Assembly: GCF_026210795.1 (NCBI RefSeq)
Contig: NC_089429.1
Location: 3,658,001-3,722,000 of the forward strand
DNA from: Rhizophagus irregularis
Lineage: Eukaryota; Glomeromycota; Glomeromycetes; Glomerales; Glomeraceae
Length of the DNA: 64,000 nucleotides
Direction of reading: 5' to 3'
Each line of letters opens with the position of its first letter. The first letter of the stretch is position 1. Under the pieces are notes generated by a model. That model ran no database searches and was not told the origin of the DNA. It saw only the letters and a list, made by a program, of their open reading frames with translations. Below are positions 1 to 64,000 of the stretch, piece by piece. The position numbers and the translations under genes are program-made.

Positions 1-99
1 TAAAATTGTAGATAAGTTTTTTTGTTTAGTTTTCTTTTTCTTTTTTTTCTTAATTAAAAACATCACTAATGTTCTCTCTCTTTTATTTATTGGATTTTG

Positions 100-730
100 G
101 GATGGGACTACTCTTTAATGTTATTTTTAATTTTCATATTCTTTATCTTTGATCATAATTCTTAATCTTTGTGTAATTGTGTTTTTTATTATTTTGTGTT
201 TTTGATTTTCGCATTCTATAATTTTGGGATGTAATTACTCTTTGATACTATCTTTGATCTTTCTATTCCTTAATTTTGTATTCTTAGTTTTCACGTTCTA
301 TAACTTTGGAATGTAATTACCCTTTGATACTGCCCTTGATCTTTAACTTTGTGTTCTTGATTTTCGTGTTTTATAACTTTAAGATGTAATTACCTTTGGT
401 ACTGCCCTTAATCTTTCTATTTCTTGACTTTGTATTCTATGATTTTCACATTCTTTAACTTTAGGATGTAATTACCCTTTAATACTGTCCTTAATCTTTC
501 TATTCCTTAACTCTGTATTTTGATTTTTGCATTCTATAACTTTGGGATGTAACTACTCTTTGATACTGCCTTTGATCTTTCTATTCCTTAATTTTGTATT
601 CTTGATTTTTATGTTTTTTAATTTTGGGATGTAATTACCCTTCAATATTGCCCTTGATCTGTATTTTTATTTTTGAGATATTGATTCCCTTTGACATTTT
701 TCTTGACCTCTGTGTTCTTTATTTTTTAAG
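100..730. repeat. T-rich tandem repeat, unit about 82 bp
   Basis: About seven imperfect units, each built around 'gggatgtaattaccc', then 'tttgatactgcccttgatc', then 'ttctattccttaattttgta', then 'ttgattttcgcattctataa'. The anchor 'atgtaa(t/c)tac' recurs near 231, 311, 384, 466, 547 and 629, giving spacings of 73-82 bp. The units are diverged by point changes and short deletions. No open frame runs through them. The block abuts the exon/intron-like array at 770-1110 and may be an older relative of it, but the link is not shown. Confidence 0.8.
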
Positions 731-769
731 ATGTAACTATATTCAGAAATAAAAAAGCAAGAAAAGGAA

Positions 770-1110
770 TATTAATAACTTCTCTAAATCATGAAAAAAT
801 ATAACCTCCAAAAATACTCACGTTTTTGTAATTTAAAACTGAAGTCATTAATCCAGAAATGTTTCTAAACAAAAGAAAGGAACATTAGTAGCATTCTCAG
901 AACACAAAATAAACTACGAAGAAAAGAAAATACTTACAATGCTGAAATCCAAAGCTGAAATCCCTAAAAAAAAAAAGAAAAAAAATCACTAGTAATGTTT
1001 CCAGAACACAAAAAAAAGGCAAAAGATAAAATACTTACAATGCTAACTGAAAGTCTAAAGTTAAAATCTTTAAAAAAAGAAAAAAAAAGAAAAAAAAAGT
1101 AACAATAGTA
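770..1110 (-). repeat. Exon/intron-like tandem array, family E
   Basis: Read on the minus strand, three to four degenerate units alternate a U-rich tract ending in AG (tttttttttag), a short segment of about 25-35 nt and a donor-like GTAAGTATTTT (plus-strand complement 'aaaatacttac' near 929 and 1029). The intron-like parts carry an 'acattagt' or 'aatgttcc' core like the other arrays in this window. It is probably a decayed member of the array class seen at 4.1, 5.3, 22.8 and 28.3 kb. Transcription and splicing are not shown by sequence alone. Confidence 0.5.
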
Positions 1111-1446
1111 TTCCTATAACAAATAACACAAAAAATAAAAATAAAAAAATCACATCATATTTTGCATTGCAGAATCATGACATAAAATTCAACCAATAAA
1201 ATTCAGTAGCCATATGATCCATACGACATGTTGCAGGTGGTTAAAAAACAAAATCCTTTATTGAATTATTTCCAAATAAATTATATTTTTTAAGAATAAA
1301 TTTATTTATTTTCAATATATTTATAATATAAAACAACTAGATTTAACTAGAAGGAAATTATCTGGTAGACAGAATCATATAATTCCTTATTACCAGTAAG
1401 TGGAATATTACTCTTTAATATAGCATAATATCCCACTTGTACTAAG
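1111..1446. other. AT-rich spacer
   Basis: No gene, inverted repeat or clear tandem repeat was seen. Poly-A runs near 1075-1150 continue the preceding array. Confidence 0.5.
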
Positions 1447-2490
1447 TTATACTATCATGCTATAATCTGCATTCCAAAACTTACTAATCAAATTTGATGT
1501 GAAGTCTTTAGTTTTCATAAGCTTGATATAATTGCATTGTATTTTATTTTTTGCTATGGATAATCTATCAGATAATTGGCATCTCTTATGTTTTAAATAA
1601 CTTATATGATCATAAAGTTGATCTTGCAAAATATAATAAGATTTATACCCTTCATCAATAGAATACCATATTTCCAAGTTTACAGTGCAACAAATTTCTT
1701 TATCAGGTATGTGAAGGACTTCTTTTCCTTAAAAATATTATCATTTCTAACTGCTTTTCAAATTTGTTTTACTAATGAAACAGACCTCTTCCTGTAATTT
1801 CTATAAGCTCTTTGAATAAGTTAAGCATTTCCATCTTCAGTTTTAGCTTTAGAGCATTTATTATCTTAATAAAGTTTTATCAAATCTTTGAGTTTAACTT
1901 CATAGCTATATCTGCACCATCCATTGAAATATGTCTTTTTTGGTTTTACATCAGTAACCTTTAAATAGCCATTTCACTTTTGTAAACCCTAGACCTGTGA
2001 TAACTAATGGGAATTTCTCTTCCTATATAGTTATCATAGTATGTTTTGGTTACTTCTTGCCCAAATGATCCAAAAAGGCAGAATACATAATAATAAATAA
2101 CTTCTGTATTTTTCAGTAATCAGTTGCATGATTAGCCCATTATTCTGGAGTTTTATACAATCTAATAATAGATAAATTATCATATATTCTTTCCATCTTA
2201 ACTATCTTTTCAAATTGTATGGGATGGCTATAATATAATATCCTCTAATATATTCTATATCATAACCAAGGTGAAGATTAATAGGTTTAGGCAGTAGGCA
2301 TAGATTTATTAAAAATCTTGTCTAAAATAATATCAATACATTTATTAGGCCTTGGTCTATTAATAACATTTCTGACATAATTATCAATTTGTAACAAGCA
2401 TATTAGAGTTAAGTAAAGGTAAAAATGCGATTTAAAGCAGATTTATATGGTACCTAATGCATTATATATAGCGTTAATATTTTTTTTTAT
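1447..2490 (-). pseudogene. 3' remnant of an unrecognised minus-strand gene
   Basis: Reading from 2490 down to 1447, stretches of amino-acid-like sequence in changing frames are separated by stops and frameshifts. The best piece is the last 76 codons (1677-1447), beginning MEIWYSIDEGYKSYYILQDQ. Earlier pieces include NVINRPRPNKCIDIILDK near 2370-2320 and RIYDNLSIIRLYKTPE near 2190-2150. The pattern fits a once-coding region now decayed. I do not recognise the family. The coding pieces at 2705-2990, 3268-3354 and 7880-8015 lie in line on the same strand and may be upstream exons of the same gene, separated by later insertions. That joining is inference. Confidence 0.45.
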
Positions 2491-2498
2491 AGTCAAGC

Positions 2499-2742
2499 TA
2501 AGGTTACCTGTCTAAACCTCTCCAAAATTCTACGATTAGTTTCTCCAAAATTTTACTATAGTTTTATTATAATTTCGGCAAGGTTTTAGCAGTTTCGGCA
2601 TTTATAATAAGTTTTGTCCGGTTTTGCTTTTCTCCAGAGTTTTGCCAACTTTTTAATAAGACTTTTATATAGTTTTGGCAAAGTTTCGCTATTTCAGCAT
2701 TTTGTTAACTTGCCAAAACCCCTAGTTTCTCCAGCAACCTTA
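2499..2742. mobile_element. 244-bp hAT-type MITE
   Basis: The ends TAAGGTTACC and GCAACCTTA are inverted repeats of each other with one mismatch. Both sides carry the 8-bp direct repeat AGTCAAGC (2491-2498 and 2743-2750). An 8-bp duplication and a TA-N-G-type end are typical of hAT elements. The interior is made of 'aaaattttggcaa'-like and 'gttttggcaaagtttcg'-like words and has no coding capacity. It interrupts a minus-strand coding remnant: reading through the target site joins 'gatcttaggcttgact' to 'ataaaaaaaa'. Confidence 0.85.
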
Positions 2743-2990
2743 AGTCAAGCCTAAGATCTTTGCCTAATGGAATGCATAATTCTTCAGTTAATATTAGATC
2801 CTTGTATAACTGTTTGTATGTTTCTATATTGTTTTTTTTTTTTGGTGTGAAATGTGTTTCTCGAATAAATTCAGTTTTAAAATATTTTGCTTTTATTAAA
2901 GTACTCAAATTTAAGTGAAATATCCAATTATATGGGTTATTCATCTTTTTTGGATCAGGTATTAGCTTCATTTTTTTAATAACTTCTTGT
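2705..2990 (-). pseudogene. Exon remnant of an unrecognised gene
   Basis: On the minus strand an open stretch starts near an acceptor-like 'ttaacaag' at about 2990 and reads KVIKKMKLIPDPKKMNNPYN, continuing through KAKYFKTEFIRETHF to TEELCIPLGKDLRLDL. The true exon ends at the MITE boundary near 2743. The last 15 or so codons of the open frame, down to 2705, are MITE sequence. Amino-acid composition is ordinary and hydrophilic. I do not recognise the family. It probably belongs with the neighbouring fragments at 1447-2490 and 3268-3354. Confidence 0.45.
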
Positions 2991-3267
2991 TAAAAGTATA
3001 GAAATAAAAGGCAAATAAATATAAATTAAAACAATAACAGGGTGCCAGCAGTATCTTACTTTGAAGAAATATAAGGCCTTTAATACTCCACAAAGACATT
3101 TTATATTTATAAGTTACGCTAAAAAACTAAAAGTTAGTCCCTCTAATCTGAAATACAGTCTGACGTCAAGTAGATCTATTCTTATTATCTGGCCATCTAA
3201 GCCTTATGTAATAAACAAAATGTTAATTATATAATTATTTGTTAACTAGTTCAATATACTATCTTAC

Positions 3268-3354
3268 CAGCAAACTGTATGTCCAATACTTTTGAGTCCT
3301 GAACTTCTTCATTTGACAAATCTTCTTTTAACAAGTTATCAAGAACACCTTTCA
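3268..3354 (-). pseudogene. Exon remnant with intact donor site
   Basis: Minus-strand reading from 3354 gives KGVLDNLLKEDLSNEEVQDS and then KVLDIQFAG, followed directly by a GTAAGATAG donor at 3267. The upstream side ends at the terminal repeat of the 3355-7673 element. The matching upstream coding piece lies beyond that element at 7880-8015, which suggests the element split an exon. Family unknown. Confidence 0.4.
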
Positions 3355-3947
3355 ATCATCAGGAAGTCATGGGAAAAATGTTCATCAAATGTACATCAGT
3401 CACTTGATGTACATCATAAAGAAGCGCTGAACATCAGACCTTGTAATGTACAATTGATATCACAACATTTGATATACATCACCTAATTTTAATGTCCATT
3501 AACGATGTACATTATTTTAAAGATAATAAACATCATATCAAATTTATATAAATTATGTTAATATGACAATGCTAAATGTTATTGAATAATAAATTATTTA
3601 TTAAATTACATTATAATAATCTATACTAAAGTCTACTAAATCTATACTAATCTAATTAACCCAAAAATATTAGCTAAATGTTTCTATTAAAAATAAACAT
3701 TTTATTTGAAAATCTCCTCAAATTCATCCAATAGCATTTGTGATTTATGCTTATTCACAAACGTCAATGACAATACGCACGACATATTTTTGATTCTCCA
3801 TCAACTGGTTCCACAAGAGCTAGTAGATTCAATCCTAACCTAACAAACATTCAGCCACACGACAGATTATCTTTGACTTCTTTACGTCATAACAATACGA
3901 CAGTTTCACATTTGTACTTGTCGTCACATGCTCCTGTGCCTTCTCTG

Positions 3948-5261
3948 TAGTGCTCTGAAAAAAATCCGATCTGATCTGGATCCGCAGATTTGATCTGAGT
4001 CAGATCTGGTTCGGTTTTCAAAATTCTGATCTGATCAATTTTAGATCAGATCAGATCATAACACAAGAAAATCTGATCTGATCTGAACAGATTCAGATCA
4101 GATTTTTTTTAAATAAAAAAAAAATTTTTTTTTTAAAAAACTTTTCCTGGATAAACGGACGAAGCCGGACGACCAAGATTTAAAAGAACGAACTAGGTAA
4201 GTTCATTTTTTTTTTGTTTTTTTTACTTGAGGGAACGTAATTAACGATTCCCTTCTTTTTTAGTAGGAAGCCTGGACAAACGAAGCCTAACGACACGACC
4301 AGGATTTAAAAAAAATGAATGAACTATGGTAAGTTCGTTCCTTTTTTTTATTTTTATTTTTTTATTTTTTATTTAAGGAAACGTAATTAACGTTCCCTTT
4401 CTTTTTTTAGGAAATCTGGACGTGAAACAAAGAAATGACCAGGATTTAAGAGAATGAACTATGGTAAGTTCATTTCTTTTATTTTATTTTATTTTTTTTA
4501 CTTAAGGAAACGTAATTAACGTTCCCTTTCTTTTTTTTTAGGAAACCTGGACATGAGACGAAGGAACGACCAGGATTTAAGAGAACGAACTATGGTAAGT
4601 TCGTTTCTTTTATTTTATTTTATTTTTTTTTACTTAAGGGAACGTAATTAACGTTTCCTTTCTTTTTTTTTAGGAAACCTGAACGTGAGACGAAGGAACA
4701 ACCAGGATTTAAGAGAATGAACTATGGTAAGTTCGTTTCTTTTATTTTATTTTATTTTTTTACTTAAGGGAACGTAATTAACGTTCCCTTTCTTTTTTTA
4801 GGAAACCTGGACGTGAGACAAAGCTGAACGACCAGGATTTAAAAAAAGAACAAACTATGGTAAGTTCGTTTCTTTTTTTATTTTTTTTATTTTTACTTAA
4901 GGGAACGTACTAATTAATGTTTCCTTTCTTTTTTTTAGAAAACCTGGACATGAGACGAAGCTAAACGACCAGGATTCAAAAAAAAAAATGAACTATGATA
5001 AGTTCGTTTCTTTTTTTTGTTTTTTTTCTTATTTTTACTTAAGGAACGTAATTAACGTTCCCTTCCTTTTTTTAGGATAAAACCAGATCCAAACCAGATT
5101 CAGATCAGATTCAAATCAGATTCAAATAGATCTAAACCAGATTCGGATCAAATTGAACCAGATCTGATCAGATTCGAATCAGATCAGATCTATTAAAATA
5201 AAAATCAGATCAGATCAGATTTAAGCTGAATCCAGTCTGAACAGATCTGTTATGAGCACTA
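3948..5261 (+). mobile_element. 1.3-kb non-autonomous hAT-type element carrying an exon/intron-like array
   Basis: The ends are TAGTGCTC (3948-3955) and GAGCACTA (5254-5261), a perfect 8-bp inverted repeat matching the hAT TA-N-N-G end rule. Identical 8-bp target duplications CTTCTCTG lie at 3940-3947 and 5262-5269. About 150 bp inside each end consists of degenerate GATCTGATC and CAGATCAGATT repeats, like the subterminal motifs that hAT transposases bind. The centre (about 4140-5085) is a seven-unit tandem array described separately. There is no transposase, so the element needs a source elsewhere. A relative in opposite orientation lies at 28272-29722. Confidence 0.88.
4140..5085 (+). repeat. 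Exon/intron-like tandem array, family A (7 units of about 132 bp)
   Basis: Each unit reads TTTTTTTTAG, then an exon-like part of about 53 nt from GAAACCTGG to GAACTATG, then donor GTAAGTTCG, then a T-rich stretch, 'acttaag', and an AACGT/ACGTT hairpin before the next U-tract and AG. Donors occur near 4197, 4329, 4465, 4594, 4727, 4860 and 4999, the last changed to GATAAG. In the common form the exon is 53 nt, so the frame would shift at each junction, and one of its three frames holds TGA. A conserved protein repeat is therefore unlikely. Whether the units are spliced cannot be seen here. Confidence 0.7.
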
Positions 5262-5329
5262 CTTCTCTGTCCATACTAGAGTCACCATTACCGGCACGTG
5301 GTCTGAACGTTTCACCAATCCCATTATGG

Positions 5330-7010
5330 ATAGTCCTTATAACGTCGTCTACAACTTACAATAAAAAGATAAAATAAAAAAAAATTAATTTAATAAAAAA
5401 AAGTTTCAAAGAGAAACTTCAAAACTTACCTGAGAAGCCGACCTAAAACTCGAAGATGATTCCTACAAAATAGACAAAAGAACTAGAAATGGTTAGTTTT
5501 TTCAAAACAAAACAGAAAAAATTTAAAGAAAAAAGTTTTGAAAGTAAACTAAACTTTCGAAACTTACTAATCATATCGTCTAAGATCTAGAAGCTCAATC
5601 TACCGGTACCTGCAAAAAAAAAGAAAAAAAAAATTAATAAATTAAAAAGTTCAAAAGTAAACTTTACTTTCGAAACTTACAAATCCTATCGTCTAAGATC
5701 CGGGAACTCAATCTACCAGTACCTGCAAAAAAAAATCAAAAAAAAATAAATAAATTTTAAAAAAGTTCCAAAGCAAAGATTTGCTTCAAAACTTAACAAT
5801 TCATTCTAAGACGCTAATCTACAGCAAGGTACCGTTCTATAAAAAAGAAACCACCGAAGTCAGCCATTTAACGTCAAAAAATCCAACTGAAGAAGTTCAA
5901 GAAGCCATCATGTAAAGATATTTTTAGTTTATTGGTTTCATCTAATGAGTTAGATATCAAAGAAGGTATCAAAAAATCATATTATTTAATCGAAAAATAA
6001 ACAAACCGATACCTACAAAAAAAATAATATAAAATTTAAAAAAAAATAAATTAGAAAAAAAAAGTTATGTTTTGAATTTCAAATCGAAACTTACCATATA
6101 TTCAAGTTCCAAAGCCGAAAGAATCATACCTACAAAAAAAAACAAGAAAATTAAAAAAAAATAAATTAAAAAAAAATAAATTAAAAAAACATAAGTTTCG
6201 AATCGAAACTTACCAGATTCAAGTCCCAAAGCCGAAGAAACCAGAACTCTACAAAAAAATACGAAAAGAAACGTTAGATTATTTCTTAAATTAAAAATAA
6301 CAAAATCCCAACCCTTTCCCATTACTACCTTAAAGTTCAGTTCCGTATTCAAGCCAGCGTCTTACTAGTAGGAGTTCTACAAAAAAAAAAAAGTTCATTT
6401 CTTTAATTAAAAATAACTGAACAAACCCCCTTCCCCATTTCTCACTATCTTAAAGTCCAGTTTCATCATATTCAAACTAGCGTCCTCCTAGTACGCGTCC
6501 TACAAAAAAAATAAAATAAGAAACGTTAAGTAGTTTCTTTAATTAAAAATAACAAACTTCCCCTTCCCCATTTCTCACTACCTTAAAGTCCAGTTTCGTC
6601 GTATTCAAGCCAGCGTCCTCCTAGTAGAAGTTTTACAAAAAAAAAAAAATAATGAAAAGAAACGTTAATTCTTTTCTTTAATTAAAAATAACAAACCCCC
6701 CCTTTCCCCATTTCTCACCACCTTAAAGTCCAGTTTCGTCATATTCAAGCCGGCGTCCTCCTAGTAGACGTTCTACAAAAAAAAAAATAACGAAAAGAAA
6801 CATTAGTTCATTTCTTTAATTAAAAATAACAAACCCCCTTCCCCATTTCTCACTATCTTAAAGTCCGGTTTTGTCATATTTAAGCTGGCGTTTTCCTAGT
6901 ACGCGTTTTACAAAAAAAATAAAATAAGAAACGTTAAGTAGTTTCTTAAATTAAAAAAAAAAATTAAAAAAAAAATTATGTAAGTTTCGAAACGAAACTT
7001 ACATTACTTT
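5330..7010 (-). repeat. Exon/intron-like tandem array, family B
   Basis: Twelve or more units on the minus strand. The most regular are six copies of about 120-125 bp between 6240 and 6960. Each copy reads TTTTTTTGTAG, then a 51-nt exon-like part (GACGCGTACTAGG to GGACTTTAAG), then GTAGTGAG or GTAAGTTTCG donors, then an intron-like part of about 80 nt with 'aattaaagaaa' and 'aacgtttc'. Units between 5400 and 6240 share the layout but differ in exon sequence. All three frames of the 51-nt part meet stops in at least some copies, so a protein is not supported. Confidence 0.65.
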
Positions 7011-7400
7011 CAAGAAAAAGAGGCGGAAGAAAAGTGTGAGAAAAAAGGTGTGAGAAAAAAGGTGTGAGAAAAAGGGGAGAATGAAAGGGGAAGGGAAGGA
7101 CGATAGAGGAAGAAGTAAAGAAGGAAAAAGGAAGGGAAAGGAAAAAGTTTAAAAAAGATGATCCTTTTTTAAACTTTTGATACACGTAATGTGTGACGAC
7201 GTGATGTGTAATTAGTGCATTATTCGACCAACATCTAATCGTAGATCATGGTCAAATTTTTTAATTTTAAGTACTAGTCGAATATAGGCCGAATTTTACT
7301 AAGGCCGAATATTCCTTTTTCAACTAGTAGTAAGAGAAGGGAAATGTGAGGAAGAGAAAGGGTGGGAAAGAGGAAAATAAAAGGATAAAGAAGAGGAAGT
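7011..7400. other. Purine-rich low-complexity tract
   Basis: On the plus strand it is rich in 'ggtgtgagaaaaa' (repeated three times at 7030-7070), 'aggggaagg' and 'gaagagg' words, and so pyrimidine-rich on the minus strand. It sits at the 5' side of the family B array when that array is read on its minus strand. The apparent 69-residue minus-strand frame is low-complexity (Phe, Leu, Ser, Pro) and is not treated as a gene. Confidence 0.5.
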
Positions 7401-7702
7401 TTCATTTATCATGTTGCTAAGATTATTTCACGTGACATGATAATAAATAGGAGCTGATATCATAAAAATTTATTTTTGAAAACATCATATTTGATAAACT
7501 TAATAAACATTGAATTTTCATTATTAAATGATGCACATCATGATAAAAATCTCATTGGTGATGTTTATTAATATTAAATATTACATATACATTTAAAATA
7601 ATAAAAATTACGATGTAAATGATTTGCAAAAATATACATTTGATGAATATTTTTCCCATGACTTCCTGATGATGTTCATAAACATTTTGAACGATCTTGC
7701 AC

Positions 7703-7879
7703 TATACATGCTGCCCAAATTATTTTGGGATGCCATAATTATAATTTGGGATGCCATAATTCATTCAGTTTATATATAATTTACTATGTAAAGTGCCAAA
7801 ATAATTTGGGATGCCATAATTGAATTTGGGATTTTACTTATAATTACGGCAGTCCAAAATAATTTGGGTGGCATGTATA
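7703..7879. mobile_element. 177-bp MITE with 8-bp target duplication, copy 1
   Basis: The ends TATACATGC and GCATGTATA are inverted repeats, followed inward by 'tgcccaaattattttgg' and its complement. The direct repeats TCTTGCAC lie at 7695-7702 and 7880-7887. A near-identical copy of the same length and orientation lies at 36930-37106. The interior repeats 'atttgggatgccataatt' three times and is non-coding. The 8-bp duplication suggests hAT, although the end sequence is not the usual TA-N-N-G form. Confidence 0.88.
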
Positions 7880-8015
7880 TCTTGCACAGCCTTTCCAGGA
7901 ATAGAAGTTTTGGTGCATTCAGAATGACTTAGTTTAAGATTTTTGGCCTTATGAACAATTCTCAAATCGATTTTTTGGTAACAATCAGACATGAAATTAG
8001 ATAATGTTTCTCCTT
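7880..8015 (-). pseudogene. Exon remnant of an unrecognised gene
   Basis: On the minus strand, after an acceptor-like 'tataag' near 8016, the frame reads ETLSNFMSDCYQKIDLRIVH and then KAKNLKLSHSECTKTSIPGK AVQD. It runs without a stop to the edge of the 177-bp MITE. Past the MITE the frame continues for a few codons (RSK) to the end of the 3355-7673 element. Family not recognised. It is probably part of the same broken gene as the fragments at 3268-3354 and 2705-2990. Confidence 0.45.
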
Positions 8016-8179
8016 ATATACAAGTATTCAATCAAATGTCATTGTTTGTACAAATATTGATAACAATAATGATAAACTTACCAGTGAAGTTTTAGATAAT
8101 CAAAGGTGTTACTGAATACATTATTTATTATTGGTATAGTCATAATCATTGCGTATTCAATCTCGTTGAATTCTTGATA

Positions 8180-9990
8180 TCTGCCTTTTTTGTTTACAAA
8201 TATGAACAGATTTTTTAAAAATTCATTGATTCTAAGTTCTAACAATAAATTTAATAAATTTAACAGTAGATAATCACAATTATAAATTGTAAAAAAAATT
8301 TATAACTTACATGTAGAAATATACTGTGACTATTTGCTATACTATTTGAGAATGATCGCCAGTTCTGATCTTAAATAAATAGTCGCAAACTTCATAATAT
8401 TTGTACCTATCGTATATCTGAGAATGGTCAAAATAGATATAAATAAATAATGAAGTAACATGTATGTATACGCAGAAGACAATAATCTCTTCGACAGTAT
8501 CAATAACATTTGTTATCTCTCTTTCAAAAACGTTCAGCTCCATATTAATAATTCCATAGACCTTCCTTTTAATATCTGTCTATTCCTGCTCAAATTATGT
8601 ATACATTCCATCTTCAAACTCTGAAGACAAATTGATAATTGATGAAAGCCCTAATTTGTATTTACTATGTTAGAATTTTTTATATTAATAACCTATTTCA
8701 GAAAAGTAAAAGAATATACTGAATAACACTTTTCATAAATTGCATTCATTCTTTCTTCTCTTTTTTTGAAGCTAATTTTATTAATTTAGCGGTCTTAATG
8801 TTAACAATATCAATGATTAGACAACCATCTCTTAATTTCTATTCAGATTCTTTATTTTGGTTTAAATAATCATTGAATAAAACCATTTTTATATCATCAA
8901 AGAATCTGTCATCATTTTCATCCAATTTATGCTTTTCATCAGTTTTACTATCTGAGCGAATAGTGGTAGAGTATTATGTAATTTACCTTCAGTGCAGGTG
9001 GCTTCAATAGGTAGGTCTTGTAATTTGTCTTCGATTTTACACTGTTTTGTAACTACATCATTATTCTTAAGTAATGTAGATCATTTGTAATAAATCGCAA
9101 ATAACAGTTATAGCTGAAAAATACACATTTATACCTTTTCACAATTCAAACCTTTTTTTGAAGAAGTTTTGGCGTTAATAATATTGTCTATATTCCTGAT
9201 TGGAAAAACTCCTTTAGATAGAGTTTCTTCAGCTGGTCGTTCATTCTTTGAAATTCACATGTAATGTAGTAAATAAAGATATTTAATAAGCAACTATAGA
9301 AGAATAAGTGTAAAAGTAAGTGGCACAAAAAAGAACATATGTAAATATACCAGTATATTATTAAAAACAAAACCTCCATCAGTTTTCAGTGTACTATCAA
9401 CTTCGTTTAAAGCAGTTTTAATCAACCTCTCAGTACCATGTATTACTGTTCGAGCCGTATTTATCTAATCATATTTAGTTAATACAAGTTTAAATTGGAA
9501 TAGGAACTCAAGAAATGGGAATGTAATAAACCTTATCTAATTGTAGACTCAAATTGATGACAGATGATTCTATATTATTCCAAAACATCTTAATATCAAG
9601 GTATTTTTCATGATGATTCTTATATAGTTGAAGAAGTAATTATAATAATTAGAGCAATAATAAAAAATAAAACAAAAGCTGAAGGTAAGCAATAGACACA
9701 TAATGAAAAATGCAGACTATAAAGTGAATAAAGTGCAGATGTCTACCGTAGTTGTATATATAAGAGAAATTCTGTGATACATAACGAAAATGCAGACCTT
9801 TAAAGAACCAAAGTGCCAATATTTCTTCTAGTCGCATAATCACGTTCAAAACCCTCAGCACAAAAAAATATAACCTTATAATCCTATATCAATTTGTTTA
9901 CAGAAACTTTGACTGCTTCTGAATCTTCTCTCGTTAGTTCTTTAAGATCGCACTTAAGTTTACGAGACTTATTTTGGTATGAAAAAGTAA
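8180..9990 (-). pseudogene. Upstream part of a degenerate multi-exon gene
   Basis: Minus-strand coding-like pieces are separated by intron-like AT-rich stretches and single stops. The pieces are KSRKLKCDLKELTREDSEAV (about 9985), KYLDIKMFWNNIESSVINL (about 9600), ARTVIHGTERLIKTALNEVD (about 9455-9390), RPAEETLSKGVFPIRNIDNI (about 9240-9180), CKIEDKLQDLPIEATCTEG (about 9045-8985), DENDDRFFDDIKMVLFNDYL (about 8950-8880), and a Lys-rich piece ending NAIYEKC (about 8740). Several are followed by GT-type donors. The compositions are those of soluble protein. No catalytic motif is recognised. The order and strand suggest one long gene running toward 1447, but at least one nonsense codon per kilobase is present. 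Confidence 0.4.
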
Positions 9991-10520
9991 AGTCAGATTG
10001 CTGATATCAATATTTATAGAAGCTAAGAAAGGTGTAATTTTCTGGTAGCATTTTACAAAAGTAATAAGTGTATTTTTTTGACATTGATGAAAGAAGTCAT
10101 GTCAGAAATGACTCGTGCTGATTGATTAATATACTAGTTAATCAGTTACACAAGGCACAGTAATCTCCAATACCATCTGCAGTAAATATAACATTTGCAA
10201 CTGGTTTGTAAGGTTTACCAAATCACAACTGATTTATAATGCATAATCATTAAATTTTGTTTAGGTTTGTTAAATTGCAATGCTTGAGATAAGCTTTTTG
10301 GTCATACTATAGTCACGTATTTTTAAACATTTTTTTTCTTATTTTAAGACAAATTTCACCTGATCAATTTAACAGGGCGGACATTTCTATTTTATCACAT
10401 ATTTGCTAATCATTTTGCCGATTATTTGTTAATCATTTATTTAATCTTATCACATGAAAAATACCATTATCAGTTATTTTTTTTACAAAATTTACATAAT
10501 AATGTATGAAAAAATGTATT
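9991..10520. other. AT-rich spacer next to the MULE
   Basis: No open frame, tandem repeat or inverted repeat of note was seen. Confidence 0.4.
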
Positions 10521-10533
10521 TGTAACATCCTGT

Positions 10534-11287
10534 TAGAGGTTGGAACCGATTAACGTTAATCGATTAATTAATCGGTTAAGGCGGTTAATCGGTTAGAAGT
10601 ATCAAAAAATCGGTTAATCGACTAAATTAACCGACTAAATTAACCGATTAATTAACCGATTAATTTAGTCGGTTAAAATACTATGCAGATCATTTTCTCA
10701 AATTAGATGATTTTTTATCCCGAAATTCAGATAAGAAGTTTTTTTAATATACAGTATTGACAAACTTGTCAAAAAAATAAACCCATTTAAACTTTTTATA
10801 AATATATCGATTATAGGCCTATTGAAAATGAATCTCTATCTGGTCATTTATTATATATTTTTTTGTAACATATTTAAATGCTTTTATAAGTATTTATTTT
10901 TATTTAAAGTTATTTATGGCGCAGCTAAATGTCATGTGATATATATTACGCAAAATATTGGCGGAATAAAAATATCAACAACATTCCTAAAAACTTGCAA
11001 TTCAATTCCACTATTATTAATATTGTTAATTTCCCATTTAATTAAACCTTGAATTAAAGTCAGTTCTCATTTCCCATTAAAATTTGATATAACTTTTTGA
11101 AATAATACATGTATATTATTCATATAGGGATGCAAAATTTATATATTAACCGATTAATTAATCGGTTAACCTCATCACAAATTAACCGATTAATTAACCG
11201 ATTAATTAACCGATTATTATTCAGTTATGGTAACTGATTAATCGATTATTAATCGGTTAAGGTTTTTTTGGTCGGTTCCAACCTCTA
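10534..11287. mobile_element. 754-bp hAT-type element inside the MULE left terminal repeat
   Basis: The ends are TAGAGGTTGGAACCGA and its complement TCGGTTCCAACCTCTA. Perfect 8-bp target duplications CATCCTGT lie at 10526-10533 and 11288-11295, and they duplicate part of the MULE terminal repeat. Both subterminal zones are arrays of 'ttaaccgattaa' and 'aatcggttaa' words (10545-10680 and 11140-11270). The centre is AT-rich. A 76-codon open frame at 10822-11052 has no support as a gene. Confidence 0.9.
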
Positions 11288-13769
11288 CATCCTGTTATAT
11301 ACTTTTTTTGTAACAACCTCGGATTTATCACATGACATTACACAAAATTCCAAAAAAAGAAATTATTTTTCCCATTAAATTTGGAGAAGTAGGTAGCACC
11401 AGTATTGTACAAATTTCCAAAAAAGGAAATTTTCAATCATGTCATTAATTCTGGCCAGAATTATACTTTTTTGCACCAAATCTTGTAATTATTAGAATTA
11501 GCATTAATTTTGACCAAAATTATGCTTCACAAATCGCATTATGATGTGTGTAACTATTGTAATTATTGTCATTGTTACACATATTATGCACTGTTATACA
11601 CGTTACGCTATAACGCCATTATGCCACCAAAACTTTTTCATTATTTTCACGATATAACACTTCGCTCGCTTCACTCAACTTTTTACTTCAAGTTTTTTTG
11701 TTTTACAAGTTTTTTTTGCCCTAAAATTAACAAGGATCATTACAAGATGGACGTATCTGAATTGAATGTTCAAAAATTTACGCTTATAATACCACATAAA
11801 AGTATGTAAGTTCTTTATTTATATGCTTTATGTGGATACAATATCGTTTCTTATTTCAAAACATACAAACTTAGAGGAAGAATTAGGACAAGTACACCAA
11901 AACGATACTAATAAGGGTATATAGTGTATAGTATTTCTAATAATCTATCTGATTTTGTTTTTGCAATATTCAAACTTTTGTTTTCTCATGATATAGATAT
12001 AGAACAGGTTGAACTGAGTGATACTACAGAACCTCAGAACCTAGAAAGTAAAGGTAAAATTATTAGTTTCTTCATTGTTTCTTGTGTAAATATTCTGCAA
12101 TTCATCCAAATAGTAACTAAATCATTTTACCTTTGAAGATTCAACTACAGATCTTTGTATTGGTTGTATCTTTAAGTCATAGGATGACATTGATAATGTC
12201 ATGAAAGCCTTCGGTAAAAAGAATGGATTTACAATTATAAAGAAACGATTAGGTCAACACAAGGATGGAAACATAAAGCATCGAAGTTTTGGATGTGAAT
12301 TCGGTGGCCATTATCAATCACATAAACAGGTTGATATTAATAGTCATCGAAACTGTAAAACAAAACGCCTACAATGCCCATGGAATGCAAATTTCAATCG
12401 CACCCAAAACTCTCAAATTATAAAACTTACCACTTTCAATAACTCTCACAACCATACGTTATTTCCTGCTGATACTGAAAAGTATTTACCAAAATACCGT
12501 TATATTCCTGATGATGTTCTTAAAGAAGTTCAATTTCTCACTGAATATGGAAATCTAGCGATCACTACTTAAAGAAAGTTATTAAAGGCAAAATTTCCAA
12601 CTCTCTCTATCCTTGATTGTGATCTCGCCAATGCAATACAAAAATATAAGGTTAAGCCAGATATAGTACATGATGCATCTCATTTACTGAAAACACTAAT
12701 CGAGTATAAGTCAAACAGTCCTGGGTGGTTCATTGAATTTCAACTAGATCAAGAAATAGGCTTTCTTGATTATTTTGGATGTCTCCAACACATATTGCTC
12801 TTTGGTTGGAGTATCACGATATCATTTTAAACGATAATACTGCAAAAACCAACCGATATAACATGCCACTTTCACTCTTTCTTGCCGTTGATAATAATAC
12901 TAGATCTCGTCTTGTTGCACAGGCACTTATATCTGATGAAACAACGGAATCTTATAAATGGATCTTAGAGTGCACAAAAAAAGCAACAATGATCAAACCG
13001 TTAGTATTTGTTACTAACACGGATCCTGCTATGGATGCGGCAATTGAACAAATATATGAAACAACTTACCCAATTCACTATATCTTTCATATAAGCGAAA
13101 ATCTGCCAAAAAACACGAAATTCAAACTTTCTAATTAGTACGATGATTTTGTTCGTGACTTTTATCATTATCGCAATAGTTTGTGTGAAAAGAAAAAAAC
13201 TTCTTATGAAAGATGGGCGAAATTATTGAAAAATATTCAAGTGTGAAAGATTATTTAATGAGAACCCTTTATCCCAGCCGGCGGGCATGGGCTCGAGCAT
13301 TCATGTCAAGAATATTTACTGCGGGATCTAAACCACTTCACGCGTGAAAGGTTATAATAACATTATTAAACATGAGTTAACATCAAATAGTACCTTGTAT
13401 AATCTCACAAGTGCCCTTGATGCTCGGCTCAAAAGTGAGGTAAAATGGAATCAATTCTTTGAATATCAAACCCTATCAACCTGTATGGGAATCGCATCAG
13501 TTGGCCATGATCTTTTTCCAAAAGTGGATAAATTATTGTCCGAATATTTGACTCCTCACATTTTATCTGCTGTACGTTCTGAAATAGCGCAATGTCTCTA
13601 TTTTATTGCAAGTAAAGTGGAGTCAAACATTATTGAGGTAATTTGAAGTCTATTTTTTTGTGTTAGAAATTAGTAACGAATCATTTTTTTTCATTTTTGC
13701 CATATAGGATCCAAGTGTTAGTATAACAGATGGATGTATTGAAGATAAATATGATGCCAAGCAAACCTT

Positions 13770-14064
13770 TCCTATAAAAAAAGAAAATTCGGAATCTGTC
13801 CTGAAAAGTATGGAAAATGTCCGGAAAATTTTCGTGCGTCCAGAAAACATTCAGAAACGGTCACGTTTTGGAACACTTTCCGGACGCACAAATTCCAGAC
13901 ATTTTCTTGACACTCCAGAATTTGTCCAGAATTTGTCCAGAATCGAGCGTCCAGAAAATGTTCCAAAACATGACCGTTTCCGAATGTTTTCCGGACGCAC
14001 GGAAAATTTCCGGACATTTTCCATACTTTTCAAGACAAATTCCGAATTTTCTTTTTTTATAGGG
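13770..14064. mobile_element. 295-bp foldback MITE with CCTATAAAAA ends
   Basis: The element is one long imperfect palindrome. It starts CCTATAAAAAAAGAAAATTC and ends with its complement GAATTTTCTTTTTTTATAGG. The arms contain 'gtccggaaaattttc'- and 'ccggacgcac'-type words. The 3-bp direct repeat CTT flanks it (13767-13769 and 14065-14067), allowing one mismatch in the first base of the end. Its end sequence matches the 250-bp element at 59065-59314. The 3-bp duplication suggests a PIF/Harbinger- or CACTA-like mover. It interrupts the transposase pseudogene after its last intron. Because it is palindromic, long open frames appear in several frames here; they are not genes. Confidence 0.82.
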
Positions 14065-14236
14065 CTTATTAAAATCAATGATAGCTGAAGTTGGTGAAGA
14101 AAGAGTTTGTGAACTATGGAAGATTACGGACGTGCGACCTGATAACAAAAAACACATACATTTCGTAATAATAATTGATCCTGTCTCATATCTCTGTTTG
14201 TGTATGTCTAATATATCCCGTGGTATTGTTTGTCGT

Positions 14237-14630
14237 TAAAGCTCTACATGAGCCAGCTTGAGCCGAGCCAAGGGCTAGCTCGGCTTGGCTTAGCTTAGCT
14301 TGTTCCAAAAGTTCACAAGCTGGCTCATTTTCAAAATCATATAAAATTTATTATAACTAAAATTTCAAAACGTGATAACTTCGCCAATATTGCTCCAAAT
14401 TTAATGATTTTACTACCATTAGATTCGTCTCATCAAGAGGAATCGAATGGTAGTAAATTTATTAAATTTGGAGCAATATTGGCGAAGTTATCATGTTTTG
14501 AAACTTTAGTTTTAATTTTTAATAAATAGAGTCAGGGTAACATCAAGCCAAGCTATAACTGCAACTTAGTTTGGCTTGGCTTAGTGCAGCTTAAAAGCTC
14601 ACAAGCTGGCTCAGCTCATGTAGAGCACTA
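14237..14630. mobile_element. 394-bp hAT-type MITE inside the SWIM finger
   Basis: The left end is TAAAGCTCTACATGAGCCAG. The right end, read inward, is TAGTGCTCTACATGAGC, so the ends are inverted repeats with the hAT TA-N-N-G form. Near-identical 8-bp flanks TTTGTCGT (14229-14236) and TTTGTCAT (14631-14638) are the target duplication. The subterminal zones carry 'gagccgagcc', 'ggcttggctta' and 'caagctggctca' words. The centre (about 14340-14510) is a second palindrome with the shared 'attcgtctcat' and 'gaatggtagta' motif. It splits the CxC...CxH motif of the MULE transposase. Confidence 0.88.
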
Positions 14631-15530
14631 TTTGTCATCATTATTTTCGAGTAATGATGATTTTAGCAGTGGCTGGCTTTCAAATTCAGATGATACCTTC
14701 ACGATGGTATGTTGATGATCAAAAAAGTAAGGATGCTGGTGCAACAACTCTTTTTGTAAGCCAGGAGTCCATGTAAAATTTTTCGGGTATAATATTTGTT
14801 CCAAATCCTTTGGCTATTCCTACAACTGTTACCCATGTTTTATATCGTGCAACAAAAAAAAAGATGAAGTATGGAGAAGTGTAGGGCTTGCACGGCAGGC
14901 AACTCAACTTGCTGTTGAGCATGATAGTCATGGTGAGATAATTGGATGGTTAAAAAAGTTTATTGACAAGCACAAAGAAATAGAAATCGCGCAAAACCAA
15001 GACCTTATGGAAGTTCAAGTGAATAACAACAAAGAAAACGAACCTTTACAAGTTGAAAATCCGCTAGTTTCGCAACGTAAAGGGCGTCCAGAAACAAAGT
15101 GATATAAATCCTCAACTGAAACAAAGTCTCACGTGAAATATACCTGCAAAATGTGTGGTCAAACAGGACATAATAGCGCAAGGTGCCAGAATCGGTAATA
15201 TATCTATCTTTGTTTTGATTCTTTGTCTTGACTTATTTTTTGACAATTCACTTAATGATATGTTATGTTTGCAGAAGCCATTTACATTTATAGAGTGCAT
15301 ATAGTTAAGTTTCTTTAAATAAATGCGCGTTGATACTTGTACTGTGCATTTTATTTTTGTGCAATAATCAGTTCAAAGCCACCAAAATCACGTGATTTTA
15401 TAATAAATAAATATATAAATTCGATATTATAAAAAAAGCAATAAATTTAAAATTTTTAAATTTTATAAAATTTTTATCCGACCTAATTTTCTGAGGTTGT
15501 TACAAAAAAAGTGTATAACAGGATGTTACA

Positions 15531-16060
15531 AATAAATTTATCCATAATGTATACTAAAATTTTAATTATAGCTTAATTTTACTTCACATATTAATTTTTA
15601 TCTAAATTGGAGTATAATTAAGTAACTTTACTAATGAGATTTTGAGATTTAATATAAAATAAGTATTTCATCATATGGGCTGATTTGTCTACTCTGCATT
15701 AAAAAGAGTTATTAATTGATTTTCACAATTTTTATTACTCAAAATTGTTTTATAATACCAAAAAATCATCTGATTGATGATCACTTGACTAAATAATAAG
15801 TTAAACAAAAATTTACATTTGCAAAACTTAAATTATTAAATGTAAAAGAGTTGTGAAAAAACCCATTTCACTAATAAAAAACCTATTTCTCATATATATA
15901 GAATTTTTAACATATATTATTAAAAAGTAAGTATATTTTAATAAAATATAAAGTAAAATAAAAATTTATATAGCCTTAGTAGCTATAAATGTTTATAAAA
16001 GTATAATAAAAATATCATATAAAAGATGGTATCATAATAAATATTTTCAAACAATAAAAA
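15531..16060. other. AT-rich spacer
   Basis: Nothing beyond AT-rich sequence was seen. Confidence 0.4.
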
Positions 16061-16084
16061 TAATTATTTTATGTCGGAGTTTGT

Positions 16085-16430
16085 ATTACCATCTTTAGAT
16101 GCAAATATATCAAGATTCACTGATCCATTTTCTATAAATTTAGGCACGTTGGAATGCCCTTGTTCTGGACTTTATAGGCGAAAAAAGAGCTTGCCGATTG
16201 AATCATTAGATCCAAAGATATTTACGTTTAAAGTTGAGGTACGAACTTTTTAACATGCTTAAATGCAAATATCTTGGGATCCACTAATCCATTTTTTATA
16301 AATTTAGGCTCTTTGGAAAGCCTTTGATGTGGTCTATATAAACGAAAAAAGAGCTTGCCAATTGGATTACTGGATCTGGAGATATTTACATTTTAAGTTG
16401 AGATACAAAATTTTAACATATATAATAGTA
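16085..16430. repeat. Two tandem copies of a unit of about 175 bp
   Basis: The copies at about 16095-16255 and 16260-16430 share 'atgcaaatat', 'ccattttctataaatttagg', 'ttggaa(t/a)gcc', 'cgaaaaaagagcttgcc', 'tagatccaaagatatttac' and 'aagttgag'. They differ by scattered substitutions. A 60-codon frame in the first copy is not preserved in the second, so no gene is called. Confidence 0.75.
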
Positions 16431-16609
16431 AGTGCTAACTTCTTTTCTACTGTCTAGACAATAAAAAAATACATACATATTGCTGATTTATTTTATATTA
16501 ATAAATATTTATATCCTAGTATTTTTTTCATTTTTACAATAAAATCATTAATATTGTCTACTAATTTGAAAATTGAGAATTTTTTAATATTCCTTGTCAT
16601 ATATTAAGA

Positions 16610-16870
16610 AAACTATATTTTTATATATGCTGAATCTATTCAGAATATTAGAATTCAAAATATTAGAATTAAGGATATTTAAATTTGAGATATTGGAATT
16701 CAAGATATTGGGATTTAGGATTCAGAAAATTAGACTTTAGGAAATGGAAATTGAAAAATAAGGATTCAAAAAATTGTATATTTCAGGAAAATATTTAGTT
16801 CAGAAAATTGGCATTTAGGCAAATGACTTCAGGAAAAGATATATTTAGGAAAAAGGCATTCATGAAATTG
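16610..16870. repeat. Degenerate minisatellite, unit about 14-18 bp
   Basis: Words such as 'gaattcaagatattggg', 'agaatattagaattcaa' and 'ttcaggaaaat' follow one another with changing length. It is a decayed short-period repeat without coding features. Confidence 0.5.
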
Positions 16871-17279
16871 TAACCATCATATATAATTGCTGATCACTAA
16901 TTTTATTATTTAATTATTTAATTGATTTTATACTACTATTATCAGCGATATTTAATTATGCTGCTAGTTCTTATATAAAATATATATAGAGTATTGCTAA
17001 TCTTAACCAGAAGATAATTCCTCCCCCTCTTATTAAGAATTTAAAAAAAAATAAACTTTTTTTATGAAATATATAAAATAAATATAATTGGATATTAATC
17101 GCATAAAAATTTGTCAATTCTTAGTTTTAAAAAAAATTTTTATTATAAAAAATACAATTTAACTATAGAAATCAAAATTATGTAATTTTCTTAAAAACCA
17201 TCTGAACAACTACCTTTTTTAACTTAATAAAACCTTTTCTTTTCATAAATTTACATATAATTTTATTCTTACATTACTA

Positions 17280-17811
17280 TTCCTTAAACTGTAGGGATTA
17301 AAATTAACTTTAAAAATTTTTGAATTTTTAAAATATTTTAAGATCTAGTGATTATAGAAAGATGAAATTATATTTGTAAGGCACATTTAATGGTAATAAA
17401 ATCATAACTCTAAAATTGATAGATAAAAAGTTATATTAATTTATAAATTTTTAGATTTTATAAGTTATTCTGTCACATAATATTTGCAGAAGAACAATTT
17501 TATTTCTATCAGATTCTTCTCATTAAGACGCATCAAATGGTGGTAATTTTATGTTTCTAGGGTTAATGGATAAAAAGATATTTCAATTTGAAAAATTTAG
17601 CTACTATTTATTATAATTTGTCGATCATTTACTTTTAAAAAATCATTAATCAAATTGAACTTTTTTTTCAATTTTTACTTAGAAAATACTATAGAATTTA
17701 TTACAAAAATATTGGTTTATGTAATAAAATATTTTAAGATTATATTTAAAAGTGTCTTTAATTAAAAAACAAAATTGCAGGCAAATTTGGTTGCAAAACA
17801 GTTTAAGGGAT
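17280..17811. mobile_element. Possible 0.53-kb inverted-repeat element
   Basis: The left end 'tccttaaactgtagggatta' faces the right end 'aaaacagtttaaggga'. The inner right side, 'ttgcaggcaaatttgg', resembles the end of the element at 48949. The interior includes one copy of the recurring 'attcttctcattaagacgca' and 'caaatggtgg' motif near 17511. No target duplication was identified. Confidence 0.35.
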
Positions 17812-18127
17812 ACAAGTCAATATTTTAATTAAAAATTGAAATAAAGGGAAAGGGGAGAAAAATTCCCCCAGGTTAAGTTTAGTAATTCTCATATATATAA
17901 AGCTGAAATTAAACCTAAAAGCCAAATTTAAAGTCATAATAATTAAAATTAAGATGAAATTACATCAACTACTTTTTAGTTTTTTAGATTTTTTAGGCAT
18001 ACTTGCTTATGCAATAAGTAATCTCAATTGCATCGCCATGAGATCGCTTTAAAAAACCTGCCTCTTTGAATGATGATTTATTAATTACTTTATTTTGAAC
18101 AACTTTCATTGTTTTATGAATACATAA
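17812..18127. other. AT-rich spacer with one copy of a gene-fragment repeat
   Basis: The stretch 17960-18110 on the minus strand reads FKEAGFLKRSHGDAIEIT, which recurs in the repeats at 20.2-22.1 kb and at 30.2 kb. It is a decayed copy of that family. Confidence 0.45.
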
Positions 18128-18304
18128 GGGAGCTTACAGATATTACGTAATTATCAAAGGAAGGAGGGGGTAACCAAAATCTTACGTTACACTTAATAAA
18201 ATATATAATTTATAAATATTATAATTTGATTGGTTATTAAATCTGACAAGGGGGGGGAGTAAATTTATATTAAACTGAATATTACGTAATATATGTAACT
18301 TCCC
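18128..18304. mobile_element. 177-bp MITE with TAA target duplication
   Basis: The ends GGGAGCTTACAGATATTACG and CGTAATATATGTAACTTCCC are inverted repeats, flanked by TAA at 18125-18127 and 18305-18307. A 3-bp TWA duplication fits PIF/Harbinger-type elements. A second, longer copy in opposite orientation lies at 19793-20202. Confidence 0.75.
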
Positions 18305-18307
18305 TAA

Positions 18308-21300
18308 CTAATAAATCATATAAAGATTTATAAGAAATAATAACTAAATAACTAAATTTTCATGATAATAACAAATCATACCTTTAAATTAAAGACTGCA
18401 GCAAGTAGTAACAATACAGAAGAAAAAATCAGTCATCATCCAGAACTTCAAGTACTTCGCCCTGAATTAATTTACATACATATCCATAAGGATCATTATC
18501 TAGATATAATATCATTATGAAAAGCTCTACAATTGTAAAATTAATTAAGTCATAAAATCAAGTTGTTAAAAAACATCAATAATATTTATCAGAATAGATT
18601 ATTCCTATAATTTGTATTTTTTTTCTTTTATCAATATTCCAATTGACTCTTATTAATAATTTGACAATTATATTCTTAAGCATCTTTGGTAATTTTAATT
18701 TGGATTTAGTTAAAATTTTTATATCATATTCATCAGTAAATTTTCTTCTAGCCTCACCGGCTCTAAACTCATTATTGTCTTTATTGTCTACTGATTTTAA
18801 AATTCAGTCACTACAGTGATTAAGTTTTTTTCTATTACTTAATTTTTTTTCAATGTTCTTTTTATTTGATGTGGCTACACTAGTACTTTTTTCTCTTAAA
18901 GAATAATGAAATTTTAAATATTGTAGCTAAGCTAATATGTTGCAATAATAAAAAGTAAAATCATTACTGAACTATTAATATTCTATTAATATCACTAAAA
19001 TCTTGATCTATGATTAGAAATCATATATGACAGTTATACCATGATTTGAGATTTTTCTGTTTTAATAATTATTATAAAATAAAAAAAAAGTTTGACAAAA
19101 TTAATATTACAAATAAATTTCATATTATAAATAATTCATTAAATAGCTTTTATTATTTCATAAATATATGACTAATAAATTTCTTTTTAATTAACATAGT
19201 TATAAACTATATATTCTATATTATCTATATTATTATATATTAAAATTTCAAGTATTATTAATATGTATATTTTTGGGTAATTAATAAAATATAAATTCCA
19301 TTATTTTTGTTCAAGTAATGTATATATATACATATTTTATTTATATATATTTTTTCTTTCTTTTTTTATCAATAGAAATAAATAAATAAATAGTATCAAA
19401 TTTGCCAATAAACTGTCTCAAATAAAATCAGATTATTAAAAAATATCAATAATATTCATCAAAATAAACTATTTTTACAGTTTGTATTTTTTTCTTTTAT
19501 CAATATTCCAATTAATACTTCCCAATTATTTGATGATTATGTTTTTAAACATCTTTAATAATTTTAACTTAAATTCAGTTAAAATTTTTATGTTATATTC
19601 ATCAGTAAATTTACTTTTAATCTCAAATCTAGATGCATTTTTTTATTTTATATAATTTGTTTTCATTTTTCATGCTGTAGGATCTGAATTCAATTGCTTC
19701 ATCTATCATTAGATTTATTGCATTTCTTTTTAATTTAATTTTATAAAAATATTTATTATTATGGATTGTAGTAATATCATTGTTATACTTAAGGGAGTTA
19801 CACATATTACGTAATATTCAGTTTAATATAAACTTACTCCTCCCCTCCTTGTCAGATTTAATAACCAATCAAATTATAATATTTATAAATTATATAATTT
19901 TATTAAATGTAATGTAAGATTTTGATTACCCCATGATCCTACTTACTTATAAGATAGGTCACCCCCAGGCCTAAAGTAAAAATCATATATAAAATTCTTT
20001 GCAGATCCTATTATAAAAGGAAATTTTATGTTATATTGTTATAATTTTTTCCTTTTTAGCTAATTAACCAATAGAATTTAAGAAAAAAGTAAGGTAAAAA
20101 CTATTAGTAAAGGGCCAATTTTTTACAGTGACCTTTATTATAAATAAGCGGAGTCCTGTTACCCTCCCTCCTTTAATAATTACGTAATATGTGTAAGCTT
20201 CCTTATTCTATTTATATTAAACTTTTAGTTTTTTAGATTTTTTAGATATACTTGTGTAATGAGCAATCTCAATTGCATCATCATAAGATTGTTTTAAAAA
20301 ACCTGGTTTTTTGAATAATGATTTATTGATTTCTTTATTTTCAAATTGTGAATTGATCTATAAATTGTTATAATATATTCTTAATAATTATTATAAAATA
20401 AAAAAAAGTTTGACAAGATTAATATATTACAAATAAATTTCATATTATTAATAATTTATTGAATAGCTTTTATTATTTTATGAATACATGACTAATATGA
20501 CTAATAAATTTTCTTTTTAATTAACATAGTTGTGAACTATAAAATTTTGAATATATATTTTGTATTATTTATATTATTATAGATTAAAATTTCAAGTGTT
20601 ATTAATATATATATTTTTGAATAATTAATAAAGTATGAATTCCATTATTTCTATCCAAGTAGTATATATATATATACATATTTTATTTATATATATAATT
20701 TCTTTTTTTTTTATCATTAAAAATAAATAAAAAAATAAATAGCATCAAATTTGACAATAAACTGTTTTAAATAAAATCAGGTTGTTAAAGAATATTAATA
20801 ATATTCACAAAATAAATTATTTTTACAGTTTGTATTTTTTTTCTTTTATCAATATTCCAATTAATTCTTTCCAATTATTTGATAATTATGTTCTTAAACA
20901 TTTTTAGTAATTCAGTTAAAATTTTTATGTCATATTCATCAGTAAATTTACTTTTAATTTCAGATTTAGATGCATTTTTTATTTCATACAATTTGTCATC
21001 ATTTTCCATATTATAGAATGCTGTAGAATCTGAATTCAATTGCTTCATTTATCATTGGATTTATTGCATTTTTTTTTTAATTTAATTTCATAAAAATATT
21101 TATTATTATAAATTGTAGTAACGTCATTATTATACTTATTCTATTTATATTAAACTTTTAGTTTTTTAGATTTTTTTAGGTGTATTTGTACAATAAGCAA
21201 TTGCATTATTATAAAATCATTTTTAAAAAACTTGCCTCTTTAAATAATAATTTATTGATTTTTTTATTTTGAACAGCTTTTATTATTTCATGAATATATA

Positions 21301-22170
21301 ACTAATAAATCATATAAAGATTTATAAAAAATAATAACTTACAATTTGTCTTTATTTTCCATGTAGAATGCTATAAAATCTGAATTTAATTGCTGTATTT
21401 ATCATTGGATTTGTTGCATTTTTTTTTAATTTAATTTTATAAAAATATTAATTATTTAGATTGTAATAATGTCATTATTATGCTTATTCTATTTATATTA
21501 AACTTTTAGTTTTTTAAATATTTTAGATGTATTTATACAATGACCAATTTCAATTGTATTATCATAAAATCATTTTAAAAAACTTGTCTCTTTGAATAAT
21601 GATTTATTGATTTCTTTATTTTGAACAGCTTTCATTATTTCACAAATATATGACTAATAATAAATTATATAAAGATTTATAAGAAATAATAACTTACAAT
21701 TTATTTTTATTTTTCATGTAAAATGCTGTAGAATTTGAATTCAATTGTTACATCTATTATTGGATTTATTGCATTTTTTTTAATTTAATTCCATAAAAAT
21801 ATTTATTATTATGAATTGTAGTAATGTTATTATTTGTGCTTATTCTATTTATATTACTTATGCAATGAGCAATCTCAAATGCATTATTATAAAATCATTT
21901 TAAAAAACTTATTTTTTTAAATAATAATTTATTGATTTCTTTATTTTAAATAGCTTTCATTATTTTATAAATATATCATTAATAAATCATATAAAGATTT
22001 ATAAGAAATAATAATTTACAATTTGTCTTTATTTTCATATAAAATGCTAGAATTTGAATCCAATTGTCGCAGTCATCATTGGATTTGTTGCATTTTTTTT
22101 AATTTAATTCTATAAAAATATTTATTATTATAGATTGTAGTAATATTATTGTTTATTCTATTTATATATT
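18308..22170 (-). repeat. Degenerate gene-fragment repeat family, partly tandem (unit about 345 bp)
   Basis: From about 21148 to 22165 three head-to-tail units of about 345 bp share 'cttattctatttatatta', 'cttttagttttttagat', 'cattttaaaaaacttg', 'gatttattgatttcttt', 'tgactaataaat' and 'tttaattctataaaaatatt'. Earlier copies lie at 18.3-19.8 and 20.2-21.1 kb, and others at 30.2 and 32.0-32.35 kb. On the minus strand two once-coding pieces recur: FTDEYDIKILT with MLKNIIVKLL and INWNIDKRKKIQ, and FKEAGFLKRSHGDAIEIT. Every copy is stopped or frameshifted. The parent gene is not recognised. Confidence 0.55.
19793..20202. mobile_element. 410-bp MITE, inverted relative of the 18128 element
   Basis: The left end GGGAGTTACACATATTACGT and right end ACGTAATATGTGTAAGCTTCC are inverted repeats. 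The flanks are TAA (19790-19792) and TTA (20203-20205). The block 'ataaccaatcaaattataat' near 19860 is the complement of sequence in the 177-bp copy. The extra length lies in the middle and is non-coding. Confidence 0.7.
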
Positions 22171-22790
22171 TTTTTTTTAATTTTTAGTTTATTAATTATA
22201 ATACTTGGAATTATACAATATAAGTAAATTACATTACAAAATATACAGTAAATAGGTTAACTACTCCTGCAGTACAATGAGAATACATTAATAAACCTGG
22301 TGCAAATGCACCTATGAATTAAAAGAAAAAAGATGCAGGAAAAATAGAAACAAAAAAAAAAGTCCCACATACAAAAAAGAAAATAAAAAACAAATATGTA
22401 AAAATAAGGAAATAGTCAGTAATGAAGCCACCCTACTACCATTGGTAAATTTTTTAGGATAAAAATCTGCAAAGATCTCTGGCCTAAATTTCTGCACAGA
22501 TCTGCTACCCTATCAACACATGTCAGAGAAAATTTTTTAATAAAATCTATACAGATCTGCAAATGTTAAAAAATCTGCACAGAATTTTAAAAATAAATCT
22601 TCAGAATTTTTCAAAACAACTCAAATTCAGTTATCTGCTATTGAATGTTAACTAGTATCAATTTATTTAATTTATTTAATAAAAGTATTACAAATTATAT
22701 GTACAAATTAATTAAACTACACTAATTATTCTATACTACAAATTTATACGTTGTTAATAGTTTGGACATTGTTCCAGTTAGTTCGATTCT
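22171..22790. other. AT-rich spacer
   Basis: No gene supported. A 61-codon minus-strand frame at 22312-22497 is partly low-complexity (Phe, Leu) and unsupported. A run of 'aaaatctgcacagatct' words lies at 22460-22600. Confidence 0.4.
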
Positions 22791-25640
22791 AACAAATAAT
22801 GGAGACCTACAAATGAAAAAAAAATTTCAAAGCAAGCAGCTTCAAAATATATAATCCAGCAGTCCAGAATCTAAACGCAAAAGAAACGATTATTAGTATA
22901 ACGATCATTAAAAAAAAAATATATAATCCAGCAGTCCAGAATCTAAACGTAAAAGAAACGATTATTAATATAACGATCATTAAAAAATAGAACTTTAAAG
23001 TATTTACCTTTGAAGTTTTTAAATACTTTAAAGTTCTTCATAATGGAAAACTGTAACCTAAAATAAAGAAAAAAATGAACATTAGTATAATATTCATTAA
23101 AGAAAGTAAAACAAAAAAAGAACTTCAAAGTGTTTACTTTCGAAGTTTTTTACTATTACAGTTTACCATCCTAAGGATTTTCAGCAAAATGTGAATCTAG
23201 AATCTAAAATAAAAGAAGAATGAACATTAGTTCACATTCGCTAAATAAAATTAATAAAAAAAATTTTATTCGAAGAAATACCTTCGAATTCTAAACATTT
23301 TGTTGAACAAAAAAAAATAAAAATATAATTTTAAAGATATTTACCTTAAAAATCCCTCCTTCTATTTCTTACATTCTAAGTCTGGTTCATTTAAAGAAGC
23401 TTGACAACCTATAAAATGAATAAAGAACATTAAAAATGTTCTTTTATAAGAAAAAAAAATTATAAAGTTTCACAATGAGACGTTGTGAAATTTACTTTTA
23501 TCCGTTTTAGGAATCTTTGAAGTACTGAAACTACAAAAAAAATAAAAATAAAAATAAAATGTTAGTTACATTTCATTTAAATAAAAACAGAAAAAAACAG
23601 AATTTTAAAGTTTACCTTCGAAATTCTGTTCAGAAGGAGTTTGGAGTGCTGTATTCTTATAAAGAAATAAAAATGAAATATTAGTCAACGTTTCGTTTAA
23701 ATAAAAAATAAGAAAAAATAAAAGAATTTTGAAATTTACCTTCAAAATTCTATTTAGAAAGTATTTATGAACTCGTTCATAGACATACAAAAAGAAGAGA
23801 AGCGAAACATTAGTAAACATTTCATTTTCATAAAAAAAGCAAAAAAAAAATTTTAAAAATTACTTCGAAATTTTGTTCAGAAATCTCAGAACCTAAAAGA
23901 AAAATAAAAAACAACCGGTTAGTAAAAATAAATTATAAATGAAAAACAAAACTGAAAAAAATACACTCACCCAAAGTCTTAGAGACTGAAATCTAAAGAA
24001 AAACACAAAAAGATAATGCAAATTCACCTATTTGGAGATTAACCAAAACTTAAAAGATGAAAAAAAAAACAAAGATTTCAAAACGAAAAACAAAAAAGAA
24101 AAAAACCTAATGGTAAATTTACTTATAGTCTTGGGGAATTACTGAAACTTAAAGAAGAAAGAAAGAAAAAGTTAGTAAAAAGAAATTTGAAACAAAAAAA
24201 ACAAAAACAAAAGAATAAATGCAAACTCATCTGAAGTCTTGAAATCTTTACGTCTTATAACCTAAAAAAAAAATAAAAAACATTAGTATGATTAACATTT
24301 TGTTAAATAAAATCAATAAAAAAATGATACATTTCGAAGTCTTACAAAGTTCAAACTTATTTTTTGGCTTCCTTTACCTAAAAAAAGAAGACGAAACATT
24401 AGTTAATGTTCGTTAAAAAAAAATTATTTTTTTTTAAAAAGTTTATTTACCTTTAACAGAAGTCCAGAACTTTCTTTCAGCTTCCTCTACCTAAAAAAAA
24501 GAAGTACGAATATTAGTGAACATTCGTTTAAATGAAAAAAAAATAAAAATTCGAAGATTTTACCTTCAAAATTCTGTTTTAAAGGCAAAAATCTACAAAA
24601 AATAAAACTGAAATATTAGCTAATGTTTCGTTTAAATAAAATAAAAAAAAGAATAGAATTTTGAAGTATTACCTTCAAAATTCTGTCTGGAAGCCAAAAA
24701 CCTAAAAAAAATAAAAGAATGTTAGAAACTTTCTTTTATAAAAATAAAAAAAAACATAAGTTTCGTGATGAAAGTTCATCATAAAACTTACCATATTGAA
24801 GTTTTGGACCTTAGAGTACTAGAACCTATAAAATAAAAATAAAAAAAATGTTAGAAACGTTCTTAATAAAATAAAAAAAAATTTAAAGTTTCACAACAAA
24901 ATGTTACAAAACTTACCCTTTACTTATTTTAGGAATCTTTAGAGTACTGAAACCTACAAAAAAAAAGAAACCTAAAACACTTATTAGTAATGTTTCATTT
25001 AAATAAAAAAAATCAGAATTTCAAAGTTTACCTTCGAAATTATATCCAGGAGTGTCTGGAATGCTGTATTTTACAAAATACAAAAAAAGAAACGTTAGAA
25101 AATATTTTGTTAAATAAAATTATTAAAAATTTTTTTTTTTGAAGGTTTTACCTTTGATATAGAAGTCCAGAATTCGTTTTTAGCTTCCTTTACCTAAAAA
25201 AAAATATGAATATTAGTTAACGTTCATCAATAATTTAATTAAAAAAAATTCGAAGGTTTACCTTTGAAATGATTGCAAAAAACAAACAAAATAAATAAAT
25301 GAAAACATTAGTAAATATTTCATTAAATAAAACAAAAAAAAAATAAACGAAAAATTATTAGTATTTTGAAGATAAATACCTTCGAAATCCTGTTTTAGAA
25401 GCGATCGGAAAGCCATAGAAACCTATAAATTAAAAAAACTAAAACATTAGCCAACGTTTTGTTTAGAAAACAAAAAAACTTGAATTTTAAAGTTTACCTT
25501 GAAATTCCACGCAGAAATCAACAGAAACTATAGACCTACAAAATAATGAAAACGAAATGTTAGTTAACGTTTTATTTAATAAAAATAAAAAAAATAAAAT
25601 TTTGAAGGGTTTACCTTTGAATTCCAGTATCTGTTAATAA
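22791..25640 (-). repeat. Exon/intron-like tandem array, family C (about 2.8 kb)
   Basis: On the minus strand some 25 units follow one another. Each has a U-tract ending in AG (TTTTTTGTAG or TTTTTTTAG), an exon-like part of about 35-50 nt that often ends GAATTTCGAAG or TTTCAAAG, a donor GTAAACTTT or GTAAATA, and an intron-like part of about 60-80 nt with an AACGTTAGT...TAACGTTT core. The intron start can pair with the exon end, for example GAATTTC with GAAATTC across the donor. A 72-bp segment is duplicated at 22848-22990. The exon-like parts differ in sequence and length from unit to unit. No frame stays open across them. Confidence 0.65.
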
Positions 25641-26610
25641 TAATGTTTAACAACAACATAAAATAAATTCATTCAGTGTTGTCATGGGACAATGTTTGGG
25701 ATATGTTACACAAAAAAGAAATGATAACCCCTTGAAATTTTTCTATAATAACCTTGTTCAATACTTAGCAAAAATGTTTAGCATCCAATTATGCATAAAT
25801 ATATATAATTTTTGTAATTACAGAAGAGTACAGACAGAATGTGAACATGTTCAGAACAACCAAAAAAAGCTGCAGACATCAAAAATATACAACACTGAAT
25901 TCACTGATAAATAGTATACCTAATTTAAGGTGGCCTATTCTTCATTCTACCAGTATGATGAACACCAAGTATCATAACCATTAATTCAAATAATACAAAC
26001 TCAAGTCTATCGTTCAAGATGCTGTTGGTGATGTATCATGGTATATGCATTCCTTATGTTTAGATTTCTGTTAAAGTATTATATTTAATGTACACTAGTG
26101 TTCACCTGTTGTCTACGACAACAGTTAATATGTAATTCCGGCCAGAATTAAAAGATCTGCAAAGAATTTCCTTTTTTGGAAATTTGAGCAACACAATTTT
26201 TTAATTTCTCTGAAAAGTAACAGAAGACAAAATTTCCTTTTTTGGAAATTTGCGTAACCGACAATTTCCTTTTATGGAATCCGGTGTAACCCAAAGTTTC
26301 AGTTTTTTGCCAGAAATAAAATTTCCTTTTTTGGACTTGTGTAACATTGGCGACGAATAGGAGTAGGGTTACACAATTCAAATGACTTATTTATATGGTT
26401 AATCTAAACATAACGCCCACGTGATTGCAGTGTTTTTAAATATATAGATGTTTGATGATTATAGAACAATATTGGATTCTTCTTTCATTGATTCTAATAC
26501 TGTTGCTTCTAATATGATGAATCGACTCAATCATTTTCCAATAATAAGCAATTCTCCAATTTTATTATTTAATAGTTTTGTGTAAAAAACTTATGAGATA
26601 CAGCAAAGGT
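25641..26610. other. Spacer between two parts of the family C array
   Basis: No gene supported. Near 26160-26345 the words 'atttccttttttgga' and 'aaatttg' recur four times, giving an unsupported 77-codon minus-strand frame. A 76-codon plus-strand frame at 25684-25914 has ordinary composition but no recognisable feature. Confidence 0.4.
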
Positions 26611-27010
26611 CAGGTACTATTGGTGTTTGACTACAAAAAAAATAAAAAATGAATGTTAATGAAACGTTCGTTAAAATAAAAAAATTTCATTTTGAAAGTT
26701 ATTACCTTTGAAATATTTGAAATAAGACAGTATCTAAAAAATAAAAGAATAACAAATGTTAAAACATTTATTAAAAGAAAGTAAAAAAAAAGAACTTTGA
26801 AGTATTACATTTGAAGTTCTTTCAAATGGGAGCCTGTGACTTAAAAAATAGGAGAAATGAACAATAGTGAAGTATTCGTTAAAAGAAGAAACTTAATTTC
26901 GAGGTATTACCTTTGAAGTTCTTTTAAATAGGAATCCAGAACTCCAAGGGAGCTGTCCTTTAAAATAAACAGAAGTAAAGAATGTTAGTAAACGTTCTTA
27001 ATGTTAGTTA
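26611..27010 (-). repeat. Exon/intron-like array, continuation of family C
   Basis: Four further minus-strand units have donors such as AAAGGTAATAAC near 26708 and AAAGGTAATACC near 26910, U-tract acceptors, and the 'acgaacgttt' and 'taacatt' cores. They match the units at 22.8-25.6 kb, so the 1-kb spacer between may be an insertion into one array. Confidence 0.5.
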
Positions 27011-27610
27011 ATATTTTTCACACGAATCTTGCCATTTTTGCCCATAAGACTTCATAAGACTTTGAAAGTCAAAAAAAACTTTTTTTAACAAAAATCCTAA
27101 GAAAATTCAAAGTTAGGTGAATTTACTAATTTTATTCGTCGACTTCGAAGCTTGAAAAAAATAGTAATCTTTGAGTATTTTTTTAAAAAAAAACTGTGAT
27201 AGAAATAATTGTCTTTAAAAAGTGTTATAAATTATTTCTTTAAAGTCTTGTAAAAAATTGTTTCTTTAAAAAAGTTTAAATTTGGTTAAAATTAATTAAC
27301 TCGAGTCAATGCAAAGTTTATCAAATAAAAAAAGAAAAATGTGAAGATCTCCAAATATTTTTGTGCGAAGTGTTTTAAAAATATGTGATTTTGGAGATTA
27401 TCACAGATTTGTTTATAAAATATCTTTGAAAAAAATAAAAAGATGAATTCTGCAGTATTGCGCAGATTTTTACTAAAAATTGCAGATTATTGCAATTCTA
27501 CATCCTAAAAAGTTTACTGATGACAATTACACTTCTAAAACTAAGATTATCTAACCATTCTTTTGAATTTATATTATGATACTCCTAGTTTTCTAAACAT
27601 TAACCTTATT
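27011..27610. other. AT-rich spacer
   Basis: Nothing supported beyond a few 'ttctttaaaaa' repeats. Confidence 0.35.
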
Positions 27611-27611
27611 T

Positions 27612-30100
27612 TTGCTAATATAATAAGCTGTCAATACCGTCTAAGGCCTTATCTATGTTCTTGATTTCCTTAGTCACTTTTTGCTTCTTACTCAACTGAG
27701 TGTTAGTATTAATTGTTCGATTCTTGAAGTTGCCTTTTTGATTCATCTTCTGAGGGCATCTACTTCTTTGTTTCAAGTTAGAGGTAAAGTACTTCATCTA
27801 ATCAGTAAATTCGTTCAAACTAAATGGCTTACCAATGATCTTTTTCAAATCAGCCCATGATTCGTAGTAAGTTATTAATTTACAGATACCCTGATCTTGA
27901 ATTAATTAAAATGCTTTACACCTAAAGGTATAACAATAGAATGAGCAGAATTATCCAGATATAAAGTAGCTGTAATTACTGAAGCAAGAACTCCTTTAAA
28001 CATAGCCTGAAATCATTCTCATTTTTTTCTTTGTTTGAGATAATCTCTTAATTAATTTGAATTTAATTGATACTGTAATAGTAACGTATTTAAAACTTGC
28101 TTTTATTTACCTTTGGGCGTAAAAAAAGTGGTTTTTGCTGAGAGGATACTAATTGGTTCCTTTTGTTGTACTGTAGCTTTTGATTGGTGTTTAGATGTTT
28201 TAAGCACTTTTAAAATTTCTATATCCATCAGTTAATTTTCTAAAGATTTGAATATGTCTGGCATTTGTTGTTAGTGCTCCTAACAGATCAGTTCAGACTG
28301 GATTCAGCTTAAATCTAATCTGATCTGATTTTTATTTTAATAGATCTGATCTGATCCGAATCTGATCAGATCTGGTTCAATTTGATCTGAATCTGGTTTG
28401 GATCCATTTGAATCTGATTTGAATCTGATCTGAATCTAGTTTGGATCTGGTCCTTGTCCTAAAAAAAGGAAGGAAACGTTAATTACGTTCCTCAAGTAAA
28501 AAGAAAAAAAAACAAAAAAAAGAAACGAACTTACCATAGTTCGTTCTTTTTTTTGAATCCTAGTCGTTCAGCTTCATCTCACGTCCAGGTTTCCTAAAAA
28601 AAAAAAGAAAGGGAACGTTAATTACGTTCCCTTAAGTAAAAATAAAAAAATAAAAAAAAGAAACGAACTTACTATAGTTCGTTCTTTTTTTTAAATCCTG
28701 GTCGTTCAGCTTCGTCTCATGTCCAGATTTCCTAAAAAAAAGAAAGGGAACGTTAATTAGTATGTTCCCCTTAAGTAAAAATAAAAAAAAATAAAAAAAA
28801 AAATGAACTTACCATAGTTCGTTCTTTTTTTTGAATTTTGGTCGTTCAGCTTCGTCTTACGTTCAGGTTTCCTAAAAAAAAGAAAGAGAACATTAATTAG
28901 TACGTTCCCTTAAGTAAAAATAAAAAAAAATAAAAAAAAGAAACGAACTTACCATAGTTCGTTCTTTTTTTTAAATCCTGGTTGTTTAGCTTCGCCTCAC
29001 GTTCAGGTTTCCTAAAAAAAAGAAAGGGAATGTTAATTACATTCCCTTAAGTAAAAATAAAAAAAAAAACAAAAAAAGAAATGAACTTACCATAGTTCGT
29101 TTTTTTTTTTAAATCCTGGTCATTCAGCTTCATCTCACATCCAGGTTTCCTAAAAAAAAAGAAAGGAAATGTTAATTACGTTCCCTTAAGTAAAAAAAAT
29201 AAAATAAAATAAAAGAAATGAACTTACCATAGTTCGTTCTCTTAAATCCTGGTTGTTCCTTTGTCTCACGTTCAGGTTTCCTAAAAAAAAAAGAAAGGGA
29301 ACGTTAATTACATTCCCTTAAGTAAAAAAAATAAAATAAAATAAAAGAAATGAACTTACCATAGTTTGTTCTTTTTTTTAAATCCTGGTCGTGTCGTTAG
29401 GTTTCGTTCATCTAGGCTTTCTACTAAAAAAGAAGGGAACTGTTAATTATGTTCTCTCAAGAAAAAAACAAAAAAAAAAAATGAACTTACCTAGTTTGTT
29501 CTTTTAAATCTTGGTCGTCTAGCTTCGTCTGTTCGTCCAGAAAAAGTTTTTTAAAAAAAAATTTTTTTTTTTTATTTAAAAAAAAATTTGATCCAAATCT
29601 GTTCAGATCAGATCAGATTTTCTTGTGTTATGATCTGATCTGATCTACAGATTAAAATTTTGAAAACCGAACCAGATCTGACTCAGATCAACAGATCAGA
29701 TCAGATTTTTTTTGGGGTACTATTTATTGTAGTAACGTCATCTGTTGTTTCATGAACTCTTTGCAAACACTTTCCATTCCTTTAATTACACTAACTTAAA
29801 TAAAGTCAAAAGACTTGTAAAAAAGAAAGAGTAAGTGATATAAAGACTGTAAGTCACCGATACTAAAAGTTGCAAGAGCCTCATGATATTTCATAAGTAA
29901 TTTCATATACAGTTCTTCATCTTCAGTAAGTTTTTCAACGGTTTGAAAAATATTTTCATTTGTTAAACTGAAAGAAAAATATTTCTTAGAATATGGCTAA
30001 CCGATTCAAAGTAGAAAGTTCTGTCCACAGCTGTATCAAAGTCATTACCCTCAAAAAGGGTTTTAGAAATGTTTTAATTCGATAAAGAAGCCATAGTTTC
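27612..30100 (-). pseudogene. Unrecognised minus-strand gene, broken by a hAT-type insertion
   Basis: The minus-strand reading starts near 30095 (TMASLSN) and has pieces GNDFDTAVDRTFYFESVSHI, then TVEKLTEDEELYMKLLMKYH, IGDLQSLYHLLFLFYKSFDF and KGMESVCKEFMKQQMTLLQ. It then meets the element at 28272-29722. Beyond the element the frame resumes with QMPDIFKSLEN, KTSKHQSKATVQQKEPISIL, VLASVITATLYLDNSAHSIV, ESWADLKKIIGKPFSLNEFT and a basic C-terminus (RSRCPQKMNQKGNFKNRT) ending at 27615. There are several stops and frameshifts. The protein would be mostly helical with a Lys/Arg-rich tail. I do not recognise it. Matching of the two sides across the target site supports a single interrupted gene. 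Confidence 0.5.
28272..29722 (-). mobile_element. 1.45-kb non-autonomous hAT-type element carrying array family A/D
   Basis: The left end is TAGTGCTC (28272-28279) and the right end is GGGTACTA. Target duplications are TTTGTTGT (28264-28271) and TTTATTGT (29723-29730), 7 of 8 matching. The subterminal zones are GATCTGATC-type repeats as in the element at 3948-5261, which it resembles throughout in inverse orientation. The central array (28450-29545) has eight minus-strand units whose donors read on the plus strand as 'aacttaccatagttcg' near 28530, 28667, 28805, 28948, 29085, 29222, 29356 and 29489. There is no transposase. It sits inside the minus-strand pseudogene at 27612-30100. Confidence 0.87.
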
Positions 30101-30174
30101 AGAAAATTTTCCTTTAAAATTTCTATAGAAAAAAATAGTTTATGCGATCGGTAGAAAAAGTCTTCTTCTTATTT

Positions 30175-30390
30175 TATTTATATTAAACTTTTAGTTTTTT
30201 GGATTTTTAAATGTATTTGTACAATGAGTAATTTCAATTGCATCATCATAAGATTATTTTAAAAAACCTGTTTTTTTAAATAATGATTTATTAATTTTTT
30301 TATTTATTTTCAAATTGTAATTTGATCTATAAATTATTATAACATGTTCTTCTTTGATTTCTCAATAATTATTTTAAGGATAAATCTAAT
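30175..30390 (-). repeat. Copy of the 18-22 kb gene-fragment repeat
   Basis: 'attaaacttttagtttttt', 'tgcatcatcataagattatt' and 'aatgatttattaat' match the 345-bp unit family. It is decayed. Confidence 0.5.
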
Positions 30391-30704
30391 TGTAACAGCC
30401 TGTTACGCATCTTATTTGTAACAACTTCCAATTTTATCCAATTAAAATTTAAGATCAGGCGTAATGTAAACAAAAACAAAAGATCAGTTGTGTAACTAAG
30501 ACAAAAGAATTTTTTAAAAAATTTCAAGAAACTGCTTATAACTTAAAATTTTGTCTATGAAACTGTTTTAAATACATTAAGTAAAAGTTTTCCAAATTAA
30601 ATTTTGCATATAAAAATTTTATTTGTGAAATACATATTAAATTTATTATTAAAAAAAAAATAAAAAAAGGATGTTACAAATAAGATATGTAACAGGCTGT
30701 TATA
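30391..30704. mobile_element. 314-bp MULE-type MITE
   Basis: The left end is TGTAACAGCCTGTTACGCAT with 'cttatttgtaaca' following. The right end is 'ggatgttacaaataagat' with 'atgtaacaggctgttata'. They are inverted repeats of about 38 bp and resemble the terminal repeats of the MULE at 10.5-15.5 kb. The centre is AT-rich and non-coding. No clean target duplication was found. Confidence 0.7.
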
Positions 30705-30877
30705 AATACATTTTTTCTTATTTTAAAATAAAAAAAAGTTTGGCAAGATCAGTATATTACAAATAAATTTTATATTATAAATAATCTATTGGTAACTTTT
30801 ATTATTTTATGAACACATGACTAATAAATTTCTTTTTTAATTAACATAGTTGTAAACTATAAAATTTTTAATATATA

Positions 30878-31375
30878 CAGTCAGAACTCGATATAACGAA
30901 CCCTCCGGTTAGGCAATTTTGGATCGTTATATCAGATATTCGATAAATCAAATATTCTTAATATACCGATTATATAGTAAAAAATATAAAAATTCGGTAT
31001 ACCGAATTTTTATTAATAAAAAAAATGATTTTAATTGTATTACATGCTGTGCTAATTTGTTTATTATTAATATCATATTCTTACAGAAATTATTAAATTC
31101 CAAAATTAAGGCATAAATGTCAGGTGATCTGCTGCGCTGCATAGTGCCAGCCGGGAATAAGTTAATTCTGACCGGAGTTAGGTGGTAATCGGCTTATCGC
31201 GAATAAATACATATGACTGGTTTATGATCAGACTTCGTTATATATAATATCGTGAAATTTATAATAAAATCGGTATATAGTGATAAAATTTAATATAGAC
31301 AGTTTTGGTTTGAGAAAAAAGTTCGTTATAGGCTAAAATCGGTTTATCACGAATCGTTATATCGAGTTCTGACTG
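30878..31375. mobile_element. 498-bp Tc1/mariner (pogo-like) MITE
   Basis: The ends CAGTCAGAACTCGATATAAC and GTTATATCGAGTTCTGACTG are perfect inverted repeats, flanked by TA on both sides (30876-30877 and 31376-31377). The start CAGT with 'CGATATAACGAACC' is the usual pogo/Fot1-type end. Internal 'cggtatac' and 'cgttata' words repeat the same theme. Non-coding; the two short open frames on opposite strands at 30919-31142 are not genes. Confidence 0.85.
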
Positions 31376-31615
31376 TATTCTGTATTATCTATATTATTAT
31401 ATATTAAAATTTCAAGTATTATTAATATATATATTTTGAGTAATTAATAAAGTATGAATTTCATTACTTTTGTCTAAATAGTATATATATATATATATTT
31501 TTTATTTATATATATATTTTCTTTTTTTTTGTCAATAGAAATAAATAGAAAAATAAATAACATCAAATTTTCCAATAGACTATTTCAAATAAAATTAGGT
31601 TGTTAAAGAATATTA

Positions 31616-31987
31616 CTTTACAGAAACTTAACATCTTTAATCAATATAGAATTGATATCGTTAAGTTTATCTTAACGGTATTATTTTGACATTATTTTGA
31701 TATTGATTCAATATTAATTTAATATTAATGTAATATCAAAATAAAGTATTATCATTTTGATATTATATTAATATTGAATCAATATTAAATTAATATCGAA
31801 ATGATATCTGAAATAACATTGAAATGACATTTTTAAGTTAAACTTAAATATATTGTTTCGATGTTATTTCAATTATCATTTTAATATCATTTTGATACTA
31901 TTTCAATATCATTTTGATATTAAAATAATAATATTTTATTTTTAATATTAAAATAATATTGTTTGAAAATTTGAAGTTTCTGTAAAG
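31616..31987. mobile_element. 372-bp MITE in a repeat copy, empty site available
   Basis: The ends CTTTACAGAAACTT and AAGTTTCTGTAAAG are inverted repeats. The interior consists of 'ttttgatattatttcaatat'-like words. The paralogous repeat at about 20786 reads 'gaatattaataatattc' without the insertion. This places the element between 'gaatatta' and 'aataatattc' here, with a possible TA target (right copy changed to CA). Confidence 0.65.
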
Positions 31988-32412
31988 ACAATAATATTCA
32001 TCAAAATAAACTATTTTTACAGTTTGTATTTTTTTTCTTTTATCAATATTCCAATTAATTCTTTTCAATTATTTGATAATCATGTTCTTAAACATCTTTA
32101 ATAATATTTTAACTTAAATTCAGTTAAATTTTGTATCATATTTATCAGTAAATTTACTTTTAATTTTAGATCTAAATGCATTTTTTATTTATACAATTTG
32201 TCTATATTTTTTATGTAGAATGCTGTAAAATCTGAATTTAATTATTTCATTTATCATTAGATTTGTTGCATTTTTTTTTTAATTTAATTCTATTAAAATA
32301 TTTATTATTATGAATCGTAGTAATACCATTATTTGTACTTATTCTATTTATATTAAACAAATAGTAGTAGTTGTTAAATAATTTTATTTTAATTATCTGT
32401 AACTTATTTTTA
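31988..32412 (-). repeat. Further copy of the gene-fragment repeat
   Basis: 'tttatcaatattccaatta', 'ttgataatcatgttcttaaa' and 'ttctattaaaatatttatt' match the unit family at 18-22 kb. It ends where the LINE begins. Confidence 0.5.
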
Positions 32413-34019
32413 GAATGAAAAAATCAAATTTTTACAGCAGTTGGTAAAACTAATCCTTATAATATATTAACAGGAATTGACCAGAAAGAGATTATTTCAC
32501 TGCTTCTCTGATGTATATATTATGATCTGTTACTTTGTCAATTATAACAGAAAAATCATGGTTATGAAATTACTGCAAAATATAAAAAAAATATTTATTT
32601 TAATTATATTAAAGAATCAATTATATTCTCAGAAAAAGTATACATAGATGATAGTCATGATATTATATTATTGGCAAAAGATCAAATTTAACTTAAAACA
32701 ATACTAAAAATTGCAAACAAATTTTATAATTTGAATGATATTAAAATTAACAAAGATAAATCTGAATTATTATTGAAAAAATTAAATAAATCATATAATT
32801 ATTCAAATAATTATTTAAATCTGAATATATTAATATTAAATCTAAATGTTCTAGTGAATCTATTAGAATATTGGGGTTTGGTTTAACTTCAATGATATTA
32901 AAAAATTCAGTTTTCAACAAGCTAAATCAAAATTAAAAAATTGGTTAAATAAAAGGATTACAGACAAATAATTACAGTATGTGTTTAATACTTTTGTCAT
33001 CTCTACAATTGAATACCGTGTTTAAATAACAATTTTTAGTGAACAAAAATGTAATAGGATTACGTTATCATTCAGATATGCATTTAAAAAAAAATTAAAA
33101 TTATCTTAATATACACGCACTAATAGCTATAATTAATCATAATTTGATATATAATATAAAGAATGTAGCAAATAATCAATTACAGGCAAAAGGCACAAAT
33201 TTCTTAATACAGTTATTAAATGATAAAGGATTATTAGGAAAATTACAATGCTTAAAATTAAATAATTGCAACAGAGATTTTGAATAGAAGATAATATAGT
33301 ATCAGATTTTTTGTTTAAGAATGATTATTATTTTATAAAAGAAATTATTCTAATTGGATTTTAGAAAATATTAAGATATTAAAAAATATTAACATAAAAA
33401 TTTTGATAAATAGTACGATAAATATAGAACATTATAAAATAACTGGTGATAATGTACCAGTAAGAAAAATAATAGGAGCTGAAAAATTTTTTAAGAATAT
33501 TTATAGATTCAAAAAAGATGGAATTATGTCTTTAGATCAATTAATTGGAATATCTAATTAATTGGTATACTTTAAACTTTAAGGAAGATAATCATAATTA
33601 TTGTAAACTAAAAAATTGGTATAAAGAAATACAAAAAATTGTTACTGTTGATAGCAAAATCTTTAAACCAGAATATAGAATGTTGACAGTTCCTTATTTT
33701 AAAGGATATAATATGACTTATTGTGAAATAAATAACAATAATATTTCTAAAATATTAACATTTATTGGAATTTAAAATAATAAGAGAAATGATGTTGAAA
33801 TAGGGGTTTTAGTTAAAAAATCTGGCATTGATGATCAATAAAATTTGTTATTAGGTCATTTAAATGTAATTTATAATGTTAATATTAAAGCATCAAATAT
33901 TCATTTAAGAAAATATTCTGGATGTGATTTAGATAATTTTGAAAAATCATATGGTAAAGATGGATACTGACATACTGTTACGCAGTAAAATGTTGCGCAG
34001 CAATCATGTGATATAACTG

Positions 34020-34185
34020 GACCTGTGATGCTGATCAATGTAGCAAATGTTGAATATGTTTGATATGTTCGATATGTTGCATATGTCCGATATATAGAAT
34101 ATATAGAATATGTAGTATATATGGAATATATAGAACATATAGCATATATAGGATATATAGCATATGTAACATATGTTAAACATTT
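34020..34185. repeat. AT-rich minisatellite
   Basis: 'atatgt(t/c)cgatatgt', 'atatatagaatat' and 'atatagcatat' words of about 10-18 bp follow one another. They lie in the sequence that interrupts the LINE. Confidence 0.65.
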
Positions 34186-34207
34186 TTAGTTTGGAAATTT
34201 ATGTATA

Positions 34208-34720
34208 CACAGTGAAATTCGATAAACCGGATCTATCGGTTCCACTAAAAATATCCGGTTTATCGGGATATCTGGTTTAGCGAAAAAATTTTGATATATT
34301 GAAAATCTATTATATTGAATTTTTAAAAAATTTTCATGCTAATAAAACTAATATACACTATAATTTGATTTTTTCATCTAGTTTTAAGTCATAGAGGTCA
34401 TGAAAATGAATATAAAATATTTTAAAAGTAATACATAACTTCAGCCGGAATTAAGATTTTTATAATTCTGGCCAAATTTAGGATTTACCGCATCACGTCA
34501 CTTAAATTTTATTGGTTCCCAGTCACGTTATCCGGTTTATCGAATCATTTTTACTATAGCTGGTTAGAAAATTGATCCGTTATAGCGAATATCGAGCTTT
34601 TACTAGTAAACTCCGGTATATCGAACCTATTTTAATATACGTGATTTGGTTCCAGCAAAAAAGTCTAGTTTAGGCGCAAATCCGGTTTATCGAAGATCCG
34701 GTTTATCGAATTTCACTGTG
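34208..34720. mobile_element. 513-bp Tc1/mariner-like MITE inside the LINE
   Basis: The ends CACAGTGAAATTCGATAAAC and GTTTATCGAATTTCACTGTG are perfect inverted repeats, flanked by TA (34206-34207 and 34721-34722). 'ccggtttatcg' recurs near both ends. Non-coding. Confidence 0.85.
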
Positions 34721-36657
34721 TATATAGACCTGTAATTAGACCTGTAATTAAAGAATTCAATATAAGAATGTATGTGAAGAATTTAATTAATAAAATGTTT
34801 ACCCTTTAATATACACCTTAATTTTAAGTTTGGTTTTATATGGTTAATCTGCCTTCCCTTATTTATGTTTGATTGTATGCGCCAGTATGAAGCGATACTC
34901 TATTCACATCTGATTGGATTGATTTTAACATATACGTTGATCCTTAAAATTACCTTCTGCTTTATTAAATATAAACATTTTTTAATGTATAGCTTATTTT
35001 TAAGCTTATAAGAACTGACCTCTAAGGCTCTAACAATACAATTGTAATATTTTAGTTAACACCGATGATTGTTTAATTATTGGAAGTCAATCTCATAATT
35101 CATATAATTAATTGACATTTAACAATAGTAATTTAAAAGTGTACACAAATAAATTTATTGGATGTTAAAGATTTTAGTTACAATGACTTTTTGTTAGAAA
35201 TAACTGGAAAAAGTACAAAACAATAATTAGTCAACTTATAATATCAATTGATCAATCATATAAAATAAATAATAATCTAATTATAAAATTGTTGGATTTT
35301 TCATCCAATCAAAATCAACTAATAAAAATTCATTTACTTGAAAATTCAATTAAAAAATTCAAGATTTATACTGATGGTTCAGTTTATGATTTTAGAAAAC
35401 AACAATGTATAATGTCTTTTAGATTTATTATATATTGTTAAAGATAATGTGATTTTACATAGTTTTCGTTCAGAAATTTCTTACTTTTCATCATCAAATA
35501 AAGTAGAGTTGTTAGCAGTCATTTCAGCGTTAATTGTTTTACCATCTAATAGTGAGATCACTATTTATACTGACTTGAATAATGTTTAATATTACAGGAT
35601 ATTACGATATTATAGATAGAAATAATTTTAATATTTTGCCAAGAAAATTCTTTAAAATTAGAACATCTAATATTTATTAGAATATTCTTTGAGAAATTAT
35701 TGTTACAAATACTTTTACTTTAGATTTTGTTAAAGTTAAGGGACATAGTAATGATTACTTTAATAATTATGTTAATGAGTTTATTACTTATACTGATAAA
35801 ACTTCAAATTTAATTTTTAAAAATAATAATTTAAATAATTTAGTTTATATTTCATGATGGAATAATAATACTGTAGAGTGTAATTTACATCAATTTTTAA
35901 TATTACAAAATTGGGAAAAGTTTTTAAATCTAAATCAAAATGGCTATTATTGATGATGAGCTTATTGATAAAATGACTTTTTGGGATCATGATTATAGTA
36001 AATCAAAGTTCACTTTCATTGATTTAATTAAAGGTATAGTTCCTTGTGAATTGTTGGCATATACTTCATTGATATTTGAAAATTGAAATATACAAGAAAA
36101 ATTTTTAGTTTTACTACAAAATTTATTTTTGAAAAAAGTTGGGGCTTTTGCATTGATAGATGTTCAAAACAAAAAGAAAAAGAGAAAAGATTAAAAATTA
36201 GTAATCTTAAAAAAGTTAAAGAAAATTATAACAAAAATGAATATATAAATCCTAATAGGAAAATTAATGTTTTTAACCTTTATAGTGATTTAAAAAGTTT
36301 ATGGTTGAATATTTATCTTGGAATGAATGTACAGGGTTTATAGTTTTAGAACTACACTTTCTATTCTATTTTTATTTTTAGGGAGGATAGCAGTTGAACA
36401 GTGTTCAGTGGTTCTAAGGAGATGAAATAAAAAATTAATTTTATCCTAAGAGTCAGGTTTTTAGAACGAGGTTGATAAAACGTCTTAAGTGTATATTACT
36501 ATAGTAGGTCTCAAATCCAGGTTATAACTAATATAGAAACTAGTTGGTTAGTATTCGATAGTTTAGAATCAGGTACCTGCAGCTATTACTATAAAATTTT
36601 GTATATTTGTATTGTGCTTTACAAATTTAATCGCTAATAAAAAATAAAAAATAAAAA

Positions 36658-36929
36658 TGATATATATAAAATCTGGAGATAATACGCATCTCGTGTTTTT
36701 TACATACCCAACTTTCTTTTTAAAGTCAAAAAGTAAAGAATACATTACACATTTATTTTCACAAGCAAAATTGTAAAAAATTTACATTTTGGTTCATTTT
36801 ATAACTAATGACATTACAACGCTAGGAATGATCAGTATTTATGATTTAACATTACAGCACATGCTGTAACCGTAAAAATAATTCTGATGGCACAATATTA
36901 CAAATCATTTTATCACAATCAGTTCAAGT
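36658..36929. other. Spacer
   Basis: No feature supported. Confidence 0.3.
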
Positions 36930-37106
36930 TATACATGCTGCCCAAATTATTTTGGAATGCCATAATTATAATTTGGGATGTCATAATTCATTCGGTTTAT
37001 ATATAATTTACTATGTAAAGTGCCAAAATAATTTGGGATGCCATAATTGAATTTGGGATTTTACTTATAATTACGGCAGTCCAAAATAATTTGGATGGCA
37101 TGTATA
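36930..37106. mobile_element. 177-bp MITE, copy 2
   Basis: Same length, orientation and nearly the same sequence as 7703-7879, with TATACATGC and GCATGTATA ends. The target duplication is GTTCAAGT (36922-36929) and GTTCAGGT (37107-37114), 7 of 8. It lies 330 bp beyond the stop codon of the kinase gene. Confidence 0.88.
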
Positions 37107-37433
37107 GTTCAGGTAAGATGCATCTATAATATTAATCAAAGTGTTCATAACAGATTATAATTGGTAATATAACAGTCGAACTGTACAGTAAAGTAATTGA
37201 TTCTTTTGAAAGTGAAAACAATGATATAAAAATTTAGCTTCCATAACTATGAAAGAAATTCTTCGAAATAGTGAATTGTCAAACATTAAAAAGAGCCACT
37301 AATTTTTATTAGAATAAGCCTTGAATCATTTGATTGATGTTAATAAATATTGGAAAAATACAAAAGATATATATCTTTTGATAAAGCGAAAACAATATCT
37401 TTTGATTAAATCTCATCTCAATTATATAGTTAT

Positions 37434-39946
37434 TTATAATACCAATTCAGTTTTTATGCATAGATCTGATTGGCATGATTGTATGTTTAAATTATCAAAA
37501 CTATCATTATTTACTAATGAATCTTCGGATTGTTCGCTAATATCATTGACATTGGATTGACTTAAAATTTCTTTATATATTTGATTGATTTTGGGTCTTT
37601 TCTCTGGGTCTCCATCCCAACATTTTTGATAAAGTTGTTGATACTCTAAGGGTGTACTTTCAATTGGTTCTTCTCTAAGATTCTCATGACTAATGTGATA
37701 ACCTAACATATCTCGTTCTACCGTACAAAAAGGAGGTCGATCACTAGTAATCTCCCATAATAAAACACCTAAGCTATAAACATCAGACCTTTTATCTTTT
37801 ACATAATTTACACACTTTATACATTGTGGTTCAACATATTCAATAATTCCCATCCTGTTACTTGTTGAATTAGATGTAACTTCCGTTAATTGTTTAGATA
37901 ATCCAAAGTCTGCAATTAATAATTTACCGTCATTCACTAATATATTTTTTGAATGCTAAAGTATAATTGTAAACGTTACTAAAAATTATATTTATGAAAA
38001 ATGTAATAAAAATAAATAAATTATAAATTATTGATTTACCAAATCTCTATGAATTATGTTCCTCAAGTGTAAACATAATAATCCACATGTAATATCTAAT
38101 GCCATTTGAATCTTATTCTCCCATTGTAATGAATCAAATTTTTTTTCTAAATATTCTTTTAAATTTCCTTCATTAGCGTATTCCAATACCATAACATAAC
38201 CAGTATTATCTGCCCATTTAATTTAAAATATAATTAAATTAAATTTATAAGAATGAATTCATAAATTAGACTATTAACACAAACCTTTTGTTATTCCAAG
38301 AAATCTATTAATATTGTCATGATAGCTAACCATACGAAGAAGTTTTAATTAGAAGAATCATTTTTTATTACAAGCTACTTATACATTATTATGATGGATT
38401 TAAATACAATTCTTACCTCTTTTACAAAGTTTTTAATAATATTTTTATCGATTACTGAACCTATGAGACTTTTCAATGCAACTGGCTTTTTATCATTAGT
38501 TTCTGCTTTATACACAATGCCAAATCCTCCTTTACTAATTGGAATAGGTTTGCTAAATTCATTATATTCAAAGTAACTAATATCTTCTTTCTCCAATTTC
38601 TTTTTGATCTATTTCTGGTTTTTAAATAAATATATAGTAAGTAAGTAATCCTTTTAAAGAAAGAGAATTAATGAAATCTTTCAACATGATCTTACAGAAC
38701 CAATAGAACTAGAATAACTAATAAAAGAAGTTTTCGTACCTGAAAGATATTCTCAATTTTTTTTTGATTTTGAGAAGAATCGGCCATCAAATTTTCCAAT
38801 GCAATTTTCATTAATTCATATTGATTAGCTTTTAATTCTTCAAGCTTGTCTTCAATGGATTTTGATCGTTTAAGATCAATAGAAACAAGCAAAAAGTTAA
38901 AAGAACTATCAAATTCTTTACATAAATCTGCAAAAGTTTTCTCAATATTTTTCGCTTCAATATAATTTGTCAAAGTTTTCAATTGAGAAATTTCTGATAC
39001 AAATTTTTTAATTTGTGTTATAATATAAGATAATTCTTGTAAAAATAAATAATTTTCATTATTAAAAAAAACAGGGTCGTCTTTTTTTCCTCTAAATTGT
39101 CGTATGGCTGAATCTGCAACACGAACTCGTTCTAATAATACTATACAAGTTCGTTTATTATGTTCAGCAGCTTCTACTACATCGAAGATTTCATCAACAA
39201 TAGCTCCAATTTCTTTAATTAAGGGAACAAATTTTGTAAATGGAACAAGTACCGGAGCTATATCGCCCAACACGGTACTTGAACTTTGTATCCTATCTCT
39301 AACATCTTTTACCATTTCACGTAGAAGCTATAATTATTAAAAGCAATAGTAGTTTATAATTAATTTCTATACTCAATCAAATGTATAATAGAATCCAATT
39401 TTTTAATCTTACTTCAGCAAAGTAATCTTGATCGGCTTTAAATTCTTCAAGCTTGTCTTCAATAGATTTTGATCGTTTAAGATCAATAGAAACAAGCAAA
39501 AAGTTAAAAGAACTATCAAATTCTTTACATAAATCTGCAAAAGTTTTCTCAATATTTTTCGCTCCAATATATTTTTTCAAAGTTTTCAATTGAGAAATTT
39601 CTGATACAAATATTTTAATTTGTCCTATAATAACAGTTAATCTTTGTAAAGATAAATAATTTTCATTATTAAAAAAAACAGGGTCGTCTTTTTTTTCTCT
39701 AAATTGTCGTACGACTGAATTTGCAACATGAACTCGTTTTAATAATACTCCACAAGTTCGTTTATTATGTTCAGCAGCTTCTACTATATCGATGATTTCG
39801 TCAAAAATAGCTCCAAATTCATTAATGAAGGGAACAAATTTTGCTATTCCTAATAAGGGACTTGCACTTTGTATCCATTGGCTTGCAATTGAAGCCATAT
39901 CATCTAAATGTTTAGCTTTTTTCTTATTTGATTTATCATCCTCCAT
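37434..39946 (-). CDS. TKL-type protein kinase with duplicated MLKL-like N-terminal domain
   Basis: Six exons are proposed on the minus strand: 39946-39413, 39327-38740, 38608-38417, about 38345-38285, 38209-38040 and 37955-37434, about 688 residues. Exons 1 and 2 each encode one copy of a helical domain of about 180-195 residues (FDEI.D.VEAAEHNKRTC, then FADLCKEFDSSFNFLLVS). This resembles the four-helix N-terminal domain of MLKL-type kinases. The splice joins them in frame (DYFAE to LLREMVKD). The kinase follows: glycine loop ISKGGFGIVYKA, VALK lysine, HRDL at the exon 5 end, HSKNIL, DFGLSK, an EPQ in place of APE, and SDVYSLGVLLWE. Catalytic Lys, Asp and Asn are present. Oddities are Ser for the first loop Gly and no AG acceptor directly before exon 4. 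Close relatives are a large family in Rhizophagus. The substrate is unknown; a signalling role is inferred. The kinase call is firm, the exon 4 start is not. Confidence 0.87.
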
Positions 39947-40860
39947 TTCTAATAATTTTATTCAAAAAAAAAGAGAAATAAAAAAAATAAAATTTTTTTT
40001 TTACATTTTATTTATTTGTATATGCTGTATTACCATTGTAATCAAATTCACGTAATACACGTAATACGTGGTCTTTTATTAGATATTTTTTTATTATAAT
40101 TATTATTTTAGAATAACGGATATGTATAATTGATGGGTGGATTCTGAGTGTGATCAAAAATGAATCTGACGAGCTTAGGGAACTTCTAAAGGATGTGAAT
40201 AAGCCAAAATTGATTGAGATTTGTCGTTTATCAGAGATCCGCAATTAATTATACAAGAAAATAGATTTATTAAGGGAATGGTAGCTTTTTTGTTCTAGGT
40301 GTTTCATTTGCCAGCAATTAAATAGATTTTTTCGTTTATTTATTCTTATATGAATGATTTTTAAATTGTTTTATAAAATTTGATAAGATATTAATACGTA
40401 ATAATAGAAACAATTATATTGGCAGATAAAGAAAAAGTTATTGTTTCTTTTATTTAATTAAAAACAAAACTGGTGGATTTAACATTTTTTATAATTATTA
40501 TCTAATTTTATTTAAATAATTCTTTTTAGATTACCTAACGCTATAAAGGAAATCAAATTTTCTGTTTCTGCCGCTGATTAAATTATATAAATCGGCAAAA
40601 TATTATAAAAAAGTTGCACCATATTAAAAAAAAAATTAATCACTGCTAACTCTAATAAATTTTATTAGAAGTTTCAGGGTTTGAACCAGTATATACCTCT
40701 TTGTGATTCAAAAACTTCATCAAGGGAGTACTCAACTTCCTATTAAAGAAAGGACTATTAAAATTTCTATTCAATATCATCCTTATATCCTTATGGCTTA
40801 TATTTCGTCTATATTTGATTAAGAAAACATTATTGAAATAATCGCACCAAAAAAAAGAAA
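39947..40860. promoter_or_regulatory. Upstream region of the kinase gene, no defined motif
   Basis: This AT-rich stretch lies upstream of the kinase start. No convincing TATA box or other site stands out against the AT-rich background. A coding-like fragment, DEVFESQRGIYWF, is readable on the minus strand near 40730-40690. Confidence 0.25.
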
Positions 40861-41205
40861 ATCTTACATATAATGGGCAACTCGAGAAGCAGTACTACTA
40901 TATGTGACATAAGTGCATTTTCCACCCACTCTAAATGTCATCCAAGCACAAAAAAAATAAAAAAATTATTATCTTTTTTTGTATACACTGCAAAAGTTTT
41001 TATACTTACCAATATAAAACCTAAGCACTCCTTTCATATTGATTCTCCATTTAGGATCAACTTTAATGAATAAGAAAAGATATGTTAAAATAAATATTTT
41101 CTTATTCTTGATGAGAAATACTTTGATATTATCATCAAGGTTTTTAATCGTTCTACCTATAAAAGCTTCTTTATCAAAAACTCGTGCCAAAAAATAAGAC
41201 ATACT
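40861..41205 (-). pseudogene. Possible small gene fragment
   Basis: On the minus strand a frame from ATG 41202 reads MSYFLARVFDKEAFIGRTIK and continues to VDPKWRINMKGVLRFYI, followed by a GTAAGTATA donor near 41010. After an acceptor-like ACATTTAG near 40937, a second piece (GGKCTYVTYSSTASRVAHY) ends at another GTAAGATT donor. The arrangement looks like two exons, but no start-to-stop gene could be built and no family is recognised. Confidence 0.25.
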
Positions 41206-43824
41206 GTAAGTGCTAAAGCTAGTTTAGTAAAAAAAAAAAACTATTTGAATATGCTATAGAAAAACTTAATCTAACTGAGACTATCAAATAAAAATAAGGA
41301 CTCAAATATAGTCGTCCAAATAAGAATAGATAAATAGTATTAAAATAAAAATTGATGTAAGGACTATAAATAATTCAAACCCAATTTTTTCAATCATAAT
41401 GTCTTTTCTAAACCAAAATATTGCAAATAATAAATGTAAGAGTTGGCATAATACAAATTGTTAGAAAGCTTACTATTGCAAATATTATAAATTTAACAAA
41501 ATCTTTTTTAAATTATCGTAAGTATCTGCGCCAGGATTATTATCCAGTGCATAAACATTAGCATCTTACATCACTTATGATAAAAAAAATACATGATAAA
41601 TTTTACATCTTTACAAACAAAAAAAATTTTTTTTAATAATTTACAGAAGAGAGAGACGTTTTTTTTTTAATAAAAAAGGAGTATGAAAAGGGGGGAATTT
41701 AATTCTTTCTTAAAACGGTTCAGGCCCATATAACTTACAAGTAAAAAACCCATTAATTGCATGAAAAAATTTTTTTGCAATTTACAACAGGTTTAAATAA
41801 TCGAAATAGAGCTCTGCATATTTGTTAAAACTAAGATTGGAAACGATAATTCAATTTTTTTTATTACTTGTATAACAAATAGGATTTTATTGATATACAA
41901 AATTAGTATAAATTTTTGGGATAATGATACATTAATATTAGTCTAAATTAGTCTGTTTAAATCTGAGATTTATAATCTTACTCAGCGAAAATATTCAAGT
42001 TTTCATCCAGATCGAAACACTGTCTGGGACGACATAATTTTATATCTAATCCAAATAGTAATCGAAAAGGAATAGGAATCTGAATCTATATCTATTAGAT
42101 TACCTATTCTAAGAAATAAGAATATAATTTTTCACCATATTTTTTTCCTATTTCGGCCAAGCAGATCCAACAAAAAAAGAATATACGTCGCAAGTGTTTT
42201 AAAGATCTTAACTTGTGAACTTTATGAGAACATAAAATAAAATAATATAAAATCCTTTAATTAATTTAAATAAGTGGGTCTTATGCATTGACTATAGGGC
42301 GTTAACGCTAAGATTGCACGTTTCACATGTAGCATACCTGTATAGCCCCGATAGTGCACACGTGGGGAATGAGATTAGATAAACTACCTTTTTAAACTTA
42401 TTATTTAGCTAAATTACACTTAAAAATAAAATGGTTATTAGCAAGAAAGAACTTTTATTAAAAATTTTATTGGAATATAAATTTTATTTTTTCATACAAA
42501 ATCAAATTTTTTGATTTTACAAAAAACTATCTAAATAACTAATTTTAAAAACTAACATAACCTTATTATTATATAAATAACATAAAATATTCAGTTTGCC
42601 TACCTATATTAAATCAATAATTAATAACTTATAAGTTCTATGCAGTTATTTAAACAATAAAAATTTATATTTTAAGGGTTTTACCATAAAAAATATTTCC
42701 ATTATTTTATTATAAAAGTCTCTTATAAAGCCTCTTCATTTATTTTTCGTAACTAACTGTCGTACATATGACTAAAAAAAGTTTAGAAATTTATATGTTA
42801 CTAATGATACCGGTTTATAATTTAGGCACATTTCTATTTTTCTTAACATTTATGAATGTGAATATAAACATAACTGTTTCATTCGCGTTACTCTTGCTAT
42901 ACCTTCTAGAGATTGTAAGATAGATCCTTTTTATGAGGGATTAGTAGATACATATATTGCGTGCTAGTAATAAGATTTCTTCGGTTTGTATTATCACTTG
43001 TATTCATTAGCATTCATCGGATATGTCCCCTACCGATCTCTTCTAATTTTTCACATATTAACCGAATAAAATTCATACAACGAAAAAACATTATTAATGA
43101 TCGATTTTTCATAAAATATTTTATAAATCCTTTTTATTTGTTCATATATAATACTTTCATTTATTTTTACATTTACTATTAAAAATCAAAATTTATTATA
43201 TTAAACTTTATACTCAAGATCGTTACTTCAGAATAGATAACATTTGTCTAATTTTAGTTTTAACTGAAAAACTGAAAAATAAAATATTAAAAAGAATGCA
43301 TCTATTACTATTAATGCAAGATATCGATCTTTGCCTAAATCCTTTCAAAGTAACCAAAATTGAACCTTGTTTTATTATTTTGCTTTATTTGATTTTGTCA
43401 AAATGAATTTCTTTGTTACGATTTCACGACAGCTCTATTTATGTACTAGGCGCTTAATAATAGAAAAAAACATATGCTCATTCACTAAATGTACAATGCG
43501 CAACAATGGGGATGTAAAAGTAATTTAAATAAAGAAATTTATAGATTAGCAGATCATATTTATGCATGATTAAATCGTCTTAATCAAAATGATATTACCA
43601 TTTTGAGTAGTTTATTCTTAGAAGAAAACCATCTAATCATTTTTATCATAGAATTAAAGGCCAGATCATCTATTGATGATTTAAATTCAGTAAATTGGTT
43701 ATTACATCGAGATTTAACCTTGTAAAAAATTTATATAAGCTATCATTTCTAAGAGCTTTTGACATCAAGAAAATCGTGAATTTCTTATAACATCGCTATC
43801 ATTTATTATTTGTATATTGCATAA
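41206..43824. other. Long AT-rich intergenic region
   Basis: No supported gene. Near 43490-43730 a plus-strand coding-like stretch (NKEIYRLADHIYA, then NRLNQNDITILSSLFLEEN, then DDLNSVNWLLHRDLTL) carries one stop and may be an old gene fragment. A 73-codon frame at 42961-43182 is Ile/Phe-rich and unsupported. Confidence 0.4.
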
Positions 43825-44808
43825 ATGGAACAAGAAAAATCGAGTATTGCGCAGTTAATAAATGTATTATTAGATCCAATACCTCAGTATGTAACGGGTT
43901 GTTTACCCGCTCTCCTAATTATAGGAGAATCACCGATGAATAGTTTTACGAAAAAGCTAGCATGGATGTTGATTTGCCTTGGGTGTCCGTTTGTTGGATT
44001 GATTTTTAACCTCAACATAGGAAGTGAACCGGAATCACGCTGTATATATTGGCTTCAAGCCGATTTTTTTACAGACGTATCCGGAAACTCATTAAATTAT
44101 AGACCTTTCGGAGTCCGTTCTCTAACACTGAGCAAAAATCAGAAACACAAACGCACTCTAATGACTTATGTAGACCGTTGTACAGCGAAAGCCTCAGTAC
44201 TGGAGAGACTTTCTTCATTGCTACCAGCATACTACATAATAGTCGGTATATTGGCAGGAATATCTATGGTGACAGAATCGGTCGTCTGTGATGAATGGCC
44301 ATTTATACCATTGTTATTGTCCTGGACAATCCCAGCAATATTAAGGAGAGGAATTGTAGGGAATCTGATAGTTAAAGATCCTAATGTGGAGTTCAAGTTG
44401 CAAAAGGTAGTAATGGATCAGCCAAATGATGATGATAGATATCATAAACGTTGTACCGTTGCGTTAACTGCCCTTGCATCAATAATTTATCCTTGGATAA
44501 CAGTAGTTCTGGCATATTATTCACCTCCAATCGGGTTTTTTTGTCGGAGCAAATTTATCACAGTGATATGTTCTATATGGACATTTAATAATTTGTTGGG
44601 ATTTTTATGTCACTGTTATGAGGGAAAAAACTTATTCGATTTGGGTAAAGGGATGTTACGTGTTCTTTTTTTTATTTCTGGTTTTATAGTAGCAATTCTT
44701 TTGTTTGTTCTAAGCTTGCTTGCCAAGAATAATGAATGGTGGGTAGGATTATTTGGAGATTCTTGTGGCGCACCGATTTCCGAACAGAGTATGTGTGAGA
44801 AATTTTAA
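43825..44808 (+). CDS. Multi-pass membrane protein of unknown function, 327 residues
   Basis: A single uninterrupted frame from ATG 43825 to TAA, with base use much less AT-rich than the surroundings, which argues for a real gene. Hydrophobic segments lie at about residues 22-34, 45-63, 133-150, 159-173, 211-231, 243-262 and 277-300. Six or seven membrane passes are likely. Between the second and third is a hydrophilic stretch (about 65-130) with Lys/Arg-rich KNQKHKRTL. Between the fourth and fifth is an acidic stretch (DQPNDDDRYHKR, about 198-209). Fourteen or so Cys residues are spread along the chain, including four near the C-terminus or in loops. There is no cleavable signal peptide; the first 20 residues are amphipathic. 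I do not recognise a transporter or receptor family. The absence of introns is unusual for this window. Function is not inferred. Confidence 0.85.
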   Translation: MEQEKSSIAQLINVLLDPIPQYVTGCLPALLIIGESPMNSFTKKLAWMLICLGCPFVGLIFNLNIGSEPESRCIYWLQADFFTDVSGNSLNYRPFGVRSLTLSKNQKHKRTLMTYVDRCTAKASVLERLSSLLPAYYIIVGILAGISMVTESVVCDEWPFIPLLLSWTIPAILRRGIVGNLIVKDPNVEFKLQKVVMDQPNDDDRYHKRCTVALTALASIIYPWITVVLAYYSPPIGFFCRSKFITVICSIWTFNNLLGFLCHCYEGKNLFDLGKGMLRVLFFISGFIVAILLFVLSLLAKNNEWWVGLFGDSCGAPISEQSMCEKF

Positions 44809-46472
44809 GTAGAAAATTATTTATCGTAAAACAAAAAAGTGACCCATAATTTATTCTTTATACTGTAAATTTATTATTAATAATGTCAATTGCTCTTTAT
44901 AGTCAATGCACTTAGGTTTATTTATAGATAGTAAATTTTTAGAGGTCATATAAACTTTAGACTGAACCAGGATATACTGATAGTAGAAGAATAATTAAAT
45001 TTTCTAACAAAGTATAATATGATTTGTAATGCATAATAAATTTGTCAATTTATTTATTTTTTTCTGAATAACCCGTACAGCGTTATTGCTTTCATTATAG
45101 TACGTGTTTACGTGAGACCCAGTTTATTAATAAATATAAATTTTTGGCTAACTAATTTCACATTGGAACCAGAATCGCTAATTCCTTAATGGGAAATTTT
45201 TCTAAGATTACGCAGTTCACAAACAACATTTTTTGTATATTATTTATATTATTAAGATTTATTCAAACAGTCCGAGATGATCACCGCTTCGGATCCAAGG
45301 TAATCACACCTCAGGATAAACAAACACGCCTAATCACTGCTCCGGAAGATATGACCTACACATAGACAAGAGACGCTGTGCTAAATCCTGATTGTTAATA
45401 CCGGGCTGACTGATACAATCTTTAAACGCGGTTATTAAACTACTACTGTTTTTTTTTCACCTGAGTAATAAACATTTCATCTAGAGCAAGATTAAATTTC
45501 ATAAATTTTTCGTGATTCTCCACACCAGTCAGAATAGGTACTCGGTTTGTCCAAATTTCGATTTGCTGATTGTTTGAGACTACCAAAAAAAATGTCACTA
45601 CAAATTAATAAATTATCAAATACTGAATTTAGCTATTAAAGAAAAAATCAGCAATCAAACTTTTACTTTTGGAAAATTTGAGGCTATATTGGTAACTCAA
45701 TGATAAATCCCAAATGGTCACAATCGAAAACTTCACTATGGTTACATACATAGTACGAAGAGTATGAATTGTAAAATGGAAGAATTTGGCGGGCCATTAC
45801 AAAAAAAAGACATCAACATTATTTATTGAGCATTAAAAATATCGAATTGCGAATTTTTTTTATTAAGTCATGTGATTGTACGTATTGTGTTTATTAACAA
45901 TAATAAAATTGAAAATTATCATGGCAACTTACGTAATATTTGCAACACATAATATTTCTATCTTGTTTATACGTGTGTTTGTTCAAAGGCGCAAACGCAT
46001 CATTCTTGACCCACACGCGGTGCTAACTTGACCTGCATAATATGTTTTACAATAAGGGGCATCGGGTCAAGATGATGCCACCAGGAGAGTCATGTCCAAT
46101 ACTTTTGCATCTTTGTTTATCAATGTAGCATAAACTAAGTGGCGTATCTGTGCGTTTTTCAATAAATAATTAGCACTTATAGGGTGATGAATAAGCACCA
46201 ACCTACTCGTTGAGATAATTATGAAGTATGAACAACGCCAATTACTTAACCGGTGACGGTTAGACATTTTAGTCACGTGATCTTATAGAAATGTATGAAA
46301 ACTTTAATGCAAAAAATTTGTAACAACCCCCTGCATTTGTGCTTGTCAATACGTCCTCGTAAAACTTCAAACTAAACTCCTTGTCTAACCATTTTAAGAC
46401 ATAAAAAGACATAAAAATTCCTTACCCGTTTGAATAATATTTTATTTATTTTCAGTGAACCGCAATATTGAA
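44809..46472. other. Intergenic region between the membrane-protein and WW genes
   Basis: No supported coding sequence. Base composition is a little less AT-rich than the flanking repeats. A 'ttttattttcag' acceptor-like site at 46444-46455 precedes the WW-gene start by 17 bases, so an intron in the 5' untranslated region is possible. A 69-codon minus-strand frame (46067-46276) has no support. Confidence 0.4.
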
Positions 46473-47129
46473 ATGAGTACTCCTTTGCCCCCCGGATGGA
46501 ATTCATACGTGAGTAAATATAATTATGTTCGTTTGTTTGACCAATAAAGTTTAAATTTCATTGTCATTCCGCTCTAGGTTGACTACAATGGCCGAGTTTA
46601 TTGTATGTATTTACTATGATTCTAGCTAAACTTATTACAAGATTAACAATATTTTTTTATAGATCATGATACAAATACTGGAATAAGCCAATGGGTAATT
46701 GTAAAAACCTCACTTTTCGCGTCAAGTATTTAAGTTAATTTTAATTATTGATTATTATATTAGGAACATCCTCAACCCAAACCAGCTGTAATGTTTATGC
46801 CTCAACCAACAGTACAACAGCCAACAGTACAACAGCCAGCAATTCAACAGCAACAGAATCATATGGAGCAATTGAGACAGTTGCAAGAACAACGGGAACA
46901 GAATCAAATGGAGCAATTGAGATGGTTTCAAGAACAACAGCAACAGAATCAAATGGAGCAATTGAGACAGTTGCAAGCACAACAGCAACAGAATCAGAAT
47001 CAAGTGGAGCAATCATTGAGACAGCTGCAAGAACAACAGCAGCTATATGTCCAAAAACAGCAACATGATATGATAATGCAATGTATGGAATTTCAACAAA
47101 AAATGATTAGGGATTTTAAATTCGTTTAA
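46473..47129 (+). CDS. Small WW-domain protein with Gln-rich coiled-coil tail
   Basis: Four exons: 46473-46508, 46578-46602 (25 nt), 46663-46694 (32 nt) and 46764-47129, giving 152 residues. Each intron has GT and AG ends (GTGAGT...CTAG, GTATGT...ATAG, GTAATT...TTAG), and all phases join in frame. The first three exons and the start of the fourth form one WW domain: LPPGWNSY, VDYNGRVYY, HDTNTGISQW, EHP. The two signature Trp residues and the final Pro are in place. WW domains bind Pro-rich peptides, often PPxY. From about residue 45 the protein is a Gln/Glu-rich helix with four imperfect repeats of an MEQLRQLQEQQQQ-like unit, which suggests oligomerisation. There is no signal peptide or membrane segment. 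Partners are unknown. Other frames through the repeats are open by chance and are not genes. Start chosen because LPPGW follows within five codons. Confidence 0.87.
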
Positions 47130-48948
47130 ATTACATAATATTATGCCTATGCCATAGTAACTATGTATGTTTATATTTATCTATTATATTATATTTATTT
47201 TCTTATAATATACATACAGTATTTTTATATTTATTCATCTTATATATGGGTGTCAATTTCAACCTTGTAAATTGTGATTTAACTTTTATTATAATAGTAA
47301 AATTATACAAAATAAAAGAGATATAATGTATGATAAAAACAAATAAAGAAGAAGATATAGCTTAGTATGTTGCTGTTATGCATAATATTAAACTTGTTAA
47401 ACTTTGCTACTGAATCATTGTCCTACTCTAAAAACTCTAGTCAAACTTCTGTATATCAGATTAATTAATTGACTTGTACTATATTACTCATAATTTGCGC
47501 TATACTATATATGCTATTTTATTTAATATATTTTATTATTGCGAATTTTTAAATTAGTGTGATCAGTCGATTTTCATATTGCATGATACTAATAAGGTAA
47601 TCAGTAGTCAGATTTCACATGATGATTAACATTAGTAACAATAAAATTTTTGAAATTTTATATAATTATTTTTCACGTATTTCATATAAAAAAAGTAATA
47701 TGATTTGGGTGTCAAAAATATTTATATTGTAATATAAATTTAGAAAAAAATATATGTAAATGCAAAAAAGCAGTTAAATCAACTAGAAAAAATTGTTAAA
47801 AATGTATACCCAATTCTATCACTTCTAATTCTAAACAATTTAACTTTATTAAGAATAAAAATAAGCACTTCCAGTATAGATTTGGTTTAACAAAAAGTAT
47901 TTAATTTTCAATTTATACAAAATGTAATAATGCTTATTAACAATTGTCCAATAGTTCAATTTGACATGAAAAATAGAAAAAACAAAAAGAGCAAAAACTA
48001 CAGAAGTTATTGATCTTGATACTAATTCTTTTGAAATTTTCAAGTGAATCTAAACATAATGATTTCAAAATTAAAAATGATGATAATGATAAACTAGAAA
48101 TGGAAATTAATTATAAACTTATTATCAAATAACTATTCTTCCAGCTAAAAACTACTTAGTAATAATTTCTGAATTAAATGAATTTTTACTTGCAATTCAA
48201 AATAATATTATAGCTTTTCTTTAAGATGATGAAATTAATGCTAATAATTATATTTTTTCAAAATAGAAAAGGTTTAAGAGACTAGTACTTTATTAGTAGA
48301 TATATATGATTTTAAAAATTTTTGATTAAAATATGTTAAATTTGCTATAATAGTATTATAAAAAAAAAGAAAAGCTAGTTAAATAAAAGAAAAAGATTAA
48401 GTTTATTTTATGCTTTTTATTATACTGTATTTTTAAAAAATTATTAAAAATTACAAATTAAAATCTAATTTAAATAATAAAAATAATTTGTAATAAATCA
48501 ATTTCAAAGGTTAGCAACAGTAATTAATAATAAAATTCTGAAAGTTTCAGATATTTCTATAATTGATTAAAGGATTGAAAAAATACTATAAAATTATAAA
48601 AGAAAATTGATATTACTTAAAGGATTGTAAATTTTATACTGAAATAAGAAATATAATATTTTCAATTTAAACTATAAAAATGGTAAACTATTGAATTATT
48701 AATAAATAATTTTATCCAATATTTCTAATGATTTTTTAAAATACTATCCTTGTTTGGTGCAGCAAGTAAATTATGTATTCATATATATTTTCATTAAAAT
48801 ATTACAAATAATTATTACAATAATTAAAAATTTGTATATGATTAATAAAAATATGATTATTAACAATATATTTAATTAATAAAAAATTTTTGCAGTAATA
48901 ATACAAGTTAATTATACATTTTTTTTGTACAGATAATATAAATAACTA
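47130..48948. other. AT-rich region with a decayed coding fragment
   Basis: On the plus strand near 48085-48300, pieces such as DDNDKLEMEINYKLIIK, then AKNYLVIISELNEFLLAIQN and DDEINANNYIFSK are readable with stops and frameshifts between them. They look like an old gene remnant of unknown family. The rest is AT-rich without structure. Confidence 0.35.
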
Positions 48949-48968
48949 TTATCCCTTAAACTGTAAGC

Positions 48969-48994
48969 AATTGCAGGCAAATTTGCCTGCAATT
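48969..48994. repeat. Perfect 26-bp palindrome
   Basis: AATTGCAGGCAAA followed at once by its exact complement, with no spacer. It lies just inside the left end of the proposed element at 48949 and could be a protein-binding site or a by-product of the element's end. Confidence 0.9.
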
Positions 48995-49358
48995 TTACCA
49001 AATTTCAGCCTTCATTTAATTTTATAAAAAATAAAGTAATTTTAATAAAATTTTTTTTCAAAATAGTTTAAATTATATATTGTGCAGCAATTATTATCAT
49101 TTATAAATTATATATTAGAAAATCAAAAATTATCCATTGGTCAAAAATTGTATTTTAAGATAATTACAAAATTTTAAAAAACTTTGCACTTAACTTTGAT
49201 GATTTCATTGGTAATTAATTATAGCTATATAAAAGCTTAATAGAATATGTAGAATTTAGTATAAGAAACAACTTTTATTAATATAATTTTTGATGTTTAT
49301 AAGTAGAATTTTGACTTTATATAAAACCTAAATGAAAATTTTATTATGCATTTTAATT

Positions 49359-49622
49359 ATCATCACGATGTTAGTCAAAGTAATTTATTAATATTTATTA
49401 TTAGCACTTATTAAATATAAGGTATGTTGGTAAAATGCATTTAAGTATTTACTTAAAATACTAATAAAATGCTTAAAAAATTAAATGGTTAATAAATATT
49501 AAAATTTAGTACTTATTTAATATATTAAGCATTTATTGCTTAATAAATATAAAATTTTAATACTTATTAAATATTGCTATTCAATAAACATAAGGTTTCA
49601 GTTAGTCCAACATCGTGATGAT
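49359..49622. mobile_element. 264-bp MITE
   Basis: The ends ATCATCACGATGTTAGTC and (after one G/A step) GTCCAACATCGTGATGAT are inverted repeats. The interior repeats 'ttaataaatataa' and 'cttattaaata'. Target duplication unclear. Confidence 0.6.
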
Positions 49623-49821
49623 ATACTCATAAAAATTAATTTTTTTTATCTTTATTTTGTTTATTATAATGCAAAATTTTTATAACGAAAATAAAAACTA
49701 TAATAAATATTCAAATAGAGAAAAAATATGATAAGAAAAGTCTAGATTTTATTATATAAAAATTCTGATACTATTTTTGCGAGTTAATTTCTCACTCGAT
49801 TTTAATGATCAATTGCATATC

Positions 49822-50269
49822 TAGGGATGCTAATCGTTACATTATGTTACGTTACATTACGTAACTTACACTGTAAATTATATAAACTGAATGTAACATT
49901 ACATTAATATGTATTGATATGTTTACCAGAATTAAGCAGTATTACCTTAATCTTGGCCAAGTTTATAATTTATAACAAACATTAACAAATAAAAAATAGC
50001 TTATTATCATGTTTTACAGTTTCAGATTCAACTTTTTTATGATCTTATCATACAAATTTTAACATATTCCTGCAATCTTGTCGCATTTTTGTTCATTCAG
50101 AATTACAGTATTTATATTTATATTATTTTTTTATTGGGATTTATTATTTCTTCAGATTTTGATTAAAAAAAAAAATTTTATGTTACAATAACATAATGTA
50201 ACGTAACTTATAGAAAATTACCGTAACGTAACAATAAATTTTATAAATTACGGTAATTTTACATCCCTA
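49822..50269. mobile_element. 448-bp hAT-type MITE
   Basis: The ends TAGGGATG and CATCCCTA are inverted repeats. Perfect 8-bp duplications TGCATATC lie at 49814-49821 and 50270-50277. Both subterminal zones are rich in 'gttacgttacattacgtaac' and 'aacgtaacaat' words. Non-coding. Confidence 0.9.
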
Positions 50270-50427
50270 TGCATATCTAATTCATACAATTTATAGCTAG
50301 AATGTAGATCAATTTAACTACAAAAGTACGTAACGATCTGGCCAAAATTAAAGAATTTTTTATAGTGTCATTTATTCTAATTTAGAAATTGTGAGCAAAT
50401 TTGTCCGCAAAACGGTTTAAAAGATAA

Positions 50428-50984
50428 TTTTATATAATACACTGCAGCTTTATAAATTATATCCATTTTTAAGACAATTGTAACATGTATATTTATTACT
50501 AGAATAATTAATAGATCTATTGTTCATAAAACTATTCAATATATTTTTTCAGAAAATTTTAACCTTTAACAGGCTTTTCTTTTGCATTAATTTGCAATAG
50601 GTTATAAATTATCATATTTTTAATTTTGTTTATTAATAGGATTAGTGTTAAATAATTCTATTTATTGAATAATATAGCTGCAATATGTATTAAGTTGCTT
50701 GAATTCAGATATTATAAATACTAATTTTCATCCTAATGCTATACATTCAATTTTTCATATTTTTATAATTTAACATTTCTTAAAAATGTTCAATTTCAAA
50801 ATTATTGCTTAATTAATTTTTCTTATTAATATGAATTTCATATATAAAAATTAATTGAACTTTCACTTTTAATATTAATAATAATAAAATTAGCAGAATT
50901 ATCTAAAATATTAATTTTTTGTAAATCAATATCTTTTTTATATTTTTTATATTACTAGTTTTAAATTAAATGTAAATTTTTATA
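50428..50984. other. AT-rich spacer
   Basis: Nothing supported. Confidence 0.3.
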
Positions 50985-50992
50985 TTTGTAAT

Positions 50993-51876
50993 TAGAGGTG
51001 TGATCCAGATAAAATTTTACAATCTGTGATTTGCCTAGATCAGTCTGGATTATCATAGGATTAAATCCAGATAAACCAAATTAACTTTAAATTTTTAGAT
51101 ATCTCAATATCCAATATTAAATTATACAGAGATGTATAATAGTTCATTCGAATTGTTGCAATGAGACGATTTAAATGAGCTATTATACAACTCTGTATGA
51201 CTACTGAATGCTGAAATATTTGGCAAAAACGTCAAAAATCAGTATTGTTCATTTTACAATACTGCAAAATTTTACGTTTTAGCAAATATCTTAGCATCCA
51301 ATGATTATATAGAGATGCACAATAGCTCATTCAAATTATCTTAATACAGCGCTTTGAATAAGCTAATGTGCAACTCTGTATGATCATTAGATGCCGATAT
51401 ATTTGGTAAAATGTAAAATGGCGCATTATCTTAAAATGAAAATTTTGATTTTTAATATTTTACAAAATATAGTAGTCATATTACTCATGTAGAGTTGTAC
51501 AATAGCTCATTCAAATCATTGCATTGAGACAATTCAAAGGAGCTATTATGCACCTCTATATGATCACTGGATGCTGAGATATTTGGTAAAACATAAAATA
51601 GCATAGTATTATAATTTGTGAATATATAAAGTGCTGATTTTTGGTGTTTTGCCAAATATCTCAGCAACTAGTAATTGTAAAGAGGTGTACAATAGCTCAT
51701 TTGAATCATCTCATTGCAATGATTTGAATGAACTATTATACATCTTTGTATGATCACTGAATACTTAAACAAATTAAAACAGATAATCCTAAATCCATCC
51801 AGATTAATCCATTATCCATTTAATCTGGATGGATTGATGGATGATCCAAATTTTCAGATTTTGAATCACATCTTTA
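50993..51876. mobile_element. 884-bp hAT-type element with internal palindromic repeats
   Basis: The ends TAGAGGTGTGAT and ATCACATCTTTA are inverted repeats. Perfect duplications TTTGTAAT lie at 50985-50992 and 51877-51884. Subterminal 'aatccagat' and 'tctggatggat' words face each other. Between 51125 and 51745 four units of about 175 bp each carry an inverted repeat, 'aatagctcattcaaat' against 'atttgaatgagctatt', around a core like 'attgcattgagac'. Non-coding. Confidence 0.9.
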
Positions 51877-51884
51877 TTTGTAAT

Positions 51885-53024
51885 ATCATTTGAAAAATGA
51901 TAACAAATCAAATCTTTACTAGTTAAAGTAAACATATATAAATATAAGAATAATTTTAAAATAATGCCATATAATTACTAATATTATATTAATTGCTATG
52001 TATTTAACTTTCTAAATTTCTATAATATTAGTAAGATTTATACTACTAATTAGAGATTTAAGTGCAATTTGATATTTATCTGTATAATATTTAAGACAAG
52101 TATAAGTATTAGAATTATTAATCTTTAATTAAAAAAAAAAAATTTAATATTAATACTATTAAGTTAAGAAATGTGGCACAATAATTTTATGTAAATTCCT
52201 TGATTTTTTCAATTTTCTTAATTTTCTTGATTTATTTAATAAATCTGATAAATTTGATATATTTAATTGAAATAATGTATTTACCGCACCCTGCGTTACA
52301 AATTTATATATATTTTTATGTTTATCATTTGCCATTTTAGGGGGGTGCGGCGTATAAACTAAAGATTGACATAAATAATTTACAAAAAAGGAAGGATGCT
52401 TTGTAACGCAGGGTGCGGTAAATAAATTCACTCTATTTAATTTATTTAATTTATTAATTTTATTTGTTATAATTATTTTATTTTACTTATTTGTTATATT
52501 TATTTTATTTATTTTATCAAATATTTTATTTTTTTTATTTTATTATAAATAGTGTTTATCACTTTTCCATCATTTTTTTTTATTCACTTTTATTAAATGG
52601 TACAAAAAAGTTTATAAACATATATAGCAGTTATTTTTAAGTGATAAGTAAAAGAAAAAACTTAATATTTTATATATATAGAAAAGACATATTTTTTCAT
52701 AATTTTTAGCTTTAATTTATTGTTTTTTCTTTGTAAAAAATACATGCAACTAAAAAATAATTATGATGTAAAATAATTGTAAAATAAATAATAAGATATT
52801 CTTTTTTATAAAATAACTAATTATATATTTGTTTTTTATCTTTTAAAATTATTTTATTAGATTTATTCTACTAAAATCCTTAAATGGCAAATAAAATCTT
52901 TTAAATAAAGTAAAAGAATTTGTGATTCTCTTATGAAAGCATTTTTTGGTAAAAAATAAAATTTTCAGATCAGACTTTATACAGGTAACAAAATCGTGCA
53001 TTATTATCCCTGGAAATATGCTAA
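51885..53024. other. AT-rich spacer containing one small MITE
   Basis: Apart from the MITE at 52280-52422, only runs of A and T are visible, including 'tttatttaatttatttta' repeats at 52430-52560. Confidence 0.35.
52280..52422. mobile_element. 143-bp MITE with GC-rich ends
   Basis: The ends TTTACCGCACCCTGCGTTAC and GTAACGCAGGGTGCGGTAAA are perfect inverted repeats, strikingly GC-rich for this region. The centre holds 'ggggggtgcggcgta'. The target duplication cannot be told from the AT-rich flanks. The 90-codon minus-strand frame across it is fortuitous. Confidence 0.8.
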
Positions 53025-53032
53025 CATCATCG

Positions 53033-54367
53033 TAAAGCTCTGAACGGTTCAGGCTAAACTGGGGAACCGATCCGAAACTGGCTCAAAATTCAGTTCGGTT
53101 CGGTTCGGTTCGGGTATTAGAACTGAAAAACCGGCGGTTCGGTTCAGTTTAATCCGATTTTTTATAAAAATGCGAAAAATCGAATAGCTGGCCATCTAGT
53201 GATCGTACAAAGTCGAACCATATATCATTGAATTCGTTTCGATAAGACGCGTCGAATGGAGGTAAGATCATGTCTCTAGCATCGATAGATCACACGTTAA
53301 CCCACGCTAAATGATTTATAAATAATTGGAATTAGCAAGTTATCTATCGGTGCTAGAGACATGATCTTAGCACCATTCAACGCGTCTCAGTGAGACGAAT
53401 CCAATAAATATGAATTCGTTCGTATACGACCACTGGATGGCGAATAATACCAAGTTTCGCATTTTTTTAAAATTTTTGAGCATTAAAAATTAAAAATTCT
53501 GATACATGAATTTATTCGTCATCCAATGGCCGTACAAATATGAATTAGGACTCATTGGATTCGTCTCGATGAGACGAGTCGAATGGTGGTGAGATATATT
53601 GGTCTCTCTGTTGATTTCTATTGTTATATCCATTGCTTCTTCTATTTCCGTTTCTGTTGTTGTTGTTTCCATTGTCTTCTTCGTTATGGTAGTTGTAGTA
53701 GTTGTTATTGTTGTTGTGGTGTTTATCATGTCTCTAGCATTTATAAATAGCTTGCTAATGCCAATTTTTTATAAATCATTTAGCGTGAATTAACTTATGA
53801 TCTATTGATGCTATAGACATGATCTCACCACCATTCGACTCGTCTCATTGAGACGAATCCAATGAGTCTTATTTCATATTTGTACGACCATTGGACGACG
53901 AATAAATTCATGTATCGGAATTTTTAATTTTTAACGCTCAAAAATTTTTAAAAAATGCAAAACTTGATATTATTCGCCATCCAGTGGTTGTATATGAACA
54001 AATTCATATTCATTGGATTCGTCTCACTGAGACGCGTCGAATGGTGCTAAGATCATGTCTCTAGCACCGATAGATAGCTTGCTAATTCCAATTATTTATA
54101 AATCATTTAGCGTGGGTTAACGTGTGATCTATCGATGCTAGAGACATTATCTTACCGCCATTCGACGCGTCTCGTCGAGACGAATCCAATGATATATGGC
54201 TCGACTTTGTACGATCACTAGATGACTGGCTATTCGATTTTTCGCATTTTTATAAAAATCGGATTAAACTGAACCGAACCGCCGGTTTTTCAGTTCAGTT
54301 CTTACGGATTTCGGCTCTAATCCGAACTGTCTATAATCCGGACCAAACCGACCCATTCAGAGCTTTA
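53033..54367. mobile_element. 1.34-kb hAT-type foldback element
   Basis: The ends TAAAGCTCTGAACGG and the facing ATTCAGAGCTTTA are inverted repeats. Perfect duplications CATCATCG lie at 53025-53032 and 54368-54375. The subterminal zones hold 'cggttcggttcggttcgg' and 'ccgaaccgccggtttttcag'. Nearly the whole element folds back on itself around about 53700. Each arm carries several copies of a smaller palindrome: 'gattcgtctc', 'gagacg(a/c)(a/g)tc', 'gaatgg(t/a)g(g/c)taag', 'catgtctctagca'. At the centre a 'tgttgttgtt' simple repeat makes a Thr- or Val-rich open frame on either strand that is not a gene. Confidence 0.9.
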
Positions 54368-54375
54368 CATCATCG

Positions 54376-57300
54376 TTTTACATTCATTTAAAAGCTAAGA
54401 ATTTGCTCTATTGTAGAAATTAAAGATTTCTAGGAAAATTGGATCACTGAATAAGACATAATTAACGATCAAAGTCAAATCAAATTTAAAAATTAAAAAT
54501 AAATATATTGAATGTAATTATTCACAATCCAGTAATTCAATTCATTCGATTTTAAGCTTATTAGATAGACCTCAATTTTCTCTTTCAAATGAATATAATT
54601 TCATTCATGTAGCTTACATCTACAGGTATTTAATAATTATCAAACTTATAAAATTTTATATTAATAATATAATTAATGATTTCTGATCATCTACATATAA
54701 TAAACGAATTATTTTAAATTTATTTTAAAGAGAAAAGTTGGCATTACCTTAGGGAGCAAAGATCATTCAAATTGAATCATTACATGTGAAGTAATTAATG
54801 ATCAAATTTAGATATAATTCAATAAATATACTAAACGTAATTACTGAACAACTAGTGATTCAATTCACTTGATTTTAGATTTATTAGATAGATCTTGATT
54901 TTCTCTTTCAAATAAATATAAATTTATTTATATAGCTTATTTCTACAAAGAATTATCAATGATTTTGTCATAAGAGTTATATTTGATCTTTTAAATTTTA
55001 ATATCTTATTATATTAAAAAAAAAATTAAAAATTATATAATTAATTAGTTTTTTTTGCATTATTTAGTATAAATTTATTATTTTTATATAAATAATAATT
55101 TATATTTGCTTTAATAAAATTATTTTTGTGTAAAAAAATTAGATACCAAGAATTTGCCCATATAAAAAAGTTAAATTACTTTAAAATTAGTTATAAAAGT
55201 CCAAAAAATGTTTAAAAAAATTTGTCAAAATTTGTCAAAATTAAACATTATATAACTAATGATTGAGTAAAAAAGATTATATTACGTACTTATATAATTA
55301 TTTTAAGTTATATAACTATATTCTATATAATTATATAATATGTATTTATATATAGTTATAATTACAAATAAGTTATAATTATACTATACAGTACTGCCTA
55401 AAAGGTATACCAGAAATTAGCTGATATTTCTCAATTAGTAACCTTAATCCCTTATCTAATTAACCTAATATTACCAAAAAAAAAGTACTTATTGGTTAAT
55501 ATTTATATGTGAAATTATGTACTGTCATATGAATAATATAATGACAAATAAGATATAAAAAATAAGATTTTATCTACTCAAAAAAAATTAAGTCTCTCAA
55601 ATAAATATAAACAATAAATACTGAAAGGTGTAATAAATGTGAAGAATTTTATTACATAATTATGTAACCAGTACTTTTTTGTAATAATACTAAGGATAAT
55701 CTCCTACCTTTATTAATTAAATATTATATATAATAATTATATTAAGATAAGATCGCATCTATAATAAAAATTAAAAAAAAAATATTATATATAATAATTG
55801 GCTTCTAGTGATTTAATTTGAACAAACTTTTTTTTATTTTGTGAAGTTAAATATATAGAGCTAAATGAGAATTATAAATTAAAAAAAATTTATTAAAATT
55901 GAATCATTAGAAGTCAAGATAATTGTATTATAATATTATTTTATTTTTAAATATATAAATATCATATAATATATATAGACTTGATTTGAAACTTAACTCT
56001 CTCCACCTTTTTTTAAATTAACTGATCTCTAACATGCTTTTAAAATATTCCAAACTTATATTAATTTTAGTAATTTAAAAATTAAATTATACTTGAATAT
56101 ATACATTTATTTTATCAGTACAAAATAAAATTAATTAATTTATAATATTAGTTAAATATTCTAATTTTTAGAAAATAAAATAGATTTATATATCACATTT
56201 TGATATATTGAAACAAGTATTTTATATGAAAATATGCCAAAAAAGAGGTTTCTTAATTGTACTATACAATAATAAATAAGTAATTACTGCCATAATAACT
56301 ATATTAACCTTTTATTTGCAGATTTAATTTACTATTTAATCATTTTATAATAAAAATAAACTTATATAATTATAAATAAAGCAAAATTAGATTATAATAT
56401 ATTAGCTTTAATTTTCCTATTATTCCTACAACACTTCAAAATTCCTTTACTTTAAATTGAGATTAAAAACTGATATTTATAAACAAATATATCTATCCAA
56501 ATTAGAAATTAACTTTTTTAAATAAAATTAAAATATAATTTTAAAATATTTTTTTAGTTTTATTAAAATTATTTTATATCTTTATTATTACTGTATTTAT
56601 TAAACATACTATTTTTAAAAATGAAATAAATCAGGCTTAAATAATCAATAGTAATAATAATTGTAATTTTCATAAAATATAAAAATTATTTATAAATATT
56701 AATTTTATGCTTATATTTAGAAAATGAAATATTTAAAAAAATTTTTTCAAATAACTTAAGATTATTAAATCCATTATTATATACAATCAAATTTTACTTT
56801 ATCAAATAATAAGAAAAGTGATTTTCTAATAATATCATCTACTAATATAATTGATTATGACAATAAATTTTTTGCTTTTAATGATATTTTCAAATTTGTT
56901 TCAGCTAATATGCAGAATTAAAAGTTATTTTTGGCAAAAAATTAGTTAAGGACATTTTACTAAAAATGTATCTTATAATATTAAAATTATAAAAAATAAA
57001 AAAATACTATTAATTGCAGTGAAGAAAACTATTTTAAAATATAGTATGTCAAAAGTAATTTATCTTTTAGTATACATAAGAATATAGTTTTCTGCTAGTA
57101 AATATTAATATATATATAATAATAAATATTAAAAAATTCTTAAAGTTCTCAAATTGGCCAAAAATATTAATAATTTTATTGTAAAAATGAAAAAGATAGG
57201 TATATAAATGTCTATTAATATAAAATAAATTAGTAATATATATGTATTTTTTATTGTTTAGATGGTAGAAATTAGAAAAAGTGATATTAGTGAAATGTAC

Positions 57301-58709
57301 AAATATTATTTTGATTAACATACAAATATGTTGAACTATACTTATCTTTATAAAATAAGTAAAATTTATAATATATTGTAAATAGTTGTATTATTTAACT
57401 TTTTATTTATTATATAACCTTTTTAAAATTAAAAATAAAAACAATTTGTTAGATTATAATAGTAAAATATTATATCAAAATTAATGTTATTATAAAAAGT
57501 AAATAAATAATAAAATTATTATAAGAAAAATAGGAAATGTGATATCTAATTTATAAGTTCTTTATTAAAAATGGCCAATTTTTTGAAATGATTTTGTAAT
57601 AATTTTAAAATACTACTAAAATACATTTAATATATTAAAATGTTTTTATTATATTTTAGTTATTATTTTGTAATTGTATTGTATCTAGGTCTATAAAAAT
57701 ATCTCAAAATAATATCACAATAATTTTTTAATGCTTTTATTATTATTTTATTATTATAATATAATTAATTTTGATATTATTTTAATATTTTAATTTCAAA
57801 AATACCTTAAATATATTTTGATATATTTTAAAAATTTTACAAAATAATTGCACAATTGTTTTGAAAGCTATTATATCTAGGTCTATAAAAATATTTCAAA
57901 AAATTGGCAATTTTTAGTAAAGTCCTATAGAAATAAATCTTGAAAATAAAAGTTTACTGCTATAGTAAATTCAACTAAAGTAATCAGAGATTATTATTGT
58001 TCAGTTAAAATCAATTAATCAATTTTAAATGATTTATTAAATAAAAATTTAATAGATGAATAAGTAAATATAGTTAAAGTTCTACTTTTATAAATTGCTG
58101 GAGTTTTTGGATAACTATTAATAGAAGTAAATTTTATGTAATTTTTTTTAAGTTAGCATTCAAGCTACCAAACAAATTAGCTCATATTAGAAAATTAAAA
58201 ACAACTATAAAAGTTTTTAATTATAATAGTAAGCAATTATTTATTTTAATGAAATGCAAAAAGCATTAGCAAAAGAAACTGTATAATGTTAATAATCTAT
58301 TTATTTATTTTATCAAATGTTCAAATAATCTCCTTTTTACAGTTGACAACCTATATATAAATATTTATTTATTCTACAATAAAATAGATAAATTCTTATC
58401 ATATATAATTACATGTAAAGAGATAGAATGTAACTTTAATTTAGTCAAATATGAAATTACAAAAAAAATTGTGAAGCACACCAAAAAATATTTGAAGAAA
58501 TCTACTACTTTTTTTATAATTTGAAAAAAAGCTATTTTTAAAATAAAGACTATATTACTAGAATTGAAGATATATAATTATATAAAATTTATAAGAAATT
58601 TTATTTTAAATATAATTTTATTTCACATACAATGATTTATTTTACATAAAATCTCTAAAATTATTGTTAGAAAAATAGTTAGAATATTCTACAATATATT
58701 TTATAAATA
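54376..58709. other. Very AT-rich region without genes
   Basis: No supported gene. A direct repeat of about 230 bp (54430-54660 and 54760-54980) shares 'agatagacctcaattttctc', 'tttcaaatgaatataa' and 'gcttacatctac'. Elsewhere only AT-rich sequence was seen apart from the possible MITE at 57565-57921. Confidence 0.45.
57565..57921. mobile_element. Possible 0.36-kb MITE
   Basis: The left 'attaaaaatggccaatttt' and 'ttgaaat' face the right 'atttcaaaaaattggcaatt' and 'tttagtaa'. They are inverted repeats of about 30 bp with few mismatches. The direct word 'atctaggtctataaaaatat' occurs twice inside (57685 and 57869). Non-coding. Confidence 0.5.
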
Positions 58710-58881
58710 CAGTCAACCCTTATTATAATGAACCCTAGGTTCTAGACTTCAACTTTGCTATAGGGCTATAGTAAAGATTTTAAGAAATTTGATTGATTAA
58801 TTCATTATAGCAAGAGGAAATTTATTATAGTTGTCTGAAAAATTCACTATATCAAGAGTTTGCTATATCAAGATTTGACTA
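58710..58881. mobile_element. 172-bp Tc1/mariner-like MITE
   Basis: The left CAGTCAACCCTTATTATAAT and right 'ctatatcaagatttgacta' are inverted repeats with a few changes, flanked by TA (58708-58709 and 58882-58883). Confidence 0.7.
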
Positions 58882-59064
58882 TACATTTGAAAGCCATATT
58901 ATGAATAAATGATACAAGTTAAAAAAAATGCTGGTATATCAAATTCTCTTCAAATTTTCTATCTACTATAGTTATAGTAGGGTTAAATAATAGTTTATAA
59001 TTCACATATTTACCAAATATCACAGGTTGAAAAATGAAAAATCAGGCATTAATCATTCACCAAT

Positions 59065-59314
59065 CCCTATAAAAAAGGAATGTTCAGAAAACATACATAA
59101 AATAAACATAAAATGTATATTATACATAAAATGTCTATGAATGTCCATAGAATACATAGGATATATGCAAAGGAGACTCATATACTTTTTTGTACATTTT
59201 ATATACAATGAGCCCATTTTGTATATTTTTTATATATTTTATGGACATTTTATAGACATTTTATGTATATTGTATATTTTACGTATATATTTTAAACATT
59301 CCTTTTTTATAGGG
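59065..59314. mobile_element. 250-bp MITE with CCCTATAAAA ends
   Basis: The ends CCCTATAAAAAAGGAATGTT and AACATTCCTTTTTTATAGGG (approximately) are inverted repeats. The 3-bp direct repeat AAT lies at 59062-59064 and 59315-59317. Same end type and duplication length as 13770-14064. The interior repeats 'tatacataaaatgt' and 'atggacattttat'. The 64-codon plus-strand frame inside is not a gene. Confidence 0.82.
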
Positions 59315-59502
59315 AATCAGTCACCAATCAGATAGCTAATTGGTAACTGATTAGTAACTGATTAGTATTTTTGCTAAATACCATTACCAATCAAGCAGTT
59401 TGCTAACTTTTGATTTGGTGATCAGAAAAAAAATAAAATATAATTATTGAAATCGTCTCAATAAGACGAATCTAATGGTAGTAAAATTGCATTTTTTAGG
59501 AT

Positions 59503-59791
59503 TAGTATTTGGAATCGAATATATTCAAATATACTTGAGTATTCATTTAAATTTATAAAGTGTATTCAAATAATATTCGAATAAGTTAAATTTCCTTTTA
59601 TAGTAATGATTTACATAATTTTTAGCTTAAATTATGATTTTAACTCAGTTAAATTTAAGGATTTAATGTCCAATTAGAATTTTAACTATACTATATCTGG
59701 CTAAATGAATACTCAAATAACCACTATGCTTATTCGAATACTCAAATATACTCGAGTGATTCAAATAACTGTTACATGATTCCAAATACTA
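59503..59791. mobile_element. 289-bp hAT-type MITE nested in the foldback element
   Basis: The ends TAGTATTTGGAATC and GATTCCAAATACTA are perfect inverted repeats. The duplications are TTTAGGAT (59495-59502) and TTTAGAAT (59792-59799), 7 of 8. Subterminal 'attcaaatatacttgag' and 'ctcaaatatactcgag' words face each other. Confidence 0.85.
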
Positions 59792-60143
59792 TTTAGAATT
59801 AATACTTGATGAGAAATTAAATAAAATATAAAAATAAAAATATGTTATTTATATTTTATTTAATTTCTTATTAACTATTAATCCTAGAAATACAATTTTA
59901 TTACCATTAAATTTGTATTATTGAGATGATTCTAATGAACTATATTTCATTTTTTTCTGATTACTGGATCAAAAGTTAGCAAACTGTCTGATTGATAACA
60001 GTATTTAGCAAAAATGCCAATCAATTACCAATCAGTTACCAATCAGCTATCTAATTGGTAACCAATTGGTAACTGATTGATGCCTAATTTTTCACTTTTT
60101 AACCTGTGCATTATGATCTCCTAGTTAACTACATGATTAAATA

Positions 60144-60532
60144 TAAGGCCACTCCAATTTAATAGTTTGTTTAACGTACCCCACCCCTCTCGTTTTTGAA
60201 AAATTTTTAAAAATAAACAAACATATGTTATATCACGTGACTTATAATAATATCACCAATCTGTATAATATTTAAAAGAATTTCTTTCCAGTGCATTTGA
60301 ATCTACCAAAGAAAATATTCCCAGTGGTATAATTAATAAAAGTAATATATGTAAACTTATTAATTACATTATCTGTAATAAACCAAAATGTATTTTTAGT
60401 AAAAATGCATTGAGTGATAAAGAAAAAACTATGTTCATTTTTAAATGTTTACTTAATTTGACCCTTTCCCCCCCCCTCAATTTTTATATAAAGTTAGGAC
60501 GTTAAACAAACTATTAAATTGGAGTGGCCTAA
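60144..60532. mobile_element. 0.39-kb MITE
   Basis: The left AAGGCCACTCCAATTTAATA and right TATTAAATTGGAGTGGCCT are inverted repeats continuing through 'gtttgtttaacgt' and 'acgttaaacaaac'. C-rich runs lie near both ends (60179-60190 and 60465-60478). Target duplication unclear. Confidence 0.75.
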
Positions 60533-61000
60533 GAAATATCATACATACTGATCTAGTTACTAACAGATAGATTTAAATAATTATGAAAATTAAAAAAATC
60601 TTTTATTTAATTGTAGTGCAATGAGTCTTATAATATACCAAACATAGATATTAGAATAATATGCTAAAATGGTACATTTTATATGATATTATTTATCTGA
60701 TTAGTTATCAACTTACCATGATCATCTAACAGTATATATATATAATTTTATAGCAAAATAATAAATAAGAATTCACATATATAACAAAGTAATTTTATTA
60801 TCAGATATTAATATATAAACTATCATTTTAATAAATAATATAACTGCTAAATACAAACATGAATATAATAAAATAAAAAGTCATAAGTAGTGTAAGAATT
60901 AGGAATAAAATAGTAATACCAATCCACTCCTATCATATGAGTATAAATTAGAAATATGATGTCATTTATTACATTATAGTTCTTGATTGGAAAATAATTT
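60533..61000. other. AT-rich spacer
   Basis: Nothing supported. Confidence 0.3.
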
Positions 61001-64000
61001 TATATGTAAGATACATAGAAGTCAATTTATTTTTATTTCAATTTTAAATGGAGATAATTAGTGAAAAAGTATCTAAAGATTTTAAAAAGGTAATTATATT
61101 AAATACTTTTTTTTAAAAAATACCAAATTTGCAAAAATAATTATATGTTCAAATGTAAAATAATTTATTATTTAATTAAAATTTCATTTTCAAAAAAGGT
61201 TAACTTATAAAAAATAGTCAAAAATCCATTTTTTTTATAATTCCTTAATTTCTACTGTGTAATTTTTGATCAGAATTAGTATTTTTAATAAAATTTTTAA
61301 TTAATCACAAATTTGTCATTTTTTATAATATTAAATATACTATTATCTAATCAAAATTTTATTTTCAGAATAGGTTTCTTATTATAAAATAGATTAAAAT
61401 ATATCAAAAAAATTAAATATATAAAAATTTTAATTTACTGAGAAATTTAATAAAAAAATCACCAGTTTTTTTAATATTATAAGATATGCAAAAGTTAATT
61501 TATTTAATAAAATTTGAATTTCAAATAGGATTAATTAATAAAAAAGTTTTATAATATAATATTTAATGCTTGATTAGACTGGTCAGGAGCTGAAAGTATC
61601 ATTTATAGAATAGTTGTAATTATTATATAGTTCAAATATATTCTAATAAAATAGTACATGATTCAACATTAAAAAAAAAAAAATCAATGAAAAAATACCT
61701 AAAAATTTGATTTTCGATAAAAAGTATTAAAGATACTAATTAGATATTTTTTAAGGTTTTTTTAAAATGCTTAATTTGCAAAAAATAATTATATAGTAAT
61801 TATATATTTGAATGTAAAATAATCTATTATTTAATTAAAATTTCAAATTAATTATTTTTTTTATAATACTTTAATTTTTACTGTACAATTTTTGATTAAA
61901 ATTATGACCAAACTTTTTATATTTTTAATGAAATTTTAATCATAAATTTGCAAAAAATAATCACTTTTTATAATATTAAATAAATTATTATCTAATAAAA
62001 ATTTTTTTTCAAAATAGATTTTCTATTATAAAATAAATTAAAAATATATTTTAATTTTAAAAAAAAATTAAAAAAAAAGGTAAAATTTTTTGGTTAATTG
62101 GAATTAATTAGTGAAAATTTAATTTTAATTTTAGTAAAAAAGTACTTGAGATTTTTTAAAATGCTGAATTGCAAAATAATTATATACTTAAATGTAAAAT
62201 AATTTATTATTTAATTAAAATTTCATTTCAAAGCAAATTAACTAATAGAAATAGGTCAAAAATTCATTTTTTTCATAATTTTTTAATTTTTACTGTGCAA
62301 TTTTTGGCATTTTTTATAATATTAAATATACTATTATCCAATTAAAATTTTATTTTCAGAACTATAAAATAGATTAAAAATGTATAAAAAAATCAAATAA
62401 AGATAAAAGCCTAAAAGATTCTAATTTAAAGAAATTTTATAATTAATTTTAAAAGATTTAATGAAAAAATTACCAGTTTTTTTACTATTATAAAATGTAC
62501 AAAAGTTAATTTACTTAATAGAATTTCAATTTTAAATAAAATTAATTAGTAAAAAAGTGCTTAAAAACTTGATTTTAATTTTAATAAAAAGTACTAAAGG
62601 GGTAATCAGATATTTTTTAAGGTTTTTTAAATTGCTTAATTTATAAAAAATAATTATATATTTATATGTAAAATAATCTATTATTTAATCAAAATTTTAT
62701 TCTCAAGGTAAGTTAATTAATAGAAAATAGGTTTAAAATCCATTTCTTTCATAATTTCATAATTTCTACTGTGCAATTTTTGGCCAGAATTATGACCAAA
62801 TTTTTTATATTTTTAATGAAATTTCAATCACAAATTTGCAAAAAATAATCATCTTATAATATTAAATATACTATTATCTAATCAAAATTTTATTTTTAGA
62901 ATAAGTTTTCTATCATGAAATAGATTTAATTTTTCAAAAAAATTAATAAAAATAAAACTGCAAATTTTAATTTAAAGTAATTTTATAATCAATTCTAAAA
63001 GATCCAATAAAAAAAATCATTTATTTTTACCATTATAAGATGTACAAAAGTCAATTTACTTAATAAAATTTCAATTTTAGATGGATTAATTAGTGAAAAA
63101 ATGCTTAAAAACTTGATTTTAATTTTGGTAAAAAGTATTAAGAAATTAATCAGATATTTTTTAAAATTTTTTAAAATGTTTAATTTGTAAAAAAAAAATT
63201 ATATATTTAAGTATAAAATGATCTATTATCTGATCAAAATTTTATTTTCAAAGCAAGTTAATTAATAGAAAATAGATTTAAATCCATTTCTTTTATAATT
63301 TCTTAATTTCTACTGTGCAATTTTTGGCCAGAATTATGACCAAATTTTTTGTATTTTAATGAAATTTTCAATTACAAATTTGCAAAAAATAATCACTTTT
63401 TATAATATTAAATATATTATTATCTAATCAAAATTTTATTTTCAGAACAGTTTTTCTATTATAAAATAGATTAAAAATGTATTTTAATTTTTCAAAAAAA
63501 TTAATAAAGATAAAACTGAAAGTCTTAATTTAAAGTAATTTTATAATCAATTTTAGAAAATCCAATGAAAAAAAACACTTATTTTTACTATTATAAGATG
63601 TACAAAAGTCAATTTACTTAATAAAATTTCAATTTCAGATTGGATTAATTATAGAAAAAATGCTTAAAAATTTGATTTTGATTTTGGTAAAAAGTACTAA
63701 GGGGGTAATCAGGTATTTTTTGAAATTTTTTAAAATGTTTAATTTGTAAAAAATAATTATATATTTATATGTAAAATGATCTATTATCTAATTAAAATTT
63801 TATTTTCAAAATAAGTTAATTAATAAAAAATAGGTTAAAAATTCATTTTTTTCATAATTTCATAATTTCTACTGTGCAATTTTTGGCCAGAATTATGACC
63901 AAATTTTTTGTATTTTTAATGAAATTTTCAATTACAAATTTGCAAAAAATAATCACTTTTTATAATATTAAATATATTATTATCTAATCAAAATTTTATT
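61001..64000. repeat. Satellite-like tandem repeat, unit roughly 410-630 bp, running off the window
   Basis: The anchor 'tttctactgtgcaattttt' with 'ggccagaattatgaccaaat' recurs near 61249, 61876, 62287, 62764, 63307 and 63866. The last two intervals are about 543 and 559 bp and those units are most alike. Each unit also has 'tctaatcaaaattttattttc', 'gtacaaaagt(t/c)aatttactt', 'ggtaaaaagtactaa' and 'aggttttttaaa'. No open frame is conserved. The array continues past the right edge. Confidence 0.8.

Follow-up and report, generated by a model that had tools for sequence, protein, structure and literature searches.

Microexon-intron arrays as probable cargo of non-autonomous transposons in Rhizophagus irregularis

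Tandem arrays of microexons and short introns recur in the genome of Rhizophagus irregularis, and those that we could read to their ends are the cargo of dispersed terminal inverted repeat (TIR) transposons. Judging from sequence, at least three transposon families carry such arrays, and probably four do: hAT-like elements (A1 and A2), CACTA/Plavaka-like elements, a family with TA targets (C), and the family of transposon B. The demonstrably mobile unit is the entire transposon, array included. We consider it reasonably probable that these non-autonomous TIR transposons carry a non-coding transcription unit that would be spliced many times and would perhaps benefit the element.

The window analyzed comprises 64,000 nucleotides, and all coordinates are positions in that whole stretch (Table 1). 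Direct reading and a parser both show blocks A1, A2, B, and C as tandem repetitions of one kind of unit, a microexon plus a short intron. Within the units, a donor, a branch-like word, a U-tract, and an AG follow one another in this order and at steady spacing. The parser takes the donor word, the branch-like word, and a T-rich YAG as inputs, and does not use base pairing. It finds eight chains of at least two units in the window (33 units in total, longest chain 8); the five chains of at least three units are located in A1, A2, C (two chains), and B. Across 28 array loci, a set that leaves out L002, it finds 45 chains with 154 units, the longest having 14. Reversed sequence of the window and of the 28 loci yielded 0 and 0 chains, and the 29 kb surrounding the host CCT chaperonin genes likewise yielded 0.

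A sequence-only reading of this window had described five blocks of one layout, with an architecture that recurs in the absence of overall exon identity across blocks. The recurrence is borne out, and the common layout stands for A1, A2, B, and C. The fifth block, D, is weak: by eye it has about three units with weak hairpins, and it gave no parser chain of at least three units and no transposon ends. Block B contains, at 6260–7010, many units with weak, GTAGTG-like donors, and the parser chains only three B units. Block C is split into 22791–25650 and 26640–27010, with other DNA in between.

Exons have a median length of 38 nt (5–95% range 26–64, n = 131) and introns of 81 nt (67–110, n = 183), slightly off the 40–55 nt and 60–90 nt of the earlier reading. 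The median distance from the branch A to the 3' splice site is 25 (20–32). These statistics draw on 30 given sources, of which 25 have chains of two or more units; identical introns were counted once, and L003, L004, L007, and L008, which overlap with L017 or the window, were left out. GC content is 0.40 in exons versus 0.22 in introns, and the CpG observed/expected ratio in array introns is 2.19. GTAAGT is the donor in 100 of 183 array introns versus 1 of 10 host introns, the latter hand-picked among 17 chaperonin gaps. CTAAY occurs in 130 of 183 versus 0 of 10, a comparison in which the parser itself favors such words. In most array introns the donor and branch signals are strong, and a local hairpin contains or adjoins each of them.

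Table 1. Features of the window and what defines them.
Feature	Positions	Strand	Remarks
Block D	770..1110	-	About three microexon/intron-like units, read directly
Transposon B	3355..7674	-	Delimited by aligning it to copies L052 and L053; ~33-bp inverted ends, (C)ATCATCAGGAAGTCATGGGAAAAAT..
A1, hAT-like non-autonomous element	3948..5261	+	Inserted in transposon B
Array of A1	4140..5085	+	Hairpin loop holding the donor (GAACGAACTATG|GTAAGTTCGTTC); hairpin at the branch, GGGAACGTAATTAACGTTCCC
Array of B	5330..7010	-	Donor hairpins GTAAGTTTCG..CGAAACTT plus branch hairpins
CT-rich tract after perfect hairpin, upstream of B first exon	7020..7190	-	By eye
Block C transposon, old TA-target TIR copy (L005/L047/L050 type)	22440..27522	-	Diverged ends CATCAGTAAACTTTTT / AAAAAATTTACCAATG
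Terminal exon of C	22660..22830	-	AATAAA-like signals
Array of C, two pieces	22791..27010	-	Donor hairpin TTTCGAAGGTAAACTTCGAAA; branch hairpin CGAAACGTTnACTAAYGTTTCG
A2, hAT-like element	28272..29722	-	Target duplication TTTGTTGT/TTTATTGT, one mismatch
Array of A2	28450..29545	-	Eight introns parsed

The earlier reading named hAT for the A blocks only. A1 and A2 are indeed hAT-like, and other arrays also sit in TIR transposons. Specifically, A1 has the short TIR TAGTGCTC and is flanked by an 8-bp target duplication, CTTCTCTG, the features by which hAT elements were recognized; in A2 the duplication carries one mismatch. Arrays related to that of A1 occur elsewhere (170 matches, several per array, from 40 scored of 133 candidates). 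Transposon B is split by the A1 element, with no target duplication resolved. Among 131 candidates, the 40 that were scored include four further matches to its 5' region at 94–96% and 35 at 74–88%; most cover a portion of the query sequence.

The block C transposon shows no target duplication in the window. Its left end has two mismatches to the TIR, which alone is near chance (2 window matches versus 0.51 expected); the end is backed by its position and by adjoining likeness seen by eye, and the right end was placed by eye. The C terminal exon is 80–82% alike over 96–97 bp to those of L005, L046, L047, and L050. In this L005-type family, a TA target duplication flanks L050 and L047 on both sides; it was not seen in L046, at the right side of L005, or in the window copy. 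We use the superfamily name Tc1/mariner-like for this type provisionally.

The fullest example lies outside the window. In the complete unit L018, a palindromic upstream region and then a long CT tract precede the first exon; 14 short introns follow, with microexons between them, and the last exon carries AATAAA-like signals. B has a matching layout of hairpin and CT-rich tract. The L018-type TIR, CACAGGTCGAA..TTCGACCTGTG, starts with CAC, and 3-bp target duplications, the CACTA/Plavaka hallmark, are present: AGT, TAC, AAC, and ATA in four copies with both ends, and TAG in L056. For L018, an exact empty site was found. Among paired Plavaka-like elements of 4.2–7.0 kb on contigs 1–6, all 14 contain strict motifs for the hairpins described below (12 at the branch, the other two at the donor), whereas both elements of 8.0–8.3 kb lack a branch-hairpin match; a right end on C3 with no left end in its vicinity did not enter the pairing. 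The single transposase-bearing copy read, L056 (8.8 kb), has no array and no parser chain. One of its four ORFs matches PF02992 (Transposase_21, E = 1e-6) at 28.5 bits, just below the cut-off of 28.6, and across stretches of about 440 and 550 bp its ends are 85–90% alike to those of L018. L056 represents a partner with a tnp2-type transposase and L018-type ends, and in the Plavaka-like copies read, the array stands in place of the transposase. Rhizophagus Plavaka/CACTA elements (CMC-EnSpm), as described in PMC11075540 and PMC8647823, likewise have a CAC TIR, a 3-bp duplication, and a tnp2-type transposase in the long partner; unlike them, the short partner here has a tandem intron array instead of the transposase. 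The word "intron" is absent from the main texts of both papers.

Two hairpins accompany the intron signals: HP1 at the donor, and HP2 centered on the branch word. The AACGTT-type hairpin of the sequence-only reading proved real; the second one, at the donor, had not been named there. Of 80 HP1 candidates, 18 without an anchor were left out, and 31 were kept after removal of near-duplicates. The alignment took 24 of the 31, excluding six with an end other than ACTT and a seventh that has this end but pairs poorly. In these 24, 27 cells changed on both sides versus 13.0 ± 2.6 in shuffles, and 92.6% of cells pair versus at most 53% when slid. Pair 11 is paired in 23 of 24, with a shuffle mean of 10.7 and maximum of 18. 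The selection of 24 favors clean hairpins, so a test on the 31 kept sequences is the fairer one. For HP2, own arms score 1729 versus 1388 ± 33 for swapped arms (0/300) and in 93 of 123 cases score above the average swap, a test inflated by relatedness within families. In fixed register, HP2 shows little covariation, most pairs being no better than shuffles and a few outer ones higher, because the HP2 consensus is itself palindromic.

Copies of the same array change unevenly. In two pairs of copies, changes affect 2 of 95 donor and 2 of 93 branch positions, compared with 82 of 739 in exons, 54 of 764 in hairpin arms, and 24 of 610 in the rest of the intron. Since the rest of the intron is also slow, the contrast for donor and branch is clear only with exons and hairpin arms. 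For the acceptor triplet the figure is 9 of 60; if a shift of up to 3 is allowed, 33 of 36 comparisons retain the AG (two-way counts of two pairs, six unaligned introns left out). All these figures come from two of four planned comparisons; L042 and L043 were excluded, as array lengths there differed by over 500 nt.

The same data allow a reading in which nothing is spliced: the arrays would be palindromic minisatellites that act at the DNA level within transposons, their splice words inherited from an old intron-bearing ancestor. Binding sites, or replication or recombination structures, are the roles suggested for such repeats. We judge this unlikely, on evidence that points both ways. In HP2 stems, A-C mismatches (47) are as frequent as G-U pairs (39), thus giving no sign of selection on an RNA strand, a point in favor of minisatellites; HP1 stems, with 79 G-U versus 48 A-C, have a moderate bias toward G-U, which argues against them (stems scored in 104 of 133 HP2 and 106 of 159 HP1 sequences). 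Also in their favor are the recurring perfect palindrome GAAACGTTAGCTAACGTTTC and the high CpG ratio of the introns. Minimum-energy folding of the 183 array introns leaves the donor mostly paired in 118 and the branch word in 102, which could hinder splicing. Fold z is below -2 in only 45% of array introns. Exon-exon junction searches for spliced copies of family A and of the L018 family gave 0 matches each, a null that is uninformative if nothing retroposes. Against minisatellites stand the ordered donor, branch word, U-tract, and AG, with their spacing, across families with unlike exons; the slower change of donor and branch words; and the bracketing of the L018 array by a CT tract and a poly(A)-like end.

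Alternatively, the array transcript or its introns would be cut into small RNAs serving as silencing decoys or regulators, with splicing incidental. The dense hairpins with compensatory changes would fit, as would the AGO-loaded, 2'-O-methylated small RNAs that PMC8647823 describes in R. irregularis. We find this quite unlikely, as it is the splice words that are kept, and not stems alone. The stems, moreover, are imperfect and short (about 8–14 bp by eye), unlike good Dicer substrates.

Genome-wide scanning with unit patterns, proposed in the sequence-only reading, was productive: strict patterns occur 618 times for HP1 and 346 times for HP2 versus 0 for controls, with palindromic places counted on both strands. 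Very roughly, we estimate 3,000–4,900 units in the genome. A first pattern, GTAAGT plus AACGTT at a fixed distance, was useless because the spacing varies (24 matches versus 59 in the reversed control).

A single type of intron, estimated at thousands of copies, recalls introners, and the arrays might be pile-ups of an intron that is itself the mobile unit, some beside or in host genes. The 20 seemingly isolated matches that were fetched among the first 100 listed of 346 bear on this idea. Four of them have no parser chain on their own strand, and three have same-strand coding-like or domain-bearing DNA nearby: a Crinkler N-terminal match upstream of the array at L034 (PF20147, E = 1.9e-11), a lysozyme-like match downstream at L036 (PF00959, E = 3.8e-6), and a stretch open by eye, with no Pfam match, at L028. 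The Pfam check covered 20 ORFs, 19 of the 92 of at least 60 aa plus the shorter one at L028. Yet all 20 have 1–9 other parser units within 900 nt, 16 have a same-strand chain, and the L034 array begins about 340 nt past the Crinkler ORF, not inside it. The 17 gaps between chaperonin exon matches contain no array-type intron by eye, and inverted repeats and target duplications, where resolved, bound a whole element of 1.3–5 kb, not a unit. We regard mobile introns as improbable. Of the earlier suggestion of introner-like units, tandem amplification and intron-likeness stand, with no sign of an intron unit moving alone. Its other two suggestions, a spliced non-coding RNA and decoys for splice factors, are still candidates. 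Introners, as described in PMC9860276 and PMC4457414, are short, multi-copy introns with splice signals and DNA-transposon signatures; they insert singly and create introns in protein genes, whereas the Rhizophagus introns form trains, enclosed in larger transposons that are non-autonomous. Rhizophagus is not mentioned by name in the main text of PMC9860276.

A protein product is unlikely, as the sequence-only reading held, on two grounds: exon lengths fall 28/47/56 into remainders 0/1/2 modulo 3 (131 exons), and in 12 of 14 arrays 13 or more of 200 shuffles reach the observed spliced open run. Only the runs of L005 and L001 beat nearly all shuffles (1/200 and 2/200), and micro-exon protein genes of the schistosome MEG or aphid bicycle type, perhaps decayed effectors, are hardly credible given also that exons change fastest between copies and differ in length by non-multiples of three (by eye). 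Schistosome micro-exon genes, according to PMC10526429, share the chains of tiny exons; they encode secreted proteins and have long introns, whereas the Rhizophagus arrays keep no frame. Spliced-leader RNA genes were rejected because internal exons have an acceptor, parsed exons following a T-rich YAG; an Rfam scan over 79 kb gave 0 matches. Two other candidate sources were set aside: SP7 effector genes, in which PMC11333574 describes protein repeats and one conserved intron instead of intron arrays, and AGL cell-surface genes, with one or two introns in PMC8786786.

For the many-times-spliced non-coding cargo that we favor, splicing and function are inferred from sequence, and the empty searches for spliced copies and the even G-U and A-C counts in HP2 weigh against it. 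The notion is that the cargo unit would be transcribed by Pol II, and that repeated splicing would reduce the transcript to a short non-coding RNA. Hairpins would hold each intron's signals local, and near-identical neighbors could thereby be spliced in order. More speculatively, a high intron load may benefit the element through more RNA output or chromatin access, or the transcript may resemble a well-spliced host transcript to silencing. A bolder version, tentative and rather doubtful, is that unrelated TIR families share an "intron train" whose only job would be to give the element's transcript or chromatin the look of a host gene under active splicing, thereby evading silencing by RNAi or heterochromatin. 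Such a cargo would have been acquired or have arisen convergently in three or four families, and the non-autonomous form would have given up its transposase in exchange. In Cryptococcus, RNAi is recruited when the spliceosome stalls on transposon introns, a spliceosome-based sensing of transposons reported in PMC6232588; should intron load protect the Rhizophagus elements, their case would mirror that system in reverse. If spliced, the arrays would also form a natural series of thousands of related micro-introns, varied in both hairpins, on which effects of local RNA structure on donor and branch-point use could readily be tested.

Like the Rhizophagus elements, DINE-1/Helentrons can be non-autonomous elements with internal tandem repeats; we know of no ordered splice signals in those repeats. 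Their central tandem repeats are described in PMC4067079. The stwintrons and symmetrical introns of Hypoxylaceae, as presented in PMC8469720, are likewise multiplied fungal introns with internal symmetry, but are nested introns in genes instead of arrays in transposons. About two thirds of R. irregularis transposons were unclassified before the curation in PMC11075540, and PMC8647823 puts uncharacterized repeats at 24% of the genome; array-bearing elements may belong to this fraction. Two further observations concern copies outside the window. Elements of the L022/L038 type (L054 and L055) are 97% alike over 3.2 kb with no inverted repeat at the break points, and in the L051 part of a 15-kb element span that also takes in L021, the only ORFs over 100 aa are the two frames over the CT tract.

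The arrays are most likely non-coding units, predicted to be transcribed by Pol II and spliced many times. The sequence-only reading had claimed that one tandem layout of microexons and intron-like parts recurs in five blocks of the window. Reading the blocks directly, then cutting them at T-rich YAG sites, bears this out. Specifically, array blocks A1, A2, B, and C repeat the order T-rich YAG, short exon, GTAAG or GTAAA donor, T-rich stretch, and CTAAC-like word about 25 nt upstream of the next YAG; block D holds about three units of that layout. A parser that ignores pairing finds eight chains of at least two units in the window (33 units in total), and five chains of at least three units lie within A1, A2, B, and C. 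Among 28 other array loci, it finds 45 chains of at least two units (154 units). Zero chains are found in the reversed sequence, window and array loci alike, and zero in 29 kb of chaperonin-gene loci. Of the 30 sources, 25 contributed a total of 183 distinct introns; the median intron is 81 nt and the median exon 38 nt, and the branch A lies a median of 25 nt (20–32) from the splice site. GTAAGT is the donor in 100 of the 183 and CTAAC or CTAAT the branch word in 130, with the caveat that the parser favors such words. G+C is higher in exons (0.40) than in introns (0.22).

The same reading held a protein product to be unlikely, and we concur: only 28 of 131 exon lengths are divisible by three and, of 14 arrays, 2 have spliced frames that clearly exceed shuffles, on which grounds we rejected the exons as coding. 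The pentamer TGGAC is enriched in microexons of several families (15 of 76 non-redundant exons versus 2.1 expected from base shuffles); it may act to enhance splicing or may be left over from a shared origin.

The predicted transcription unit is laid out in L018, a Plavaka-like (CACTA) element carrying an array: a palindromic upstream region, a hairpin, a CT tract of about 330 nt, a first exon ending in ACAATG/GTAAGT, 14 introns, a last exon, and AATAAA signals. Block B likewise has a hairpin followed by a CT tract, without obvious sequence likeness. Between copies (two pairs, A1/A2 and L018/L044), changes affect 2 of 95 donor sites and 2 of 93 branch-word sites, versus 82 of 739 in exons, 54 of 764 in hairpin regions, and 24 of 610 in other intron parts. 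The acceptor triplet is changed in 9 of 60, which we ascribe to alignment in T-runs because, in 33 of 36 two-way comparisons of the same pairs (six unaligned introns excluded), an AG lies no more than three bases away. In the last exon shared by the TA-target-type locus L005 (2735–2945) and the window (22660–22830), one copy has TTGG-AATCGAA-CCAA where the other has TTAG-AATCGAA-CTAA, which amounts to a compensatory change; the reverse complement resembles a tRNA T-arm (GGTTCGATTCC).

Each intron can carry two hairpins. The donor hairpin has one form with the donor within the loop (A, GAACGAACTATG/GTAAGTTCGTTC; C, TTTCGAAG/GTAAACTTCGAAA) and another whose stem is opened by the donor (GTAAGTTTCGCAAC..GTTGCGAAACTT). 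Its pairing was assessed in 31 non-redundant cases for which sequence was the sole anchor: the most variable pair, at which A-U, U-A, and C-G are all frequent, is paired in 23 of 24 (shuffle mean 10.7, maximum 18). Twenty-four of the 31 cases were also placed in an unfitted alignment. There, 92.6% of cells are paired and both sides have changed in 27 cells, versus 13.0 ± 2.6 in shuffles; pairing falls to 25–53% when the partner is slid by one to three columns. The second hairpin is centered on the branch word (GAAACGTTnACTAACGTTTC). Swapping its 3' arms among 123 non-redundant units gives a summed stem score of 1388 ± 33 versus 1729 for own arms, a value reached in 0 of 300 swaps, and in 93 of 123 units own arms score above the swap mean, a result inflated by relatedness within families; in one fixed register, most pairs are no better than shuffles. 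Folding z-scores average −2.2 in array introns (45% below −2), and ten host chaperonin introns range from −0.7 to 1.1.

Donor stems contain 79 G-U pairs and 48 A-C mismatches. Branch stems, outside the branch word, contain 39 and 47, which counts against an RNA reading, and thus the RNA strand is favored only for the donor hairpin. The possibility that the palindromes act at the level of DNA draws mainly on this missing G-U bias and on high CpG content; we consider it unlikely. Array introns of all sources (G+C 0.22) have a CpG observed/expected ratio of 2.19, versus 1.11 for exons; such intron values would be odd for transposon DNA if the genome's CpG is methylated.

If the arrays are spliced as predicted, local hairpins would hold each donor and branch site to its own intron among near-identical neighbors whose exons are too short for exon definition. 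In Cryptococcus, expression is reported to be modulated cumulatively by intron number and position (PMC3744415) and RNAi to be recruited by spliceosomes stalled on transposon transcripts (PMC6232588). Both point toward a benefit for an intron-rich transposon: many strong introns could pay twice, through expression and through avoidance of RNAi. We offer a benefit of intron load as a tentative and rather doubtful idea.

Comparison of copies places the arrays within dispersed elements with inverted ends; that the intron unit is itself mobile, as an introner, is improbable, although the seemingly isolated loci described below make it slightly less so.

Carrier elements of the arrays, the longer element L056, and coding-like neighbors of seemingly isolated loci
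Feature	Position or length	Strand	Type	Details
A1 element	3948–5261		hAT-like	TIR TAGTGCTC, 8-bp duplication CTTCTCTG
A2 element	28272–29722		hAT-like	Target duplication with one mismatch
Block B element	3355–7674		Further TIR element	Interrupted by A1
Block C element	22440–27522		Old TA-type member	Terminal exon 80–82% over 96–97 bp plus diverged ends
L018 element	4681 bp		Plavaka-like (CACTA)	CACAGGTCGAA..TTCGACCTGTG, 3-bp target duplication
L056 element	8791 bp		Ends as L018	Duplication TAG
L034 ORF	Locus on contig C4, 3721400–3723200	minus	Crinkler N-terminal	PF20147, E=1.9e-11
L036 ORF	Downstream of array	Same as array	Lysozyme-like	PF00959, E=3.8e-6
L028 open stretch	Around branch-hairpin match	Same as match	Coding-like	Without Pfam match

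Array A has 170 matches elsewhere, several per array, among the best 40 of 133 candidates. The L018 upstream region has 40 full matches including itself, the rest at 86–97% (best 40 of 197 candidates); four copies with both ends carry the duplications AGT, TAC, AAC, and ATA, and genome-wide there are 71 left ends (at most one mismatch) and 81 right ends (at most two). L018 lies in a transposase-like gene; L056 contains the uninterrupted version of this site, identical across 57 bases. One of four tested L056 ORFs matches PF02992 (Transposase_21, tnp2; E=1e-6, 0.1 bit under the cut-off), and the parser finds no array chain there. Of 20 left ends on contigs 1–6, 18 have a right-end partner no more than 20 kb away. 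Fourteen paired elements measure 4.2–7.0 kb, 12 with strict branch-hairpin matches and the other two with strict donor-hairpin matches; two of 8.0–8.3 kb have no strict branch-hairpin match. A 13.8-kb span has four such matches, all from nested L018, and a 15.0-kb span has four. In this family, the array of the short form thus takes the place that the transposase occupies in L056, the long copy that was read.

TA-type loci L047 and L050 have ends CATCAGGAAATTTTTT and a TA duplication (L047 left end, CATCGGAAAATTTTTT); L005 shares the right end and L046 the left. Their terminal exon has 40 matches including the query, the rest at 87–97% (best 40 of 152 candidates). The left-end match of block C, taken alone, is near chance. 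The TIRs of B and of L047/L050 share ATCAGGAA, a likeness by which the two types may be related, and we therefore count three, probably four, carrier families. A fifth type of array locus (L022, L038, L054, and L055) shows no inverted repeat where the likeness between copies breaks off, and block D is assigned to none of these types. By eye, the array of L017 (contig C1, 1446000–1455900) is split by another element, whose ends are inverted (CACCTTGTTATGG..) and whose flanks hold arrays in opposite orientations, and L005 and L047 show similar nesting; arrays thus seem to be frequent insertion sites.

Across the genome (146.7 Mb, 32 contigs; window, 64 kb), the strict branch-hairpin pattern GAAACRTTNRCTAAYRTTTC has 346 matches (strands summed, perfect palindromes counted double) versus 0 for the reversed pattern, and the strict donor-hairpin pattern GTAAGTTTCGN{5,22}CGAAACTT has 618 versus 0 for its control. 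From the share of units fitting each pattern at loci picked by other means, we roughly estimate 3,000–4,900 units in total. Twenty seemingly isolated branch-hairpin matches, from the first 100 listed, all have one to nine other parser units at most 900 nt away; 16 have a chain of at least two on the matching strand, absent in L024, L025, L029, and L041. Same-strand coding-like DNA is near three (L034, L036, and L028), and further such neighbors are possible since only 20 ORFs entered the Pfam search. At L034, about 340 nt separate the end of the ORF from the first array unit, which lies downstream on the same strand. At L028, a donor of the donor-hairpin type immediately follows the open stretch (..YGPVDFAIDLLQTAKTVSVTEIWSK), as if an array unit were fused to a host multi-copy gene.

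We found no description of such intron arrays among the matches listed in the mainly open-access literature on Rhizophagus introns, introners, and transposons, and one may exist elsewhere; one of the papers listed contains both "Rhizophagus" and "introner". The word "intron" is absent from the main text of both R. irregularis transposon papers (PMC11075540 and PMC8647823).

Elsewhere in the window, a 355-bp tandem repeat (20987–22167, 3.5 copies) adjoins block C, and one of about 80 bp (193–660) directly adjoins block D. Finally, the ORF at 37434–37955, in the portion of the window with host genes, is presumably protein-kinase-like (HSKNILVNDGKLLIADFGLSK).
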